Assembly (NCBI GenBank): GCA_034336665.1
Contig: CM067570.1
Span: forward strand, 13,375,502 to 13,439,501
Direction of reading: 5' to 3'
Length of the DNA: 64,000 bases
Source of the DNA: Luscinia megarhynchos
Taxonomy: Eukaryota; Chordata; Aves; Passeriformes; Turdidae
The notes beneath the pieces were generated by a model. The model saw nothing but the letters and a program-made list of their open reading frames with translations, made no database searches and was not told where the DNA came from. Below, piece after piece: positions 1 through 64,000 of this stretch. The stretch's first letter is position 1. Each line of letters opens with the position of its first letter. The position numbers were made by a program, and so were the translations under genes.

Positions 1-282
1 CTGTGTCAACAAATGCTGAATTATGCATGGCAGCTATGATATTGTGATACTCACGTTTAGTGACCTTATAAAAGCCAGAGAGAAATCAATAGGGATTGCA
101 GTACTGAAAATGCTGGGAAGCTTGGTGATCTGAGTAAGCAACCAAAGTCATATTAAAAAAAATCAGTGTCAAATCTCATTTTTTAAGCTTAAGTGAGCTG
201 ATGCTTCAAAAACTTGATTGTTTCTTGATGGGCTTTTTTGTTGTTTGTTTGGGAGGTAGGGGGGGTGGTGGTTTTGGCTTGG

Positions 283-303
283 TTTTTTTTCTTTTTTTTT
301 TTT
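283..303. repeat. poly-T tract
   Basis: A run of T interrupted by a single C. It may be a simple repeat or the tail of an old minus-strand retroposon; no element body is recognisable next to it. Confidence 0.9.
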
Positions 304-835
304 AAGGTTCATCTGCATTAAAAACTTAATAAAGACACCTTTGAGCTGTTTCTGAGCTGTTTCTGTCTTCTGACAAACAGAAAAGCTGCCCTGAGTGCAT
401 CCCTGCAAGTGATACAAGCAGCTTTGCATGCAAGCTCTCAGAAAAGTTTCTGTGACTGAGATTTGAACATCAAGACCTAAAGCTGGTGCTTAATTTGAAT
501 CATCCCAGCGAGCTGGACTCAATCAATAGCTGCCTTTCCTTTATTCAGGAACAAACACACTCCAGGTTCTTCCTGTTCCTGTCAGAGTAAGGCTATTCCC
601 TCCTGTTTGTTTGCACCTTGATTTACTTTAGCTGAATCTGATAAGAGTTGCATTTTAGGACATGTGAAATTAGCAGCAGCTACCTAAAATTTGTATTCAC
701 TCAGGGAAACCAGGTGCTTGTGTACCATTTATGACTCAACTTTTTTTCAAGAGGAGCAAGGAGGAATGAGACCCAAAGTACACTTTGTAAAATCATTATA
801 AAATGTTCAAAGGAAGGCATAAGAGCTGTATTTCT

Positions 836-873
836 AAAAAAAAAAAGGTGGGGGGGGAGGGAAAAAAAAAAAG
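836..873. repeat. A/G-only purine tract
   Basis: Two poly-A runs flank a G-rich run, giving about 35 consecutive purines apart from one T. Such tracts are low-complexity sequence and can adopt triplex (H-DNA) structures; no function is implied. Confidence 0.85.
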
Positions 874-1154
874 GAAATAATAGAAAACTAATTGCAGAAC
901 CTCCTCCAGTCATGGGAGAGAAGGACTCCACACACAAAACCTCCAGGTTCTGTGAAACTGGGGCTCCTGAGACAGGATCTGTCTCAATGCCTGATTTAAT
1001 AAAAACTCAACTGAAAAACTCCTTGTGCTTTTCAGTACTCTTGTTTTGGAATTGAAGAAGGGTTAGCAGGCTGGGAAGCTTGTCCATGGTTTTTCTCTTC
1101 TGCTGTGCCAGCTGCTCTAGGAAAAGTTATCTCCTGCAAATTGTTTCTCCTCAG

Positions 1155-1181
1155 AAAAACAAAACAAAACAAAAAAAAAAA
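1155..1181. repeat. (AAAAC)n / poly-A tract
   Basis: Three AAAAC-type repeats run into eleven A residues. Simple low-complexity sequence. Confidence 0.85.
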
Positions 1182-1379
1182 GACTATATTTATGCTGCTT
1201 GTTTTGGTTGGGGTTTTTTCACTTTCAGGATTAAATCGCACAGATAAAAAGCTTCATTTCTGTTTTAACAGAACTTTAAGGGATACAAAACCACTTGTAA
1301 ATCCCTCTACTTTGTTAAAAGGAATTAATGAAAAAGCAGAATTATCAGAAAGGTCTGAAAGGAAATGGTAATGAACACT

Positions 1380-1495
1380 GAGGGAGAGGTGGGTGCCCCT
1401 AGTCATGCTGAGGGGGTATGAGTGTCACTGAGGGAATACGAATGTCACTGAGGGGAGGGCAGGTGCCACTGGTGTCACTGAGAGAGTAACAAGTC
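1380..1495. repeat. minisatellite with GTCACTGAGGG core
   Basis: Four to five imperfect copies of a unit of about 25-30 bp share a core close to GTCACTGAGGG. Related CACTGAGGGAATA and GCTGAGGGCGTGAGG phrases return at about 2560-2590 and 2930-3060, so the same short motif has spread through the neighbouring GC-rich island. Confidence 0.7.
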
Positions 1496-1529
1496 ACAAA
1501 AGTGTTATAAGCAAAATTTAGTTCATGTT

Positions 1530-2020
1530 TGTTGTGGGTTAGGGTTTGTTAGTTTTCTAAGTTAATGTCAATGTTGTAGCTCCAGGGGTGGAGTTCCTGG
1601 TTTTGGGGGTTGGTTGAAGTGTTGCAATGAGTTAATTAATGTTAGTTAAATGTTTAAAGGGTTCCCGGATGTGGTGTGGGTTGTTCCAGAGGGGCGTGGT
1701 AACACCTTGGGATGAAGTCAGTGCAGTGACAGCAGCACCACGGGCTGCGACAGGTGGAAGGAACTGTCCAATCACTCGACGCCTCGGGAGAATGATTGGA
1801 CAGGAATGATCGCCTCTGATGACCAATGGAAATCCCGGAGACCGACCAATCACCACGAGGATCCAAATCCCACCAATCCTACACCGAGGGAAGGTTATAA
1901 GAGGGAGTGTCGGGTTGCTACTGGGGCTTGTCCTGCGGAGCTCGTTTTGAACGGGGCACCTGCTGTGTCAGGGCTGGTGATACGCTGTACTGTTTTCTGA
2001 CTTGCTGAGAGGGGACTCTT
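1530..2020 (+). mobile_element. probable solo LTR or LTR-derived promoter
   Basis: The segment starts with TGTTGTGGGTTAG, which resembles the 5' end of avian endogenous retrovirus LTRs (from general memory of such elements, not a database match). It carries a compact promoter: CCAAT boxes and a TATA box at 1896, then an R/U5-like stretch. No gag, pol or env reading frame follows, so if it is an LTR it is solitary. The 3' boundary is not clear and no target-site duplication could be established. The alternative is an ordinary CCAAT/TATA promoter of a host transcript. Confidence 0.4.
1768..1901 (+). promoter_or_regulatory. phased CCAAT cluster plus TATA box
   Basis: CCAAT occurs at 1768-1772, 1823-1827, 1846-1850 and 1873-1877, with an inverted copy (ATTGG) at 1795-1799. 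A TATAAG box lies at 1896-1901. The spacing is 23 to 28 bp throughout. CCAAT is the core site of the trimeric factor NF-Y, so this looks like a strong NF-Y-driven plus-strand promoter with a start near 1925-1930. Confidence 0.65.
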
Positions 2021-2295
2021 ATCCCGGGTCCTCGGCGGCGGCCTCGCAGCCCGCTCATCTCAGGGCGGGACCTCAGTCGCGAGCCATGCGGGCGGGACGG
2101 GGCCGCTGCCCTCACACAGTGGGGGGGGCTTCAGACAGCACCTCGGCCCTGCTTCCCTCACAATGCGGGGGCGGGTTCAGACGGCGGCTCGGCCGCACTC
2201 GCCTCACGAAGCGGCGAGGCACCTTGCGGAGGCACCTTGCGCCGTCAGGGAGGCAGCGTGTGGGGTGAGACATGGCGGCCGTCAGGATTGGACAG

Positions 2296-2580
2296 TTCGT
2301 GAGGAGAAAAGTGAGGTATGTCGGAGGGGACACCTAAGAACGTGATGGAGGAGGATTGCTGGAATACCCTGGCCCCAGCTGTGGGGCAAGGGATGAAAAT
2401 TTTGGGGTAAAATTGAGCTGTTTGGGACCAAAAGCCTCGGTAATGGTTGAGGTACATTAAGCGGATCTTTTGGGTGGAAAAATGTGAGGGACTCTCTCGG
2501 GGAGACAGGTGTTGGGGAGGATGAGCAGAGAAAAATTCGTGATAAAACCCGAGGGCCACTGAGGGAATAGGAGGTCACTG
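2296..2580 (+). repeat. diverged duplicate, copy A (partner at 4230-4540)
   Basis: This segment aligns by eye with 4230-4540 through shared phrases such as GAGGAGGATTGCTGGAAT, GGGGTAAAATTGAG, GCGGATCTTTTGGGTG and GTGATAAAACCTGAGG, with many substitutions and small indels. It is an old dispersed or segmental duplication of non-coding sequence, and the two copies bracket the minisatellite between them. Confidence 0.55.
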
Positions 2581-2599
2581 ACTGAACGGTCGACTGCCC

Positions 2600-2615
2600 G
2601 GGGGGGGGGGGGGGG
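2600..2615. repeat. poly-G run (16 G)
   Basis: Sixteen consecutive G followed by TGGGG. It can form G-quadruplex and is a place where assembled length is unreliable. Confidence 0.9.
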
Positions 2616-3074
2616 TGGGGAAAGGCGCCATTTTGTTGCCCTGCCGCGCTGCAGCGGCGATTTCCTCGCCCACCGGCGGCGGCCTCGCAGCCCGCCCATC
2701 TCAGATGCAGGGGCGGGATCTCAGTCGCGAGCTGTCCACCGTGTGGGCGGGGCGAGGCCGCTCCCCTCACGCGGCAGCGGGTGTTAGGGCGGTGTTGCTC
2801 AGGGGTTATGAGGATCAGTGAAGGGATTGTGTGGGCGCTGCGCGTTGCTGAGAGAAAGTAGAGGTCGTTTGGGGCACGCCGATGCCTCTGGTATAGCTGA
2901 GGATCCGTGCGCGTCTCTTCAGAGGCACCCGGTACTCTGCCTGTGACTGAGGCGAGGGCAGATAGTCTGCCGCTGAGGGCGTGAGGATCGCTGCAGAGGG
3001 ATGCGGGCTTGCCGGTGTCGCTGATGGGGATGCGGGTACACCCTGAGGGACACGGGAGAGGCGGGCGGGTTCCC

Positions 3075-4090
3075 GTCGGGCGGCCACCGCCTCCCGTTCC
3101 GGTGCGGCAGACCGGCCCCGCCCCGTTCCGCGGAGCCGCGTCCACCCCGCCCCCCTCCGCCGAGTTGCGGCCACCCAGCCCCGCCCCGCGGAGCCGCGGC
3201 TGCCAACCTCGGCTCCGCTCTGTCCCGCCCCGCGGAGCCGCGGCCACCCGGCGCTTAGCCCCGTTCCGGCACGGCCCGTGAAGCCGCGGCAGCCCAGACC
3301 ACCACCGCTCTGCCCCTCGCAGCGGCCACACGGCCCGGCCCCGCCCCTCTCTGCCCCGCGCCACGGCCGCCCGGCCCTGCCCCGCCCCGTTCCGCTCCGC
3401 CACGGCCCGCGGAGCCGCGGCCTCTCGGCCCGGTCCCTCGGAGCCAAGGCCACCCCCGCCACTCCGCCCCGCGGAGGTGCGGCCGCCCGGCGCGGCCCCG
3501 CTCTGCCCCCCTCCAGCCAGTTGCGGCCGCCTGGCCCCGCCCCACGGAGCCGCGGCCACTGGCGCGGCCCTGCTGCACCACGGCCTGTGGAGCCATGGCC
3601 GCCCAGCCCGGCCCCGCTCTGCCCCGCCCCGCGGAGCCGTGGATGCCGGGCGCGGCACCGCTCTGGCGCGGCCCCGTTCCGGCACGGCCCGTGAAGTCGC
3701 GGCCGCCCAGACCACCACCGCTCTGCCCCTCGCAGGGGTCACCCGCCCCGGCACCGCCCCGCTCCGCCCCCCTCCGCCGAGTTGCGGCCGCCTGGCCCCG
3801 CCCGGCGGAGCCGCGGCCGCCGAGCGCAGCCCTGCTCTGCCCCTCGCCGCGGCCGTCCGGCGCGGACCCACTCTGCCCCGCTCTGTAAAACTGCAGCTGC
3901 CCGGCCCGGCCCGGCCCGGCCCTGCTCTGCTCTGCTCTGCCCGCCCCGCGGAGCTGCGGCCATCGGGTGCAGGACCGCTCCGGCACGGCCTGTGGAGCCA
4001 CGGCCATCCAGCGCGGTCCCACTCTGCCGTGACCCATCAAGCCGCAGCCACCCAGCCCGGCCCCGCTCTGCGGAGCCGCAGCGGCGCAAA
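3075..4090. repeat. GC-rich minisatellite, ~45-60 bp unit
   Basis: About 1 kb is built from imperfect copies of a unit containing GCGGAGCCGCGGCC, a GCCCGGC linker and GGCCCCGCTCTGCCCC. Some longer phrases recur, for example the block with CACGGCCCGTGAAG and CCAGACCACCACCG at about 3270 and again at about 3680, which points to a multi-unit higher-order duplication. Long open frames exist on both strands here only because stop codons are rare in this composition; the translated products are repetitive Ala/Gly/Arg/Pro. Confidence 0.8.
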
Positions 4091-4229
4091 CTTAAATCCT
4101 TTGTGTCCGCCTCTCGGCGAGGCACCGGGCGGGGCTCCATCCATCGTCTGGGAGCTTGCCAAGGGGCAGCCTCTGGGGGCAGACCCGGAGGAGTGGTGGA
4201 GAGTGGCCATCACAGGACGGCACGATGTT

Positions 4230-4540
4230 TCAGTTTGCAAGGGAAAGTGCTGAGAAAACTCAGAGGGGCAGCAGGAAGTTGAGGGAGGAGGAATGCTGGA
4301 ATTCCATTGCATCACCTGCGAGGCATGGAATGAACATTTTGAGGCAAAATTGAGTAGTACGGGCACAGAAGCTGCTGTTATGTGTGGAGGACGTGGAGCA
4401 GATATTTTTTGTGTGAAAATCGGATGGGAAATCCAGAGGAGAAAATTAGTTTTGGAGGAGTGTTTGAGGTAAAATTTGGGTTGGATGTGGTGAGAAAGTT
4501 TTGTGATAAGACCTGAGGTAATATTTGAGGACCAAACTGA
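4230..4540 (+). repeat. diverged duplicate, copy B (partner at 2296-2580)
   Basis: Second copy of the non-coding segment described at 2296-2580. It grades into AT-rich DNA on its right, where further weak variants of the GAGGTAAAATTTG phrase occur (about 4465), suggesting an older tandem origin. Confidence 0.5.
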
Positions 4541-5420
4541 ATATTGAAATCTCCACTAATCTGAAAAAGAATGAATTAAACTAAAATCTAAAGTAATGTG
4601 TGGTATACAACATAATATGAGCAAAACGTTAATCTGCAGTAGATATTTTTAAAGGAAAATCTGTGTAAGTGTGTGGGGCAGAGAACAAATATTTTTGCTA
4701 TAAAATTGTAGGTGATGTATAGCACACAGCTGGGAAATGTGTTGGGAAGCAAAAACAGAGGCGGTCTTTTGGAAGGATCCGAAATCCCTTTCTTGTTAGA
4801 AAACCTGACGTAGTATATGTGAAACAAACTGGTGCTTTTTTTGACACGGGAATTTGCAGTAATTTAGAGAGGAAAAATGAGCACATATGGGGGAGATTCT
4901 GTTCTAACACAGCAGTTAAAGGCAGCAATTTTGACAGGAAGTCTGGGATAACTTAAAAGGGAATGAGGTGACTTTAGCTCAGAACCTAAGATATTTTAGA
5001 AAGTTATGGTTGTGGAAGAGTGGGAGCTGCACCCATCCTGATGTGTCATAGGAAACAAACATGACCACATTTGTTTATAAACTACTCAGAGAAGAACCAA
5101 AGTGTTGTCAATGGTTTATGCCTAAAACTTATTAAAGGTCTAACTGTGCCATTAAAAAACATTATTTTTAAGAAAAAGGATTGCAAACTGCATATATTGA
5201 TAAAAATTTACACATTTTGTGGTGGTACTAAATTCATGGAAAAATTTTAATGAGAATTATTTATAACTAATCACAAACAGTTAAAAAATAACTGTATTCT
5301 GAAAAACAGTTTTCAAATAACAGAGATTAGAATAAAATCAGCAAAGATAAAATAATAAAACGAAAAAAAGTTAACAAACTGAAATATAACACAACCATGC
5401 CAAAAATGGAGACAAATCTC
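4540..5420. other. AT-rich spacer, no gene seen
   Basis: AT-rich sequence lacking significant open frames, RNA genes or recognisable mobile elements. It separates the CpG island from the promoter of the large array. Confidence 0.65.
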
Positions 5421-5423
5421 TTT

Positions 5424-5600
5424 AGCCAATCATTCAGAGTGAGCAGAGGGGGGTCTACACACAAAAGAGTGATTGTTAAAAAATATCAACGCAAAAACAA
5501 CGGCCGTGCAAAACCGGATAATATTTGGAATGGGGTGGTCTGAGATTGGCCCTGTAGGGCTATAAAACAGCGAATGCAAGAGCCGGAACTTCTCAGGCCT
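5424..5600 (+). promoter_or_regulatory. CCAAT/TATA promoter at the array's left edge
   Basis: AGCCAATCA at 5424-5432 is an excellent NF-Y site. An inverted CCAAT (ATTGG) lies at 5545-5549 and a canonical TATAAAA at 5561-5567. The usual TATA-to-start distance places initiation at about 5590-5595, inside the first 15 bases of the tandem array, which begins at 5582. The array's own sequence upstream of this point in other units has no similarity to the promoter, so the promoter is single-copy. Sequence supports a promoter; activity is inferred. Confidence 0.7.
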
Positions 5601-5768
5601 GAATGCGTCATCGTGCATTGGCAGAAGCCGAGGGACGACGGAGAGAGAGCAAGCTGGATGAGAGGCAGCGTCGAGGTCAAGAGTGGAACGGCGAGGCGAG
5701 AGTGAGCGTGGAGCTGAAGAGGGAGCACGAGAGGCCCTCTGGGCAAAGGGCCTTCGTGGCACGGCCAG

Positions 5769-5785
5769 GGCACCTTCAAGGTGCC
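5769..5785. other. perfect inverted repeat GGCACCTT-C-AAGGTGCC (first of many)
   Basis: An 8-bp perfect inverted repeat around a single C, present in almost all units at the same place. AGGTG/CACCT is an E-box-like core recognised by ZEB and SNAIL family repressors, so the element could be a paired zinc-finger site or simply an RNA hairpin. No more can be said from sequence. Confidence 0.6.
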
Positions 5786-6388
5786 GCGGCTGGCTTTAGC
5801 TTGTGCTGGGTGACCTCCCTGTGTTCAGGGCTGGTCTTTGCTCTTGTTGGCCTTTTGCCGTTGTGCTCCTTTGGCTGCCTGGAGAGAGGAGCAACCCTGT
5901 AAGGAGGGTGAGAGCCGCTGTCTCCGCACCTGAGGGGGGAAATGGAGCTCCCCGAGCCCCCAGCCCGGCCGCCCTGTAAGCAGGGCAGGGCTTTTCCCCA
6001 GCCGAGGCAGCTTTCTGCCTGCTGCTGGTGCCTGGCCAGCGTGACTCCCTGTATTTGCAGCACGTATCTGGAACTCGCTTGTCCCTTTGTCCCCGTGAGC
6101 AGCCTCAGGTCCCTGTAAGCAGGGCTGCCGAGGCTGCTTTAGCCAGGTGACAGGAACGACTGTTCCCGGGCCCTTTGCCCGGGTGCAGGTTGAAGTAGCG
6201 CTGGTGCCACCTCCCTGGCGGCCTCGTTGAGGAGGCTGGAGGGGCTCCTGCAGACGGCTGTAGTGCCGTGCTGCGCTGCGGCCGGGCTCCGGCCGGCCCC
6301 AAGTGGGGCGCAGGCCGGAGCCCGTGCTCCGTGGTGCTTGTTGGGGGGTGCCGGGCTGCGGGGGGCGGCCCCGTAAGTGGGGTTGTGT

Positions 6389-6403
6389 GCGCCCCCTGGT
6401 CTC
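6389..6403 (-). promoter_or_regulatory. CTCF-like motif, unit 1
   Basis: The plus strand reads GCGCCCCCTGGTCTC, so the minus strand reads GAGACCAGGGGGCGC. That agrees with the CTCF core consensus (CCASYAGRKGGCRS) at all core positions after the first two bases. CTCF is the 11-zinc-finger insulator protein of vertebrates. All copies in the array point the same way. Motif presence is seen; binding is not shown, and CpG methylation could block it. Confidence 0.6.
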
Positions 6404-6965
6404 GGCGGGCGGTTGGAGGGACCCCCTGTAATCAGGCGGGTATCCGTGGCCCCGGCCTTTCAGAGGCGTGGGGCCAGGAGTGGTGGGGCCGGGCGTGTGC
6501 CCTCCCTGTCGCCGGGGCTGGGCTCCCGGCCCCCGGGGCCCCTCGGGCCCTCGGCCTTTAGGCCGTGAGTTGGACTGCCTGACTGGGGAGTCTGGTTCCT
6601 GATGCCGTGGGGGAAGGCCGAGCTCCGTGGCTCCCTGGGTGTGGACCTGCCTGTAAGCAGGCTGCAGGTCTGGGAGCCTTTGTGCTCCCTACAGCTGGCA
6701 GCCTGTGTAGGGCTCCCTCCCCGTTAGTGGGGGAGAGGGCCGAACTGGAGAGAAGCGAGCCTCCGTAGGCCTTGGGGACCAGGGCACGCCCTGCAAGTCG
6801 GGGCCGGTGCTCTGGAGTCCCGGGCACTTTGCAGTCCAGGCAGCGGCTTGAGGCCCCCTGTAAGCAGGGCTGCAGCCTCTTGCCCGCTGCTTTGCATGCC
6901 CAGCTTTATTTGCCCAGAGGGCCCGGCTCCCAACACGGCGTGGGACTTCACCGGACGTCGGCGTG

Positions 6966-7113
6966 GTGAGTCAGGCTGGAGTTGGAGGCTTTTGAGCAGC
7001 TGTTGGGGAGTGCTGTGGGTGGTGGCGAGGATGTGGACGTGGGGCTGGTGGGTGGCCGTTCCCTTTGGCAGCCGGAGCTTCTCAGGCCTGACTGTGTGCG
7101 TCGTCGTTGGCAG
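6966..7113 (+). other. candidate mini-intron spanning units 1 and 2
   Basis: A GTG|GTGAGT donor-like site at 6966 is followed by a CCTGAC branch-point-like sequence at about 7087-7092 and a TTGGCAG acceptor ending at 7113, about 22 nt further on. The 148-bp arrangement is repeated at nearly every unit junction. The polypyrimidine tract is weak (mixed T and G), so efficient splicing is uncertain. Confidence 0.35.
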
Positions 7114-9065
7114 AAGCCGAGGGGCGGCGGGGAGAAAGCAAGCTGGATGAGAGGCAGCGTCGAGGTCAAGAGTGGAGCGGCGGCGAGAGTGGCGTGGAGC
7201 TGAAGAGGGAGCACGAGAGGCCCTCTGGGCAAAGGGCCTTCGTGGCACGGCCAGGGCACCTTCAAGGTGCAGCGGCTGGCTTTGCTTGTGCTGGGTGACC
7301 TCCCTGTGTTCAGGGCTGGTCTTTGCTCTTGTTGGCCTTTTGCCGTTGTGCTCCTTTGGCTGCCTGGAGAGAGGGGCAACCCTGTAAGGAGGGTGAGAGC
7401 CGCTGTCTCCGCACCTGAGGGGGAAACGGAGCTCCCGAGCCCCCAACCCGGCCGCCCTGTAAGCAGGGCAGGGCTTTTCCCCAGCCGAGGCAGCTTTCTG
7501 CCTGCTGCTGGTGCCTGGCCAGCGTGACCCCCTGTACTAGGGGTGCGTCACAGCCTTTGTCCCTGTACCAGCCCTGAAGCGCCTCAGCGCCTCGAGGCCC
7601 CTGTGCCCTCCACACAGTGCAGTGCGGTGCAGCTCTGGTGCTTTTGTCTCCCCACGGAGCAGTAGGGATGGCTCTCTTGAGCCCGTTGGCTGCAGGGAAC
7701 TTGCTCCCTCTTCTGGGACTGTCTTCCCCTCCCTCCCCTGTCTTCCCATTAGTTGGTGTGAGTGAGCAAGCGTGTTTGTGCTGCTTAAGTCCCCCTTTAG
7801 AATCAGAGCAGTGTAGCTTCGACTTCCCAGGAGGGAAAGAGGAGCTCTGTGCAGCCACAAGCAGCTCCCCAAAGTGCTCGGGTGGAGAAAGCGTCCGGCC
7901 TACGCCCCTGCTTTCTGAGGGGCGGTCGCGAAGCCGCTTAACGGTGGGCCTGTAAGCAGGGCAGGGCTTTTCCCCAGCCGAGGCAGCTTTCTGCCTGCTG
8001 CTGGTGCCTGGCCAGCGTGACTCCCTGTATTTGCAGCACGTATCTGGAACTTCGCTTGTCCCTTTGTCCCCGTGAGCAGCCTCAGGTCCCTGTAAGCAGG
8101 GCTGCCGAGGCTGCTTTAGCCAGGTGACAGGAACGACTGTTCCCGGGCCCTTTGCCCGGGTGCAGGTTGAAATAGCGCTGGTGCCACCTCCCTGGCGGCC
8201 TCGTTGAGGGAGGCTGGAGGGGCTCCTGCAGACGGCTGTAGTGCCGTGCTGCGCTGCGGCGGGCTCCGGCCCGACCCCAAGTGAGGGCGCAGGCGGGAGC
8301 CCGTGCTCCGTGGTGCTTGTTGGGGGGTGCCGGGGCTGCGGGGGGCGGCCCGTAAGTGGGGTTGTGTCGCCCCCCTGGTCTCCGGCCGGGCGGTTGGAGG
8401 GACCCCCCTGTAATCAGGGCGGGTATCCGTGGCCCCGGCCTTTCAGAGGCGTGGGGCCAGGAGTGGTGGGGCCGGGCGTGTGCCCTCCCTGTCGCCGGGG
8501 CTGGGCTCCCGGCCCCCGGGGCCCTCGGGCCCTCGGCCTTTAGGCCGTGAGTTGAACTGCCTGACTGGGGAGTCTGGTTCCTGATGCCGTGGGGGAAGGC
8601 CGAGCTCCGTGGCTCCCTGGGTGTGGACCTGCCTGTAAGCAGGCTGCAGGTCTGGGAGCCTTTGTGCTCCCCTACAGCTGGCAGCCTGTGTAGGGCTCCC
8701 TCCCGTTAGTGGGGAGAGGGCGAACTGGAGAGAAGAGCCTCCGTAGGCCTTGGGGACCAGGGCACGCCCTGCAAGTCGGGGGCCGGTGCTCTGGAGTCCC
8801 GGGCACTTTGCAGTCCAGGCAGCGGCTTGAGGCCCCTGTAAGCAGGGCTGCAGCCTCTTGCCCGCTGCTTTGCATGCCCAGCTTTATTTGCCCAGAGGGC
8901 CCGGCTCCCCAACACGGCGTGGGACTTCACCGGACGTCGGCGTGGTGAGTCAGGCTGGAGTTGGAGGCTTTTGAGCAGCTGTTGGGGAGTGCTGTGGGTG
9001 GTGGCGGCGAGGATGTGGACGTGGGGCTGGTGGGTGGCCGTTCCTTTGGCGGCCGGAGCTTCTCA
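7085..9065 (+). repeat. array unit 2 (1981 bp)
   Basis: Full-length unit. It shares the GAGCGGCGAG variant (others have GAACGG) and a CTCF-like site with six C and a TCG start with unit 3. Its GTCGGCGTG donor context is the same as in units 1 and 3. Confidence 0.9.
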
Positions 9066-11050
9066 GGCCTGACTGTGTCGTCGTGCGTTGGCAGAAGCCG
9101 AGGGACGGCCGGGGAGAGAAGCAAGCTGGATGAGAGGCAGCGTCGAGGTCAAGAGTGGAGCGGCGAGGCGAGAGTGAGCGTGGAGCTGAAGAGGGAGCAC
9201 GAGAGGCCCTCTGGGCAAAGGGCCTTCGTGGCACGGCCAGGGCACCTTCAAGGTGCAGCGGCTGGCTTTGCTTGTGCTGGGTGACCTCCCTGTGTTCAGG
9301 GCTGGTCTTTGCTCTTGTTGGCCTTTTGCCGTTGTGCTCCTTTGGCTGCCTGGAGAGGGGCAACCCTGTAAGGAGGGTGAGAGCCGCTGTCTCCGCACCT
9401 GAGGGGGAAACGGAGCTCCCGAGCCCCCAGCCCGGCCGCCCTGTAAGCAGGGCAGGGCTTTTCCCCCAACCGAGGCAGCTTTCTGCCTGCTGCTGGTGCC
9501 TGGCCAGCGTGACCCCCCTGTACTAGGGGTGCGTCACAGCCTTTGTCCCTGTACCAGCCCTGAAGCGCCTCAGCGCCTCGAGGCCCTGTGCCCTCCACAC
9601 AGTGCAGTGCGGTGCAGCTCTGGTGCTTTTGTCTCCCACGGAGCAGTAGGGATGGCTCTCTTGAGCCCGTTGGCTGCAGGGAACTTGCTCCCTCTTCTGG
9701 GACTGTCTTCCCCTCCCTCCCCTGTCTTCCCATTAGTTGGTGTGAGTGAGCAAGCGTGTTTGTGCTGCTTAAGTCCCCCCTTTAGAATCAGAGCAGTGTA
9801 GCTTCGACTTCCCAGGAGGGAAAGAGGAGCTCTGTGCAGCCACAAGCAGCTCCCCAAAGTGCTCGGGTGGAGAAAGCGTCCGGCCTCGCCCCTGCTTTCT
9901 GAGGGGCGATGCGAAGCCGCTTAACGGTGGGCCTGTAAGCAGGGCAGGGCTTTTCCCCAGCCGAGGCAGCTTTCTGCCTGCTGCTGGTGCCTGGCCAGCG
10001 TGACTCCCTGTATTTGCAGCACGTGTCTGGAACTTCGCTTGTCCCTTTGTCCCCGTGAGCAGCCTCAGGTCCCTGTAAGCAGGGCTGCCGAGGCTGCTTT
10101 AGCCAGGTGACAGGAACGACTGTTCCCGGGCCCTTTGCCCGGGTGCAGGTTGAAGTAGCGCTGGTGCCACCTCCCTGGCGGCCTCGTTGAGGAGGCTGGA
10201 GGGGCTCCTGCAGAGCGGCTGTAGTGCCGTGCTGCGCTGCGGCCGGGCTCCGGCCGACCCCAAGTGGGGGCGCAGGCGGAGCCCGTGCTCCGTGGTGCTT
10301 GTTGGGGGGTGCCGGGGCTGCGGGGGGGCGGCCCGTAAGTGGGGTTGTGTCGCCCCCCTGGTCTCCGGCCGGGCGGTTGGAGGGACCCCCCTGTAATCAG
10401 GGCGGGTATCCGTGGCCCCGGCCTTTCAGAGGCGTGGGGCCAGGAGTGGTGGGGCCGGGCGTGTGCCCTCCCTGTCGCCCGGGGCTGGGCTCCCGGCCCC
10501 CGGGGCCCTCGGGCCCTCGGCCTTTAGGCCGTGAGTTGGACTGCCTGACTGGGGAGTCTGGTTCCTGATGCCGTGGGGGAAGGCCGAGCTCCGTGGCTCC
10601 CTGGGTGTGGACCTGCCTGTAAGCAGGCTGCAGGTCTGGGAGCCTTTGTGCTCCCCTACAGCTGGCAGCCTGTGTAGGGCTCCCTCCCGTTAGTGGGGAG
10701 AGGGCCGAACTGGAGAGAAGAGCCTCCGTAGGCCTTGGGGACCAGGGCCGCCCTGCAAGTCGGGGCCGGTGCTCTGGAGTCCCGGGCACTTTGCAGTCCA
10801 GGCAGCGGCTTGAGGCCCCTGTAAGCAGGGCTGCAGCCTCTTGCCCGCTGCTTTGCATGCCCAGCTTTATTTGCCCAGAGGGCCCGGCTCCCCAGCACGG
10901 CGTGGGACTTCACCGGACGTCGGCGTGGTGAGTCAGGCTGGAGTTGGAGGCTTTTGAGCAGCTGTTGGGGAGTGCTGTGGGTGGTGGCTGGCGAGGATGT
11001 GGACGTGGGGCTGGTGGGTGGCCGTTCCCTTTGGCAGCCGGAGCTTCTCA
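9066..11050 (+). repeat. array unit 3 (1985 bp)
   Basis: Full-length unit, a close sister of unit 2 by shared variants in the CTCF-like region (TCG then six C) and the first 100 bp. Confidence 0.9.
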
Positions 11051-13037
11051 GGCCTGACTGTGTCGTCGTGCGTTGGCAGAAGCCGAGGGGCGACGGGGAG
11101 AAAGCAAGCTGGATGAGAGGCAGCGTCGAGGTCAAGAGTGGAGCGGCGAGGCGAGAGTGAGCGTGGAGCTGAAGAGGGAGCACGAGAGGCCCTCTGGGCA
11201 AAGGGCCTTCGTGGCACGGCCAGGGCACCTTCAAGGTGCCAGCGGCTGGCTTTGCTTGTGCTGGGTGACCTCCCTGTGTTCAGGGCTGGTCTTTGCTCTT
11301 GTTGGCCTTTTGCCGTTGTGCTCCTTTGGCTGCCTGGAGAGAGGGCAACCCTGTAAGGAGGGTGAGAGCCGCTGTCTCCGCGCACCTGAGGGGGGAAAAC
11401 GGAGCTCCCCGAGCCCCCAGCCCGGCCGCCCCGTAAGCAGGGCAGGGCTTTTCCCCAGCCGAGGCAGCTTTCTGCCTGCTGCTGGTGCCTGGCCAGCGTG
11501 ACCCCCTGTACTAGGGGTGCGTCACAGCCTTTGTCCCTGTACCAGCCCTGAAGCGCCTCAGCGCCTCGAGGCCCCTGTGCCCTCCACACAGTGCAGTGCG
11601 GTGCAGCTCTGGTGCTTTTGTCTCCCACGGAGCAGTAGGGATGGCTCTCTTGAGCCCGTTGGCTGCAGGGAACTTGCTCCCTCTTCTGGGACTGTCTTCC
11701 CCTCCCTCCCCTGTCTTCCCATTAGTTGGTGTGAGTGAGCAAGCGTGTTTGTGCTGCTTAAGTCCCCCTTTAGAATCAGAGCAGTGTAGCTTAGACTTCC
11801 CAGGAGGGAAAGAGGAGCTCTGTGCAGCCACAAGCAGCTCCCCAAAGTGCTCGGGTGGAGAAAGCGTCCGGCCTCGCCCCTGCTTTCTGAGGACGGTACG
11901 AAGCCGCTTAACGGTGGGCCTGTAAGCAGGGCAGGGCTTTTCCCCAGCCGAGGCAGCTTTCTGCCTGCTGCTGGTGCCTGGCCAGCGTGACTCCCTGTAT
12001 TTGCAGCACGTATCTGGAACTCGCTTGTCCCTTTGTCCCCGTGAGCAGCCTCAGGTCCCTGTAAGCAGGGCTGCCGAGGCTGCTTTAGCCAGGTGACAGG
12101 AGCGACTGTTCCCGGGCCCTTTGCCCGGGTGCAGGTTGAAGTAGCGCTGGTGCCACCTCCCTGGCGGCCTCGTTGAGGGAGGCTGGAGGGGCTCCTGCAG
12201 AGCGGCTGTAGTGCCGTGCTGCGCTGCGGCGGGCTCCGGCCGGCCCCAAGTAAGGGCGCAGGCCGGAGCCCGTGCTCCGTGGTGCTTGTTGGGGGGTGCC
12301 GGGGCTGCGGGGGGGCGGCCCGTAAGTGGGGTTGTGTGCGCCCCCCTGGTCTCCGGCGGGCGGTTGGAGGGACCCCCTGTAATCAGGGCGGGTATCCGTG
12401 GCCCCGGCCTTTCAGAGGCGTGGGGCCAGGAGTGGTGGGGCCGGGCGTGTGCCCTCCCTGTCGCCCGGGGCTGGGCTCCCGGCCCCCGGGGCCCCCTCGG
12501 GCCCTCGGCCTTTAGGCCGTGAGTTGAACTGCCTGACTGGGGAGTCTGGTTCCTGATGCCGTGGGGGAAGGCCGAGCTCCGTGGCTCCCTGGGTGTGGAC
12601 CTGCCTGTAAGCAGGCTGCAGGTCTGGGAGCCTTTGTGCTCCCTACAGCTGGCAGCCTGTGTAGGGCTCCCTCCCCGTTAGTGGGGAGAGGGCCGGAACT
12701 GGAGAGAAGGAGCCTCCGTAGGCCTTGGGGACCAGGGCCGCCCTGCAAGTCGGGGCCGGTGCTCTGGAGTCCCGGGCACTTTGCAGTCCAGGCAGCGGCT
12801 TGAGGCCCCTGTAAGCAGGGCTGCAGCCTCTTGCCCGCTGCTTTGCATGCCCAGCTTTATTTGCCCAGAGGGCCCGGCTCCCAGCACGGCGTGGGACTTC
12901 ACCGGACGTCGACGTGGTGAGTCAGGCTGGAGTTGGAGGCTTTTGAGCAGCTGTTGGGGAGTGCTGTGGGTGGTGGCGCGAGGATGTGGACGTGGGGCTG
13001 GTGGGTGGCCGTTCCCTTTGGCAGCCGGAGCTTCTCA
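11051..13037 (+). repeat. array unit 4 (1987 bp)
   Basis: Full-length unit. Its first part resembles units 2 and 3 (GAGCGG variant); the later part carries GTCGACGTG before the donor, as in units 5-8, so it looks like a transition or recombinant copy. CTCF-like site: GCG then six C. Confidence 0.9.
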
Positions 13038-15017
13038 GGCCTGACTGTGTCGTCGTGCGTTGGCAGAAGCCGAGGGACGACGGGGAGAGAGCAAGCTGGA
13101 TGAGAGGCAGCGTCGAGGTCAAGAGTGGAACGGCGAGGCGAGAGTGAGCGTGGAGCTGAAGAGGGAGCACGAGAGGCCCTCTGGGCAAAGGGCCTTCGTG
13201 GCACGGCCAGGGCACCTTCAAGGTGCCGCGGCTGGCTTTGCTTGTGCTGGGTGACCTCCCTGTGTTCAGGGCTGGTCTTTGCTCTTGTTGGCCTTTTGCC
13301 GTTGTGCTCCTTTGGCTGCCTGGAGAGAGGGGCAACCCTGTAAGGAGGGTGAGAGCCGCTGTCTCCGCGCACCTGAGGGGGAAAACGGAGCTCCCGAGCC
13401 CCCAGCCCGGCCGCCCTGTAAGCAGGGCAGGGCTTTTCCCCAGCCGAGGCAGCTTTCTGCCTGCTGCTGGTGCCTGGCCAGCGTGACCCCCCCTGTACTA
13501 GGGGTGCGTCACAGCCTTTGTCCCTGTACCAGCCCTGAAGCGCCTCAGCGCCTCGAGGCCCCTGTGCCCTCCACACAGTGCAGTGCGGTGCAGCTCTGGT
13601 GCTTTTGTCTCCCACGGAGCAGTAGGGATGGCTCTCTTGAGCCCGTTGGCTGCAGGGAACTTGCTCCCTCTTCTGGGACTGTCTTCCCCTCCCTCCCCTG
13701 TCTTCCCATTAGTTGGTGTGAGTGAGCAAGCGTGTTTGTGCTGCTTAAGTCCCCCTTTAGAATCAGAGCAGTGTAGCTTAGACTTCCCAGGAGGGAAAGA
13801 GGAGCTCTGTGCAGCCACAAGCAGCTCCCCAAAGTGCTCGGGTGGAGAAAGCGTCCGGCCTCGCCCCTGCTTTCTGAGGACGGTACGAAGCCGCTTAACG
13901 GTGGGCCTGTAAGCAGGGCAGGGCTTTTCCCCAGCCGAGGCAGCTTTCTGCCTGCTGCTGGTGCCTGGCCAGCGTGACTCCCTGTATTTGCAGCACGTAT
14001 CTGGAACTCGCTTGTCCCTTTGTCCCCGTGAGCAGCCTCAGGTCCCTGTAAGCAGGGCTGCCGAGGCTGCTTTAGCCAGGTGACAGGAACGACTGTTCCC
14101 GGGCCCTTTGCCCGGGTGCAGGTTGAAGTAGCGCTGGTGCCACCTCCCTGGCGGCCTCGTTGAGGAGGCTGGAGGGGCTCCTGCAGACGGCTGTAGTGCC
14201 GTGCTGCGCTGCGGCCGGGCTCCGGCCGGCCCCAAGTGGGGCGCAGGCCGGAGCCCGTGCTCCGTGGTGCTTGTTGGGGGGTGCCGGGCTGCGGGGGGGC
14301 GGCCCGTAAGTGGGGTTGTGTGCGCCCCCCTGGTCTCCGGCGGGCGGTTGGAGGGACCCCCTGTAATCAGGGCGGGTATCCGTGGCCCCGGCCTTTCAGA
14401 GGCGTGGGGCCAGGAGTGGTGGGGCCGGGCGTGTGCCCTCCCTGTCGCCCGGGGCTGGGCTCCCGGCCCCCGGGGCCCTCGGGCCCTCGGCCTTTAGGCC
14501 GTGAGTTGAACTGCCTGACTGGGGAGTCTGGTTCCTGATGCCGTGGGGGAAGGCCGAGCTCCGTGGCTCCCTGGGTGTGGACCTGCCTGTAAGCAGGCTG
14601 CAGGTCTGGGAGCCTTTGTGCTCCCCTACAGCTGGCAGCCTGTGTAGGGCTCCCTCCCGTTAGTGGGGAGAGGGCCGAACTGGAGAGAAGAGCCTCCGTA
14701 GGCCTTGGGGACCAGGGCCGCCCTGCAAGTCGGGGCCGGTGCTCTGGAGTCCCGGGCACTTTGCAGTCCAGGCAGCGGCTTGAGGCCCCTGTAAGCAGGG
14801 CTGCAGCCTCTTGCCCGCTGCTTTGCATGCCCAGCTTTATTTGCCCAGAGGGCCCGGCTCCCAGCACGGCGTGGGACTTCACCGGACGTCGACGTGGTGA
14901 GTCAGGCTGGAGTTGGAGGCTTTTGAGCAGCTGTTGGGGAGTGCTGTGGGTGGTGGCGCGAGGATGTGGACGTGGGGCTGGTGGGTGGCCGTTCCCTTTG
15001 GCAGCCGGAGCTTCTCA
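13038..15017 (+). repeat. array unit 5 (1980 bp)
   Basis: Full-length unit. Its final 150 bp and the start of unit 6 are the same as the end of unit 4 and the start of unit 5, showing recent copying. CTCF-like site: GCG then six C. Confidence 0.9.
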
Positions 15018-16506
15018 GGCCTGACTGTGTCGTCGTGCGTTGGCAGAAGCCGAGGGACGACGGGGAGAGAGCAAGCTGGATGAGAGGCAGCGTCGAGGTC
15101 AAGAGTGGAACGGCGAGGCGAGAGTGAGCGTGGAGCTGAAGAGGGAGCACGAGAGGCCCTCTGGGCAAAGGGCCTTCGTGGCACGGCCAGGGCACCTTCA
15201 AGGTGCCGCGGCTGGCTTTGCTTGTGCTGGGTGACCTCCCTGTGTTCAGGGCTGGTCTTTGCTCTTGTTGGCCTTTTGCCGTTGTGCTCCTTTGGCTGCC
15301 TGGAGAGAGGGGCAACCCTGTAAGGAGGGTGAGAGCCGCTGTCTCCGCACCTGAGGGGGGAAACGGAGCTCCCCGAGCCCCCAGCCCGGCCGCCCTGTAA
15401 GCAGGGCAGGGCTTTTCCCCAGCCGAGGCAGCTTTCTGCCTGCTGCTGGTGCCTGGCCAGCGTGACTCCCTGTATTTGCAGCACGTATCTGGAACTCGCT
15501 TGTCCCTTTGTCCCCGTGAGCAGCCTCAGGTCCCTGTAAGCAGGGCTGCCGAGGCTGCTTTAGCCAGAGTGACAGAACGACTGTTCCCGGGCCCTTTGCC
15601 CGGGTGCAGGTTGAAGTAGCGCTGGTGCCACCTCCCTGGCGGCCTCGTTGAGGAGGCTGGAGGGGCTCCTGCAAAACGGCTGTAGTGCCGTGCTGCGCTG
15701 CGGCCGGGCTCCGGCCGACCCCAAGTGGGGCGCAGGCCGGAGCCCGTGCTCCGTGGTGCTTGTTGGGGGGTGCCGGGCTGCGGGGGGCGGCCCGTAAGTG
15801 GTTGTGTCGCCCCCTGGTCTCGGGCGGGCGGTTGGAGGGACCCCCTGTAATCAGGGCGGGTATCCGTGGCCCCGGCCTTTCAGAGGCGTGGGGCCAGGAG
15901 TGGTGGGGCCGGGCGTGTGCCCTCCCTGTCGCCGGGGCTGGGCTCCCGGCCCCCGGGGCCCTCGGGCCCTCGGCCTTTAGGCCGTGAGTTGAACTGCCTG
16001 ACTGGGGAGTCTGGTTCCTGATGCCGTGGGGGAAGGCCGAGCTCCGTGGCTCCCTGGGTGTGGACCTGCCTGTAAGCAGGCTGCAGGTCTGGGAGCCTTT
16101 GTGCTCCCCTACAGCTGGCAGCCTGTGTAGGGCTCCCTCCCCGTTAGTGGGGAGAGGGCCGAACTGGAGAGAAGAGCCTCCGTAGGCCTTGGGGACCAGG
16201 GCACGCCCTGCAAGTCGGGGCCGGTGCTCTGGAGTCCCGGGCACTTTGCAGTCCAGGCAGCGGCTTGAGGCCCCTGTAAGCAGGGCTGCAGCCTCTTGCC
16301 CGCTGCTTTGCATGCCCAGCTTTATTTGCCCAGAGGGCCCGGCTCCCCAACACGGCGTGGGACTTCACCCGGACGTCGACGTGGTGAGTCAGGCTGGAGT
16401 TGGAGGCTTTTGAGCAGCTGTTGGGGGAGTGCTGTGGGTGGTGGCGGCGAGGATGTGGACGTGGGGCTGGTGGGTGGCCGTTCCCTTTGGCAGCCGGAGC
16501 TTCTCA
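15018..16506 (+). repeat. array unit 6 (short, 1489 bp)
   Basis: Carries the same 490-bp deletion as unit 1, with the single 73-bp repeat at 15394-15466. It differs from unit 1 in a shorter GTAAGTGG phrase and a TCG-start CTCF-like site at 15807-15821, so either the deletion arose twice or a short unit was copied and diverged. Confidence 0.9.
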
Positions 16507-16884
16507 GGCCTGACTGTGTCGCCGTGGCGTTGGCAGAAGCCGAGGGACGACGGGGGAGAGAGCAAGCTGGATGAGAGGCAGCGTCGAGGTCAAGAGTGGA
16601 ACGGCGAGGCGAGAGTGAGCGTGGAGCTGAAGAGGGAGCACGAGAGGCCCTCTGGGCAAAGGGCCTTCGTGGCACGGCCAGGGCACCTTCAAGGTGCCGC
16701 GGCTGGCTTTGCTTGTGCTGGGTGACCTCCCTGTGTTCAGGGCTGGTCTTTGCTCTTGTTGGCCTTTTGCCGTTGTGCTCCTTTGGCTGCCTGGAGAGAG
16801 GGGCAACCCTGTAAGGAGGGTGAGAGCCGCTGTCTCCGCACCTGAGGGGGGAAACGGAGCTCCCCGAGCCCCCAGCCCGGCCGC

Positions 16885-16957
16885 CCTGTAAGCAGGGCAG
16901 GGCTTTTCCCCAGCCGAGGCAGCTTTCTGCCTGCTGCTGGTGCCTGGCCAGCGTGAC
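16885..16957 (+). repeat. internal direct repeat, copy 1 (73 bp, unit 7)
   Basis: Identical over 73 bp to 17375-17447, 490 bp away. It contains GTAAGCAGGGCAGGGC and the hairpin AGGCAG-CTTT-CTGCCT. Recombination between the copies explains the three short units of the array. Confidence 0.92.
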
Positions 16958-17374
16958 CCCCTGTACTAGGGGTGCGTCACAGCCTTTGTCCCTGTACCAG
17001 CCCTGAAGCGCCTCAGCGCCTCGAGGCCCCCTGTGCCCTCCACACAGTGCAGTGCGGTGCAGCTCTGGTGCTTTTGTCTCCCACGGAGCAGTAGGGATGG
17101 CTCTCTTGAGCCCGTTGGCTGCAGGGAACTTGCTCCCTCTTCTGGGACTGTCTTCCCCTCCCTCCCCTGTCTTCCCATTAGTTGGTGTGAGTGAGCAAGC
17201 GTGTTTGTGCTGCTTAAGTCCCCCTTTAGAATCAGAGCAGTGTAGCTTCGACTTCCCAGGAGGGAAAGAGGAGCTCTGTGCAGCCACAAGCAGCTCCCCA
17301 AAGTGCTCGGGTGGAGAAAGCGTCCGGCCTCGCCCCTGCTTTCTGAGGACGGTACGAAGCCGCTTAACGGTGGG

Positions 17375-17447
17375 CCTGTAAGCAGGGCAGGGCTTTTCCC
17401 CAGCCGAGGCAGCTTTCTGCCTGCTGCTGGTGCCTGGCCAGCGTGAC
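17375..17447 (+). repeat. internal direct repeat, copy 2 (73 bp, unit 7)
   Basis: Partner of 16885-16957. The bases after it (TCCCTGTATTTGCAG) mark copy 2, while copy 1 continues CCCCCTGTACTAG. Confidence 0.92.
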
Positions 17448-17790
17448 TCCCTGTATTTGCAGCACGTATCTGGAACTCGCTTGTCCCTTTGTCCCCGTGA
17501 GCAGCCTCAGGTCCCTGTAAGCAGGGCTGCCGAGGCTGCTTTAGCCAGGTGACAGGAACGACTGTTCCCGGGCCCTTTGCCCGGGTGCAGGTTGAAGTAG
17601 CGCTGGTGCCACCTCCCTGGCGGCCTCGTTGAGGAGGCTGGAGGGGCTCCTGCAGACGGCTGTAGTGCCGTGCTGCGCTGCGGCCGGGCTCCGGCCGGCC
17701 CCAAGTGGGGCGCAGGCCGGAGCCCGTGCTCCGTGGTGCTTGTTGGGGGGTGCCGGGCTGCGGGGGGCGGCCCCGTAAGTGGGGTTGTGT

Positions 17791-17805
17791 GCGCCCCCTG
17801 GTCTC
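17791..17805 (-). promoter_or_regulatory. CTCF-like motif, unit 7
   Basis: Exact copy of the unit 1 motif, about 20 bp after G-rich runs at 17745-17770. Confidence 0.6.
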
Positions 17806-18485
17806 GGCGGGCGGTTGGAGGGACCCCCTGTAATCAGGCGGGTATCCGTGGCCCCGGCCTTTCAGAGGCGTGGGGCCAGGAGTGGTGGGGCCGGGCGTGT
17901 GCCCTCCCTGTCGCCGGGGCTGGGCTCCCGGCCCCCGGGGCCCCTCGGGCCCTCGGCCTTTAGGCCGTGAGTTGGACTGCCTGACTGGGGAGTCTGGTTC
18001 CTGATGCCGTGGGGGAAGGCCGAGCTCCGTGGCTCCCTGGGTGTGGACCTGCCTGTAAGCAGGCTGCAGGTCTGGGAGCCTTTGTGCTCCCTACAGCTGG
18101 CAGCCTGTGTAGGGCTCCCTCCCCGTTAGTGGGGAGAGGGCCGGAACTGGAGAGAAGGAGCCTCCGTAGGCCTTGGGGACCAGGGCCGCCCTGCAAGTCG
18201 GGGCCGGTGCTCTGGAGTCCCGGGCACTTTGCAGTCCAGGCAGCGGCTTGAGGCCCCTGTAAGCAGGGCTGCAGCCTCTTGCCCGCTGCTTTGCATGCCC
18301 AGCTTTATTTGCCCAGAGGGCCCGGCTCCCAGCACGGCGTGGGACTTCACCGGACGTCGACGTGGTGAGTCAGGCTGGAGTTGGAGGCTTTTGAGCAGCT
18401 GTTGGGGAGTGCTGTGGGTGGTGGCGCGAGGATGTGGACGTGGGGCTGGTGGGTGGCCGTTCCCTTTGGCAGCCGGAGCTTCTCA

Positions 18486-20461
18486 GGCCTGACTGTGTCG
18501 TCGTGCGTTGGCAGAAGCCGAGGGACGACGGGGAGAGAGCAAGCTGGATGAGAGGCAGCGTCGAGGTCAAGAGTGGAACGGCGAGGCGAGAGTGAGCGTG
18601 GAGCTGAAGAGGGAGCACGAGAGGCCCTCTGGGCAAAGGGCCTTCGTGGCACGGCCAGGGCACCTTCAAGGTGCCGCGGCTGGCTTTGCTTGTGCTGGGT
18701 GACCTCCCTGTGTTCAGGGCTGGTCTTTGCTCTTGTTGGCCTTTTGCCGTTGTGCTCCTTTGGCTGCCTGGAGAGAGGGGCAACCCTGTAAGGAGGGTGA
18801 GAGCCGCTGTCTCCGCACCTGAGGGGGGAAACGGAGCTCCCCGAGCCCCCAGCCCGGCCGCCCTGTAAGCAGGGCAGGGCTTTTCCCCAGCCGAGGCAGC
18901 TTTCTGCCTGCTGCTGGTGCCTGGCCAGCGTGACCCCCTGTACTAGGGGTGCGTCACAGCCTTTGTCCCTGTACCAGCCCTGAAGCGCCTCAGCGCCTCG
19001 AGGCCCCTGTGCCCTCCACACAGTGCAGTGCGGTGCAGCTCTGGTGCTTTTGTCTCCCACGGAGCAGTAGGGATGGCTCTCTTGAGCCCGTTGGCTGCAG
19101 GGAACTTGCTCCCTCTTCTGGGACTGTCTTCCCCTCCCTCCCCTGTCTTCCCATTAGTTGGTGTGAGTGAGCAAGCGTGTTTGTGCTGCTTAAGTCCCCC
19201 TTTAGAATCAGAGCAGTGTAGCTTAGACTTCCCAGGAGGGAAAGAGGAGCTCTGTGCAGCCACAAGCAGCTCCCCAAAGTGCTCGGGTGGAGAAAGCGTC
19301 CGGCCTCGCCCCTGCTTTCTGAGGACGGTACGAAGCCGCTTAACGGTGGGCCTGTAAGCAGGGCAGGGCTTTTCCCCAGCCGAGGCAGCTTTCTGCCTGC
19401 TGCTGGTGCCTGGCCAGCGTGACTCCCTGTATTTGCAGCACGTATCTGGAACTCGCTTGTCCCTTTGTCCCCGTGAGCAGCCTCAGGTCCCTGTAAGCAG
19501 GGCTGCCGAGGCTGCTTTAGCCAGGTGACAGGAACGACTGTTCCCGGGCCCTTTGCCCGGGTGCAGGTTGAAGTAGCGCTGGTGCCACCTCCCTGGCGGC
19601 CTCGTTGAGGAGGCTGGAGGGGCTCCTGCAGACGGCTGTAGTGCCGTGCTGCGCTGCGGCCGGGCTCCGGCCGGCCCCAAGTGGGGCGCAGGCCGGAGCC
19701 CGTGCTCCGTGGTGCTTGTTGGGGGGTGCCGGGCTGCGGGGGGCGGCCCCGTAAGTGGGGTTGTGTGCGCCCCCTGGTCTCGGCGGGCGGTTGGAGGGAC
19801 CCCCTGTAATCAGGCGGGTATCCGTGGCCCCGGCCTTTCAGAGGCGTGGGGCCAGGAGTGGTGGGGCCGGGCGTGTGCCCTCCCTGTCGCCGGGGCTGGG
19901 CTCCCGGCCCCCGGGGCCCCTCGGGCCCTCGGCCTTTAGGCCGTGAGTTGGACTGCCTGACTGGGGAGTCTGGTTCCTGATGCCGTGGGGGAAGGCCGAG
20001 CTCCGTGGCTCCCTGGGTGTGGACCTGCCTGTAAGCAGGCTGCAGGTCTGGGAGCCTTTGTGCTCCCTACAGCTGGCAGCCTGTGTAGGGCTCCCTCCCC
20101 GTTAGTGGGGAGAGGGCCGGAACTGGAGAGAAGGAGCCTCCGTAGGCCTTGGGGACCAGGGCCGCCCTGCAAGTCGGGGCCGGTGCTCTGGAGTCCCGGG
20201 CACTTTGCAGTCCAGGCAGCGGCTTGAGGCCCCTGTAAGCAGGGCTGCAGCCTCTTGCCCGCTGCTTTGCATGCCCAGCTTTATTTGCCCAGAGGGCCCG
20301 GCTCCCAGCACGGCGTGGGACTTCACCGGACGTCGACGTGGTGAGTCAGGCTGGAGTTGGAGGCTTTTGAGCAGCTGTTGGGGAGTGCTGTGGGTGGTGG
20401 CGCGAGGATGTGGACGTGGGGCTGGTGGGTGGCCGTTCCCTTTGGCAGCCGGAGCTTCTCA
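18486..20461 (+). repeat. array unit 8 (1976 bp)
   Basis: Practically identical to unit 7 over its whole length apart from a few bases, consistent with very recent duplication or gene conversion. Confidence 0.92.
19767..19781 (-). promoter_or_regulatory. CTCF-like motif, unit 8
   Basis: Exact copy, 1976 bp from the unit 7 site. Confidence 0.6.
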
Positions 20462-22439
20462 GGCCTGACTGTGTCGTCGTGCGTTGGCAGAAGCCGAGGG
20501 ACGACGGGGAGAGAGCAAGCTGGATGAGAGGCAGCGTCGAGGTCAAGAGTGGAACGGCGAGGCGAGAGTGAGCGTGGAGCTGAAGAGGGAGCACGAGAGG
20601 CCCTCTGGGCAAAGGGCCTTCGTGGCACGGCCAGGGCACCTTCAAGGTGCCGCGGCTGGCTTTGCTTGTGCTGGGTGACCTCCCTGTGTTCAGGGCTGGT
20701 CTTTGCTCTTGTTGGCCTTTTGCCGTTGTGCTCCTTTGGCTGCCTGGAGAGAGGGGCAACCCTGTAAGGAGGGTGAGAGCCGCTGTCTCCGCACCTGAGG
20801 GGGGAAACGGAGCTCCCCGAGCCCCCAGCCCGGCCGCCCTGTAAGCAGGGCAGGGCTTTTCCCCAGCCGAGGCAGCTTTCTGCCTGCTGCTGGTGCCTGG
20901 CCAGCGTGACCCCCTGTACTAGGGGTGCGTCACAGCCTTTGTCCCTGTACCAGCCCTGAAGCGCCTCAGCGCCTCGAGGCCCCTGTGCCCTCCACACAGT
21001 GCAGTGCGGTGCAGCTCTGGTGCTTTTGTCTCCCACGGAGCAGTAGGGATGGCTCTCTTGAGCCCGTTGGCTGCAGGGAACTTGCTCCCTCTTCTGGGAC
21101 TGTCTTCCCCTCCCTCCCCTGTCTTCCCATTAGTTGGTGTGAGTGAGCAAGCGTGTTTGTGCTGCTTAAGTCCCCCTTTAGAATCAGAGCAGTGTAGCTT
21201 CGACTTCCCAGGAGGGAAAGAGGAGCTCTGTGCAGCCACAAGCAGCTCCCCAAAGTGCTCGGGTGGAGAAAGCGTCCGGCCTCGCCCCTGCTTTCTGAGG
21301 ACGGTACGAAGCCGCTTAACGGTGGGCCTGTAAGCAGGGCAGGGCTTTTCCCCAGCCGAGGCAGCTTTCTGCCTGCTGCTGGTGCCTGGCCAGCGTGACT
21401 CCCTGTATTTGCAGCACGTATCTGGAACTCGCTTGTCCCTTTGTCCCCGTGAGCAGCCTCAGGTCCCTGTAAGCAGGGCTGCCGAGGCTGCTTTAGCCAG
21501 GTGACAGGAACGACTGTTCCCGGGCCCTTTGCCCGGGTGCAGGTTGAAGTAGCGCTGGTGCCACCTCCCTGGCGGCCTCGTTGAGGAGGCTGGAGGGGCT
21601 CCTGCAGACGGCTGTAGTGCCGCGGTTAGCAGCGGCCGGGCTCCGGCCGGCCCCAAGTGGGCGCAGGCCGGAGCCCGTGCTCCGTGGTGCTTGTTGGGGG
21701 TGCCGGGCTGCGGGGGGCGGCCCCGCAGTGGTTGTGTGCGCCCCCTGGTCTCGGGCGGGCGGTTGGAGGGACCCCCTGTAATCAGGGCGGGTATCCGTGG
21801 CCCCGGCCTTTCAGAGGCGTGGGGCCAGGAGTGGTGGGGCCGGGCGTGTGCCCTCCCTGTCGCCGGGCTGGGCTCCCGGCCCCCCGGGGCCCCTCGGGCC
21901 CCTCGGCCTTTAGGCCGTGAGTTGGACTGCCTGACTGGGGAGTCTGGTTCCTGATGCCGTGGGGGAAGGCCGAGCTCCGTGGCTCCCTGGGTGTGGACCT
22001 GCCTGTAAGCAGGCTGCAGGTCTGGGAGCCTTTGTGCTCCCCTACAGCTGGCAGCCTGTGTAGGGCTCCCTCCCCGTTAGTGGGGGAGAGGGCCGGAACT
22101 GGAGAGAAGGAGCCTCCGTAGGCCTTGGGGACCAGGGCCGCCCCTGCAAGTCGGGGCCGGTGCTCTGGAGTCCCGGGCACTTTGCAGTCCAGGCAGCGGC
22201 TTGAGGCCCCTGTAAGCAGGGCTGCAGCCTCTGCCCGCTGCTTTGCATGCCCAGCTTTATTTGCCCAGAGGGCCCGGCTCCCAGCACGGGCGTGGGACTT
22301 CACCGGACGCCGACGTGGTGAGTCAGGCTGGAGTTGGAGGCTTTTGAGCAGCTGTTGGGGAGTGCTGTGGGTGGTGGCGCCGAGGATGTGGACGTGGGGC
22401 TGGTGGGTGGCCGTTCCCTTTGGCAGCCGGAGCTTCTCA
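20462..22439 (+). repeat. array unit 9 (1978 bp)
   Basis: Full-length unit. The segment around 21620 reads GCGGTTAGCAGCGG where neighbours read GTGCTGCGCTGCGG, and the donor context becomes GCCGACGTG, a variant shared with several right-hand units (22-24). Confidence 0.9.
21738..21752 (-). promoter_or_regulatory. CTCF-like motif, unit 9
   Basis: Exact copy; the bases after it read GGGCGGG instead of GGCGGGC. Confidence 0.6.
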
Positions 22440-24418
22440 GGCCTGACTGTGTCGTCGCGGCGCTGGCAGAAGCCGAGGGACGACGGGGAGAGAGCAAGCT
22501 GGATGAGAGGCAGCGCCGAGGTCAAGAGTGGAACGGGCGAGGCGAGAGTGAGCGTGGAGCTGAAGAGGGAGCACGAGAGGCCCTCTGGGCAAAGGGCCTC
22601 GTGGCACGGCCAGGGCACCTTCAAGGTGCCGCGGCTGGCTTTGCTTGTGCTGGGTGACCTCCCTGTGTTCAGGGCTGGTCTTTGCTCTTGTTGGCCTTTT
22701 GCCGTTGTGCTCCTTTGGCTGCCTGGAGAGAGGGGCAACCCTGTAAGGAGGGTGAGAGCCGCTGTCTCCCGCGACCTGAGGGGGGGAAACGGAGCTCCCC
22801 GAGCCCCCCAGCCCGGCCGCCCTGTAAGCAGGGCAGGGCTTTTCCCCAGCCGAGGCAGCTTTCTGCCTGCTGCTGGTGCCTGGCCAGCGTGACCCCCTGT
22901 ACTAGGGGTGCGTCACAGCCTTTGTCCCTGTACCAGCCCTGAAGCGCCTCAGCGCCTCGAGGCCCCTGTGCCCTCCACACAGTGCAGTGCGGTGCAGCTC
23001 TGGTGCTTTTGTCTCCCACGGAGCAGTAGGGATGGCTCTCTTGAGCCCGTTGGCTGCAGGGAACTTGCTCCCTCTTCTGGGACTGTCTTCCCCTCCCTCC
23101 CCTGTCTTCCCATTAGTTGGTGTGAGTGAGCAAGCGTGTTTGTGCTGCTTAAGTCCCCCTTTAGAATCAGAGCAGTGTAGCTTCGACTTCCCAGGAGGGA
23201 AAGAGGAGCTCTGTGCAGCCACAAGCAGCTCCCCAAAGTGCTCGGGTGGAGAAAGCGTCCGGCCTCGCCCCTGCTTTCTGAGGACGGTACGAAGCCGCTT
23301 AACGGTGGGCCTGTAAGCAGGGCAGGGCTTTTCCCCAGCCGAGGCAGCTTTCTGCCTGCTGCTGGTGCCTGGCCAGCGTGACTCCCTGTATTTGCAGCAC
23401 GTATCTGGAACTCGCTTGTCCCTTTGTCCCCGTGAGCAGCCTCAGGTCCCTGTAAGCAGGGCTGCCGAGGCTGCTTTAGCCAGGTGACAGGAACGACTGT
23501 TCCCGGGCCCTTTGCCCGGGTGCAGGTTGAAGTAGCGCTGGTGCCACCTCCCTGGCGGCCTCGTTGAGGAGGCTGGAGGGGCTCCTGCAGACGGCTGTAG
23601 TGCCGTGCTGCGCTGCGGCCGGGCTCCGGCCGGCCCCAAGTGGGGCGCAGGCCGGAGCCCGTGCTCCGTGTGGTGCTTGTTGGGGGTGCCGGGCTGCGGG
23701 GGGCGGCCCCGTAAGTGGGTTGTGCGCCCCCTGGTCTCGGGCGGGCGGTTGGAGGGACCCCCTGTAATCAGGGCGGGTATCCGTGGCCCCGGCCTTTCAG
23801 AGGCGTGGGGGCCAGGAGTGGTGGGGCCGGGCGTGTGCCCTCCCTGTCGCCGGGCTGGGCTCCCGGCCCCGGGCCCCTCGGGCCCCTCGGCCTTTAGGGC
23901 CGTGAGTTGGACTGCCTGACTGGGGAGTCTGGTTCCTGATGCCGTGGGGGAAGGCCGAGCTCCGTGGCTCCCTGGGTGTGGACCTGCCTGTAAGCAGGCT
24001 GCAGGTCTGGGAGCCTTTGTGCTCCCTACAGCTGGCAGCCTGTGTAGGGCTCCCTCCCCGTTAGTGGGGAGAGGGCCGGAACTGGAGAGAAGGAGCCTCC
24101 GTAGGCCTTGGGGACCAGGGCCGCCCTGCAAGTCGGGGCCGGTGCTCTGGAGTCCCGGGCACTTTGCAGTCCAGGCAGCGGCTTGAGGCCCCTGTAAGCA
24201 GGGCTGCAGCCTCTTGCCCGCTGCTTTGCATGCCCAGCTTTATTTGCCCAGAGGGCCCGGCTCCCAGCACGCGTGGGACTTCACCGGACGTCGACGTGGT
24301 GAGTCAGGCTGGAGTTGGAGGCTTTTGAGCAGCTGTTGGGGAGTGCTGTGGGTGGTGGCTGAGGATGTGGACGTGGGGCTGGTGGGTGGCCGTTCCCTTT
24401 GGCAGCCGGAGCTTCTCA
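22440..24418 (+). repeat. array unit 10 (1979 bp)
   Basis: Full-length unit with GCGGCGCTGGCAG at the acceptor-like site and CTCCCGCGACCTGAGG near 22766, variants that reappear in units 20, 21 and 24. Confidence 0.9.
23724..23738 (-). promoter_or_regulatory. CTCF-like motif, unit 10
   Basis: Exact copy, preceded by a shortened GGTTGT phrase. Confidence 0.6.
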
Positions 24419-26398
24419 GGCCTGACTGTGTCGTCGTGCGCTGGCAGGGCAGCCGAGGGACGACGGGAGAGAGCAAGCTGGATGAGAGGCAGCGTCGAGG
24501 TCAAGAGTGGAACGGCGAGGCGAGAGTGAGCGTGGAGCTGAAGAGGGGAGCACGAGAGGCCCTCTGGGCAAGGGCCTTCGTGGCACGGCCAGGGCACCTT
24601 CAAGGTGCCAGCGGCTGGCTTTGCTTGTGCTGGGTGACCTCCCTGTGTTCAGGGCTGGTCTTTGCTCTTGTTGGCCTTTTGCCGTTGTGCTCCTTTGGCT
24701 GCCTGGAGAGAGGGGCAACCCTGTAAGGAGGGTGAGAGCCGCTGTCTCCGCACCTGAGGGGGGAAACGGAGCTCCCCGAGCCCCCAGCCCGGCCGCCCTG
24801 TAAGCAGGGCAGGGCTTTTCCCCAGCCGAGGCAGCTTTCTGCCTGCTGCTGGTGCCTGGCCAGCGTGACCCCCTGTACTAGGGGTGCGTCACAGCCTTTG
24901 TCCCTGTACCAGCCCTGAAGCGCCTCAGCGCCTCGAGGCCCCTGTGCCCTCCACACAGTGCAGTGCGGTGCAGCTCTGGTGCTTTTGTCTCCCACGGAGC
25001 AGTAGGGATGGCTCTCTTGAGCCCGTTGGCTGCAGGGAACTTGCTCCCTCTTCTGGGACTGTCTTCCCCTCCCTCCCCTGTCTTCCCATTAGTTGGTGTG
25101 AGTGAGCAAGCGTGTTTGTGCTGCTTAAGTCCCCCTTTAGAATCAGAGCAGTGTAGCTTCGACTTCCCAGGAGGGAAAGAGGAGCTCTGTGCAGCCACAA
25201 GCAGCTCCCCAAAGTGCTCGGGTGGAGAAAGCGTCCGGCCTCGCCCCTGCTTTCTGAGGACGGTGCACGGCCGCTTAACGGTGGGCCTGTAAGCAGGGCA
25301 GGGCTTTTCCCCAGCCGAGGCAGCTTTCTGCCTGCTGCTGGTGCCTGGCCAGCGTGACTCCCTGTATTTGCAGCACGTATCTGGAACTCGCTTGTCCCTT
25401 TGTCCCCGTGAGCAGCCTCAGGTCCCTGTAAGCAGGGCTGCCGAGGCTGCTTTAGCCAGGTGACAGGAACGACTGTTCCCGGGCCCTTGCCCGGGTGCAG
25501 GTTGAAGTAGCGCTGGTGCCACCTCCCTGGCGGCCTCGCTGAGGAGGCTGGAGGGGCTCCTGCAGACGGCTGTAGTGCCGTGCTGCGCTGGCGTCGGGCT
25601 CCCGGCCGGCCCCAATGCGGGCGCAGGCCGGAGCCCGTGCTCCCGTGGTGCTTGTTGGGGGTGCCGGGGCTGCGGGGCGGCCCCGTAGAGTGGGGTTGTG
25701 TGCCCCCTGGTCTCGGGCGGGCGGTTGGAGGGACCCCCTGTAATCAGGCGGGTATCCGTGGCCCGGCCTTTCAGAGGCGTGGGGCCAGGGAGTGGTGGGG
25801 CCGGGCGTAGCCCTCCCTGTCGCCGGGGCTGGGCTCCCGGCCCCCGGGGCCCTCGGGCCCTCGGCCTTTAGGCCGTGAGTTGGACTGCCTGACTGGGGAG
25901 TCTGGTTCCTGATGCCGTGGGGGAAGGCCGAGCTCCGTGGCTCCCTGGGTGTGGACCTGCCTGTAAGCAGGCTGCAGGTCTGGGAGCCTTTGTGCTCCCT
26001 ACAGCTGGCAGCCTGTGTAGGGCTCTCCCTCCCGTTAGTGGGGAGAGGGCCGGGAACTGGAGAGAAGGAGCCTCCGTGAGGCCTTGGGGACCAGGGCACG
26101 CCCTGCAAGTCGGGCCGGTGCTCTGGAGTCCCCGGGCACTTTGCAGTCCAGGCAGCGGCTTGAGGCCCCTGTAAGCAGGGCTGCAGCCTCTTGCCCGCTG
26201 CTTTGCATGCCCAGCTTTATTTGCCCAGAGGGCCCGGCTCCCAGCACGGCGTGGGACTTCACCGGACGTCGGCGTGGTGAGTCAGGCTGGAGTTGGAGGC
26301 TTTTGAGCAGCTGTTGGGGAGTGCTGTGGGTGGTGGCGGCGAGGATGTGGACGTGGGGCTGGTGGGTGGCCGTTCCCTTTGGCAGCCGGAGCTTCTCA
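24419..26398 (+). repeat. array unit 11 (1980 bp)
   Basis: Full-length. From about 25480 on, small indels become frequent. The CTCF-like site is changed to GTG then five C. Confidence 0.88.
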
Positions 26399-28379
26399 GG
26401 CCTGACTGTGTCAAGTCGTGGCGCTGGCAGAAGCCGAGGGACGACGGGGAGAGAGCAAGCTGGATGAGAGGCAGCGTCGAGGTCCAAGAGTGGAGCAGGC
26501 GAGAGGAGCTGACGTGGAGCTGAAGAGGGAGCACGAGAGGCCCCTCTGGGCAAAGGGCCTTCGTGGCACGGCCAGGGCACCTTCAAGGTGCAGCGGCTGG
26601 CTTTGCTTGTGCTGGGTGACCTCCCTGTGTTCAGGGCTGGTCTTTGCTCTTGTTGGCCTTTGCCGTTGTGCTCCTTTGGCTGCCCCTGGAGAGAGGGGCA
26701 ACCCTGTAAGGAGGGTGAGAGCCGCTGTCTCCGCACCTGAGGGGAAGCGGAGCTCCCGAGCCCCCAGCCCGGCAGCCCTGTAAGCAGGGCAGGGCTTTTC
26801 CCAGCCGAGGCAGCTTTCTCTGCCTGCTGCTGGTGCCTGGCCAGCGTGACCCCCTGTACTTTAGGGGTGCGTCACAGCCTTTGTCCCTGTACCAGCCCTG
26901 AAGCGCCTCAAGCCTCGAGGCCCCTGTGCCCTCCACACAGTGCAGTCTTGAGTGCAGCTCTGGTGCTTTGTCTCCCACGGGAGCAGTAGGGATGGCTCTC
27001 TTGAGCCCGTTGGCTGCAGGGAACTTGCTCCCTCTTCTGGGACTGTCTTCCCCTCCCTCCCCTGTCTTCCCATTAGTTGGTGTGAGTGAGCAAGCGTGTT
27101 TGTGCTGCTTAAGTCCCCCTTTAGAATCAGAGCAGTGTAGCTTCGACTTCCCAGGAGGAAAGAGGAGCTCTGTGCAACCACAAGCAGCTCCCAAAGTGCT
27201 CGGGGTGGAGAAAGCGTCCGGCCTCGCCCCTGCTTTCTGAGGGCGGTCACTGTGGCTGCAACGGGTGGGCCTGTAAGCAGGGCAGGGCTTTTCCCCAGCC
27301 GGGGCAGCTTTCTGCCTGCTGCGGTGCCTGGCCAGCGTGACTCCCTGTATTTGCAGCACGTATCTGGAACTTCGCTTGTCCCTTTGTCCCCGTGAGCAGC
27401 CTCAGGTCCCTGTAAGCAGGGCTGCCGAGGCTGCTTTAGCTAGTGTGACAGGAACGACTGTTCCCGGGCCCTTTGCCCGGGTGCAGGTTGAAGTAGCTGG
27501 TGCCACCTCCCTGGCGTGGCCTCGTTGAGGGAGAGGCTGGAGGGGCTCCTGCAGAGCGGCTGTAGTGCCGTGCTGCGCTGCGGCGAGGCTCGGCCCGGCC
27601 CCAAGTCGGGAAGCAGGCGGAGCCGTGCTCGTGGTGCTTGTTGGGGGGTGCCGGGCTGCGGGGGGCAGCCCGTGAAGTGGGGTTGTGTCGCCCCTGGTCT
27701 CGGGCGGGCGGTTGGAGGACCCCCCTGTAATCAGAAGCGGGTATCCGTGGCCCCGGCCTTTCAGAGGCGTGGGGCCAGGAGTGGTGGGGGCCGGCGTGTG
27801 CCCTCCCTGTCGCCGGGGCTGGGCTCGGCCCCGGGGCCCCCTCGGGCCCTCGAGCCCTCTAGGCCGTGAGTTGGACACTGACCTGACTGGGGAGTCTGGT
27901 TCCTGATGCCCGTGGGGGAAGGCCGAGCTCCGTGGCTCCCTGGGTGTGGACCTGCCTGTAAGCAGGCTGCAGGTCTGGGAGCCTTTGTGCTCCCCACAGC
28001 TGGCAGCCTGTGTAGGGCTCCCTCCCCGTTAGTGGGGAGAGGGCCGAACTGGAGAGAAGGAGCCTCCGTGAGCCTTGGGACCAGGGCCGCCCCTGCAAGT
28101 CGGGGCCGGTGCTCTGGAGTCCCGGGCACTTTGCAGTCAGGCAGCGGCTTGAGGCCCCTGCAGCAGGGCTGCAGCCTCTTGCCCGCTGCTTTGCATGCCC
28201 AGCTATTTGCCCAGAGGGCCCGGCTCCCCAACACGTGGGACTTCACCGGACGTCGGCGTGGTGAGTCAGGCTGGAGTTGGAGGCTTTTGAGCAGCTGTTG
28301 GGGAGTGCTGTGGGTGGTGGCGCGAGGATGTGGACGTGGGGCTGGTGGGTGGCCGTTCCCTTTGGCAGCGGGCTTCTCA
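26399..28379 (+). repeat. array unit 12 (1981 bp)
   Basis: Full-length with many 1-4 bp insertions and deletions in the GC-rich parts. The CTCF-like core is shortened to four C. Confidence 0.88.
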
Positions 28380-30345
28380 GGCCTGACTGTGTCGTCGTGC
28401 GTTGGCAGAAGCCGGACGTGGGGAGAAGCTAGCTGGATGAGAGGCAGCGTCGAGGTCAAGAGTGGAACGGCGAGAGTGAGCGTGGAGCTGAAGAGGGGAG
28501 CACGAGAGGCCCTCTGGGCAAAGGAGCCTTCATGGCACGCCAGAGCACCTTCAAGGTGCCGCCCGGCTGGCTTTGCTTGTGCTGGGTGACCTCCCTGTGT
28601 GTTCAGGGCTGGTCTTTGCTCTTGTTGGCCTTTGCCGTTGTGCTCCTTTGGCTGCCTGGAGAGAGGGGCAACCCTGTAAGGGGAGGGTGAGAGCCGCTGT
28701 CTCCGCACCTGAGGAAGCGGAGCTCGATGCCCCCAGCCCGGCCGCCTCTGTAAGCAGGGCAGGGCTTTTCCCCAACCCGAGGGCAGCTTTCTGCCTGCTG
28801 CTGGTGCCTGGCCAGCGTGACCCCCTGTACTAGGGGGTGCGTCACAGCCTTTGTCCCTGTACCAGCCCTGAGCGCTCTCAGCCTCGAGGGGCCCCTGTGC
28901 CCTCCACACAGTGCAGTGCTGCAGCTCTGGTGCTTTTGTCTCCCACGGAGCAGTAGGGATGGCTCTCTTGAGCCCGTTGGCTGCAGGGAACTTGCTCCCT
29001 CTTCTGGGACTGTCTTCCCCTCCCCTGTCTTCCCATTAGTTGGTGTGAGTGAGAGCAAGCGTGTTTGTGCTGCTTAAGTCCCCCTTTAGAATCAGAGCAG
29101 TGTAGCCCGACTTCCCAGGAGGGAAAGAGGGAGCTCTGTGCAGCTCACAAGCAGCTCCCCAAAGTGCTCGGGTGGAGAAGCGTCCGGCCCTGCGCCCCTG
29201 CTTTCTGAGGGCGGTGCGAAGCGGCACTAACGGTGGGCCTGTAAGCAGGGCAGGGCTTTTCCCCAGCCGAGGCAGCTTTCTGCCTGCTGCTGGTGCCTGG
29301 CCAGCGTGACTCCCCTGTATTTGCAGCACGTATCTGGAACTTCGCTTGTCCCTTTAGTCCCGTGGAGCAGCCTCAGGTCCCTGTAAGCAGGGCTGCCGAG
29401 GCTGCTTTAGCAGGTGACAGGAGCGACTGTTCCCGGGCCCCTTGCCCGGGTGCAGGTTGAAGTAGCTGGTGCCACCTCCCTGGCGGCCTCGCTGAGGGAG
29501 GCTGGAGGGGCTCCTGCAGACGGCTGTAGTGCCGTGCTGCGCTGCTGGCCGGGCTCGCCGGCCCTGCGCAAGATGAGGCGCAGGCGAGCCCGTGCTCCGT
29601 GGTGCTTGTTGGGGGTGCCGGGCTGCGGGGCGGCCCGTGAAGTGGGTTGTGTGCGCCCCTGAGGTCTCGGGCGAGTGGGTTGGAGGGACCCCCCGTAATC
29701 AGGGCGGGTATCCCGTGGCCCCGGCCTTTCAGAGGCGTGGGGCCAGGAGTGGTGGGCCGGGCGTGTGCCCTCCTGTCGCCGGGCTGGGCTCGGCCCCCGG
29801 GCCCCTCGGGCCCCTCGAGCCTAGGCGTGGGAGCTTGGACTACCTGACTGGGGAGTCTGGTTCCTGATGCCGTGGGGGAAGGCCGAGCTCCCGCGTGGCT
29901 CCCCTGGGTGTGGACCTGCCTGTAAGCAGGCTGCAGGTCTGGGGAGCCTTTGTGCTCCTCCCAGCTGGCAGCCTGTGCAGGGCTCCCTCCCGTTAGTGGG
30001 GAGAGGGCCGGAACTGGAGAGAAGGAGCCTCGTGAGGGCCTTGGGGACCAGGGCCGCCCCGCAAGTCGGGCCGTGCTCTGGAGTCCAGGGCACTTTGCAG
30101 TCCAGGCAGCTGACTTGAGGCCCCTGTAAGCAGGGCTGCAGCCTCTTGCCCGCTGCTTGCATGCCCAGCTATTTGCCCAGGGCCCGGCTCCCAGCAGCGT
30201 GGGGACTTCACGGGACGTCGGCGCGGTGAGTCAGGCTGGAGTTGGAGGCCTTTGAGCAGCTGTTGGGAGTGCTGTGGGTGGTGGCCGCGAGGATGTGACG
30301 TGGGGCTGGTGGGTGGCCGTTCCCTTGGCAGCCCGAGCTTCTCCA
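28380..30345 (+). repeat. array unit 13 (1966 bp)
   Basis: Shortest of the full-type units. Indel-rich; the CTCF-like motif is interrupted (CCCCTGAGGTCTC), and the TTTATT (minus-strand AATAAA) present in most units is lost. Confidence 0.87.
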
Positions 30346-32328
30346 GGCCTGACTGCCGCCGCGTCGCTGGCAGAAGCCGAGGGCGACGGGGAGAGAGCAA
30401 GCTGGATGAGAGGCAGCGTCCCAGATGGGGTCAGAGCGAAGCGCGAGAGTGGCGCTGGAGCTGAAAGAGGGGAGCACGAGAGGCCCTCTGGGCAAGGGGC
30501 CTAGGGCAGCGCGCCAGGGGCACCTTCAGGTGCAGCGGCTGGCTTTGCTTGTGCTGGGTGACCTCCGTGTCTCCAGGGCTGGTTCTGCTCTTGTTGGCCT
30601 TTGCCACAGAAGCTCCTTTGGCTGCTTGGAGAGAGGGGCAACCCTGTAAGGAGGGTGAGAGCCGCCGTCTCCGCACCTGGGGAAACGGAGCTCCCGAGCC
30701 CCAGCCCGGCCGCCCCTGCAAGCAGGGCAGGGCTTTTCCCCAGCCGAGGCAGCTTTCTGCCTGCTGCTGGTGCCTGGCCAGCGTGACCCCTGTACTAGGG
30801 GGTGCGTCACAGCCTTTGTCCCTGTACCAGCCCTGAAGGCCCTCAGCCTCGAGGGAGCCCTGTGCCCTCCCACACAGTGCAGTGCTTGGTGCAGCTCTGG
30901 TGCTTTGTCTCCCCACGGAGCAGTAGGGATGGCTCTGCTTGAGCCCTGCTGGGCTGCAGGGAACTTGCCTCTTCTGGGACTGTCTCTCCCCTCCCTCCCC
31001 TGTCTTCCCATTAGTTGGTGTGAGTGAGCAAGCGTGTTTGTGCTGCTTAAGTCCCCCTTTAGAATCAGGAGCAGTGTAGCTTCGACTTCCCAGGAGGGAA
31101 AGAGGAGCTCTGCGCAGCAGCCACAAGCAGCTCCCCAAAGTGCTCGGGTGGAGAAAGCGCCCGCCACCGCCTGCTTTCCTGAGGACGGGCACGGCCGCTG
31201 CAGGTGGGCCTGTAAGCAGGGCAGGGCTTTTTTCCCCAGCCGAGGCAGCTTTCTGCCTGCTGCTGGTGCCTGGCCAGCGTGACTCCCTGTATTTGCAGCA
31301 CGTACCTGGGAACTCACAGCTTGTCCCTTTGTCCCCGTGGAGCAGCCTCAGGTCCCTGTAAGCAGGGCTGCCGAGGCTGCTAGCCAGGTGACAGGAACGA
31401 CTGTTCCCGGGCCCTTTGCCCGAGTGCAGGTCGAGGCAGCTGGTGCCACCTCCCTGGCTGGCCTCGTTGAGGGAGGCTGGAGGGGCTCCTGCGAGCGGCT
31501 GTAGTGCTGCATGCGCAGGCTGTGCCGGCCGGCCCCAAAGGGCGATGCGCAGGGCGAGCCGTGCTCACGTGTGGTGCTTGCTGGGGGTGCCGGGCTGCGG
31601 GGCTGGCCCGTAAAGTGAGGCTGTGTCGCCCCTGGTCTCGAGGTGGGGCGGCTGGAGGGACCCCCTGTAATCAGGCGGGAGTATCCTGCGGGCCCCGGCC
31701 TTTCAGAGGCGTGGGGCCAGGAGTGGTGGGGCCGGGCGTGCCCTCCTGTCGCCCGAGGCTGGCTCCCGGCCCCCGGGCCCTCGGGCCCCTAGGCCCAGTC
31801 GCGGGAGTTGGACTGCCTGACTGGGGAGTCTGGTTCCTGATGCCGCGGAAGGCCGAGCTCCGTGGCTCCCTGGGTGTGGACTCTGCCTGTAAGCAGGCTG
31901 CAGGTCTGAGGGAGCCTTTGTGCTCCCTGCAGCTGGCAGCTCATGGTAGGGGCTCCCTCTCCCGCTAGTGGGGGAGAGGGCCGGAACTGGAGAGAAAGGA
32001 GCCTCCGTAGGCCTTGGGGACCAGCCGCCTCTGTGCAAGTCGGGGCCGGTGCTCTGGAGTCCCGGGCACTTTGCAGTCCAGGCAGCGCTTGAGGCCCCGT
32101 AAGCAGGGGCTGCAGCCTCTGCCCGCCTGCTTTGCATGCCCAGCTTTGTTTGCCCAGAGGGGCCCGGCCCCCAGCACGGCGTGGACCATCACCCGGACGC
32201 CGACGTGGTGAGGTCAGGGCTGGGAGTTGGGAGGCTGAGCAGCTGTTGGGGAGTGCTGTGGGTGGTGGCGCGAGGATGTGGACGTGGGGCTGGTGGGTGG
32301 CTTCCCTTTGGCAGCCGGGAGCTCTCTA
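30346..32328 (+). repeat. array unit 14 (1983 bp)
   Basis: Among the most divergent copies, with changes in the acceptor-like region (GCCGCCGCGTCGCTGGCAG) and a 10-12 bp insertion near 30425. The CTCF-like core is shortened. Confidence 0.86.
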
Positions 32329-34306
32329 GGCCTGATGACTGTGTCGCCGTAAGTCAGCTGGCAGCCGAGGGACAGCACGGGAGAAAGGCAAGCTGGATGA
32401 GAGGCAGCGTCGAGGTCAAGAGTGGAACGGCGAGGCTGAGGAGCGTGAGCTGGGAAGAGGGAGCCGCAGAGGCCCTCTGGGCAAGGGGGCCTTGGTAGCA
32501 CGGCCAGGGCACCTTCAAGATGCCAGCGGCTGGCTTTGCTTGTGCTGGGTGACCTCCCTGTGTCTCATGGGCTGAGCTGTTGCTCTTGTTGGCCTTTTGC
32601 CGTTGTGCTCCCTTTGGCTGCCTGGGAGAGGGGCAACCCTGTAAGGAGGGTGAGAGCAGCTGTCTCCGCACCCGTGAAACCGGAGCTCCCCGAGCCCCCA
32701 GCCCGGCCGCCTGTAAGCAGGGCAGGGCTTTTCCCAGCGAGCAGCTTTCTGCCTGCTGCTGGTGCCTGTAGCCAGCGTGACCCCCTGGCTAGGGGTGCGT
32801 CACAGCCTTGTCCCTGTACCAGCCCTGAAGCGCCTCAGCCTCGAGACCCTAGTGCCTCCACACAGTGCAGTGCGGTCAGCTCTGGTGCTTTTGTCTCCCG
32901 CGGAGCAGTAGGGATGGCTCTCTTTTGAGCCCGTTGGCTGCAGGGAACTTGCCCCTCTTCGGGACTGTCTTCCCCTCCCTCCCCTGTCTTCCCATTAGTT
33001 GGTGTGGAGTGAGCAAGCGTGTTTGTGCTGCTTTAAGTCCCCCTTTAGAATCAGAGCAGTGTAGCTTCGACTTCCCAGGAGGGAAGAGGCTCTGTGCAGC
33101 CACAAGCAGCTCCCAAAAGTGCCTCGGGTGGAGAAAGCGTCCGGCCTCGCCCCTGCTTTCTGAGGACGGGCACGGCCGCTTAACGGTGGGCCTGCAAGCA
33201 GGGCAGGGCTTTTCCCCAGCCGAGGCAGCTTTCTGCCTGCTGCTGGTGCCTGGCCAGCGTGACTCCCTGTATTTGCAGCACGTATCTGGAACTCAGCTTG
33301 TCCCTTGTAGTCCTCGTGAGCAGCCTCAGGTCCCTGTAAGCAGGGCTGCCGAGGCTGCTTTGTGAGCGAGTAGGAGCGACTGTTCCCGGGCCCTTTGCCG
33401 GGTGCGGGATTGAAGTAGCGCTGGTGCCACCTCCCTGGCGGCCTCGCTGAGGGGAGGCTGGAGGGGCTCCTGCAGACGGCTGTAGTGCCGTGCTGCTGCG
33501 GGCCGGGCTCCGCCCAGGGCCCTGGGCGAGGCAGCAGGCCGGAGCCCGTGCTCCGCGGTGCTGCTGAGCAGCGCGGGCTGCGGGGCGGCCCGTAGAGTGG
33601 TTGTGTGCGCCAGTCCCTGGCTCGGGCGGTTGGAGGGACCCCCCTGTAATCAGGCGGGTATCCGTGGCCCGCGCCTTTCAGAGCGGGGCCAGGAGTGGTG
33701 GGGCGGTGCGTGCAGCCCTCCCCTGTCAGCGCGGCTGGGCTCCCGGCCCCGAGGGCCCTCGGGCCCTCGGCCTTTGAAGGCCGTGAGTTGGACTGCCTGA
33801 CTGGGGAGTCTGGTTCCCTGATGCCGTGGGGGAAGGCCGAGGAGCTCCCGTGGCTCCCTGGGTGTGGACTCTGCCTGTAAGCAGGCTGCAGGTCTGGGAG
33901 CCTTTGTGCTCCCACAGCTGGCAGCCTGTGTAGGGCTCCCCTCCCCGTTAGTGGGGGAGAGGGCCGAACTGGAGAGAAGGAGCCTCCGTGAGGCCTTGGG
34001 GACCAGGGCACCGTAAGTCGGGGCCGGTGCTCTCGGAGTCCCGGGCACTTTGCAGTCCAGGCAGCCGGCCGAGGCCCCTGTAAGCAGGGCTGCAGCCTCT
34101 TGCCCTGCTTTGCATGCCCAGCTTTATTTGCCCAGAGGGCCCGGCTCCCAGCACGCGTGTGACCTCACCGGGCGTCGACGTGGTGAGTCAGGCTGGAGTT
34201 GGAGGCTTTGAGCAGCTGTTGGGGGGAGTGCTGTGGGTGGTGGCCGGCGAGATGTGGACGTGGGGGCTGGTGGGTGGCTGCTCCCGGGGCTGGCCGGAGC
34301 TTCTCA
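32329..34306 (+). repeat. array unit 15 (1978 bp)
   Basis: Divergent copy; the anchor itself reads CTCTCTAGGCCTGA and the CTCF-like motif is destroyed by a small insertion. Overall length is unchanged. Confidence 0.86.
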
Positions 34307-36300
34307 GGCCTGACTGTGTCAGCCGTGCGTCGCTGGCAGCCGAGACGACGGGAGAGAGAGCAAGCTGGATGAGAGGGCAGCGTCGAGGGTCAAGAGTGGA
34401 ACGGCGAGGCGAGAGTGAGCGTGGAGCTGAAGAGGGAGCACGAGGCCCTCTGGGCAAAGGGCCTTCGTGGGAGCACGGCCAGGGCACCTTCAAGGTGCCG
34501 CTGGCTGGCTTTGCTTGTGCTGGGTGACCTCCCCTGTGTTCAGGGCTGGTCTTTGCTCTTGTTGGCCTTTTTGCCGTTGTGCTCCTTTGGCTGCCTGGAG
34601 AGAGGGGCAACCCTGTAAGGAGGGGTGAGCCGCTGTCTCCCGCACCTGAGGGGAAACGGAGCTCCCCGAGCCCCCCAGCCCGGCCGCCCTGTAAGCAGGG
34701 CAGGGCTTTTTCCCCAGCCGAGGCAGCTTTCTCTGCCTGCTGCTGGTGCCTGGCCAGCGTGACCCCCCTGCACTAGGGGGTGCGTCACAGCCTTTGTCCC
34801 TGTACCAGCCCTGAAGCTGCCTCAGCCACTAGAGGCCCCTGTGCCCTCCCACACAGTGCAGTGCTGGTGCAGCTCTGGTGCTTTTTGTCTCCCACGGAGC
34901 GGTAGGGATGGCTCTCTTGAGCCCGTTGGCTGCGCAGGAACTTGCTCCCTCTTCTGGGACTGTCTTCCCTCCCTCCCCCTGTCTTCCCATTAGTTGGTGT
35001 GAGTGAGCAAGCTGTGTTTGTGCTGCTTAAGTCCCCCTTTAGAATCAGAGCAGTGTAGCTTCGACTTCCCAGGAGGGAAGAGAGCTCTGTGCAGCCACAA
35101 GCAGCTCCCCAAAGTGCTCGGGGTGGGAGAAAGCGTCGGCCCTCGCCCCCTGCTTTCTGAGGACGGTACGGCCGCTTAACGGTGGGCCTGTAAGCAGGGT
35201 AGGGCTTTTCCCCAGCCTAGGCAGCTTTCTGCCTGCTGCTGGTGCCTGGCCAGCGTGACTCTCTGTATTTGCAGCACGTATCTGGAACTGCCGCTTGTCC
35301 CTTTGTCCCCTGTGAGCAGCCTCAGGTCCCTGTAGCAGGGCTGCCGAGGCTGCTTTAGCCAGGTGACAGGAACGACTGTTCCCGGGCCCCTTTGCCGGGT
35401 GCAGGTTGAAGTGAGCTGGTGCCACCTCCCTGGCGGCCTCGTTAGAGGGAGGCTGGAGGGCTCCCTGCAGACTGGCTGTAGTGCCCGGGTGCTCTGCTAG
35501 CAGCGCCGGGTCCCGCCGCCCTAAGCGATGCAGCTGAGCCGGGAGCCCGTGCTCGCGTGAAATGCTTGCTGGGGGGTGCCGGGCCGCGGGGCGGCCCCGT
35601 AAGTGCAGGGTGTGTGCGCCCCTGGTCTCAGCGGCGGTTGGAGGGACCGGGTAATCAGGCGGTATCCGTGGCCCCGGCCTTTCAGAGGCGCACAGGGAGT
35701 GGGGCCGGGCGTAGTGCCCTCCCTGCTCGCGGGGCTGGAGGCCCGGCCCCGAGGGGCCCCTCGGGCCCCTCGGCCTTTAGGCCGTGAGTTGGACTGCCTG
35801 ACTGGGGAGTCTGGTTCCTGATGCCGTGGGGAAGGCCGAGCTCCGTGGCTCCCTGGGTGTGGACCTGCCTGTAAGCAGGCTCGCAGGTCTGGGAGCCTTT
35901 GTGCCCCACAGCTGGCAGCCTGTGTAGGGCTCCCTCCCGTTAGTGGGGAGAGGGCCGAACTGGAGAGAAGGAGCCTCAGTAGGCCTTGGGGACCAGGGCC
36001 GCCCTGCAAGTCGGGGCCGGTGCTCTGGAGTCCCAGGCACTTTGCAGTGTCCAGGCAGCGGCTTGAGGCCCCTGTAAGCAGGGGCTGCAGCCTCTTGCCC
36101 GCTGGGCTTTGCATGCCCAGCTTTATTTGCCCAGAGGCCCGGCCCCAGCACGGGCGTGGGACTTCACCGGACGCCTACGGTGAGTCAGGGCTGGAGTTGG
36201 AGGCTTTTGAGCAGCTGTTGGGGAGTGCCGTGGGTGGTGGCGAGGGATGTGGACGCGGGGCTGGTGGGTGGCCGTTCCCTTTGGCAGCCGGAGCTTCTCA
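34307..36300 (+). repeat. array unit 16 (1994 bp)
   Basis: Divergent copy with scattered single-base insertions. The CTCF-like core has four C. Confidence 0.87.
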
Positions 36301-38275
36301 GGCCTGACTGTGTCGCTGCGTCGCTGGCAGAAGCCGAGGGACGACGGGAGAGAACAAGCTGGATGAGAGGCAGCGCCGAGGTCAAGAGTGGAACGGGCGA
36401 GGCGAGAGTGAGCGTGGAGCTGAAGAGGGGAGCACGAGAGGCCCCTCTGGGCAAAGGGCCTTCGTGGCGCACGGCCAGGGCACCTTCAAGGTGCCGCTGG
36501 GCTGGCTTTGCTTGTGCTGGGTGACCTCCCCTGTGTTCCAGGGCTGGTCTTTGCTCTTGTTGGCCTTTTGCCGCTGTGCTCCTTTGGCTGCCTGGAGAGA
36601 GGGGCAGCCCTGTAAGGAGGGTGAGAGCCATGTCTCCAAGCACCTGAGGGGGAAACGGAGCTCCCGAGCCCCCAGCCCGGCCAGCCCTGTAAGCAGGGCA
36701 GGGCTTTTCCCAGCCGAGGCAGCTTCTGCCTGCTGCTGGTGCCTGGCCAGCGTGACCCCCTGTACTAGGGGTAAGCGTCACAGCCTTTGTCCCTGCACCA
36801 GCCCCTGAAGCCCTCAGCCTCAGAGGCCCTCTGTGCCCTCCCACACAGTGCAGTGCGGTGCAGCTCTGGTGCTTTTGTCTCCCACGGAGCAGTAGGGGAT
36901 GGCTCTCTTGAGCCCGTTGGCTGCAGGGAACTTGCTCCCCTTCTGGGACTGTCTTCCCCTCCCTCCCCTGTCTTCCCATTAGTTGGTGTGAGTGAGCAAG
37001 CGTGTTTGTAAGCTGCTTAAGTCCCCCCTTTAGAATCCAGAGCAGTGTAGCTTCGACTTCCCAGGAGGGAAAGAGGAGCCTGTGCAGCCACAAGCAGCTC
37101 CCCCAAAGTGCTCGGGTGGAGAAAGCGTCCGGCCTCGCCCCCCTGCTTTCTGAGGACGGTGCACGGCCGCTTAACGGTGGGCCTGTAAGCAGGGCAGGGC
37201 TTTTCCCCAGCCGAGGCAGCTTTCTGCCTGCTGCTGGTGCCTGGGCCAGCGTGACTCCCTGTATTTGCAGCACGCATCTGGAACTCGCTTGTCCCTTTGT
37301 CCCCGTGAGCAGCCTCAGGTCCCTGTAAGCAGGGCTGCCGAGGCTGCTTTAGCCAGGTGACAGAACGACTGTTCCCGGGCCCCTTTGCCCGGTGCAGGCT
37401 GAAGTAGGCTGGTGCCACCTCCCTGGCGGCCTCGCTGAGGAGGCTGGAGGGGCTCCTGCGGTACGGCTGTAGTGCCGTGCTGCAGTGCAGGCCGGGCTCC
37501 CGGCCGGCCCCAAGTGGGCGCAGGCCGAGCCCGTGTCCGTGGTGCTTGCTGGGGGTGCCGGGGCCGTGGGGCGGCCCCGCGTGGCGGTTGTGTAGCCCCC
37601 TGGTCTCGGCGTGGCGGTTGAGGGACCCCTGTAATCAGGCTGGAGGGTATCCGTGGCCCCCGGCCTTTCAGAGGCGTGGGGCCAGGAGTGGTGGGCCGGG
37701 CGTGTGCCCTCCCTGTCGCCGGGCTGGGCTCCCGGGCCCCTCGGGCCCTCGGGCCCCTAGGGCCTCGTGAGTGTGAGACTGCCCTGACTGGGGAGTCTGG
37801 TTCCTGATGCCGTGGGGGAAGGCCGGCTCCGTGGCTCCCTGGGTGTGGACCTGCCTGTAAGCAGGCTGCAGGTCTGGGAGCCTTTGTGCTCCCCACAGCT
37901 GGCAAAGCCTGTGTAGGGCTCCTCCCGTTAGTGGGGAGAGGGCCGGAACTGAGAGAAAGGGAGCCTCCGCAGGCCTTAGACCCTGCCGCCTCTGCAAGTC
38001 GGGGCCGGTGCTCTGGAGTCCCGGCACTTTGCAGTCCAGGCAGCGGCTTGAGGCCCCCAAGCAGGGCTGCAGCCTCTGCCCAGCTGCTTTGCATGCCCAG
38101 CTTTATTTGCCCAGAGGGCCCGTGCCCCTAGCACGGCGTGGGACTTCACCCCGGACGTCGACGTGGTGAGTCAGGCTGGAGTTGGAGGCTTTTGAGCAGC
38201 TGTTGGGGAGTGCCAGGGTGGTGGCGCCAGGATCGGATGCTGCGGGTGGCCGCCCTCTGGCAGCCGGAGCTCTCA
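36301..38275 (+). repeat. array unit 17 (1975 bp)
   Basis: Moderately divergent. The CTCF-like motif starts TAG rather than GCG but keeps five C and TGGTCTC. Confidence 0.88.
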
Positions 38276-40284
38276 GGCCTGACTGTGATCAGCCGCGTGC
38301 GCTGGCAGAAGCCGAGGGACCACGGGGAGAGAGCAAGCTGGGATGAGAGGCAGCCACGGCCGAGGTCAAGAGTGGAACGTGCGAGGCGCAGAGTGAGCGT
38401 GGAGCTGAAGAGGAGGGCACGCGAGAGGCCCCTCTGGGCAGCGGGCCTCGTGGCAGACGCGGCCAGGGCACCTTCATGCGCCGCGGCTGGCTTTGCTTGT
38501 GCTGGGTGACCTCCCTGTGTTCAGGGCTGGTCTCTTGCTCTTGTTGGCCTTTGCCGCTGTGCTCCTTTGGCTGCCTGGAGAGAGGGGCAACCCTGTAGGA
38601 GGGTGAGAGCCGCTGTCTCCGCGACCTGAGGGGGGGAAACGGAGCTCGGAGCCCCCAGCCCGGGCCGCCCCTGTAAGCAGGGTGCAGGGCTTTTCCCCAG
38701 CCGAGGCAGCTTTCGCCTGCTGCTGGTGCCTGGCCAGCGTGACCCCCTGTACTAGGGGGTGCGTCACAGCCTTTGTCCCTGTAGCTCAGCCCTGAAGCGC
38801 CTCAGCTTCGAGGCTCCCTGTGCCTCCCACACAGTGCAGTGCGGTGCAGCTCTGGTGCTTTGTCTCCCACGGAGCAGTGAGGGATGGCTCTCTTGAGCCT
38901 CGCTGGGCCGGTGTGAACTTGCTCCCTCTTCTGGGACTGTCTTCCCCTCCCTCCCCTGTCTTCCCATTAGTTGGTGTGAGTGAGCAAGCGTGTTTGTGCT
39001 GCTTAAGTCCCCTTAGAATCAGAGCAGTGTAGCTCAGACTTCCCAGGAGGGAAAGAGGAGCTCTGTGCAAGCCACAAGCAGCTCCCCAAAGTGCTCGGGT
39101 GGAGAAAGCGTCCCGGCCCTCGCCCCTGCTTTCTGAGGACTGCAATGGGAGCCGCTTAACGGTGGGCCTGTAAGCAGGGCAGGGCTTTTCCCAGCCGAGG
39201 CAGCTTTCTGCCTGCTGCTGGTGCCTGGCCAGCGTGACTCCCTGTATTTGCAGCACGTACCTGGAACTCGCTTGTCCCTTTGTCCCCGTGAGCAGCCTCA
39301 GGTCCCTGTAAGCAGGGCTGCCGAGGCTGCTTGCAGCCAGGTGACAGGAACGACTGTTCCCGGGCCCTTTGCCCGGTGCAGGTTGAAGTAGCGCTGGTGC
39401 CACCTCCCCTGGCGGCCTCGGGTGAGGAGGCTGGAGGGCTCCTGCAGAGCGGCTGTAGTGCGTGCTGAGCTGCCAGGCCGGCCCGCCGGCTCCCAAGTGG
39501 GGCGCAGGCCGGAGCCCCGTGCTCCGCGTGGTGCTTGTTGGGGTGCCGGGCTGCGGGGGCGGCCCCGTAAGTGGTTGTGTGCCCCCCGGTCCTCGGGCGG
39601 GCGGTTGGAGGGACCCCTGTAATCAGGGCGAGATCCGTGGCCCCGGCCTTTCAGAGGCGTGGGGGCCAGGGAGTGGTGGGGCCGGGCGTGTGCCCTCCCT
39701 GTCAGCCGGGCTGGGCTCCTCGCCCCCGGGCCCCTCGGGCTCCTCGGCCTTTGAGGGCCGTGAGCTGGGACTGCCTGGACTGTGAGTCTGGTTCCCTGAT
39801 GCCGGGGAAGGCCGAGCCCGTGGCTCCCCTGGGTGTGGACCAGCCTGTGTAAGCAGGCTGCAGGTCTGGGAGCCTTTGTGCTCCCCTACAGCTGGCAGCC
39901 TGTGTAGGGCTCCCCTCCCCAGTGGGGGAGAGGGCCGAACTGGAGAGAAGGAGCCTCCGTGAGGCCTTGGGGACCAGGGCCGCCCTGCAAGTCGGGCCGT
40001 GCTGCTCTGGAGTCCCCGGCACTCTGCAGTCCAGGCAGCGGCTTGAGGCCCCTGTAGGGGCAGGGGCTGCAGCCTCTGCCCCGCTGCTTTGCATGCCCAG
40101 CTTTATTTGCCCAGAGGGCCCCGGCCGCCCCAGCACGGCGTGGGACTTCACCGACGTCGACGTGGTGAGTCAGGCTGGGAGTTGGGAGGCTTTTGAGCAG
40201 CTGTTGGGAGTGCTGTGGGTGGTGGCGCAGGATGTGGGACGTGGGGCTGGTGGGTGGCCGCCCTTTGGCAGCCGGAGCTTCTCA
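38276..40284 (+). repeat. array unit 18 (2009 bp)
   Basis: Longest unit; several small insertions account for the extra 30 bp. The CTCF-like motif is degraded (CCCCCCGGTCC). Confidence 0.87.
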
Positions 40285-42280
40285 GGCCTGACTGGCCGCC
40301 GCGGCGCTGGCAGTCGAGGGGACCACGGGAGGCGAGCAAGCTGGGATGAGAGGCAGCGGCCGAGGTCAAGAGTGGGAACGGCGAGCGCGAGAGTGAGCGT
40401 GGAGCTGAAGAGGGAGCACGAGAGCCCTCTGGGCAAGCGCGGGCTCGTAGCACGCCAGGGCACCTTCAAGGTGCCGCTGCTGGCTTTGCTTGTGCTGGGT
40501 GACCTCCCTGTGTTCAGGGGCTGGTCTTTGCTCTTGTTGGCCTTTTGCCGCTGTGCTCCTTTGGCTGCCTGGAGAGGGGGCAACCCTGTAAGGAGGGTGA
40601 GAGCCGCTGTCTCCGCCAGACCTGAGGGTGGGGGAAACGGAGCTCCCCAGCCCCCCAGCCCGGCCGCCTCTGTAAGCAGGGTAGGGCTTTTCCCCAGCCG
40701 AGGCAGCTTTCTGCCTGCTGCTGGTGCCTGGCCAGCGTGACCCCTGTACTCAGGGGTGCGCCACAGCCTTGTCCCTGTACCAGCCCCAGCCCAAGCCTCG
40801 TGCCTCTCGAGAGGGCCCCTGTGCCCTCCACACAGTGCAGTGCCGTGCAGCTCTGGTGCTTTTGTCTCCCACGGAGCAGTAGGGATGGCTCTCTTGAGCC
40901 CAAGCTGGCTGCAGGGAACTTGCTCCCTCTTCTGGGACTGTCTTCCCTCCCTCCCCTGTCTTCCCATTAGTTGGTGTGAGTGAGCAAAGCGTGTTTGTGC
41001 TGCTTAAGTCCCCCTTTAGAATCAGAGCAGTGTAGCTCTGACTTCCCAGGAGGGAAAGAGGAGCTCTGTGCAGCCACAAGCAGCTCCCCAAAGTGCTCGG
41101 GTGGAGAAAGCGTCCGCCTCGCCTGCTGCTCTCTGAGGGACGGTGCAGGGCCCGTTTTAACGGTGGGCCCTGTAAGCAGGGCAGGGCTTTTCCCCAGCCG
41201 AGGCAGCTTTCTGCCTGCTGCTGGTGCCTGGCCAGCGTGACTCCCTGTATTTGCAGCACGCATCTGGAACTCGCTTGTCCCTTTGTCCCCGTGAGCAGCC
41301 TCAGGTCCCTGTAAGCAGGGCTGCCGAGGCTGCTTTAGCCAGGTGACAGAACGACTGTTCCCGGGCCCCTTGCCCGGGTGCAGGCTGAAGTAGCGCTGGT
41401 GCCACCTCCTGGCGGCCCCTCGTTGAGGAGGCTGGAGGGCTCCTGCAGACGGCTGTAGTGCCGTGCTGCGCTGCGGCCCGAGACTCCGCCGGCCAGGGTG
41501 GGGCGCAGGGCCGGAGCCCGGGGCTCCGTGGTGCTTGCTGGGGGGTAGCCGGGCTGCTGGGGGCGGCCCGCAGGTTGTGCGCCCCCTGGTCTCGGCTGGC
41601 GGTTGGAGGGACCCCCTGTAATCAGGGAAGCTGGCATCTCGTGGCCCGGCCTTTCAGAGGCGTGGGGCCAGGAGTGGTGGGGGCCGGGCGTAGCCCTCCC
41701 TGTCGCCGGGGCTGGGCTCTCGGCCCCCGGGGCCCCTCGGGCCCTCGGCCTTTAGGCCGTGAGTTGGACTGCCTGACTGGGGAGTCTGGTTCCTGATGCC
41801 GTGGGGGAAGGCCGAGCTCCGTGGCTCCCTGGGTGTGGACCTGCCTGCAAGCAGGCTGCAGGTCTGGGAGCCTTGTGCTCCCTACAGCTGGCAGCCTGTG
41901 TAGGGGCTCCCTCCCCGCTAGTGGGGAGAGAGGCCGGAACTGGAGAGAAGGAGCCTCAGAGGCCTTGGGGACCAGGGCCGCCCTGCAAGTCAGGGGGCCG
42001 GTGCTCTGGAGTCCCGGGCACTTTGCAGTCCAGGGCAGCGGCTTGAGGCCCCTGTAAGCAGGGCTGCAGCCTCTTGCCCGCTGCTTTGCATGCCCAGCTT
42101 TATTTGCCCAGAGGGCCCGGCTCCCAGCATCGGCGGGACTTCACCGGACGTCGACGTGGTGAGTCAGGCTGGAGTTGGAGGCTTTTGAGCAGCTGTTGGG
42201 GAGTGCTGTGGGTGGTGGGCGCGAGGATGTGGACGTGGGGCTGGTGGGTGGCCGCTCCCTTTGGCAGCCGGAGCTTCTCA
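40285..42280 (+). repeat. array unit 19 (1996 bp)
   Basis: Divergence falls again here. An exact CTCF-like motif returns at 41579-41593. Confidence 0.88.
41579..41593 (-). promoter_or_regulatory. CTCF-like motif, unit 19
   Basis: Exact copy reappearing after eight units in which the motif is altered or broken. Confidence 0.58.
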
Positions 42281-44263
42281 GGCCTGACTGTGTCGTCGCA
42301 GGCGCTGGGCAGAAGCCGAGGGACGACGGGGAGAGAGCAAGCTGGATGAGAGGCAGCGTCGAGGTCAAGAGTGGAACGGCGAGGCCGAGAGTGAGCGTGG
42401 AGCTGAAGAGGGAGCACTGAGAGGCCCTCTGGGCAAAGGGCCTTCGTAGCACGGCCAGGGGCACCTTCAAGGTGCCGCGCTGGCTTTTGCTTGTGCTGGG
42501 TGACCTCCCTGTGTTCAGGGCTGGTCTTTGCTCTTGTTGGCCTTTTGCCGCTGTGCTCCTTTGGCTGCCTGGAGAGGGGGCAACCCTGTAAGGAGGGTGA
42601 GAGCCGCTGTCTCCGCACCTGAGGGGGGAAACGGAGCTCCCCGAGCCCCCAGCCCGGCCGCCCCGTAAGCAGGGGCAGGGCTTTTCCCCAGCCGAGGCAG
42701 CTTTCTGCCTGCTGCTGGTGCCTGGCCATGCGACCCCCTGTACTAGGGGTGCGTCACAGCCTTGTCCCTGTACTCAGCCCTGAAGCGCCTCAGCGCCCTC
42801 GAGGCCCCTGTGCCCTCCACACAGTGCAGTACGGTGCAGCTCTGGTGCTTTTGTCTCCCACGGAGCAGTAGGGATGGCTCTCTTGAGCCCGCTGGCTGCA
42901 GGGAACTTGCTCCCTCTTCTGGGACTGTCTTCCCTCCCTCCCCTGTCTTCCCATTAGTTGGTGTGAGTGAGCAAGCGTGTTTGTGCTGCTTAAGTCCCCC
43001 TTTAGAATCAGAGCAGTGTAGCTTCGACTTCCCAGGAGGGGAAAGAGGAGCTCTGTGCAGCCACAAGCAGCTCCCCAAAGTGCTCGGGTGGAGAAAGCGT
43101 CCCGCCTCAGCCTGCTGCTTGAGGATCGGCACGGGGCCAGCTTAACGGTGGGCCTGTAAGCAGGGTAGGGCTTTTTCCCCAGCCGCAGGCAGCTTTCTGC
43201 CTGCTGCTGGTGCCTGGCCAGCGTGACTCCCTGTATTTGCAGTGCACGTATCTGGAACTCGCTTTGTCCCTTTGTCTCGCGGAGCAGCCTCAGGTCCCTG
43301 TAAGCAGGGCTGCCGAGGCTGCTTTAGCCAGGTGACAGGAACGACTGTTCCCGGGCCCTTGCCCCGGGTGCAGGTTGAAGTAGCAGCTGGTGCCACCTCC
43401 CCTGGCGGCCTCGCTGAGGAGGCTGGAGGGGCTCCTGCAGACGGCTGTAGTGCCGTACAGCAGCGGCCGGGCTCCGGCCGGCCCCAAGTGGGTTGCAGGC
43501 CGGAGCCCGTGTCTGCGTGGTGCTTGTTGGGGGGTGCCGGCTGCGGGGGGCGGCCCGTAGTGGTTGTGTGCGCCCCCTGGTCTCGGGCGGGCGGTTGGAG
43601 GGACCCCCTGTAATCAGGCGGGTATCCGTGGCCCGGCCTTTCAGGAGGCGTGGGGCCAGGAGTGGTGGGCCGGGCGTGTGCCTCCCTGTCGCCGGGGCTG
43701 GGCTCGGCCCCCGGGCCCTCGGGCCCCTCGGCCTTTAGCCGTGAGTTGGTCTGCCTGACTGGGGAGTCTGGTTCCTGATGCCGTGGGGGAAGGCCGAGCT
43801 CCGTGGCTCCCTGGGTGTGGACCTGCCTGTAAGCAGGCTGCAGGTCTGGGAGCCTTTGTGCTCCCTACAGCTGGCAGCCTGTGTAGGGCTCCCTCCCCGT
43901 TAGTGGGGAGAGGGCCGAACTGGAGAGAAGGAGCCTCCAGAGGGCCTTGGGGACCAGGGCCAGCCCTGTAAGTCGGGGCCGGTGCTCTGGAGTCCCGGCA
44001 CTTTGCAGTCCAGGCAGCGGCTTGAGGCCCCTGTGGGCAGGGCTGCAGCCTCTTGCCCGCTGCTTTGCATGCCCAGCTTTATTTTGCCCAGAGGGCCCGG
44101 CTCCCAGCACGGGCGTGGGACTTCACCGGACGTCGACGTGGTGAGTCAGGGCTGGAGTTGGGAGGCTTTTGAGCAGCTGCTGGGGAGTGCTGTGGGTGGT
44201 GGCGCGAGGATGTGGACGTGGGGCTGGTGGGTGGCCGCTCCCTTTGGCAGCCGGAGCTTCTCA
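42281..44263 (+). repeat. array unit 20 (1983 bp)
   Basis: Full-length, with an exact CTCF-like motif at 43570-43584. The GTACAGCAGCGG variant near 43456 echoes the GTTAGCAGCGG variant of unit 9. Confidence 0.89.
43570..43584 (-). promoter_or_regulatory. CTCF-like motif, unit 20
   Basis: Exact copy, the last intact one in the window; unit 23 has the six-C variant. Confidence 0.6.
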
Positions 44264-46256
44264 GGCCTGACTGTGTCGTCGCGGCGTTGGCAGAAGCCGA
44301 GGGACGACGGGGAGAGCAAGCTGGATGAGAGGCAGCGCCGAGGTCAAGAGTGGAACGGGCGAGGCGAGAGTGAGCGTGGAGCTGAAGAGGGAGCACGAGA
44401 GGCCCTCTGGGCAAAGGGCCTGTGGTAGCACGGCCAGGGCACCTTCAAGGTGCCGCGGCTGGCTTTTGCTTGTGCTGGGTGACCTCCCTGTGTTCAGGGG
44501 CTGGTCTTTGCTCTTGTTGGCCTTTTGCCGTTGTGCTCCTTTGGCTGCCTGGAGAGAGGGGCAACCCTGTAAGGAGGGTGAGAGCCGCTGTCTCCGCGAC
44601 CTGAGGGGGGAAACGGGAGCTCCCCGAGCCCCCCAGCCCGGCCGCCCCTGTAAGCAGGGTGCAGGGCTTTTCCCCAGCCGAGGCAGCTTTCTGCCTGCTG
44701 CTGGTGCCTGGCCAGCGTGACCCCCTGTACTAGGGGTGCGCTACAGCCTTTGTCCCTGTACTCAGCCCCTGAAGCTTCTCAGCGCCTCGAGGCCCCTGTG
44801 CCCTCCACACAGTGCAGTGCGGTGCAGCTCTGGTGCTTTTGTCTCCCACGGAGCAGTAGGGATGGCTCACTTGAGCCCGTTGGCTGCAGGGAACTTGCTC
44901 CCCTTCTGGGACTGTCTTCCCCTCCCTCCCTTGTCTCTCCCATTAGTTGGTGTGAGTGAGCAAGCGTGTTTGTGCTGCTTAAGTCCCCCTTTAGAATCAG
45001 AGCAGTGTAGCTTAGACTTCCCAGGAGGGAAAGAGGAGCTCTGTGCAGCCACAAGCAGCTCCCCCAAAGTGCTCGGGTGGAGAAAGCGTCCGGCCTCGCC
45101 CCCTGCTTTCTGAGGAGACGGTAAATGGCCGCTTTAACGGGTGGGCCTGTAAGCAGGGCAGGGCTTTTCCCCAGCCGAGGCAGCTTTCTGCCTGCTGCTG
45201 GTGCCTGGCCAGCGTGACTCCCCTGTATTTGCAGCACGTACCTGGAACTCGCTTGTCCCTTTGTCCCCGTGAGCAGCCTCAGGTCCCTGTAAGCAGGGCT
45301 GCCGAGGCTGCTTTAGCCAGGTGACAGGAACGACTGTTCCCGGCCCTTGCCCGGGTGCAGGTTGAAGTAGCGCTGGTGCCACCTCCCCTGGCGGCCTCTG
45401 CTGAGGGAGGCTGGAGGGGCTCCTGCAGACGGCTGTAGTGCCGTGCTGCTGCGGCCGGCTCCGGCCGGCCCCAGGGCGGGCGCAGGCCGGAGCCCGTGCT
45501 CCGTGGTGCTTGTTGGGGGTGCCGGGCTGCGGGGGGCGGCCCCGTAAGTGGTTGTGTGCTCCCCTGGTCTCGGGCGGGCGGTTGGAGGGACCCCCTGTAA
45601 TCAGGCGGGTATCCGTGGCCCCGGCCTTTCAGAGGCGTGGGGCCAGGAGTGGTGGGGCCGGGCGTGTGCCCTCCCTGTCGCCGGGCTGGGCTCCCGGCCC
45701 CCCGGGGCCCCTCGGGCCCTCGGCCTTTAGGCCGTGAGTTGGACTGCCTGACTGGGGAGTCTGGTTCCTGATGCCATGTGGGGGAAGGCCGAGCTCCGTG
45801 GCTCCCCTGGGTGTGGACCCGCCTGTAAGCAGGCTGCAGGTCTGGGAGCCTTTGTGCTCCCTACAGCTGGCAGCCTGTGTAGGGCTCCCTCCCCGCTAGT
45901 GGGGAGAGGGCCGAACTGGAGAGAAGGAGCCTCCGAGGCCTTTGGGGACCAGGGCCGCCCTGCAAGTCGGGGCCGGTGCTCTGGAGTCCCGGGCACTTTG
46001 CAGTCCAGGCAGCGGCTTGAGGCCCCTGTAAGCAGGGCTGCAGCCTCTTGCCCGCTGCTTTGCATGCCCAGCTTTATTTGCCCAGAGGGCCCGGCTCCCA
46101 GCACGGGCGTGGGACTTCACCGGACGCCGACGTGGTGAGTCAGGGCTGGAGTTGGAGGCTTTTGAGCAGCTGTTGGGGAGTGCTGTGGGTGGTGGCGCGA
46201 GGATGTGGACGTGGGGCTGGTGGGTGGCCGCTCCCTTTGGCAGCCGGAGCTTCTCA
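44264..46256 (+). repeat. array unit 21 (1993 bp)
   Basis: Full-length. CTCF-like motif altered to GTGCTCCCCTGG. Confidence 0.89.
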
Positions 46257-48231
46257 GGCCTGACTGTGTCGCTGCGGCGCTGGCAGCCGAGGGACGACGG
46301 GAGAGAGCAAGCTGGATGAGAGGCAGCGCCGAGGTCAAGAGTGGAACGGCGAAGCAGAGTGAGCGTGGAGCTGAAGAGGGAGCACGAGAGGCCCTCTGGG
46401 CAAAGGGCCTTGCGGCACGGCCAGGGCACCTTCAAGGTGCCGCTGCTGGCTTTGCTTGTGCTGGGTGACCTCCCCTGTGTTCAGGGCTGGTCTTTGCTCT
46501 TGTTGGCCTTTTGCCGTTGTGCTCCTTTGGCTGCCTGGAGAGAGGGGCAACCCTGTAAGGAGGGTGAGAGCCGCTGTCTCCGCACCTGAGGGGGAAACGG
46601 AGCTCCCCGAGCCCCCAGCCCGGCCGCCCTGTAAGCAGGGCAGGGCTTTTCCCCAGCCGCAGGCAGTTTTCTGCCTGCTGCTGGTGCCTGGCCAGCGGAC
46701 CCCCTGTACTAGGGGGTGCGCCACAGCCTTTGTCCCTGTACCAGCCCTGAAGCCTCAGCTTCTCGAGGCCCCTGTGCCTCCACACACAGTGCAGCGGTGC
46801 AGCTCTGGTGCTTTTGTCTCCCACGGAGCAGTAGGGATGGCTCTCTGGAGCCCGTTGGCTGCAGGGAACTTGCTCCCTCTTCTGGGACTGTCTTCCCCTC
46901 CCTCCCCCTGTCTTCCCATTAGTTGGTGTGAGTGAGCAAGCGTGTTTGTGCTGCTTAAGTCCCCCTTAGAATCAGAGCAGTGTAGCTTAGACTTCCCAGG
47001 AGGGAAAGAGGAGCTCTGTGCAGCCACAAGCAGCTCCCCAAAGTGCTCGGGTGGAGAAAGCCGCCCGGCCTCAGCCCCTGCTTTCTGAGGACGGCACGGG
47101 CCGCTTAACGGTGGGCCTGTAAGCAGGGTAGGGCTTTTCCCCAGCCGAGGCAGCTTTCTGCCTGCTGCTGGTGCCTGGCCAGCGTGACTCCCTGTATTTG
47201 CAGCACGCATCTGGAACTCGCTTGTCCCTTTGTCCCCGCGTGGAGCAGCCTCAGGTCCCTGTAAGCAGGGCTGCCGAGGCTGCTTTTAGCCAGGTGACAG
47301 GAACGACTGTTCCCGGCCCTTTGCCCGGGTGCAGGTTGAAGTAGCGCTGGTGCCACCTCCCTGGCGGCCTCGTTGAGGAGGTTGGAGGGGCTCCTGCAGA
47401 CGGGCTGTAGTGCCGGTTGCGCATGCGCTCGGCTCCCGGCCGGCCCCAAGTGGGCGCAGGCCGGAGCCCGCGTGCTCCGTGGTGCTTGTTGGGGGGTGCC
47501 GGGCCGCGGGGGCGGCCCCGTAGTGGGCGGTGTGCTCCCCTGGTCTCGAGCGGGCGGTTGGAGGGACCCCCTGTAATCAGGGCGGTATCCGTGGCCCCGG
47601 CCTTTCAGAGGCGTGGGGGCCAGGAGTGGTGGGCCGGGCGTAGTGCCTCCCTGTCGCCAGGGCTGGGCTCCCGGCCCCCGGGCCCCTCGGGCCCCTCGGC
47701 CTTTAGGGCCGTGGAGTTGGACTGCCTGGACTGGGGAGTCTGGTTCCTGATGCCGTGGGGGAAGGCCGAGCCTCGTGGCTCCCTGGGTGTGGACCTGCCT
47801 GTAAGCAGGCTGCAGGTCTGGGAGCCTTTGTGCTCCCTACAGCTGGCAGCCTGTGTAGGGCTCCCTCCCGTTAGTGGGGAGAGGGCCGGAACTGGAGAGA
47901 AGGAGCCTCCAGAGGGCCTTTGGGGACCAGGGCCGCCCTGTAAGTCGGGCCGGTGCTCTGGAGTCCCCGGGCACTTTGCAGTCCAGGCAGCGGCTTGAGG
48001 CCCCTGTAGGGCAGGGCTGCAGCCTCTGCCCGCTGCTTTGCATGCCCAGCTTTATTTGCCCAGAGGGCCCGCCCCAGCACGGGCGTGGGACTCCCCACCG
48101 GACGCCGACGTGGTGAGTCAGGGCTGGAGTTGGAGGCTTTGAGCAGCTGTTGGGGAGTGCTGTGGGTGGTGGCGCGAGGATGTGGACGCGGCTGGTGGGT
48201 GGCCGCTCCCTTTGGCAGCCGGAGCTTCTCA
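46257..48231 (+). repeat. array unit 22 (1975 bp)
   Basis: Full-length. Shares the altered GTGCTCCCCTGG site with unit 21, suggesting these two are sister copies. Confidence 0.89.
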
Positions 48232-50207
48232 GGCCTGACTGTGTCGTCGCGGCGCTGGCAGGCCGAGGGACGACGGGGAGAGCAAGCTGGATGAGAGGCA
48301 GCGCCGAGGTCAAGAGTGGAACGGGCGAGGCGAGAGTGAGCGTGGGAGCTGAAGAGGGAGCACGCAGAGGCCCCTCTGGGCAAAGGGCCTTCGTGGCGAC
48401 GCCAGGGCACCTTCAAGGTGCCGCTGCTGGCTTTGCTTGTGCTGGGTGACCTCCCTGTGTTCAGGGCTGGTCTTTGCTCTTGTTGGCCTTTTGCCGTTGT
48501 GCTCCTTTGGCTGCCTGGAGAGGGGCAACCCTGTAAGGAGGGTGAGAGCCGCTGTCTCCGCGACCTGAGGGGGGAAACGGAGCTCCCCGAGCCCCCCAGC
48601 CCGGCCGCCTAGTAAGCAGGGCAGGGCTTTTCCCCAGCCGAGGCAGCTTTCGCCTGCTGCTGGTGCCTGGCCAGCGTGACCCCCTGTACTAGGGGTGCGT
48701 CACAGCCTTTGTCCCTGTACTCAGCCCTGAAGCGCCTCAGCGCCTCGAGGCCCCTGTGCCCTCCACACAGTGCAGTGCGCGTGCAGCTCTGGTGCTTTTG
48801 TCTCCCACGGAGCAGTAGGGATGGCTCTCTTGAGCCCGTTGGCTGCAGGGAACTTGCTCCCTCTTCTGGGACTGTCTTCCCCTCCCTCCCCTGTCTTCCC
48901 ATTAGTTGGTGTGAGCGAGCAAGCGTGTTTGTGCTGCTTAAGTCCCCCTTTAGAATCAGAGCAGTGTAGCTTCGGGACTTCCCAGGAGGGAAAGAGGAGC
49001 TCTGTGCAGCCACAAGCAGCTCCCCCAAAGTGCTCGGGTGGAGAGCGTCCGGCCTCGCCCCCTGCTTTCTGAGGATCTGCACGGCCGCTTAACGGTGGGC
49101 CTGTAAGCAGGGCAGGGCTTTTCCCCAGCCGAGGCAGCTTTCTGCCTGCTGCTGGTGCCTGGCCAGCGTGACTCCCTGTATTTGCAGCACGTATCTGGAA
49201 CTCGCTTTGTCCCTTTGTCTCGCGGAGCAGCCTCAGGTCCCTGTAAGCAGGGCTGCCGAGGCTGCTTTAGCCAGGTGACAGGAACGACTGTTCCCGGCCC
49301 CTTGCCCGGGTGCAGGTTGAAGTAGCTGGTGCCACCTCCCTGGCGGCCTCGTTGAGGAGGCTGGAGGGGCTCCTGCAGACGGCCGTAGTGCTTGCTGCGC
49401 TGCGGCGTCGGCCCGCCGGCCCTGGCGGGCGCAGGCCGGAGCCCGCGTCTCGCGGGTGCTTGTTGGGGGTGCCGGGCTGCGGGGGGCGCCCCGTAGTGGT
49501 TGTGTGCGCCCCCCTGGTCTCGGGCGGGCGGTTGGAGGGACCCCCTGTAATCAGGCGGGTATCCGTGGCCCCGGCCTTTCAGAGGCGTGGGGCCAGGGAG
49601 TGGTGGGCCGGGCGTAGTGCCCTCCCTGTCGCCGGGCTGGGCTCCCGGCCCCCGGGCCCTCGGGCCCTCGGCCTTTAGGCCGTGAGTTGGTCTGCCTGAC
49701 TGGGGAGTCTGGTTCCTGATGCCGTGGGGGAAGGCCGAGTCTCGCGGGCTCCCTGGGTGTGGACTCATGCCTGTAAGCAGGCTGCAGGTCTGGGAGCCTT
49801 TGTGCTCCCTACAGCTGGCAGCCTGTGTAGGGCTCCCTCCCCGTTAGTGGGGAGAGGGCCGGAACTGGAGAGAAGGAGCCTCCGAGGCCTTTGGGGACCA
49901 GGGGTCAGCCCTGTAAGTCGGGGCCGGTGCTCTGGAGTCCCGGGCACTTTGCAGTCCAGGCAGCGGCTTGAGGCCCCTGTAAGCAGGGCTGCAGCCTCTT
50001 GCCCGCTGCTTTGCATGCCCAGCTTTATTTGCCCAGAGGGCCCGGCTCCCAGCACGGGCGTGGGACTTCACCGGACGCCGACGTGGGTGAGTCAGGCTGG
50101 AGTTGGAGGCTTTTGAGCAGCTGTTGGGGAGTGCTGTGGGTGGTGGCGCCGAGGATGTGGACGTGGGGCTGGTGGGTGGCCGCTCCTTTGGCAGCCGGAG
50201 CTTCTCA
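48232..50207 (+). repeat. array unit 23 (1976 bp)
   Basis: Last full-length copy. CTCF-like site: GCG then six C. The donor-like site reads GTGG|GTGAGT. Confidence 0.89.
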
Positions 50208-50829
50208 GGCCTGACTGTGTCGTCGCGGCGTTGGCAGAAGCCGAGGGACGACGGGAGAGAGCAAGCTGGATGAGAGGCAGCGCCGAGGTCAAGAGTGGAA
50301 CGGCGAGGCGAGAGTGAGCGTGGAGCTGAAGAGGGAGCACGAGAGGCCCTCTGGGCAAGGGCCTTGCGGGAGACGCCAGGGCACCTTCAAGGTGCCGCGG
50401 CTGGCTTTGCTTGTGCTGGGTGACCTCCCTGTGTTCAGGGCTGGTCTTTGCTCTTGTTGGCCTTTTGCCGTTGTGCTCCTTTGGCTGCCTGGAGAGGGGC
50501 AACCCTGTAAGGAGGGTGAGAGCCGCTGTCTCCCGCGACCTGAGGGGGGGAAACGGAGCTCCCCGGAGCTCCCCAGCCCGGCCGCCCTGTAAGCAGGGCA
50601 GGGCTTTTCCCCAGCCGAGGCAGCTTTCTGCCTGCTGCTGGTGCCTGGCCAGCGTGACTCCCTGTATTTGCAGCACGTATCTGGAACTCGCTTGTCCCTT
50701 TGTCCCCGTGAGCAGCCTCAGGTCCCTGTAAGCAGGGCTGCCGAGGCTGCTTTAGCCAGGTGACAGGAACGACTGTTCCCGGGCCCTTTGCCTGGGTGCA
50801 GGTTGAAGTAGTGCTGGTGCCACCTCCTG
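50208..50829 (+). repeat. array unit 24 (partial, deletion type)
   Basis: Terminal copy that stops after GTGCCACCTCCTG, where sequence changes abruptly to AT-rich DNA. It has the same 490-bp deletion as units 1 and 6, with the single 73-bp repeat at 50586-50658. It ends before the CTCF-like motif. Confidence 0.9.
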
Positions 50830-50840
50830 CCAAATTTTCT

Positions 50841-50860
50841 GTACATTTTTCTTCTTATAG
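50841..50860 (+). promoter_or_regulatory. 3' splice-acceptor-like tract after the array
   Basis: A T-rich tract ends in CTTCTTATAG at 50860, directly outside the array and 23 bp before AATAAA. It is a good acceptor consensus. If used, it would make a very short terminal exon receiving a donor from the last units. Confidence 0.45.
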
Positions 50861-50882
50861 TTAATGCATTCCTGCCATGCAC

Positions 50883-50888
50883 AATAAA
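50883..50888 (+). terminator. polyadenylation signal AATAAA
   Basis: Canonical AATAAA 54 bp after the array's last base, followed by a T/GT-rich stretch (TTCTTTTCTGTTTTCTG), as expected of a cleavage and polyadenylation site with its downstream element. It is the first plus-strand AATAAA I find after the array promoter. Confidence 0.65.
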
Positions 50889-50905
50889 ATTCTTTTCTGT
50901 TTTCT

Positions 50906-53900
50906 GCTCAGCATTTCGTCTTTAAAAGCCGTTTTTTTGAATCATTTTTCTGTCTTCTGAGCTTTTATTCATGCTCTTATTTCATTTTGGAGGAGATGGC
51001 GAGAATTGTGTTCTGTATTCACAAAGTATAACAGCATTAGACAATGGCCCCGTGATGTTCTGTGCTTTGTAATCTGATCCTTCAGTAATAACTTAAAATA
51101 TTTTATCTGACAAGTCATTAGCTTTCGAGATCTGAACTGAGGTATACAATGAATTATTCACAAAAATCTCACATATATCATTAAAAAGCTTTGTCCATGT
51201 TATAAAACAATATTACTCGTGTATCTGAGATCATGTTTCACAAGTACCTGTTCAGAATAGCTAACATATCTCAATCGAGCTCTGTATCCATTGCCATGGA
51301 ATTATTTTTTAAACTCCAGTTTTGAAATGAAAGAGATCCCTTACTTGATCTAGAGAAAAGAGAGGTGAATTAGAGATAGAGCTGGAAAAACGGAAAAAAT
51401 ATAACATCGCAGATTGTGTCTGTTGTAAATTAGAGATAAAATTGTCTGATTTATTAAAGAGAATGGAATATAGATGTTGTTATGGTGAATTGTTAATTAA
51501 AATTCAGAAGATGAGTCTAACTTCAAGAAATGAGGAATATTTTGAGATGATGACATTGCTTGGCCAGTTGAAGTCTTTATTTATATAATAAAATTTCTAG
51601 CTTCCAGAGTACAGCTGAACTGAAATTGGTATCTTTAGGCTTCTTTTCAGCCAAATGGTTCTCTTGCCAGGAGGCTTAAAAATAGATGTTACTATCATTT
51701 TGTTTTTTTTTTAAATTCACCCTGCACAGTGGGACCTGCAGCCAGAGAGGAGTGACAATATATGAGACATTCTGCTGGAGCCTGTGGTGTAGACACTGCT
51801 CCCTGCAGTGCACTGAGGTCCACCAGTAAATTCTGTGAAGCTTAGTTATATTTATAGAAGGCTTCACATATTAAGCATAATTTAAAAGTATCCCCCTTTT
51901 CTTATTTACTTTTTCTATTATTTTCTGACATTCTCTGGTTTTTAGGAAAAAGAATAGGAATGGGGTGTAGTTCAGATTTTAGGAAGTTTACATCTATCCA
52001 ATCTATGAATTAATCCGTCACAGGCTTTTCTTCCTCCTGTCCCCCCCCAACAGAAACCAGTAATCATGCAATGAGTCAGAGACCTCATTACTTCACTCCC
52101 TTTGTATAACAGTAACTGCCTTGACTTTGGCAAATGAAAACTGTTGTAAGAGCATGAGTGGTAGTTATTATGCAAGCAAAAGCTTTGTCAGAAGAGTTCT
52201 GATAATTCTTCCAAGTAATGGTGATATAAAGTGATCTAGAAATAAATATTTCATAGGTGGCTCAGTTGACTACTAGAAGAATGGTGCAAAAGTCTCAATT
52301 AATTGCATACAAATAGGTTACTTCAAGAAAATTTCTTGCAGAAGTCTTCAAAACTTGATACTACATTATTAATGAGGATTATTTAAGCAAATCTTCATGC
52401 ACTTTAATTGATATCAAAAGCTTTGTGTAAGCAATAAAATTGATTATTTTCTTGGGAACCTCTGATGGTTTGTTTTGTATTTTTTGCCAAAATACATTTT
52501 TTTCCTAACCAAACTGAGACCTAATAAAAAAATTATTATTTTGGTGTGGAGTTGTAAACTCATAAAGAAGATATCAAAGCAGTGATTTATCAAGGAAAAG
52601 GACCTGGTCTTCATTCAACTATTAAAGAAAATGAAAACAATGAAGAGGGTTGGCTATAGAGCTACCAGGGTCTGAGTGTAACATTTTGAAAAGACAGATG
52701 AAGTAAACTAAGAAGCACTTCGGTATCTTGTATTTTTCACCATAATTATTGCTCTATTAAGGCTTTGTCTCATGAGCAATCACTGACTGCTTAGATGTTC
52801 TAATGACTATTTAAAATATATGGTAAAAAAAATGTTTTTGTTATCACCAGATTTCTTTGAAGATATAGTCAAGATAATTTGTCTGTCAAAATAGAAAATA
52901 ATGGAGAAGATTGTTTTCTCCTTGCACATGATGAAAGCATTGATCCAAAAAAATGTTTTAATGAACAAGAGTAACACTTACCTTGACATTTGTTAGCATA
53001 TTAAGAATTGCATGAATAAATAGTGGGAAATAAAGCACAACAATTGAACTGAAGCATAACATTTTAATTTCCTTAAGCCTTGGATCGTCTAGTCATTTGC
53101 ATCAATGACACATCAGAGCCTCTCAGACTCAGTTCTTGGGTTTGACTTTTCATTGTTATTTTGTTTCTATGAATTACACTTTATAGTGCTTTTTAGAAGT
53201 CAGTCATTTGCAAAATAGATCCCATCAAGATTTTTCCTTCTCATGCCAAACAGCAGCATGCTGCAGAGTTCACCAATTCCTGCAGAAAGCAGGTTGGGAA
53301 AGCTGAGTGATGCAGTCAGAAATCCTGGAGATTGGGTCCATTCAAAATTCACGTAGATTAATTTGTTTACAGAGTATACTGTATTCCTACATCTATATTC
53401 AAGCATAGCTAGCAGATCATAGCCAGTCCTGCAGAGTCTAGGAATAGAGAGAAACACTCTCTTCTGTTCCCTACTTCCAAGAAGTATCTGATTCTCCACC
53501 CAACATGACTCTTTGGGTCACTAAACTGGGCCCTACACTTTCCTTCACTATTTGTCTTATTTCAGATCCCTTGTTCTCCATGGCAGAAAACACAGTTATA
53601 CCTTAAAATGGTTGCATTTTATGGTTTCTGTGGGCTGATGAAAGAATAAGGCAACAGACAGGTTCCACATATTTATCTTCTTAACACAGTGCAGAGCCAT
53701 CAGCCTTTGGCAATAAGTAAGAGCAATTAACAGTCTGGCTGGTCATTTAGCAGGCATTTACTGCATCAGAAGTTGTACACTGCTTCAGGCAATTGAGGAA
53801 GGCACAGACCCCAAGAGTCTGTCTCCAAATCTTTGATCAAATTACTTTGTTGCAAATCACGGAGAAATTACATAGATCCTAAGATACGACATTTTCAATG

Positions 53901-56110
53901 CCTAATAGAAATAATGGGAGTTTATTTCTTTAACTACTGAGTAAACTGATCAGAATATTTGTAATCTGTGGTATTTATGGAAAGTACATCCAAATTTTCA
54001 CTACAGTTCTGATAGTTTGAAATTTATTTGTTCCTTTGGAGGGTTTCTTTTTTTTTAAAAAAAGCTTTTATAAATACATTTCAGGTTCAGCATCATTCCT
54101 CCTCCCCCAAAGCAGACAGGCCTCAAACAAATTGTTTTTATGAGGTTATCCCCATTCTATGTGGATTCTGTAAAACTTGTCTCCTTGTTCAGCCCCTAAT
54201 TCTAGAAATGTGAGGTACTCCCCAGGGATTTGCAGAGTGTTCATTTATGATCCTTACAGGCATGATGAAAATTCATGCAACATGCTCTCAAAAACTGGCT
54301 TGAATTTTGGGGAATATTAACACTGATTTTTTTTATTTTGTCAGCTTACAAGGTTAGTTTTTTTTGAAAGACACCTGTGTTTCATGTTGTCCCAGTTATA
54401 AAATGCTTCAGGACAAGCATCACCTTAAACTACACATTTTTGCATTAAAATACAGGATTCTTCAATGCTTTACAGATTGTGACCTTTTGTCAGAGCAAAT
54501 AATGCCATTCCTTCATTCTTTGTTCTCAACTTTGTTTTCAAGGCTACATCCAAAATTCTTACTTTGTTTATCCTGTTCTTAAGGCTTCCTTTTTTGCTTC
54601 TCAGAAGATCAGAACCACTCAACTGAATTTCCTTTAGTGATGGAAACTAGGCAGAATTCGTTGCTTTTCGAAAAAAAAAACCCAATCAAACAAAAAATGA
54701 AACAAAGCAAAAAAAAAAAAAAAGGAAAAAAAACAGAAATGCAACCAACTCTTGCCATCTTTCAAAGCACAAAAAGGAGCTTTATTTCAAGGCCCATATT
54801 AAATTTATTCAGTTTAGCCTTTCACTCAATAATAAAGATGTCAAAAAATTTTCTCCCTCATCAATAATTTCCTTGTGGCCACAGAGGAAAATCATCTTAA
54901 TATTACCTAAAATACCTTTCCAGAAGCTTAGGTCCTTTCTTATGAATGCTACTAAAGAGCATATTCAAAATGACAAATCTAATCGTCTCCACTTGCATCT
55001 ACCATAGCATCCTCCAGCCCATATTTGTACTGATCTATTATCAAATTCTGGAGGCAGTGTTAAAGCAAATTGATCAACAAGTCCTCTAAAAATGCATTGA
55101 AATTCAGATACGCTTCTGGTGAGTATTACCAGATGTAAAACAACACTTGATAGAACACATTCAGCACCTAAACGTATTTTCAATAGCAACAGTCACATTC
55201 ATTTGCAGTCTCAGATGAGGAAAACATCGAATATGCTTCTTTCATTAGAATTTGAAAAGGAATGATGCATCTCTTTTAAAGAAGGGTCAACATCCATCCC
55301 TGTCCCAAGTCTTTGATGACTGTAGCATTTAATTAGATTTTTAAAGCTTGGGTACCTAAGCAAAATTATTTACCACACACATAGATCAGAAGATAAAATC
55401 CTACCCTCACAGTCTCAAATTTAGTCCTGTAGAGGGCATTTCTAGAGGCTGGCAGCTCTGATCTTAAAACATTGGTTCCCTAAATAATGACTGCTTCATA
55501 AAGGATTCTTTATTAAAGAGTATTGTGGGTCATTTGTAGACAGACTTGTGTTTCACATAAGAATGTCTTTATTCTTCTTTGACTCAGTTAATATATCAGG
55601 TCCCTGTCAACAATGCCAATGTGCTCTATCCACTTTTCTGGTGCCTACACAGGATTTCAAGTGATAACTACAGATACTACTCTCTCATTTGTGCTTAAAC
55701 AGCTTGAAAGGGGAGCAGACCTTGTAAGACCACTCCTACAGACAAAAATGTTGCTTGTTTTCTAATCCTGGATGTCTGGGAAGCAACCACCAGCTGTTAA
55801 TTACTATGGGAGTCCTCTTTCCTTTCCAGGGACACAGCAAAAGAAATCTGGATTCCATCCATCCCATATCCAGTCCAGGGGTGCTTCCTCTCGCCTTTAA
55901 ACTGTCATGTGCCCATGTGTAAAAGACTAGCAGACCCACAGTACTCATGTCAAAAACAAAAACAAATTAAAAATAAAAAAAAATCAAGCAAACACCACTG
56001 AAAAATCCCAGTCTTCTATGACAAATTCCAAGTCTAACTGAAGGAGCCCAAGGTTAGAAGCAGTAAACTCATACTGTAGCATGGAAACAAAAATAGAAAC
56101 TTCCTCAATT
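50906..56110. other. AT-rich right flank, no gene seen
   Basis: Single-copy-looking AT-rich DNA. Open frames are below 100 codons, unrelated to families I recognise, and lack convincing exon boundaries. Short A- and T-rich tracts are scattered through it. Confidence 0.65.
54671..54740. repeat. A-rich low-complexity tract
   Basis: Poly-A runs broken by short C- and G-containing words. It may be the decayed tail of a retroposon, but no body is recognisable. Confidence 0.85.
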
Positions 56111-56114
56111 ACAG

Positions 56115-56245
56115 TAGCAAAGCACTGGAATCAATTCCCAGCGAAAGATGTAGGCAGCCCTGCCACTGGATACCTTTATGAAGACAGGCACAAGTGGAGT
56201 TGGTTCTGCAATGGAACAAGGGAATAGATGTCCCTGTAGTCCTGT
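56115..56245 (+). mobile_element. possible decayed CR1-like LINE fragment
   Basis: CACTGGAATCAATTCCCAG followed by a GATGTAGGCAGCCCTGCC-like stretch, a TGGATACCTTTATGAAG phrase and GATGTCCCTGT resembles the 3' region of bird CR1 LINEs, heavily mutated. The call rests on remembered consensus phrases only, with no alignment. If correct it supports a sauropsid host. Confidence 0.4.
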
Positions 56246-59200
56246 TCTCTGTGATTTGGTGGAAAAGGGCTGGAAAACACAACTAATCAAAATGATCAGC
56301 AGTCTTCTGTGAGACAAAAACATTTTAGCAGACCTTCACCTGACATTAAAATGTAACAGGAGTGCCTGGTCTCTTAAATAGCCTTGGTCATGATTCAATA
56401 TTAAGGCAATATGATGGAATGTACTTGGTTAAAAAAAAAACCCAAAACTATTTCCTACTCACTGTGTTTATGAGCATTTTCAGAAACTGCAAGTTTTCTT
56501 TCCCCACAGGGAAGGCATGCTGTGATTTATGAACTGTAATAGTGAGTTTAATTGGGAAGGAGATATCATTGTTGACAACTTTGTCTTCACCTAGTGACTA
56601 GTGGAATAAATCTGCAGCATTTACTCACTCCCCAACAGCGTTTCGGACAGTGGCTTTTGGAAGTCACATAATTTCTAATGTCTTTGCAATACAGCTTGCA
56701 CACTGAGGCCATTGCCACTGCATCCATGAGCAGCTGTCCTCAGAGTCCCAGCCTCACCAGCAGGGCTGCTCAAGATAGAAACTGGAGAACAGATACTGGA
56801 TGAAAGCACTGGACCACAGTGCAGATATCCATCCACATCATGCAATGGTGTGTCACACAGACATCTCCAACCCCATGAACCTCAAGTCCAGTCAATCAGC
56901 AGATTGATCAGATGGGTCTAGGGTGATTTGGCCCAGGGACAAGTAGCTTGAGGCAAACACTGTGTGAACAAGACATGCCAGAAACGGAATATGAACAGAA
57001 CCAGAGACAATTAGCTTGGCTGTCTGTCAACCATATGCCTTTACTGATTCTAACTGCGGAGGGGTGGTGTTAAATGGGTCCAGCTGGTTTGGCATTTGTT
57101 GTTTATTTAGTGACAAAACATTGATTTTGAAGGCAAACATTTAAGCTCTCTCTTGAGCATATTTTCATTGCCATTAGAGATCCTGCTAGTGTATTTCCCC
57201 TCCACTATGACCAGTTTCAATCATTCAGGACTGAGTTTATGGAGCCAAGGGACCCACATCAGATATATCCATGTTATAAGAATGAGGCTCAAATGAATGG
57301 TGTATCATTTTCCCTGTCCAGAGGACACTCTCACCCCACGTATTTAGAGTCTGGTTATGTAAGGTGATGCACAGGACATCCTAAATCAGAATTCACTGTT
57401 CATAGACTAGACTGCAGTAAACAGAGGATTCATTGAACTAATGGACAACTCAAGCATGTAAACCCCCATAACTGTTTGCATGGCATCAGTCACAGGCATC
57501 TCAGAATCAACTCTGCACTGCCCTGATTGTATTGACAAGTGCCTCATAAACAGCATAGCCTGAATGTCACTGTCATCCTGGGCAATACATTCCTGCCAGC
57601 ATGAGGGCAGAGATAACTCTCATGAGCTGCAGTCCCTCTTCAGACTGGGGATTTTTAGTTTCCATTGTCTGATTCAAGCTGGTTCAGCTTGCTTTGTAAA
57701 ACGAGGCTTTTACAGGACAAGTGAATTTTACAGAAGAGAAGAAGAAAAACTTTTAAGTGGAGATGACACAGATTATAGAAAGGGTTGTATAGAGGCTGTA
57801 CAATCTGTGGAGTACTCCTATATCTGCTCTGCTCCCTACCCCACTGCAGACAGGGAATGCCAACCTCTCTTCATAATTGAGTGAATAGATAAACAATTTT
57901 CCTTCTTAGTAGAAGAGAGTAGAATGATTCTTTTTCATCTTGTTGCATTTTGATTCCTAAAACTATCTTGTCTCTCTCTAAACATCACTGATGTACCTAC
58001 TTCTGGATACCACAAACAGCTCCCTTTCTTTATGCAATTTTTACCTTTAGCACTAGGGTTATTTGTGGTCATTCACATTTAGTTAAGGTACCAATCTTCC
58101 CTCCTCAGAAGAATAAAAAATTTTTCCTTCTGACAAGGGAAAGCCTGAAACAGAGTTTTCACTGTTACTGCCTTTTTGTACTACCCTGTTAACCCTCTGA
58201 AAAATGGAAAGATTCCCTTCCACACAATTCAAAATTCAGGGCTGACATTCTTTGCTCTCTATTAACATCTTGGAAATGGCAATCCAAATTCACTGACTAC
58301 TCATTTTGGCCTTGAGTTTAATAATCTACTGATATTTCTTTTTTTTTCTTTCAGCAGAGACTGCCTACTTTTTAAGACATGACAGTATAGCACAGAAGTA
58401 AAGGCTCTTCATTATCTTTTGATATTCCCCTCCAGTTTCTCAAGGTTGTTTCACCGAACAATTATAACAAGACAACAAAAGAAAACCTCTTCAAACTGTT
58501 CAGGAAAACTAGAAGTAGTTTCTGTGTGATCACAAAAGCCAGGTATGGAACTTGCCAATTGCTATTTAGCAGATAGAAGTAGTTTTCACCATTTTTAATT
58601 GATAGCTTCTGTGCAGACTATTGCATTGCTAATTTAACTTCAGTGGCACCAGGATTAGCTTGCTTTTTGCATACAGAAACCTCTAGAACAAGCCATTGGG
58701 TTCCAGATAGAAAACAGAGCCAAACATTTGCATTTCTTGAGCACTCTTCATGCATCACATCCCTCTTCACTGCTTAACAAAACACCTCTCACTCCTAGGG
58801 AATTTCAGAGAAAAAAGCAGAATATAGGCATGTGGATTAGCTAAAATGGTTGTATTAAAACCTTTTTCCCCCATTAAAAGGGAAAAATAAGTATTGCGAA
58901 AATCTCTTATAAAATGCAGGAAGACCATAGGTATTCTATTGCACTTCTATATCCAAGCAAGAAAACAAAGGATTTCCTGGTGAAATTGTACCAGTCAATT
59001 CTTCAGTGGAATTAACAGAAGTTTCTTTTCCTTTCCACATACTTCTACAAGTTGCAGCTAGAAAATGTACATCTATTGAAAGGTAAGCAGGCAGGGGTAT
59101 TAGCATTCCTTGCATTCATACCAATAATGTGAAAGATCATCAGTGATGATTCAGATCTCACAGCATCCCTTCTAAGAGAATTGCCAGCTTGCACACCTAA

Positions 59201-62200
59201 TTATATACTGACCCTCATGTTACAAAAGGGACAATAATCACTTATTTGATTAGCACCTCCCCTGGATTCTCAGAGAATCTTCCTAGACAAAGGGCTATCA
59301 TCTTTTCAAGTTAGCTTTTCCTCTACCCCATTATCCTCTTCTCCCCCTGCCCTTAATCTTTATTTCAATAATCTTAACTCCTAGAAAAGTGACAGGAGAC
59401 AGTGGCAATATTTCTTTCTCCAGCTTCACAACTGTCTCTTGCAATATCATTTTAGTAACGGAGAATAAAACACCATCTGAGAAAAAGCACAAAGAGAAGG
59501 GGAGAAAAATGCACAAACACGGATGATAAAAAGGCAGGGTGGGACTATGTCCTCAAGTGTTACTTAGGACATTTTCTCCTTTTTTTGTACCCCTCAACCC
59601 AGTAGGGCAAGTACCATATGGAATATCCCTCTCAGGTCCTGCAGTTCTAGGTTCAGTAATGAGCTTGTGTTTAAACAACAGCAAAATCCAGGATGTCTCT
59701 AACTCAATATCATATAGGGAAAATGAGCATCTCTTATTTCAGTGAGATAGGGGGATCCTGTCTGAGGTAAAGCAAATAACACCTGAGATTTAAAGGTAGC
59801 ATATCCAGTGCTAAGCTCTTCATTTAAAGTTACTTATGCTTTCATCTTGATTTGACTTCGTTAATTTGTTCTGCTTTTATTTGCAATGTGGACTGACATC
59901 CTAATTACCTCACAATACCTCAGAAAGCAATCAGTTAATTCCTCTTAATTGCTCCCTAATTCTTAAATGATTACTTAAGTATTTGTAGCTGTTACACCAG
60001 TTTAGAGTGCAATGCGGAGTGCCTTCATTTAATAGATATTTAGTCTAGATTTTTAGGGGCAGATATTAAGTGCCATTCAAATGCCAATTGACTTTGAAAG
60101 ATCACTCTGAGTCAGAGATCTCAGTAGATTGACTCCAAAGAGCAAAGGAAACATGTGATTACAATCTAAAGAATATTTTAACATTTAAGGTAAGTATTCA
60201 CATCATCTCACTGACATTAAGACTGAATGGCTATAATTGTGCATACAGATTCCAAATTAATCAATATGCCTTCATTAGATTGGGATATGTGCAGCTCCTG
60301 CATCCCCCAGCAGTGAGCCTGATGGTGACAGACACCTGTCATCCTCACCCACCCTGCACTGCTGCTTCTGCAGTCAGAATGAGCCCTACCCAGGCCAGTA
60401 AATGTGTTTTGGACTTGCCTGTCTTCCCTGTACCCCAAGGCCCCCAGTGTGTGTCTCACCTGCATTACATACAACCATCATGCCCTTTTTCTGTTTCCCT
60501 ACCCCTGCATGATTCTTCTCCTGCAGTATCTAAACAGCAACTTCCCCCATCCCTATTAATTTTGAATTCTTTTTCACACTCAGCAGGAGTGACTCAGACT
60601 TACCCAAGAGTAACACACCTCATTCTTTACTCACATTATTTCCTCGCCTTTACAAACTCGTCTGATGCGCAGTTCAGGTTTATATATGGTGCAAAATGTT
60701 TACTTATCTTGTATACACAATCCCAAAACAGAGAAGCTAAACAACATGCAGACAGTTGTCTTAAGACCATAGGACCAGATATAGCAGTTTACTTCCCAGG
60801 GACTAAATGAAAAGATTCAAACCAGGGAGCATAAGAAGGGATAATAACATCCTCTGTGATTTATGATCCACCCTACAGTCAGAAATTAATTCACAAAATG
60901 AAAACTGATGTAAGCATGTCTTTAACAATGCTTATGTAGTCAGAAAAATAATCTCCCAAATGTGTGCAATAACTCCACCTGGTGATTCTCAACATGGTAT
61001 TGTCAAGTTTAAAGCTGCTTCTTATGAGAAAGAGAGTAGTAGAGGTGTTATACAAACTAAAGGCCTAAACATTAGCAGCACATTTCTGATACAGTGCATC
61101 CTGTACTGTGTTAGCCTTTATTTGGCTTAACCTTTAGATTGAATTTCAAACTAAAACATTCATAAATAAGAATTTAGTTCCCACCCTGTCACAAAATATA
61201 TTTTGTTTGATAGTAGGAACCATGTACACGGGAAATTGTTGAACACTTACTGAAATAATTTCTAACTTTAAATTACTATATTCATATAAAAAGCATCGCC
61301 CCTTCTTTGAAACTCATTCTTTCTTTTGTAGGAACAGAGCATAACAGTGCAGATGACATTCAAAATGCAAAGTTGAGAAGCAAATAGACAAAACCTCCCT
61401 CCTCCCCACTGTTTAAAGCATTGATTCCCAGGACTGCCCTGGTCCTCCAGGGGAAATTGATTTTTGATGCTGGCACCAGAGACTACTGAGTATTGAAAAG
61501 TAAAGCATTGTTATCCCATAGATGTAACAAAAATATTTGTCATGCTTTTCAGACTAAGAGAGGAATCATACTAGATTTCTTGCCTCTCTTAAACTAAATT
61601 TTTTAAACTAAAAGTTTTCCAAGGCCTTCACAGATCTTTTCAAGGAATATAATTTGAAATAGACAGACCTAATTCTCTACAGTATATTGTAAATATCTAG
61701 GTTTCCAGCCAAAAATTTTTGACATGTGCACACTGATAAATATATATACATATATATATATGAGATTCCATTTCCTAGAGGTTCTGCTAGTGAGATTCCT
61801 CAGCCTTCTGGTAAGCAGTAATGTCTTACCAACAATTATAGCAAGGCTTGCTAAAGCATACAAAACAATCTTGCCTATAAGCATTTCCTAAAATAAGTAT
61901 AATAAAAGGAAAAAGCACTGGAACAAAAAAAAGGTTTCAAGAAATTTTTTGTTTGCAGAAAACATTAAGATGAAGTTTTTGAATAGAAAAAAGAAAAATA
62001 GAATCTCAAACACCTTTTACCAATTAGATCATATTTCAGAGAGCACTGATATGAAAATGGTAAGTCTTCATAGTAAAAGATGACTGGATAAATACTATAC
62101 TGGGATGAGCTAAACAACACCTGGTTTTGCCTGCTAAATGGGGTCTCTCACTTTTTCTCTGCTGGCTTTTTATGATGTAGCCAGTGTACCTACCAGGGTA

Positions 62201-64000
62201 ACCCCTTTTAAAGGAAGAGATCTTCTGCTACTGACTGCTAAAAGAGATTTCATTTGTTGTAAATATTACAGAACTGTGCATTAGGAAAGAAAGGGGCAGG
62301 AATTCTGGTAAGTATGTTTCTCATGAAATTAATAGTTACAGATGAAGGTTCTGCTCAGCTCTGTGACCATGTGAGTGGAAAAATCCAGTTTTGATGCTCT
62401 GGATTTATCTTTAAGGAGTGAAGGGCCTCACCTTGGAATAAGGTGTACTGCCTCAAAGGGCTGTTTTTTCATATTGTGTCAGGTTCAGAAACAACTCATA
62501 TAACTGTCTGAAAGCCCACCCTGCCCTCTGGGAAGCAGAACACACGGCAAAACAGTCTGTAAAATGAGAGCTGTGCTAAGTCACTGTTTATTTATGACAG
62601 AGAAGCAAAGGGGTACTCGGGCATATCTGAACTTTATATGGGTCCAAGCAGGAGATTAGCACAAATTTAAGGAGCTTGCACACAGACTGGCTAAGGAGGT
62701 GTAAAGCTGGCTGGATGGGGAGGTAGAAATATACTTAAGGAACAGAAAGATGTTCTACTTCATCAAATTCAGGTTTCTGTTATCTTTTTCACTCAAGGTT
62801 GTTGGTGGAATCTGTGCAGGTAGTTGACTGAATCATAAGGGGAGCAAGATATGTAGAAAACCCCCTCAATTAAGGAAAAGAAACAACATTAAAAAAAACA
62901 CTCATAAAACTCCTCAACAAACAATCCAGATTTCATTCAGCTTGCTGTAGGATCTTCAGAAATATTTCTAATCTCATATACTTGTTAGGGAGGGTGGAGG
63001 AGGCAGGCAAGAACCAGTTAATTTTGAGTGGCACACTAAGCAGATCCATGTCATCCCATAACTATATGCCTGTTGTGTTCCTCAGGTGGGAAAGCCATTT
63101 ATACATCTACCTGAACTGTCTTTTTCTTTTATGGCAAGGAGAAATATCTGCATTTGTTGAGCATCCTAGTTTTTCCTTCAGTGCCATTAGTGATGGCACA
63201 AGTCACTACTGCCTCCGAAGAGAATGGAAGTGCAGCAGATGTGTGCTTCTTGGAGCTTTGTCTACACTGATATGAAGAAGGCAGAGGAACAGAAAGTCAG
63301 TTAAAACAGCTCTTTCAGAAAATTATTTCTTTTCCTTAATATCATACTTGAATTAGAAAGGAAAAGTCAGAATATGCTTCATCCTAAATTACCCAAAAGT
63401 GTAGGCAGAAGAGCTCTTTGCAGTACAGACCTGTGCAGAGACAGTGAATCATTAATATTTATACAGCAGAACTTCCCTGGCTCACTTGCTAATGTGGTTA
63501 TGCTGTTTCCAAGCTACATGCAGCATTTCCCTGTTATTGCACAAAGTCATGACCAGACAGTAACTCAGAGTGACAATGCACACAGTAATCACTGCAGAGC
63601 TCTCAGTGGGCACAGCCATGGGTATACATTGTGTATGAACTGAATTTCGGGTACATGGCATCCTGGGTTCCATAACTCCTCATTCAAAAGTGCTTCCCAC
63701 TTTAGTCTGATGCACTGTTTTCATGCAAACGGTTCTTTGCAACCCATCCACTTTGCTTTTGAATAACAATCAATAGGGATGCTCATTTTTCCCACCCCTA
63801 CCAATGCCACTTTTTAGTATTTCTGCTCCATCACCAGCAGATTTGGTTCGGGTAAGTTCAGCTGTTCAAAGAAAGTGCAGCAGTTTAATAGTTCACAATC
63901 AATGAGAAGAGAGAGGAGTCTCTAGAAACCAATACGTAACAACGACATCTTAGAATGGACTCACTCTGTTTCCTTTTTTCCCCCAATGCCACCTGAAGAC
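56246..64000. other. AT-rich right flank continued, no gene seen
   Basis: No recognisable coding exon, RNA gene or intact mobile element. The longest open frame (60280-60810, plus strand, 176 codons) has no domain I recognise and no supporting splice or promoter context. Some stretches, such as 59890-60200, look like candidate conserved non-coding DNA because of clustered homeodomain-type motifs. Confidence 0.6.
61741..61761. repeat. (TA)n microsatellite
   Basis: TATATATA, then CA, then a further TA run. Ordinary dinucleotide repeat. Confidence 0.9.

Follow-up and report, generated by a model that had tools for sequence, protein, structure and literature searches.

The array and its units

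The window, that is, the whole 64,000-nucleotide stretch of DNA that was analyzed, is dominated by a macrosatellite array on the + strand (positions 5,581-50,829). The array comprises 24 head-to-tail units with a period of approximately 1,980 bp, the last of them partial, and it is classed as a macrosatellite by its kilobase-plus tandem units in many head-to-tail copies. Short units of 1,489 bp begin at 5,581 and 15,003. These measurements bear out the initial annotation, which placed the array at 5582-50829 and described its edges as out of phase: the left edge is unit position 1, and the right edge is approximately position 1,126 of the short-form unit (637 bp and a 489-bp gap combined). G and T are in excess on the + strand, both in the array and in units at four other loci (C65, C13, C591, and C9). 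The A/T skew of the AT-rich block preceding the array is opposite to that of the array.

Units starting at 5,581-24,404 carry only 0-7 private substitutions and 5-29 small indels each. Those starting at 26,384-40,270 carry 20-45 private substitutions and 58-116 small indels each, with 108 transitions and 112 transversions in all. The latter changes resemble uncorrected long-read sequence and are probably assembly errors; the true size of the array may therefore differ from 45 kb and 24 units, an unreliable count taken from one assembly with central units that are probably uncorrected.

The array belongs to a dispersed family

The family sequence extends over positions 1314-50829 (+ strand) and comprises an upstream flank, a promoter-like block, a GC-rich block, an AT-rich block, and the units. 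The match to five loci (C24, C10, C591, C21, and C1) begins at 1314, and these five share further upstream sequence that is absent in the window. The locus had been viewed as a single-copy gene within which the repeats expanded. The single-copy part of this view was not upheld, since 18 further matches to the 5' flank (4250-5600) were detected in the genome, and 27 to the segment 1650-2560 lie outside the window. The other part stood: the repeats lie in a gene-like + strand unit and expanded locally. In a tree with 12 unit rows from other loci, all 23 nonpartial window units formed one clade (support 0.73), and near-unexpanded copies are present in the same genome (approximately 1.2 units at C13 and 1 unit at C9).

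Other copies differ in layout. The promoter-like block was found without units at C24 and C10:745 kb, as far as these loci were read, and at C65, units and flank alternate. Short contigs or the vicinity of contig ends harbor several of the copies (C65, C208, C971, C330, C2 at 25-33 kb, and C6 at 111.64-111.70 of 111.74 Mb). No telomere arrays were found at the two contig ends read (C2 and C6), and a subtelomeric origin is thus unproven. A literature search on the element returned no matching title or abstract, a result that does not establish its absence from print.

A conserved promoter-like block lies in an LTR-like segment

The family contains a 3'-truncated, LTR-like segment that begins with TGTT (1503-2036, + strand). 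Array-free occurrences of this segment are at C36:58.75 Mb and in two copies on C6; its left part only is found at C11:25.96 Mb and C36:3.78 Mb. The C36 copy has the layout of an LTR, with a promoter followed by AATAAA and with TG...CA ends: TGTT is at query position 33, TATAAG at 428, AATAAA at 599, and TTTTTAACA at 640, and the copy ends in AACA. The window copy is devoid of the 3' part. At each of the 14 loci, the window among them, at which the segment runs on into the GC-rich block, the match to the C36 copy stops at query position 577-580, that is, within 4 bp of one point, which lies 19 bp before the AATAAA of the C36 copy. Because no target-site duplication was seen by eye beside the C36 copy and because only about five array-free copies were found, we only infer that segment 1503-2036 is of LTR origin. 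The promoter common to the family resembles one taken over from an ancient retrovirus-like element.

Within this segment, a promoter-like block (1768-1901, + strand) contains CCAAT boxes at 1768, 1823, 1846, and 1873, ATTGG at 1795, and TATAAG at 1896. Among 12 other loci, the CCAAT boxes are intact in 9, 11, 12, and 11, respectively, ATTGG in 4, and TATAAG in 10; with ATTGG set aside, 53 of 60 cells are intact. Conservation was 0.98 in the motif columns vs 0.88 in their surroundings, a value reached by 0.5% of random placements. The TATA box is lost at C591 and C2, and two further C6 copies have lost every box. The conserved block lies 3.7 kb outside the array and almost 4 kb upstream of the promoter site proposed in the initial annotation.

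The signals at the array edges are private to the window

According to the initial annotation, the array is enclosed exactly by one promoter and one poly(A) signal, a coincidence unlikely for a random tandem expansion. The motifs themselves are present as described: TATAAAA at 5561 with NF-Y motifs upstream (CCAAT at 5426 and ATTGG at 5545) on the left, and a pyrimidine tract whose terminal AG falls at 50,860 and AATAAA at 50,883 on the right. The AT-rich flank that contains the left motifs (4591-5580, + strand) is common to the paralogs, and 14 paralogous 5' flanks elsewhere in this genome share its junction with the array. However, each of the three motifs is missing at the aligned position in 14/14 of these flanks, whereas the boxes at 1768-1901 are conserved, and the alignment shows no conservation peak at 5400-5580. 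The claim of an enclosing promoter is therefore not supported. Nor can the left edge still be read as a telling coincidence, because the same edge, minus the motifs, was inherited at other loci.

The right flank (50830-50905, + strand; AG of the acceptor-like tract at 50,859-50,860) is single-copy, with one occurrence in the genome. Comparison of the 3' flanks of four copies (window, C13, C9, and C591) showed no similarity, which speaks against a conserved family 3' end, and A[AT]TAAA within 60 bp is present in one of the four. The proposed poly(A) signal lies in a unique flank that is not common to the other copies compared and is not supported; this supposed end signal, the AATAAA at 50,883, is peculiar to the window copy and may be a chance occurrence. 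In the window, TATAWA occurs no more than 21 bp upstream at 2.0% of AT-rich flank positions, and AATAAA occurs within the next 54 bp at 5.1% of right-flank positions, chance frequencies that have to be read in the light of enclosing motifs picked after the fact. Private motifs alone can thus mimic a neat promoter and poly(A) pair at the edges of a repeat array, and paralogous copies expose such pairs.

Putative first exon and first intron

A putative first exon (1925-2315, + strand), its start placed by the TATA position only, would end at the donor-like GAG/GTATGTC. The donor-like GAGGTATG is kept in 10/10 other loci aligned (C2 was not anchored). It lies in a GC-rich and CpG-rich block with minisatellite-like direct repeats (2001-4110; GC 0.52-0.83 and CpG observed/expected 0.65-1.0 in 250-bp bins). 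The putative first intron (2316-5624, + strand) would end at the acceptor-like CATTGGCAG (position 5616) preceding AAGCC. GCAG[AG]AG is found at the unit start in 13/14 paralogs, and the window acceptor is without the pyrimidine tract present in 11/14 paralogs, in which the acceptor has the pyrimidine-rich form GTCTT...TTGCAG. The putative intron also contains two AATAAA hexamers (5331 and 5354) and three of ATTAAA, where the RNA might be cut short ahead of the array. The start site, splicing, transcription through the array, and any poly(A) site are predictions from sequence. With another start site, the earlier idea that the array is transcribed as one long noncoding RNA still stands as a hypothesis.

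Candidate functions of the units

The units contain a repeated stem-loop motif, with 10 matches of at least 11/14 to CCCTGTAAGCAGGG, whereas 300 shuffles gave no more than 2. Pairing of outer sequences was better with the proper partner than with those of others (permutation p 0.0002, 14 modules), and for inner stems, p was 0.02. Covariation across paralogs was absent: 39 double changes were compensated and 47 broken (18 and 20 in a re-paired control), and outer stems showed 6 compensated vs 17 broken changes. A structured RNA array was not supported, for this lack of compensatory stem change. Inner stems change at 5.3%, the unit at 12.4%, and the tetraloop at 17%; base composition accounts for part of the low inner-stem value, and 35 inner-stem changes keep a pair while 33 break one. 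Neither strand gave more than weak window-wise folding z-scores (means -0.7 and -0.9); other folding z-scores were set aside, as the structures had been chosen from the same alignment.

No known RNA family was detected at Rfam gathering scores and no tRNA by ARAGORN. Long stop-free frames exist on both strands. Protein coding was judged unlikely, since the units differ by many 1-2 base indels, some of which may be assembly errors, and no frame is kept. A DXZ4-type CTCF array was also rejected: a consensus search of the units gave 26 matches to CCASYAGRKGGCRSY (at most 2 mismatches) vs 26.4 expected, that is, no excess.

A gene-like family with one expanded copy

The reading we favor, and to which we give somewhat better than even chances, is that the locus belongs to a dispersed noncoding gene-like family headed by a truncated LTR-type promoter, one copy of which expanded into a macrosatellite. 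The family, its shared junctions, the conservation of its motifs, and the local expansion are observed. The LTR-like segment, truncated at its 3' end, would act as the promoter, with its NF-Y and TATA boxes at 1768-1901. The RNA would start near 1925 and be spliced from GAG/GTATGTC (2315/2316) across the CpG-rich and AT-rich stretch into the first unit at CAG/AAGCC (5624/5625). One ancestral junction would have dropped the LTR's own poly(A) signal and put the promoter before GC-rich DNA. Copying would then have carried the piece to 14 or more loci, whose 3' ends differ where compared, and expansion of the unit to approximately 24 copies would be a later step at the window locus. The G and T excess on the + strand of the array and of units elsewhere suits this reading, as do the conserved boxes and the splice-like sites, whereas the opposite A/T skew of the AT-rich block, the hexamers in the putative intron, the missing pyrimidine tract of the window acceptor, the loss of boxes at some loci, and the promoter-like block without units at C24 and C10:745 kb count against it. 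If transcribed as proposed, this would be a traceable case of a long tandem array becoming part of a gene, since a single genome contains the source of the promoter, copies close to the unexpanded state, and the expanded one.

A bolder version, which we regard as improbable, is that the LTR, captured once without its poly(A) signal (junction 19 bp upstream), now serves as the read-through promoter of a new noncoding family at 14 or more loci. Amplification of the second exon, splice sites included, would have produced the macrosatellite in one copy, and a single spliced RNA would therefore carry some twenty exons of approximately 1.8 kb. With approximately 13 repeated CCCUG-NNNN-CAGGG stem-loops in each, it would be a very large multivalent RNA able, perhaps, to gather a stem-binding protein.

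The most serious rival, doubtful in our judgment yet deserving real weight, is a nonfunctional relic: a satellite-like composite of units, AT-rich flank, and a fragment of an old LTR that was dispersed through segmental copying and is not transcribed as a gene, with motifs kept only through young copies or sequence exchange. Copies in short contigs or near contig ends, the alternation at C65, the loss of any reading frame through indels between units, and hairpins without covariation all suit a relic, whereas NF-Y and TATA boxes better kept than their surroundings, the donor-like site in all 10 other loci aligned, and the unproven subtelomeric origin speak against it. We consider it unlikely that, in line with the initial annotation, the motifs at 5426-5561 form a working TATA/NF-Y promoter and the right flank a working terminal exon with AATAAA at 50,883, both copy-specific, the local promoter having been gained alongside the expansion. 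The motifs are present, the three 5' motifs were gained on one long branch (0.169) in the expanded copy, and the chance frequencies of the spacings are 5.1% for AATAAA and 2.0% for TATAWA, but these motifs were chosen post hoc, those on the left are private and without a conservation peak, and the 3' flank is unshared. Noncoding units of approximately 2 kb in a bird also recall an MHM-like sex-chromosome regulatory RNA locus, which is very improbable given copies on many contigs.

Comparison with known systems

D4Z4 is a single expanded locus among related copies, a situation to which the family with its one expanded locus is similar. The array is also like D4Z4, DXZ4, and RS447 as these macrosatellites are described, namely, as uninterrupted tandem arrays of kilobase-sized, GC-rich units (PMC3018141, PMC3599962, PMC3218863). 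Unlike them, it has no excess of CTCF motifs, and its conserved promoter-like block belongs to an LTR-like segment 3.7 kb away from the array.

LTR12/ERV9 LTRs are characterized by an arrangement of CCAAT boxes. By motif make-up only, the LTR-like segment of the window is comparable, with CCAAT boxes and TATA that could drive a cellular RNA; LTR12/ERV9 promoters are reported to be bound by NF-Y (PMC11853044, PMC5085097). The window family differs in sequence and host, has few copies, and is missing the 3' end with AATAAA.

The MHM unit of chicken measures 2.2 kb, adjoins DMRT1 on the Z chromosome, and gives rise to a female-specific RNA. Likened by description only, the array and the MHM repeat on the chicken Z both consist of noncoding tandem units (PMC2375040), of approximately 2 kb in the window. 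In contrast to MHM, the window family is dispersed over many contigs.

Array structure and assembly quality

The assembly comprises 1.09 Gb in 1,235 contigs (C numbers below; the window is G000:C11:13,375,502-13,439,501). The array occupies 5,581-50,829 and consists of 24 head-to-tail units, the last of them partial; most are 1,964-2,008 bp long. Three units (1, 6 and the closing partial one, with starts at 5,581, 15,003 and 50,193) have a short form lacking 489 bp, and those at 5,581 and 15,003 measure 1,489 bp each. An 81-bp direct repeat lies at either end of the missing stretch, the pattern expected of unequal exchange. Units starting at 5,581-24,404 carry 0-7 private substitutions and 5-29 small indels. 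Those starting at 26,384-40,270 carry 20-45 and 58-116 per unit (in total 108 transitions and 112 transversions), and those starting at 42,266-48,217 are intermediate (7-15 and 44-60). Across 26,384-42,265, units abound in private indels of 1-2 bases, and transitions are as frequent as transversions. This stretch probably reflects uncorrected long-read consensus rather than age, and the assembled array size is therefore provisional.

Motifs at the array edges

The initial annotation held that a promoter and a poly(A) signal belonging to the array enclosed it exactly. All motifs that it quoted were found (TATAAAA at 5561, CCAAT at 5426, ATTGG at 5545, AG at 50,860 and AATAAA at 50,883). The observation is accurate, but the enclosure that was read from it is unsupported. 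A genome-wide search with 4250-5600 yielded 19 matches, the window itself counted. The AT-rich flank passes into the first unit bases through the same junction in the 14 copies reaching the compared part; the C24 copy diverges about 45 bp on, and the C971 copy runs into its contig end. At aligned positions, the TATA box, CCAAT and ATTGG of 5426-5561 were each found in 0/14 paralogous copies, and conservation across 4901-5680 showed no peak at these motifs. In the flank tree, the window clustered with the C13 and C1 copies, both without the motifs, and had the longest branch (0.169). Given the paralog counts, this grouping and the branch length, the three motifs most likely arose along the branch leading to the window.

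On the right, 50,800-51,100 matched only itself in a genome search that skipped very common words. The arrays on C13, C9 and C591 break off at different points of the unit, and the DNA that follows them is dissimilar. Among the four flanks compared (window, C13, C9, C591), only the window's has A[AT]TAAA within 60 bp past the array end. By chance, AATAAA lies within 54 bp of 5.1% of flank positions in this window.

Local expansion of the array

A tree was built from the window's 23 complete units, without the partial one, together with 12 unit rows representing other loci; it placed the window units in a single clade (support 0.73). About 1.2 units were counted on C13, about one each on C9 and C591, and none past 45 bp on C24; on C65, about 3.2 units are followed by a spacer, after which the flank and units reappear. 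Judged from the copies read through, which exclude those on C1, C2, C6, C10 and C208, the long array is most readily explained by expansion at this locus after dispersal. At C6:111.67-111.68 Mb, two flank-plus-unit-start copies (L029 and L032) stand head to head with a 100-base N run nearby; either the DNA was duplicated in inverted orientation or the assembly joined it this way.

Candidate splice sites and strand asymmetry

The sequence GAGGTATG at window position 2313 was kept in 10 of 10 other aligned loci (C2 could not be anchored), and its GAG|GTATGT is a fair candidate donor. At the unit start, GCAG[AG]AG is present in 13 of 14 paralogs, and 11 of the 14 show the pyrimidine-rich, acceptor-like form GTCTT...TTGCAG; a weaker acceptor-like site, CATTGGCAG|AAGCC, with its AG at 5624, stands in the window. 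GTGAGT recurs near position 1870 of each unit, with 22 exact GGTGAGTCAGG in the window, and was seen by eye in 7/8 paralogous unit rows. With these donor-like, acceptor-like and per-unit sites, splicing could lead a transcript into the array, whose units could then supply exons of about 1.8 kb and introns of about 0.15 kb. Within the inferred intron, two AATAAA and three ATTAAA count against this model. Neither hexamer occurs on the array's + strand, as base composition alone would give. That strand has more G than C and more T than A (skews 0.11 and 0.21); the G/T excess recurs in the units on C65, C13, C591 and C9, and A/T skew is reversed in the AT-rich block. The excess agrees weakly with + strand transcription of the array. 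Segments 2290-2520 and 4260-4518 are two diverged copies of one block, and 2290-2520, just past the donor-like site, is among the family's best conserved parts.

Stem-loops within the unit

Every unit of 5,581-50,829 contains, at consensus positions 236-1773, about 13 stem-loops that match CCCTG-NNNN-CAGGG exactly or nearly, in runs spaced 56-81 bp. Hits to CCCTGTAAGCAGGG at 11/14 or better numbered 10, a count that never exceeded 2 in 300 shuffles, and the outer sequences of the modules paired better in cis than across modules (p 0.0002). Across paralogs, inner stems changed at 5.3%, the tetraloop at 17% and the unit at 12.4%, the low stem value arising partly because stem bases are C and G outside CpG. 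Inner-stem changes kept pairs in 35 cases and broke them in 33. Covariation was absent across paralogs (double changes: 39 compensated, 47 broken; control: 18 and 20). A structured RNA is possible but not supported. The spacing of the runs, together with best unit self-identity at lag 74, suggests growth of the unit from a 70-bp-scale repeat.

A conserved promoter-like block in an LTR-like segment

The + strand block 1768-1901 contains four CCAAT boxes (1768, 1823, 1846, 1873), ATTGG at 1795 and TATAAG at 1896. A search with 1650-2560 gave 29 matches, 2 of them inside the window. At 12 other loci, the CCAAT boxes were retained in 9, 11, 12 and 11 cases, respectively, and TATAAG in 10; ATTGG was retained in 4, deleted in 7 and altered in 1. 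Leaving ATTGG aside, boxes were intact in 53/60 cells. Mean conservation was 0.98 in motif columns versus 0.88 elsewhere, a value equalled by 0.5% of random placements. No box survives in another pair of C6 copies, nearly identical to each other (249 kb and 321 kb).

The surrounding segment, 1503-2036, also stands free of the array, once at C36:58.75 Mb and in two C6 copies; C11:25.96 Mb and C36:3.78 Mb have its left part only. Similarity to the C36:58.75 Mb copy breaks off at query 577-580 in all 14 loci continuing into the GC-rich block (the window, C21, C13, C591, C1, C24, C623, C10, C330, C971, C65, C2 and two at the far end of C6). Most simply, one ancestral event would have joined the LTR, broken off 19 bp short of the poly(A) signal, to the CpG-rich block (about 2001-4110). 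Two of these loci, C24 and C10:745 kb, have no units as far as read; a CR1-like stretch adjoins the C24 copy and, together with the genome size, points to a bird. Segment 340-811 is 94% identical to DNA adjoining the C13 copy's promoter, versus 81-83% for the promoter itself, and is possibly a younger mobile element.

The better account of the locus is a dispersed gene-like family in which a truncated LTR-like promoter heads the copies and a single copy has expanded into a macrosatellite. We regard the anatomy of locus and family as well supported; the transcription model, predicted from sequence, is moderately supported and slightly favored.

Because inspection by eye showed no target-site duplication at the C36:58.75 Mb copy, we infer, rather than assert, that the segment is an LTR. 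This copy starts with TGTT and extends to TTTTTAACA at query 640, with TATAAG at 428 and AATAAA at 599 in between; its 3' part is common to the array-less C6 copies. The layout of a retroviral LTR is a promoter, then AATAAA, with TG...CA ends.
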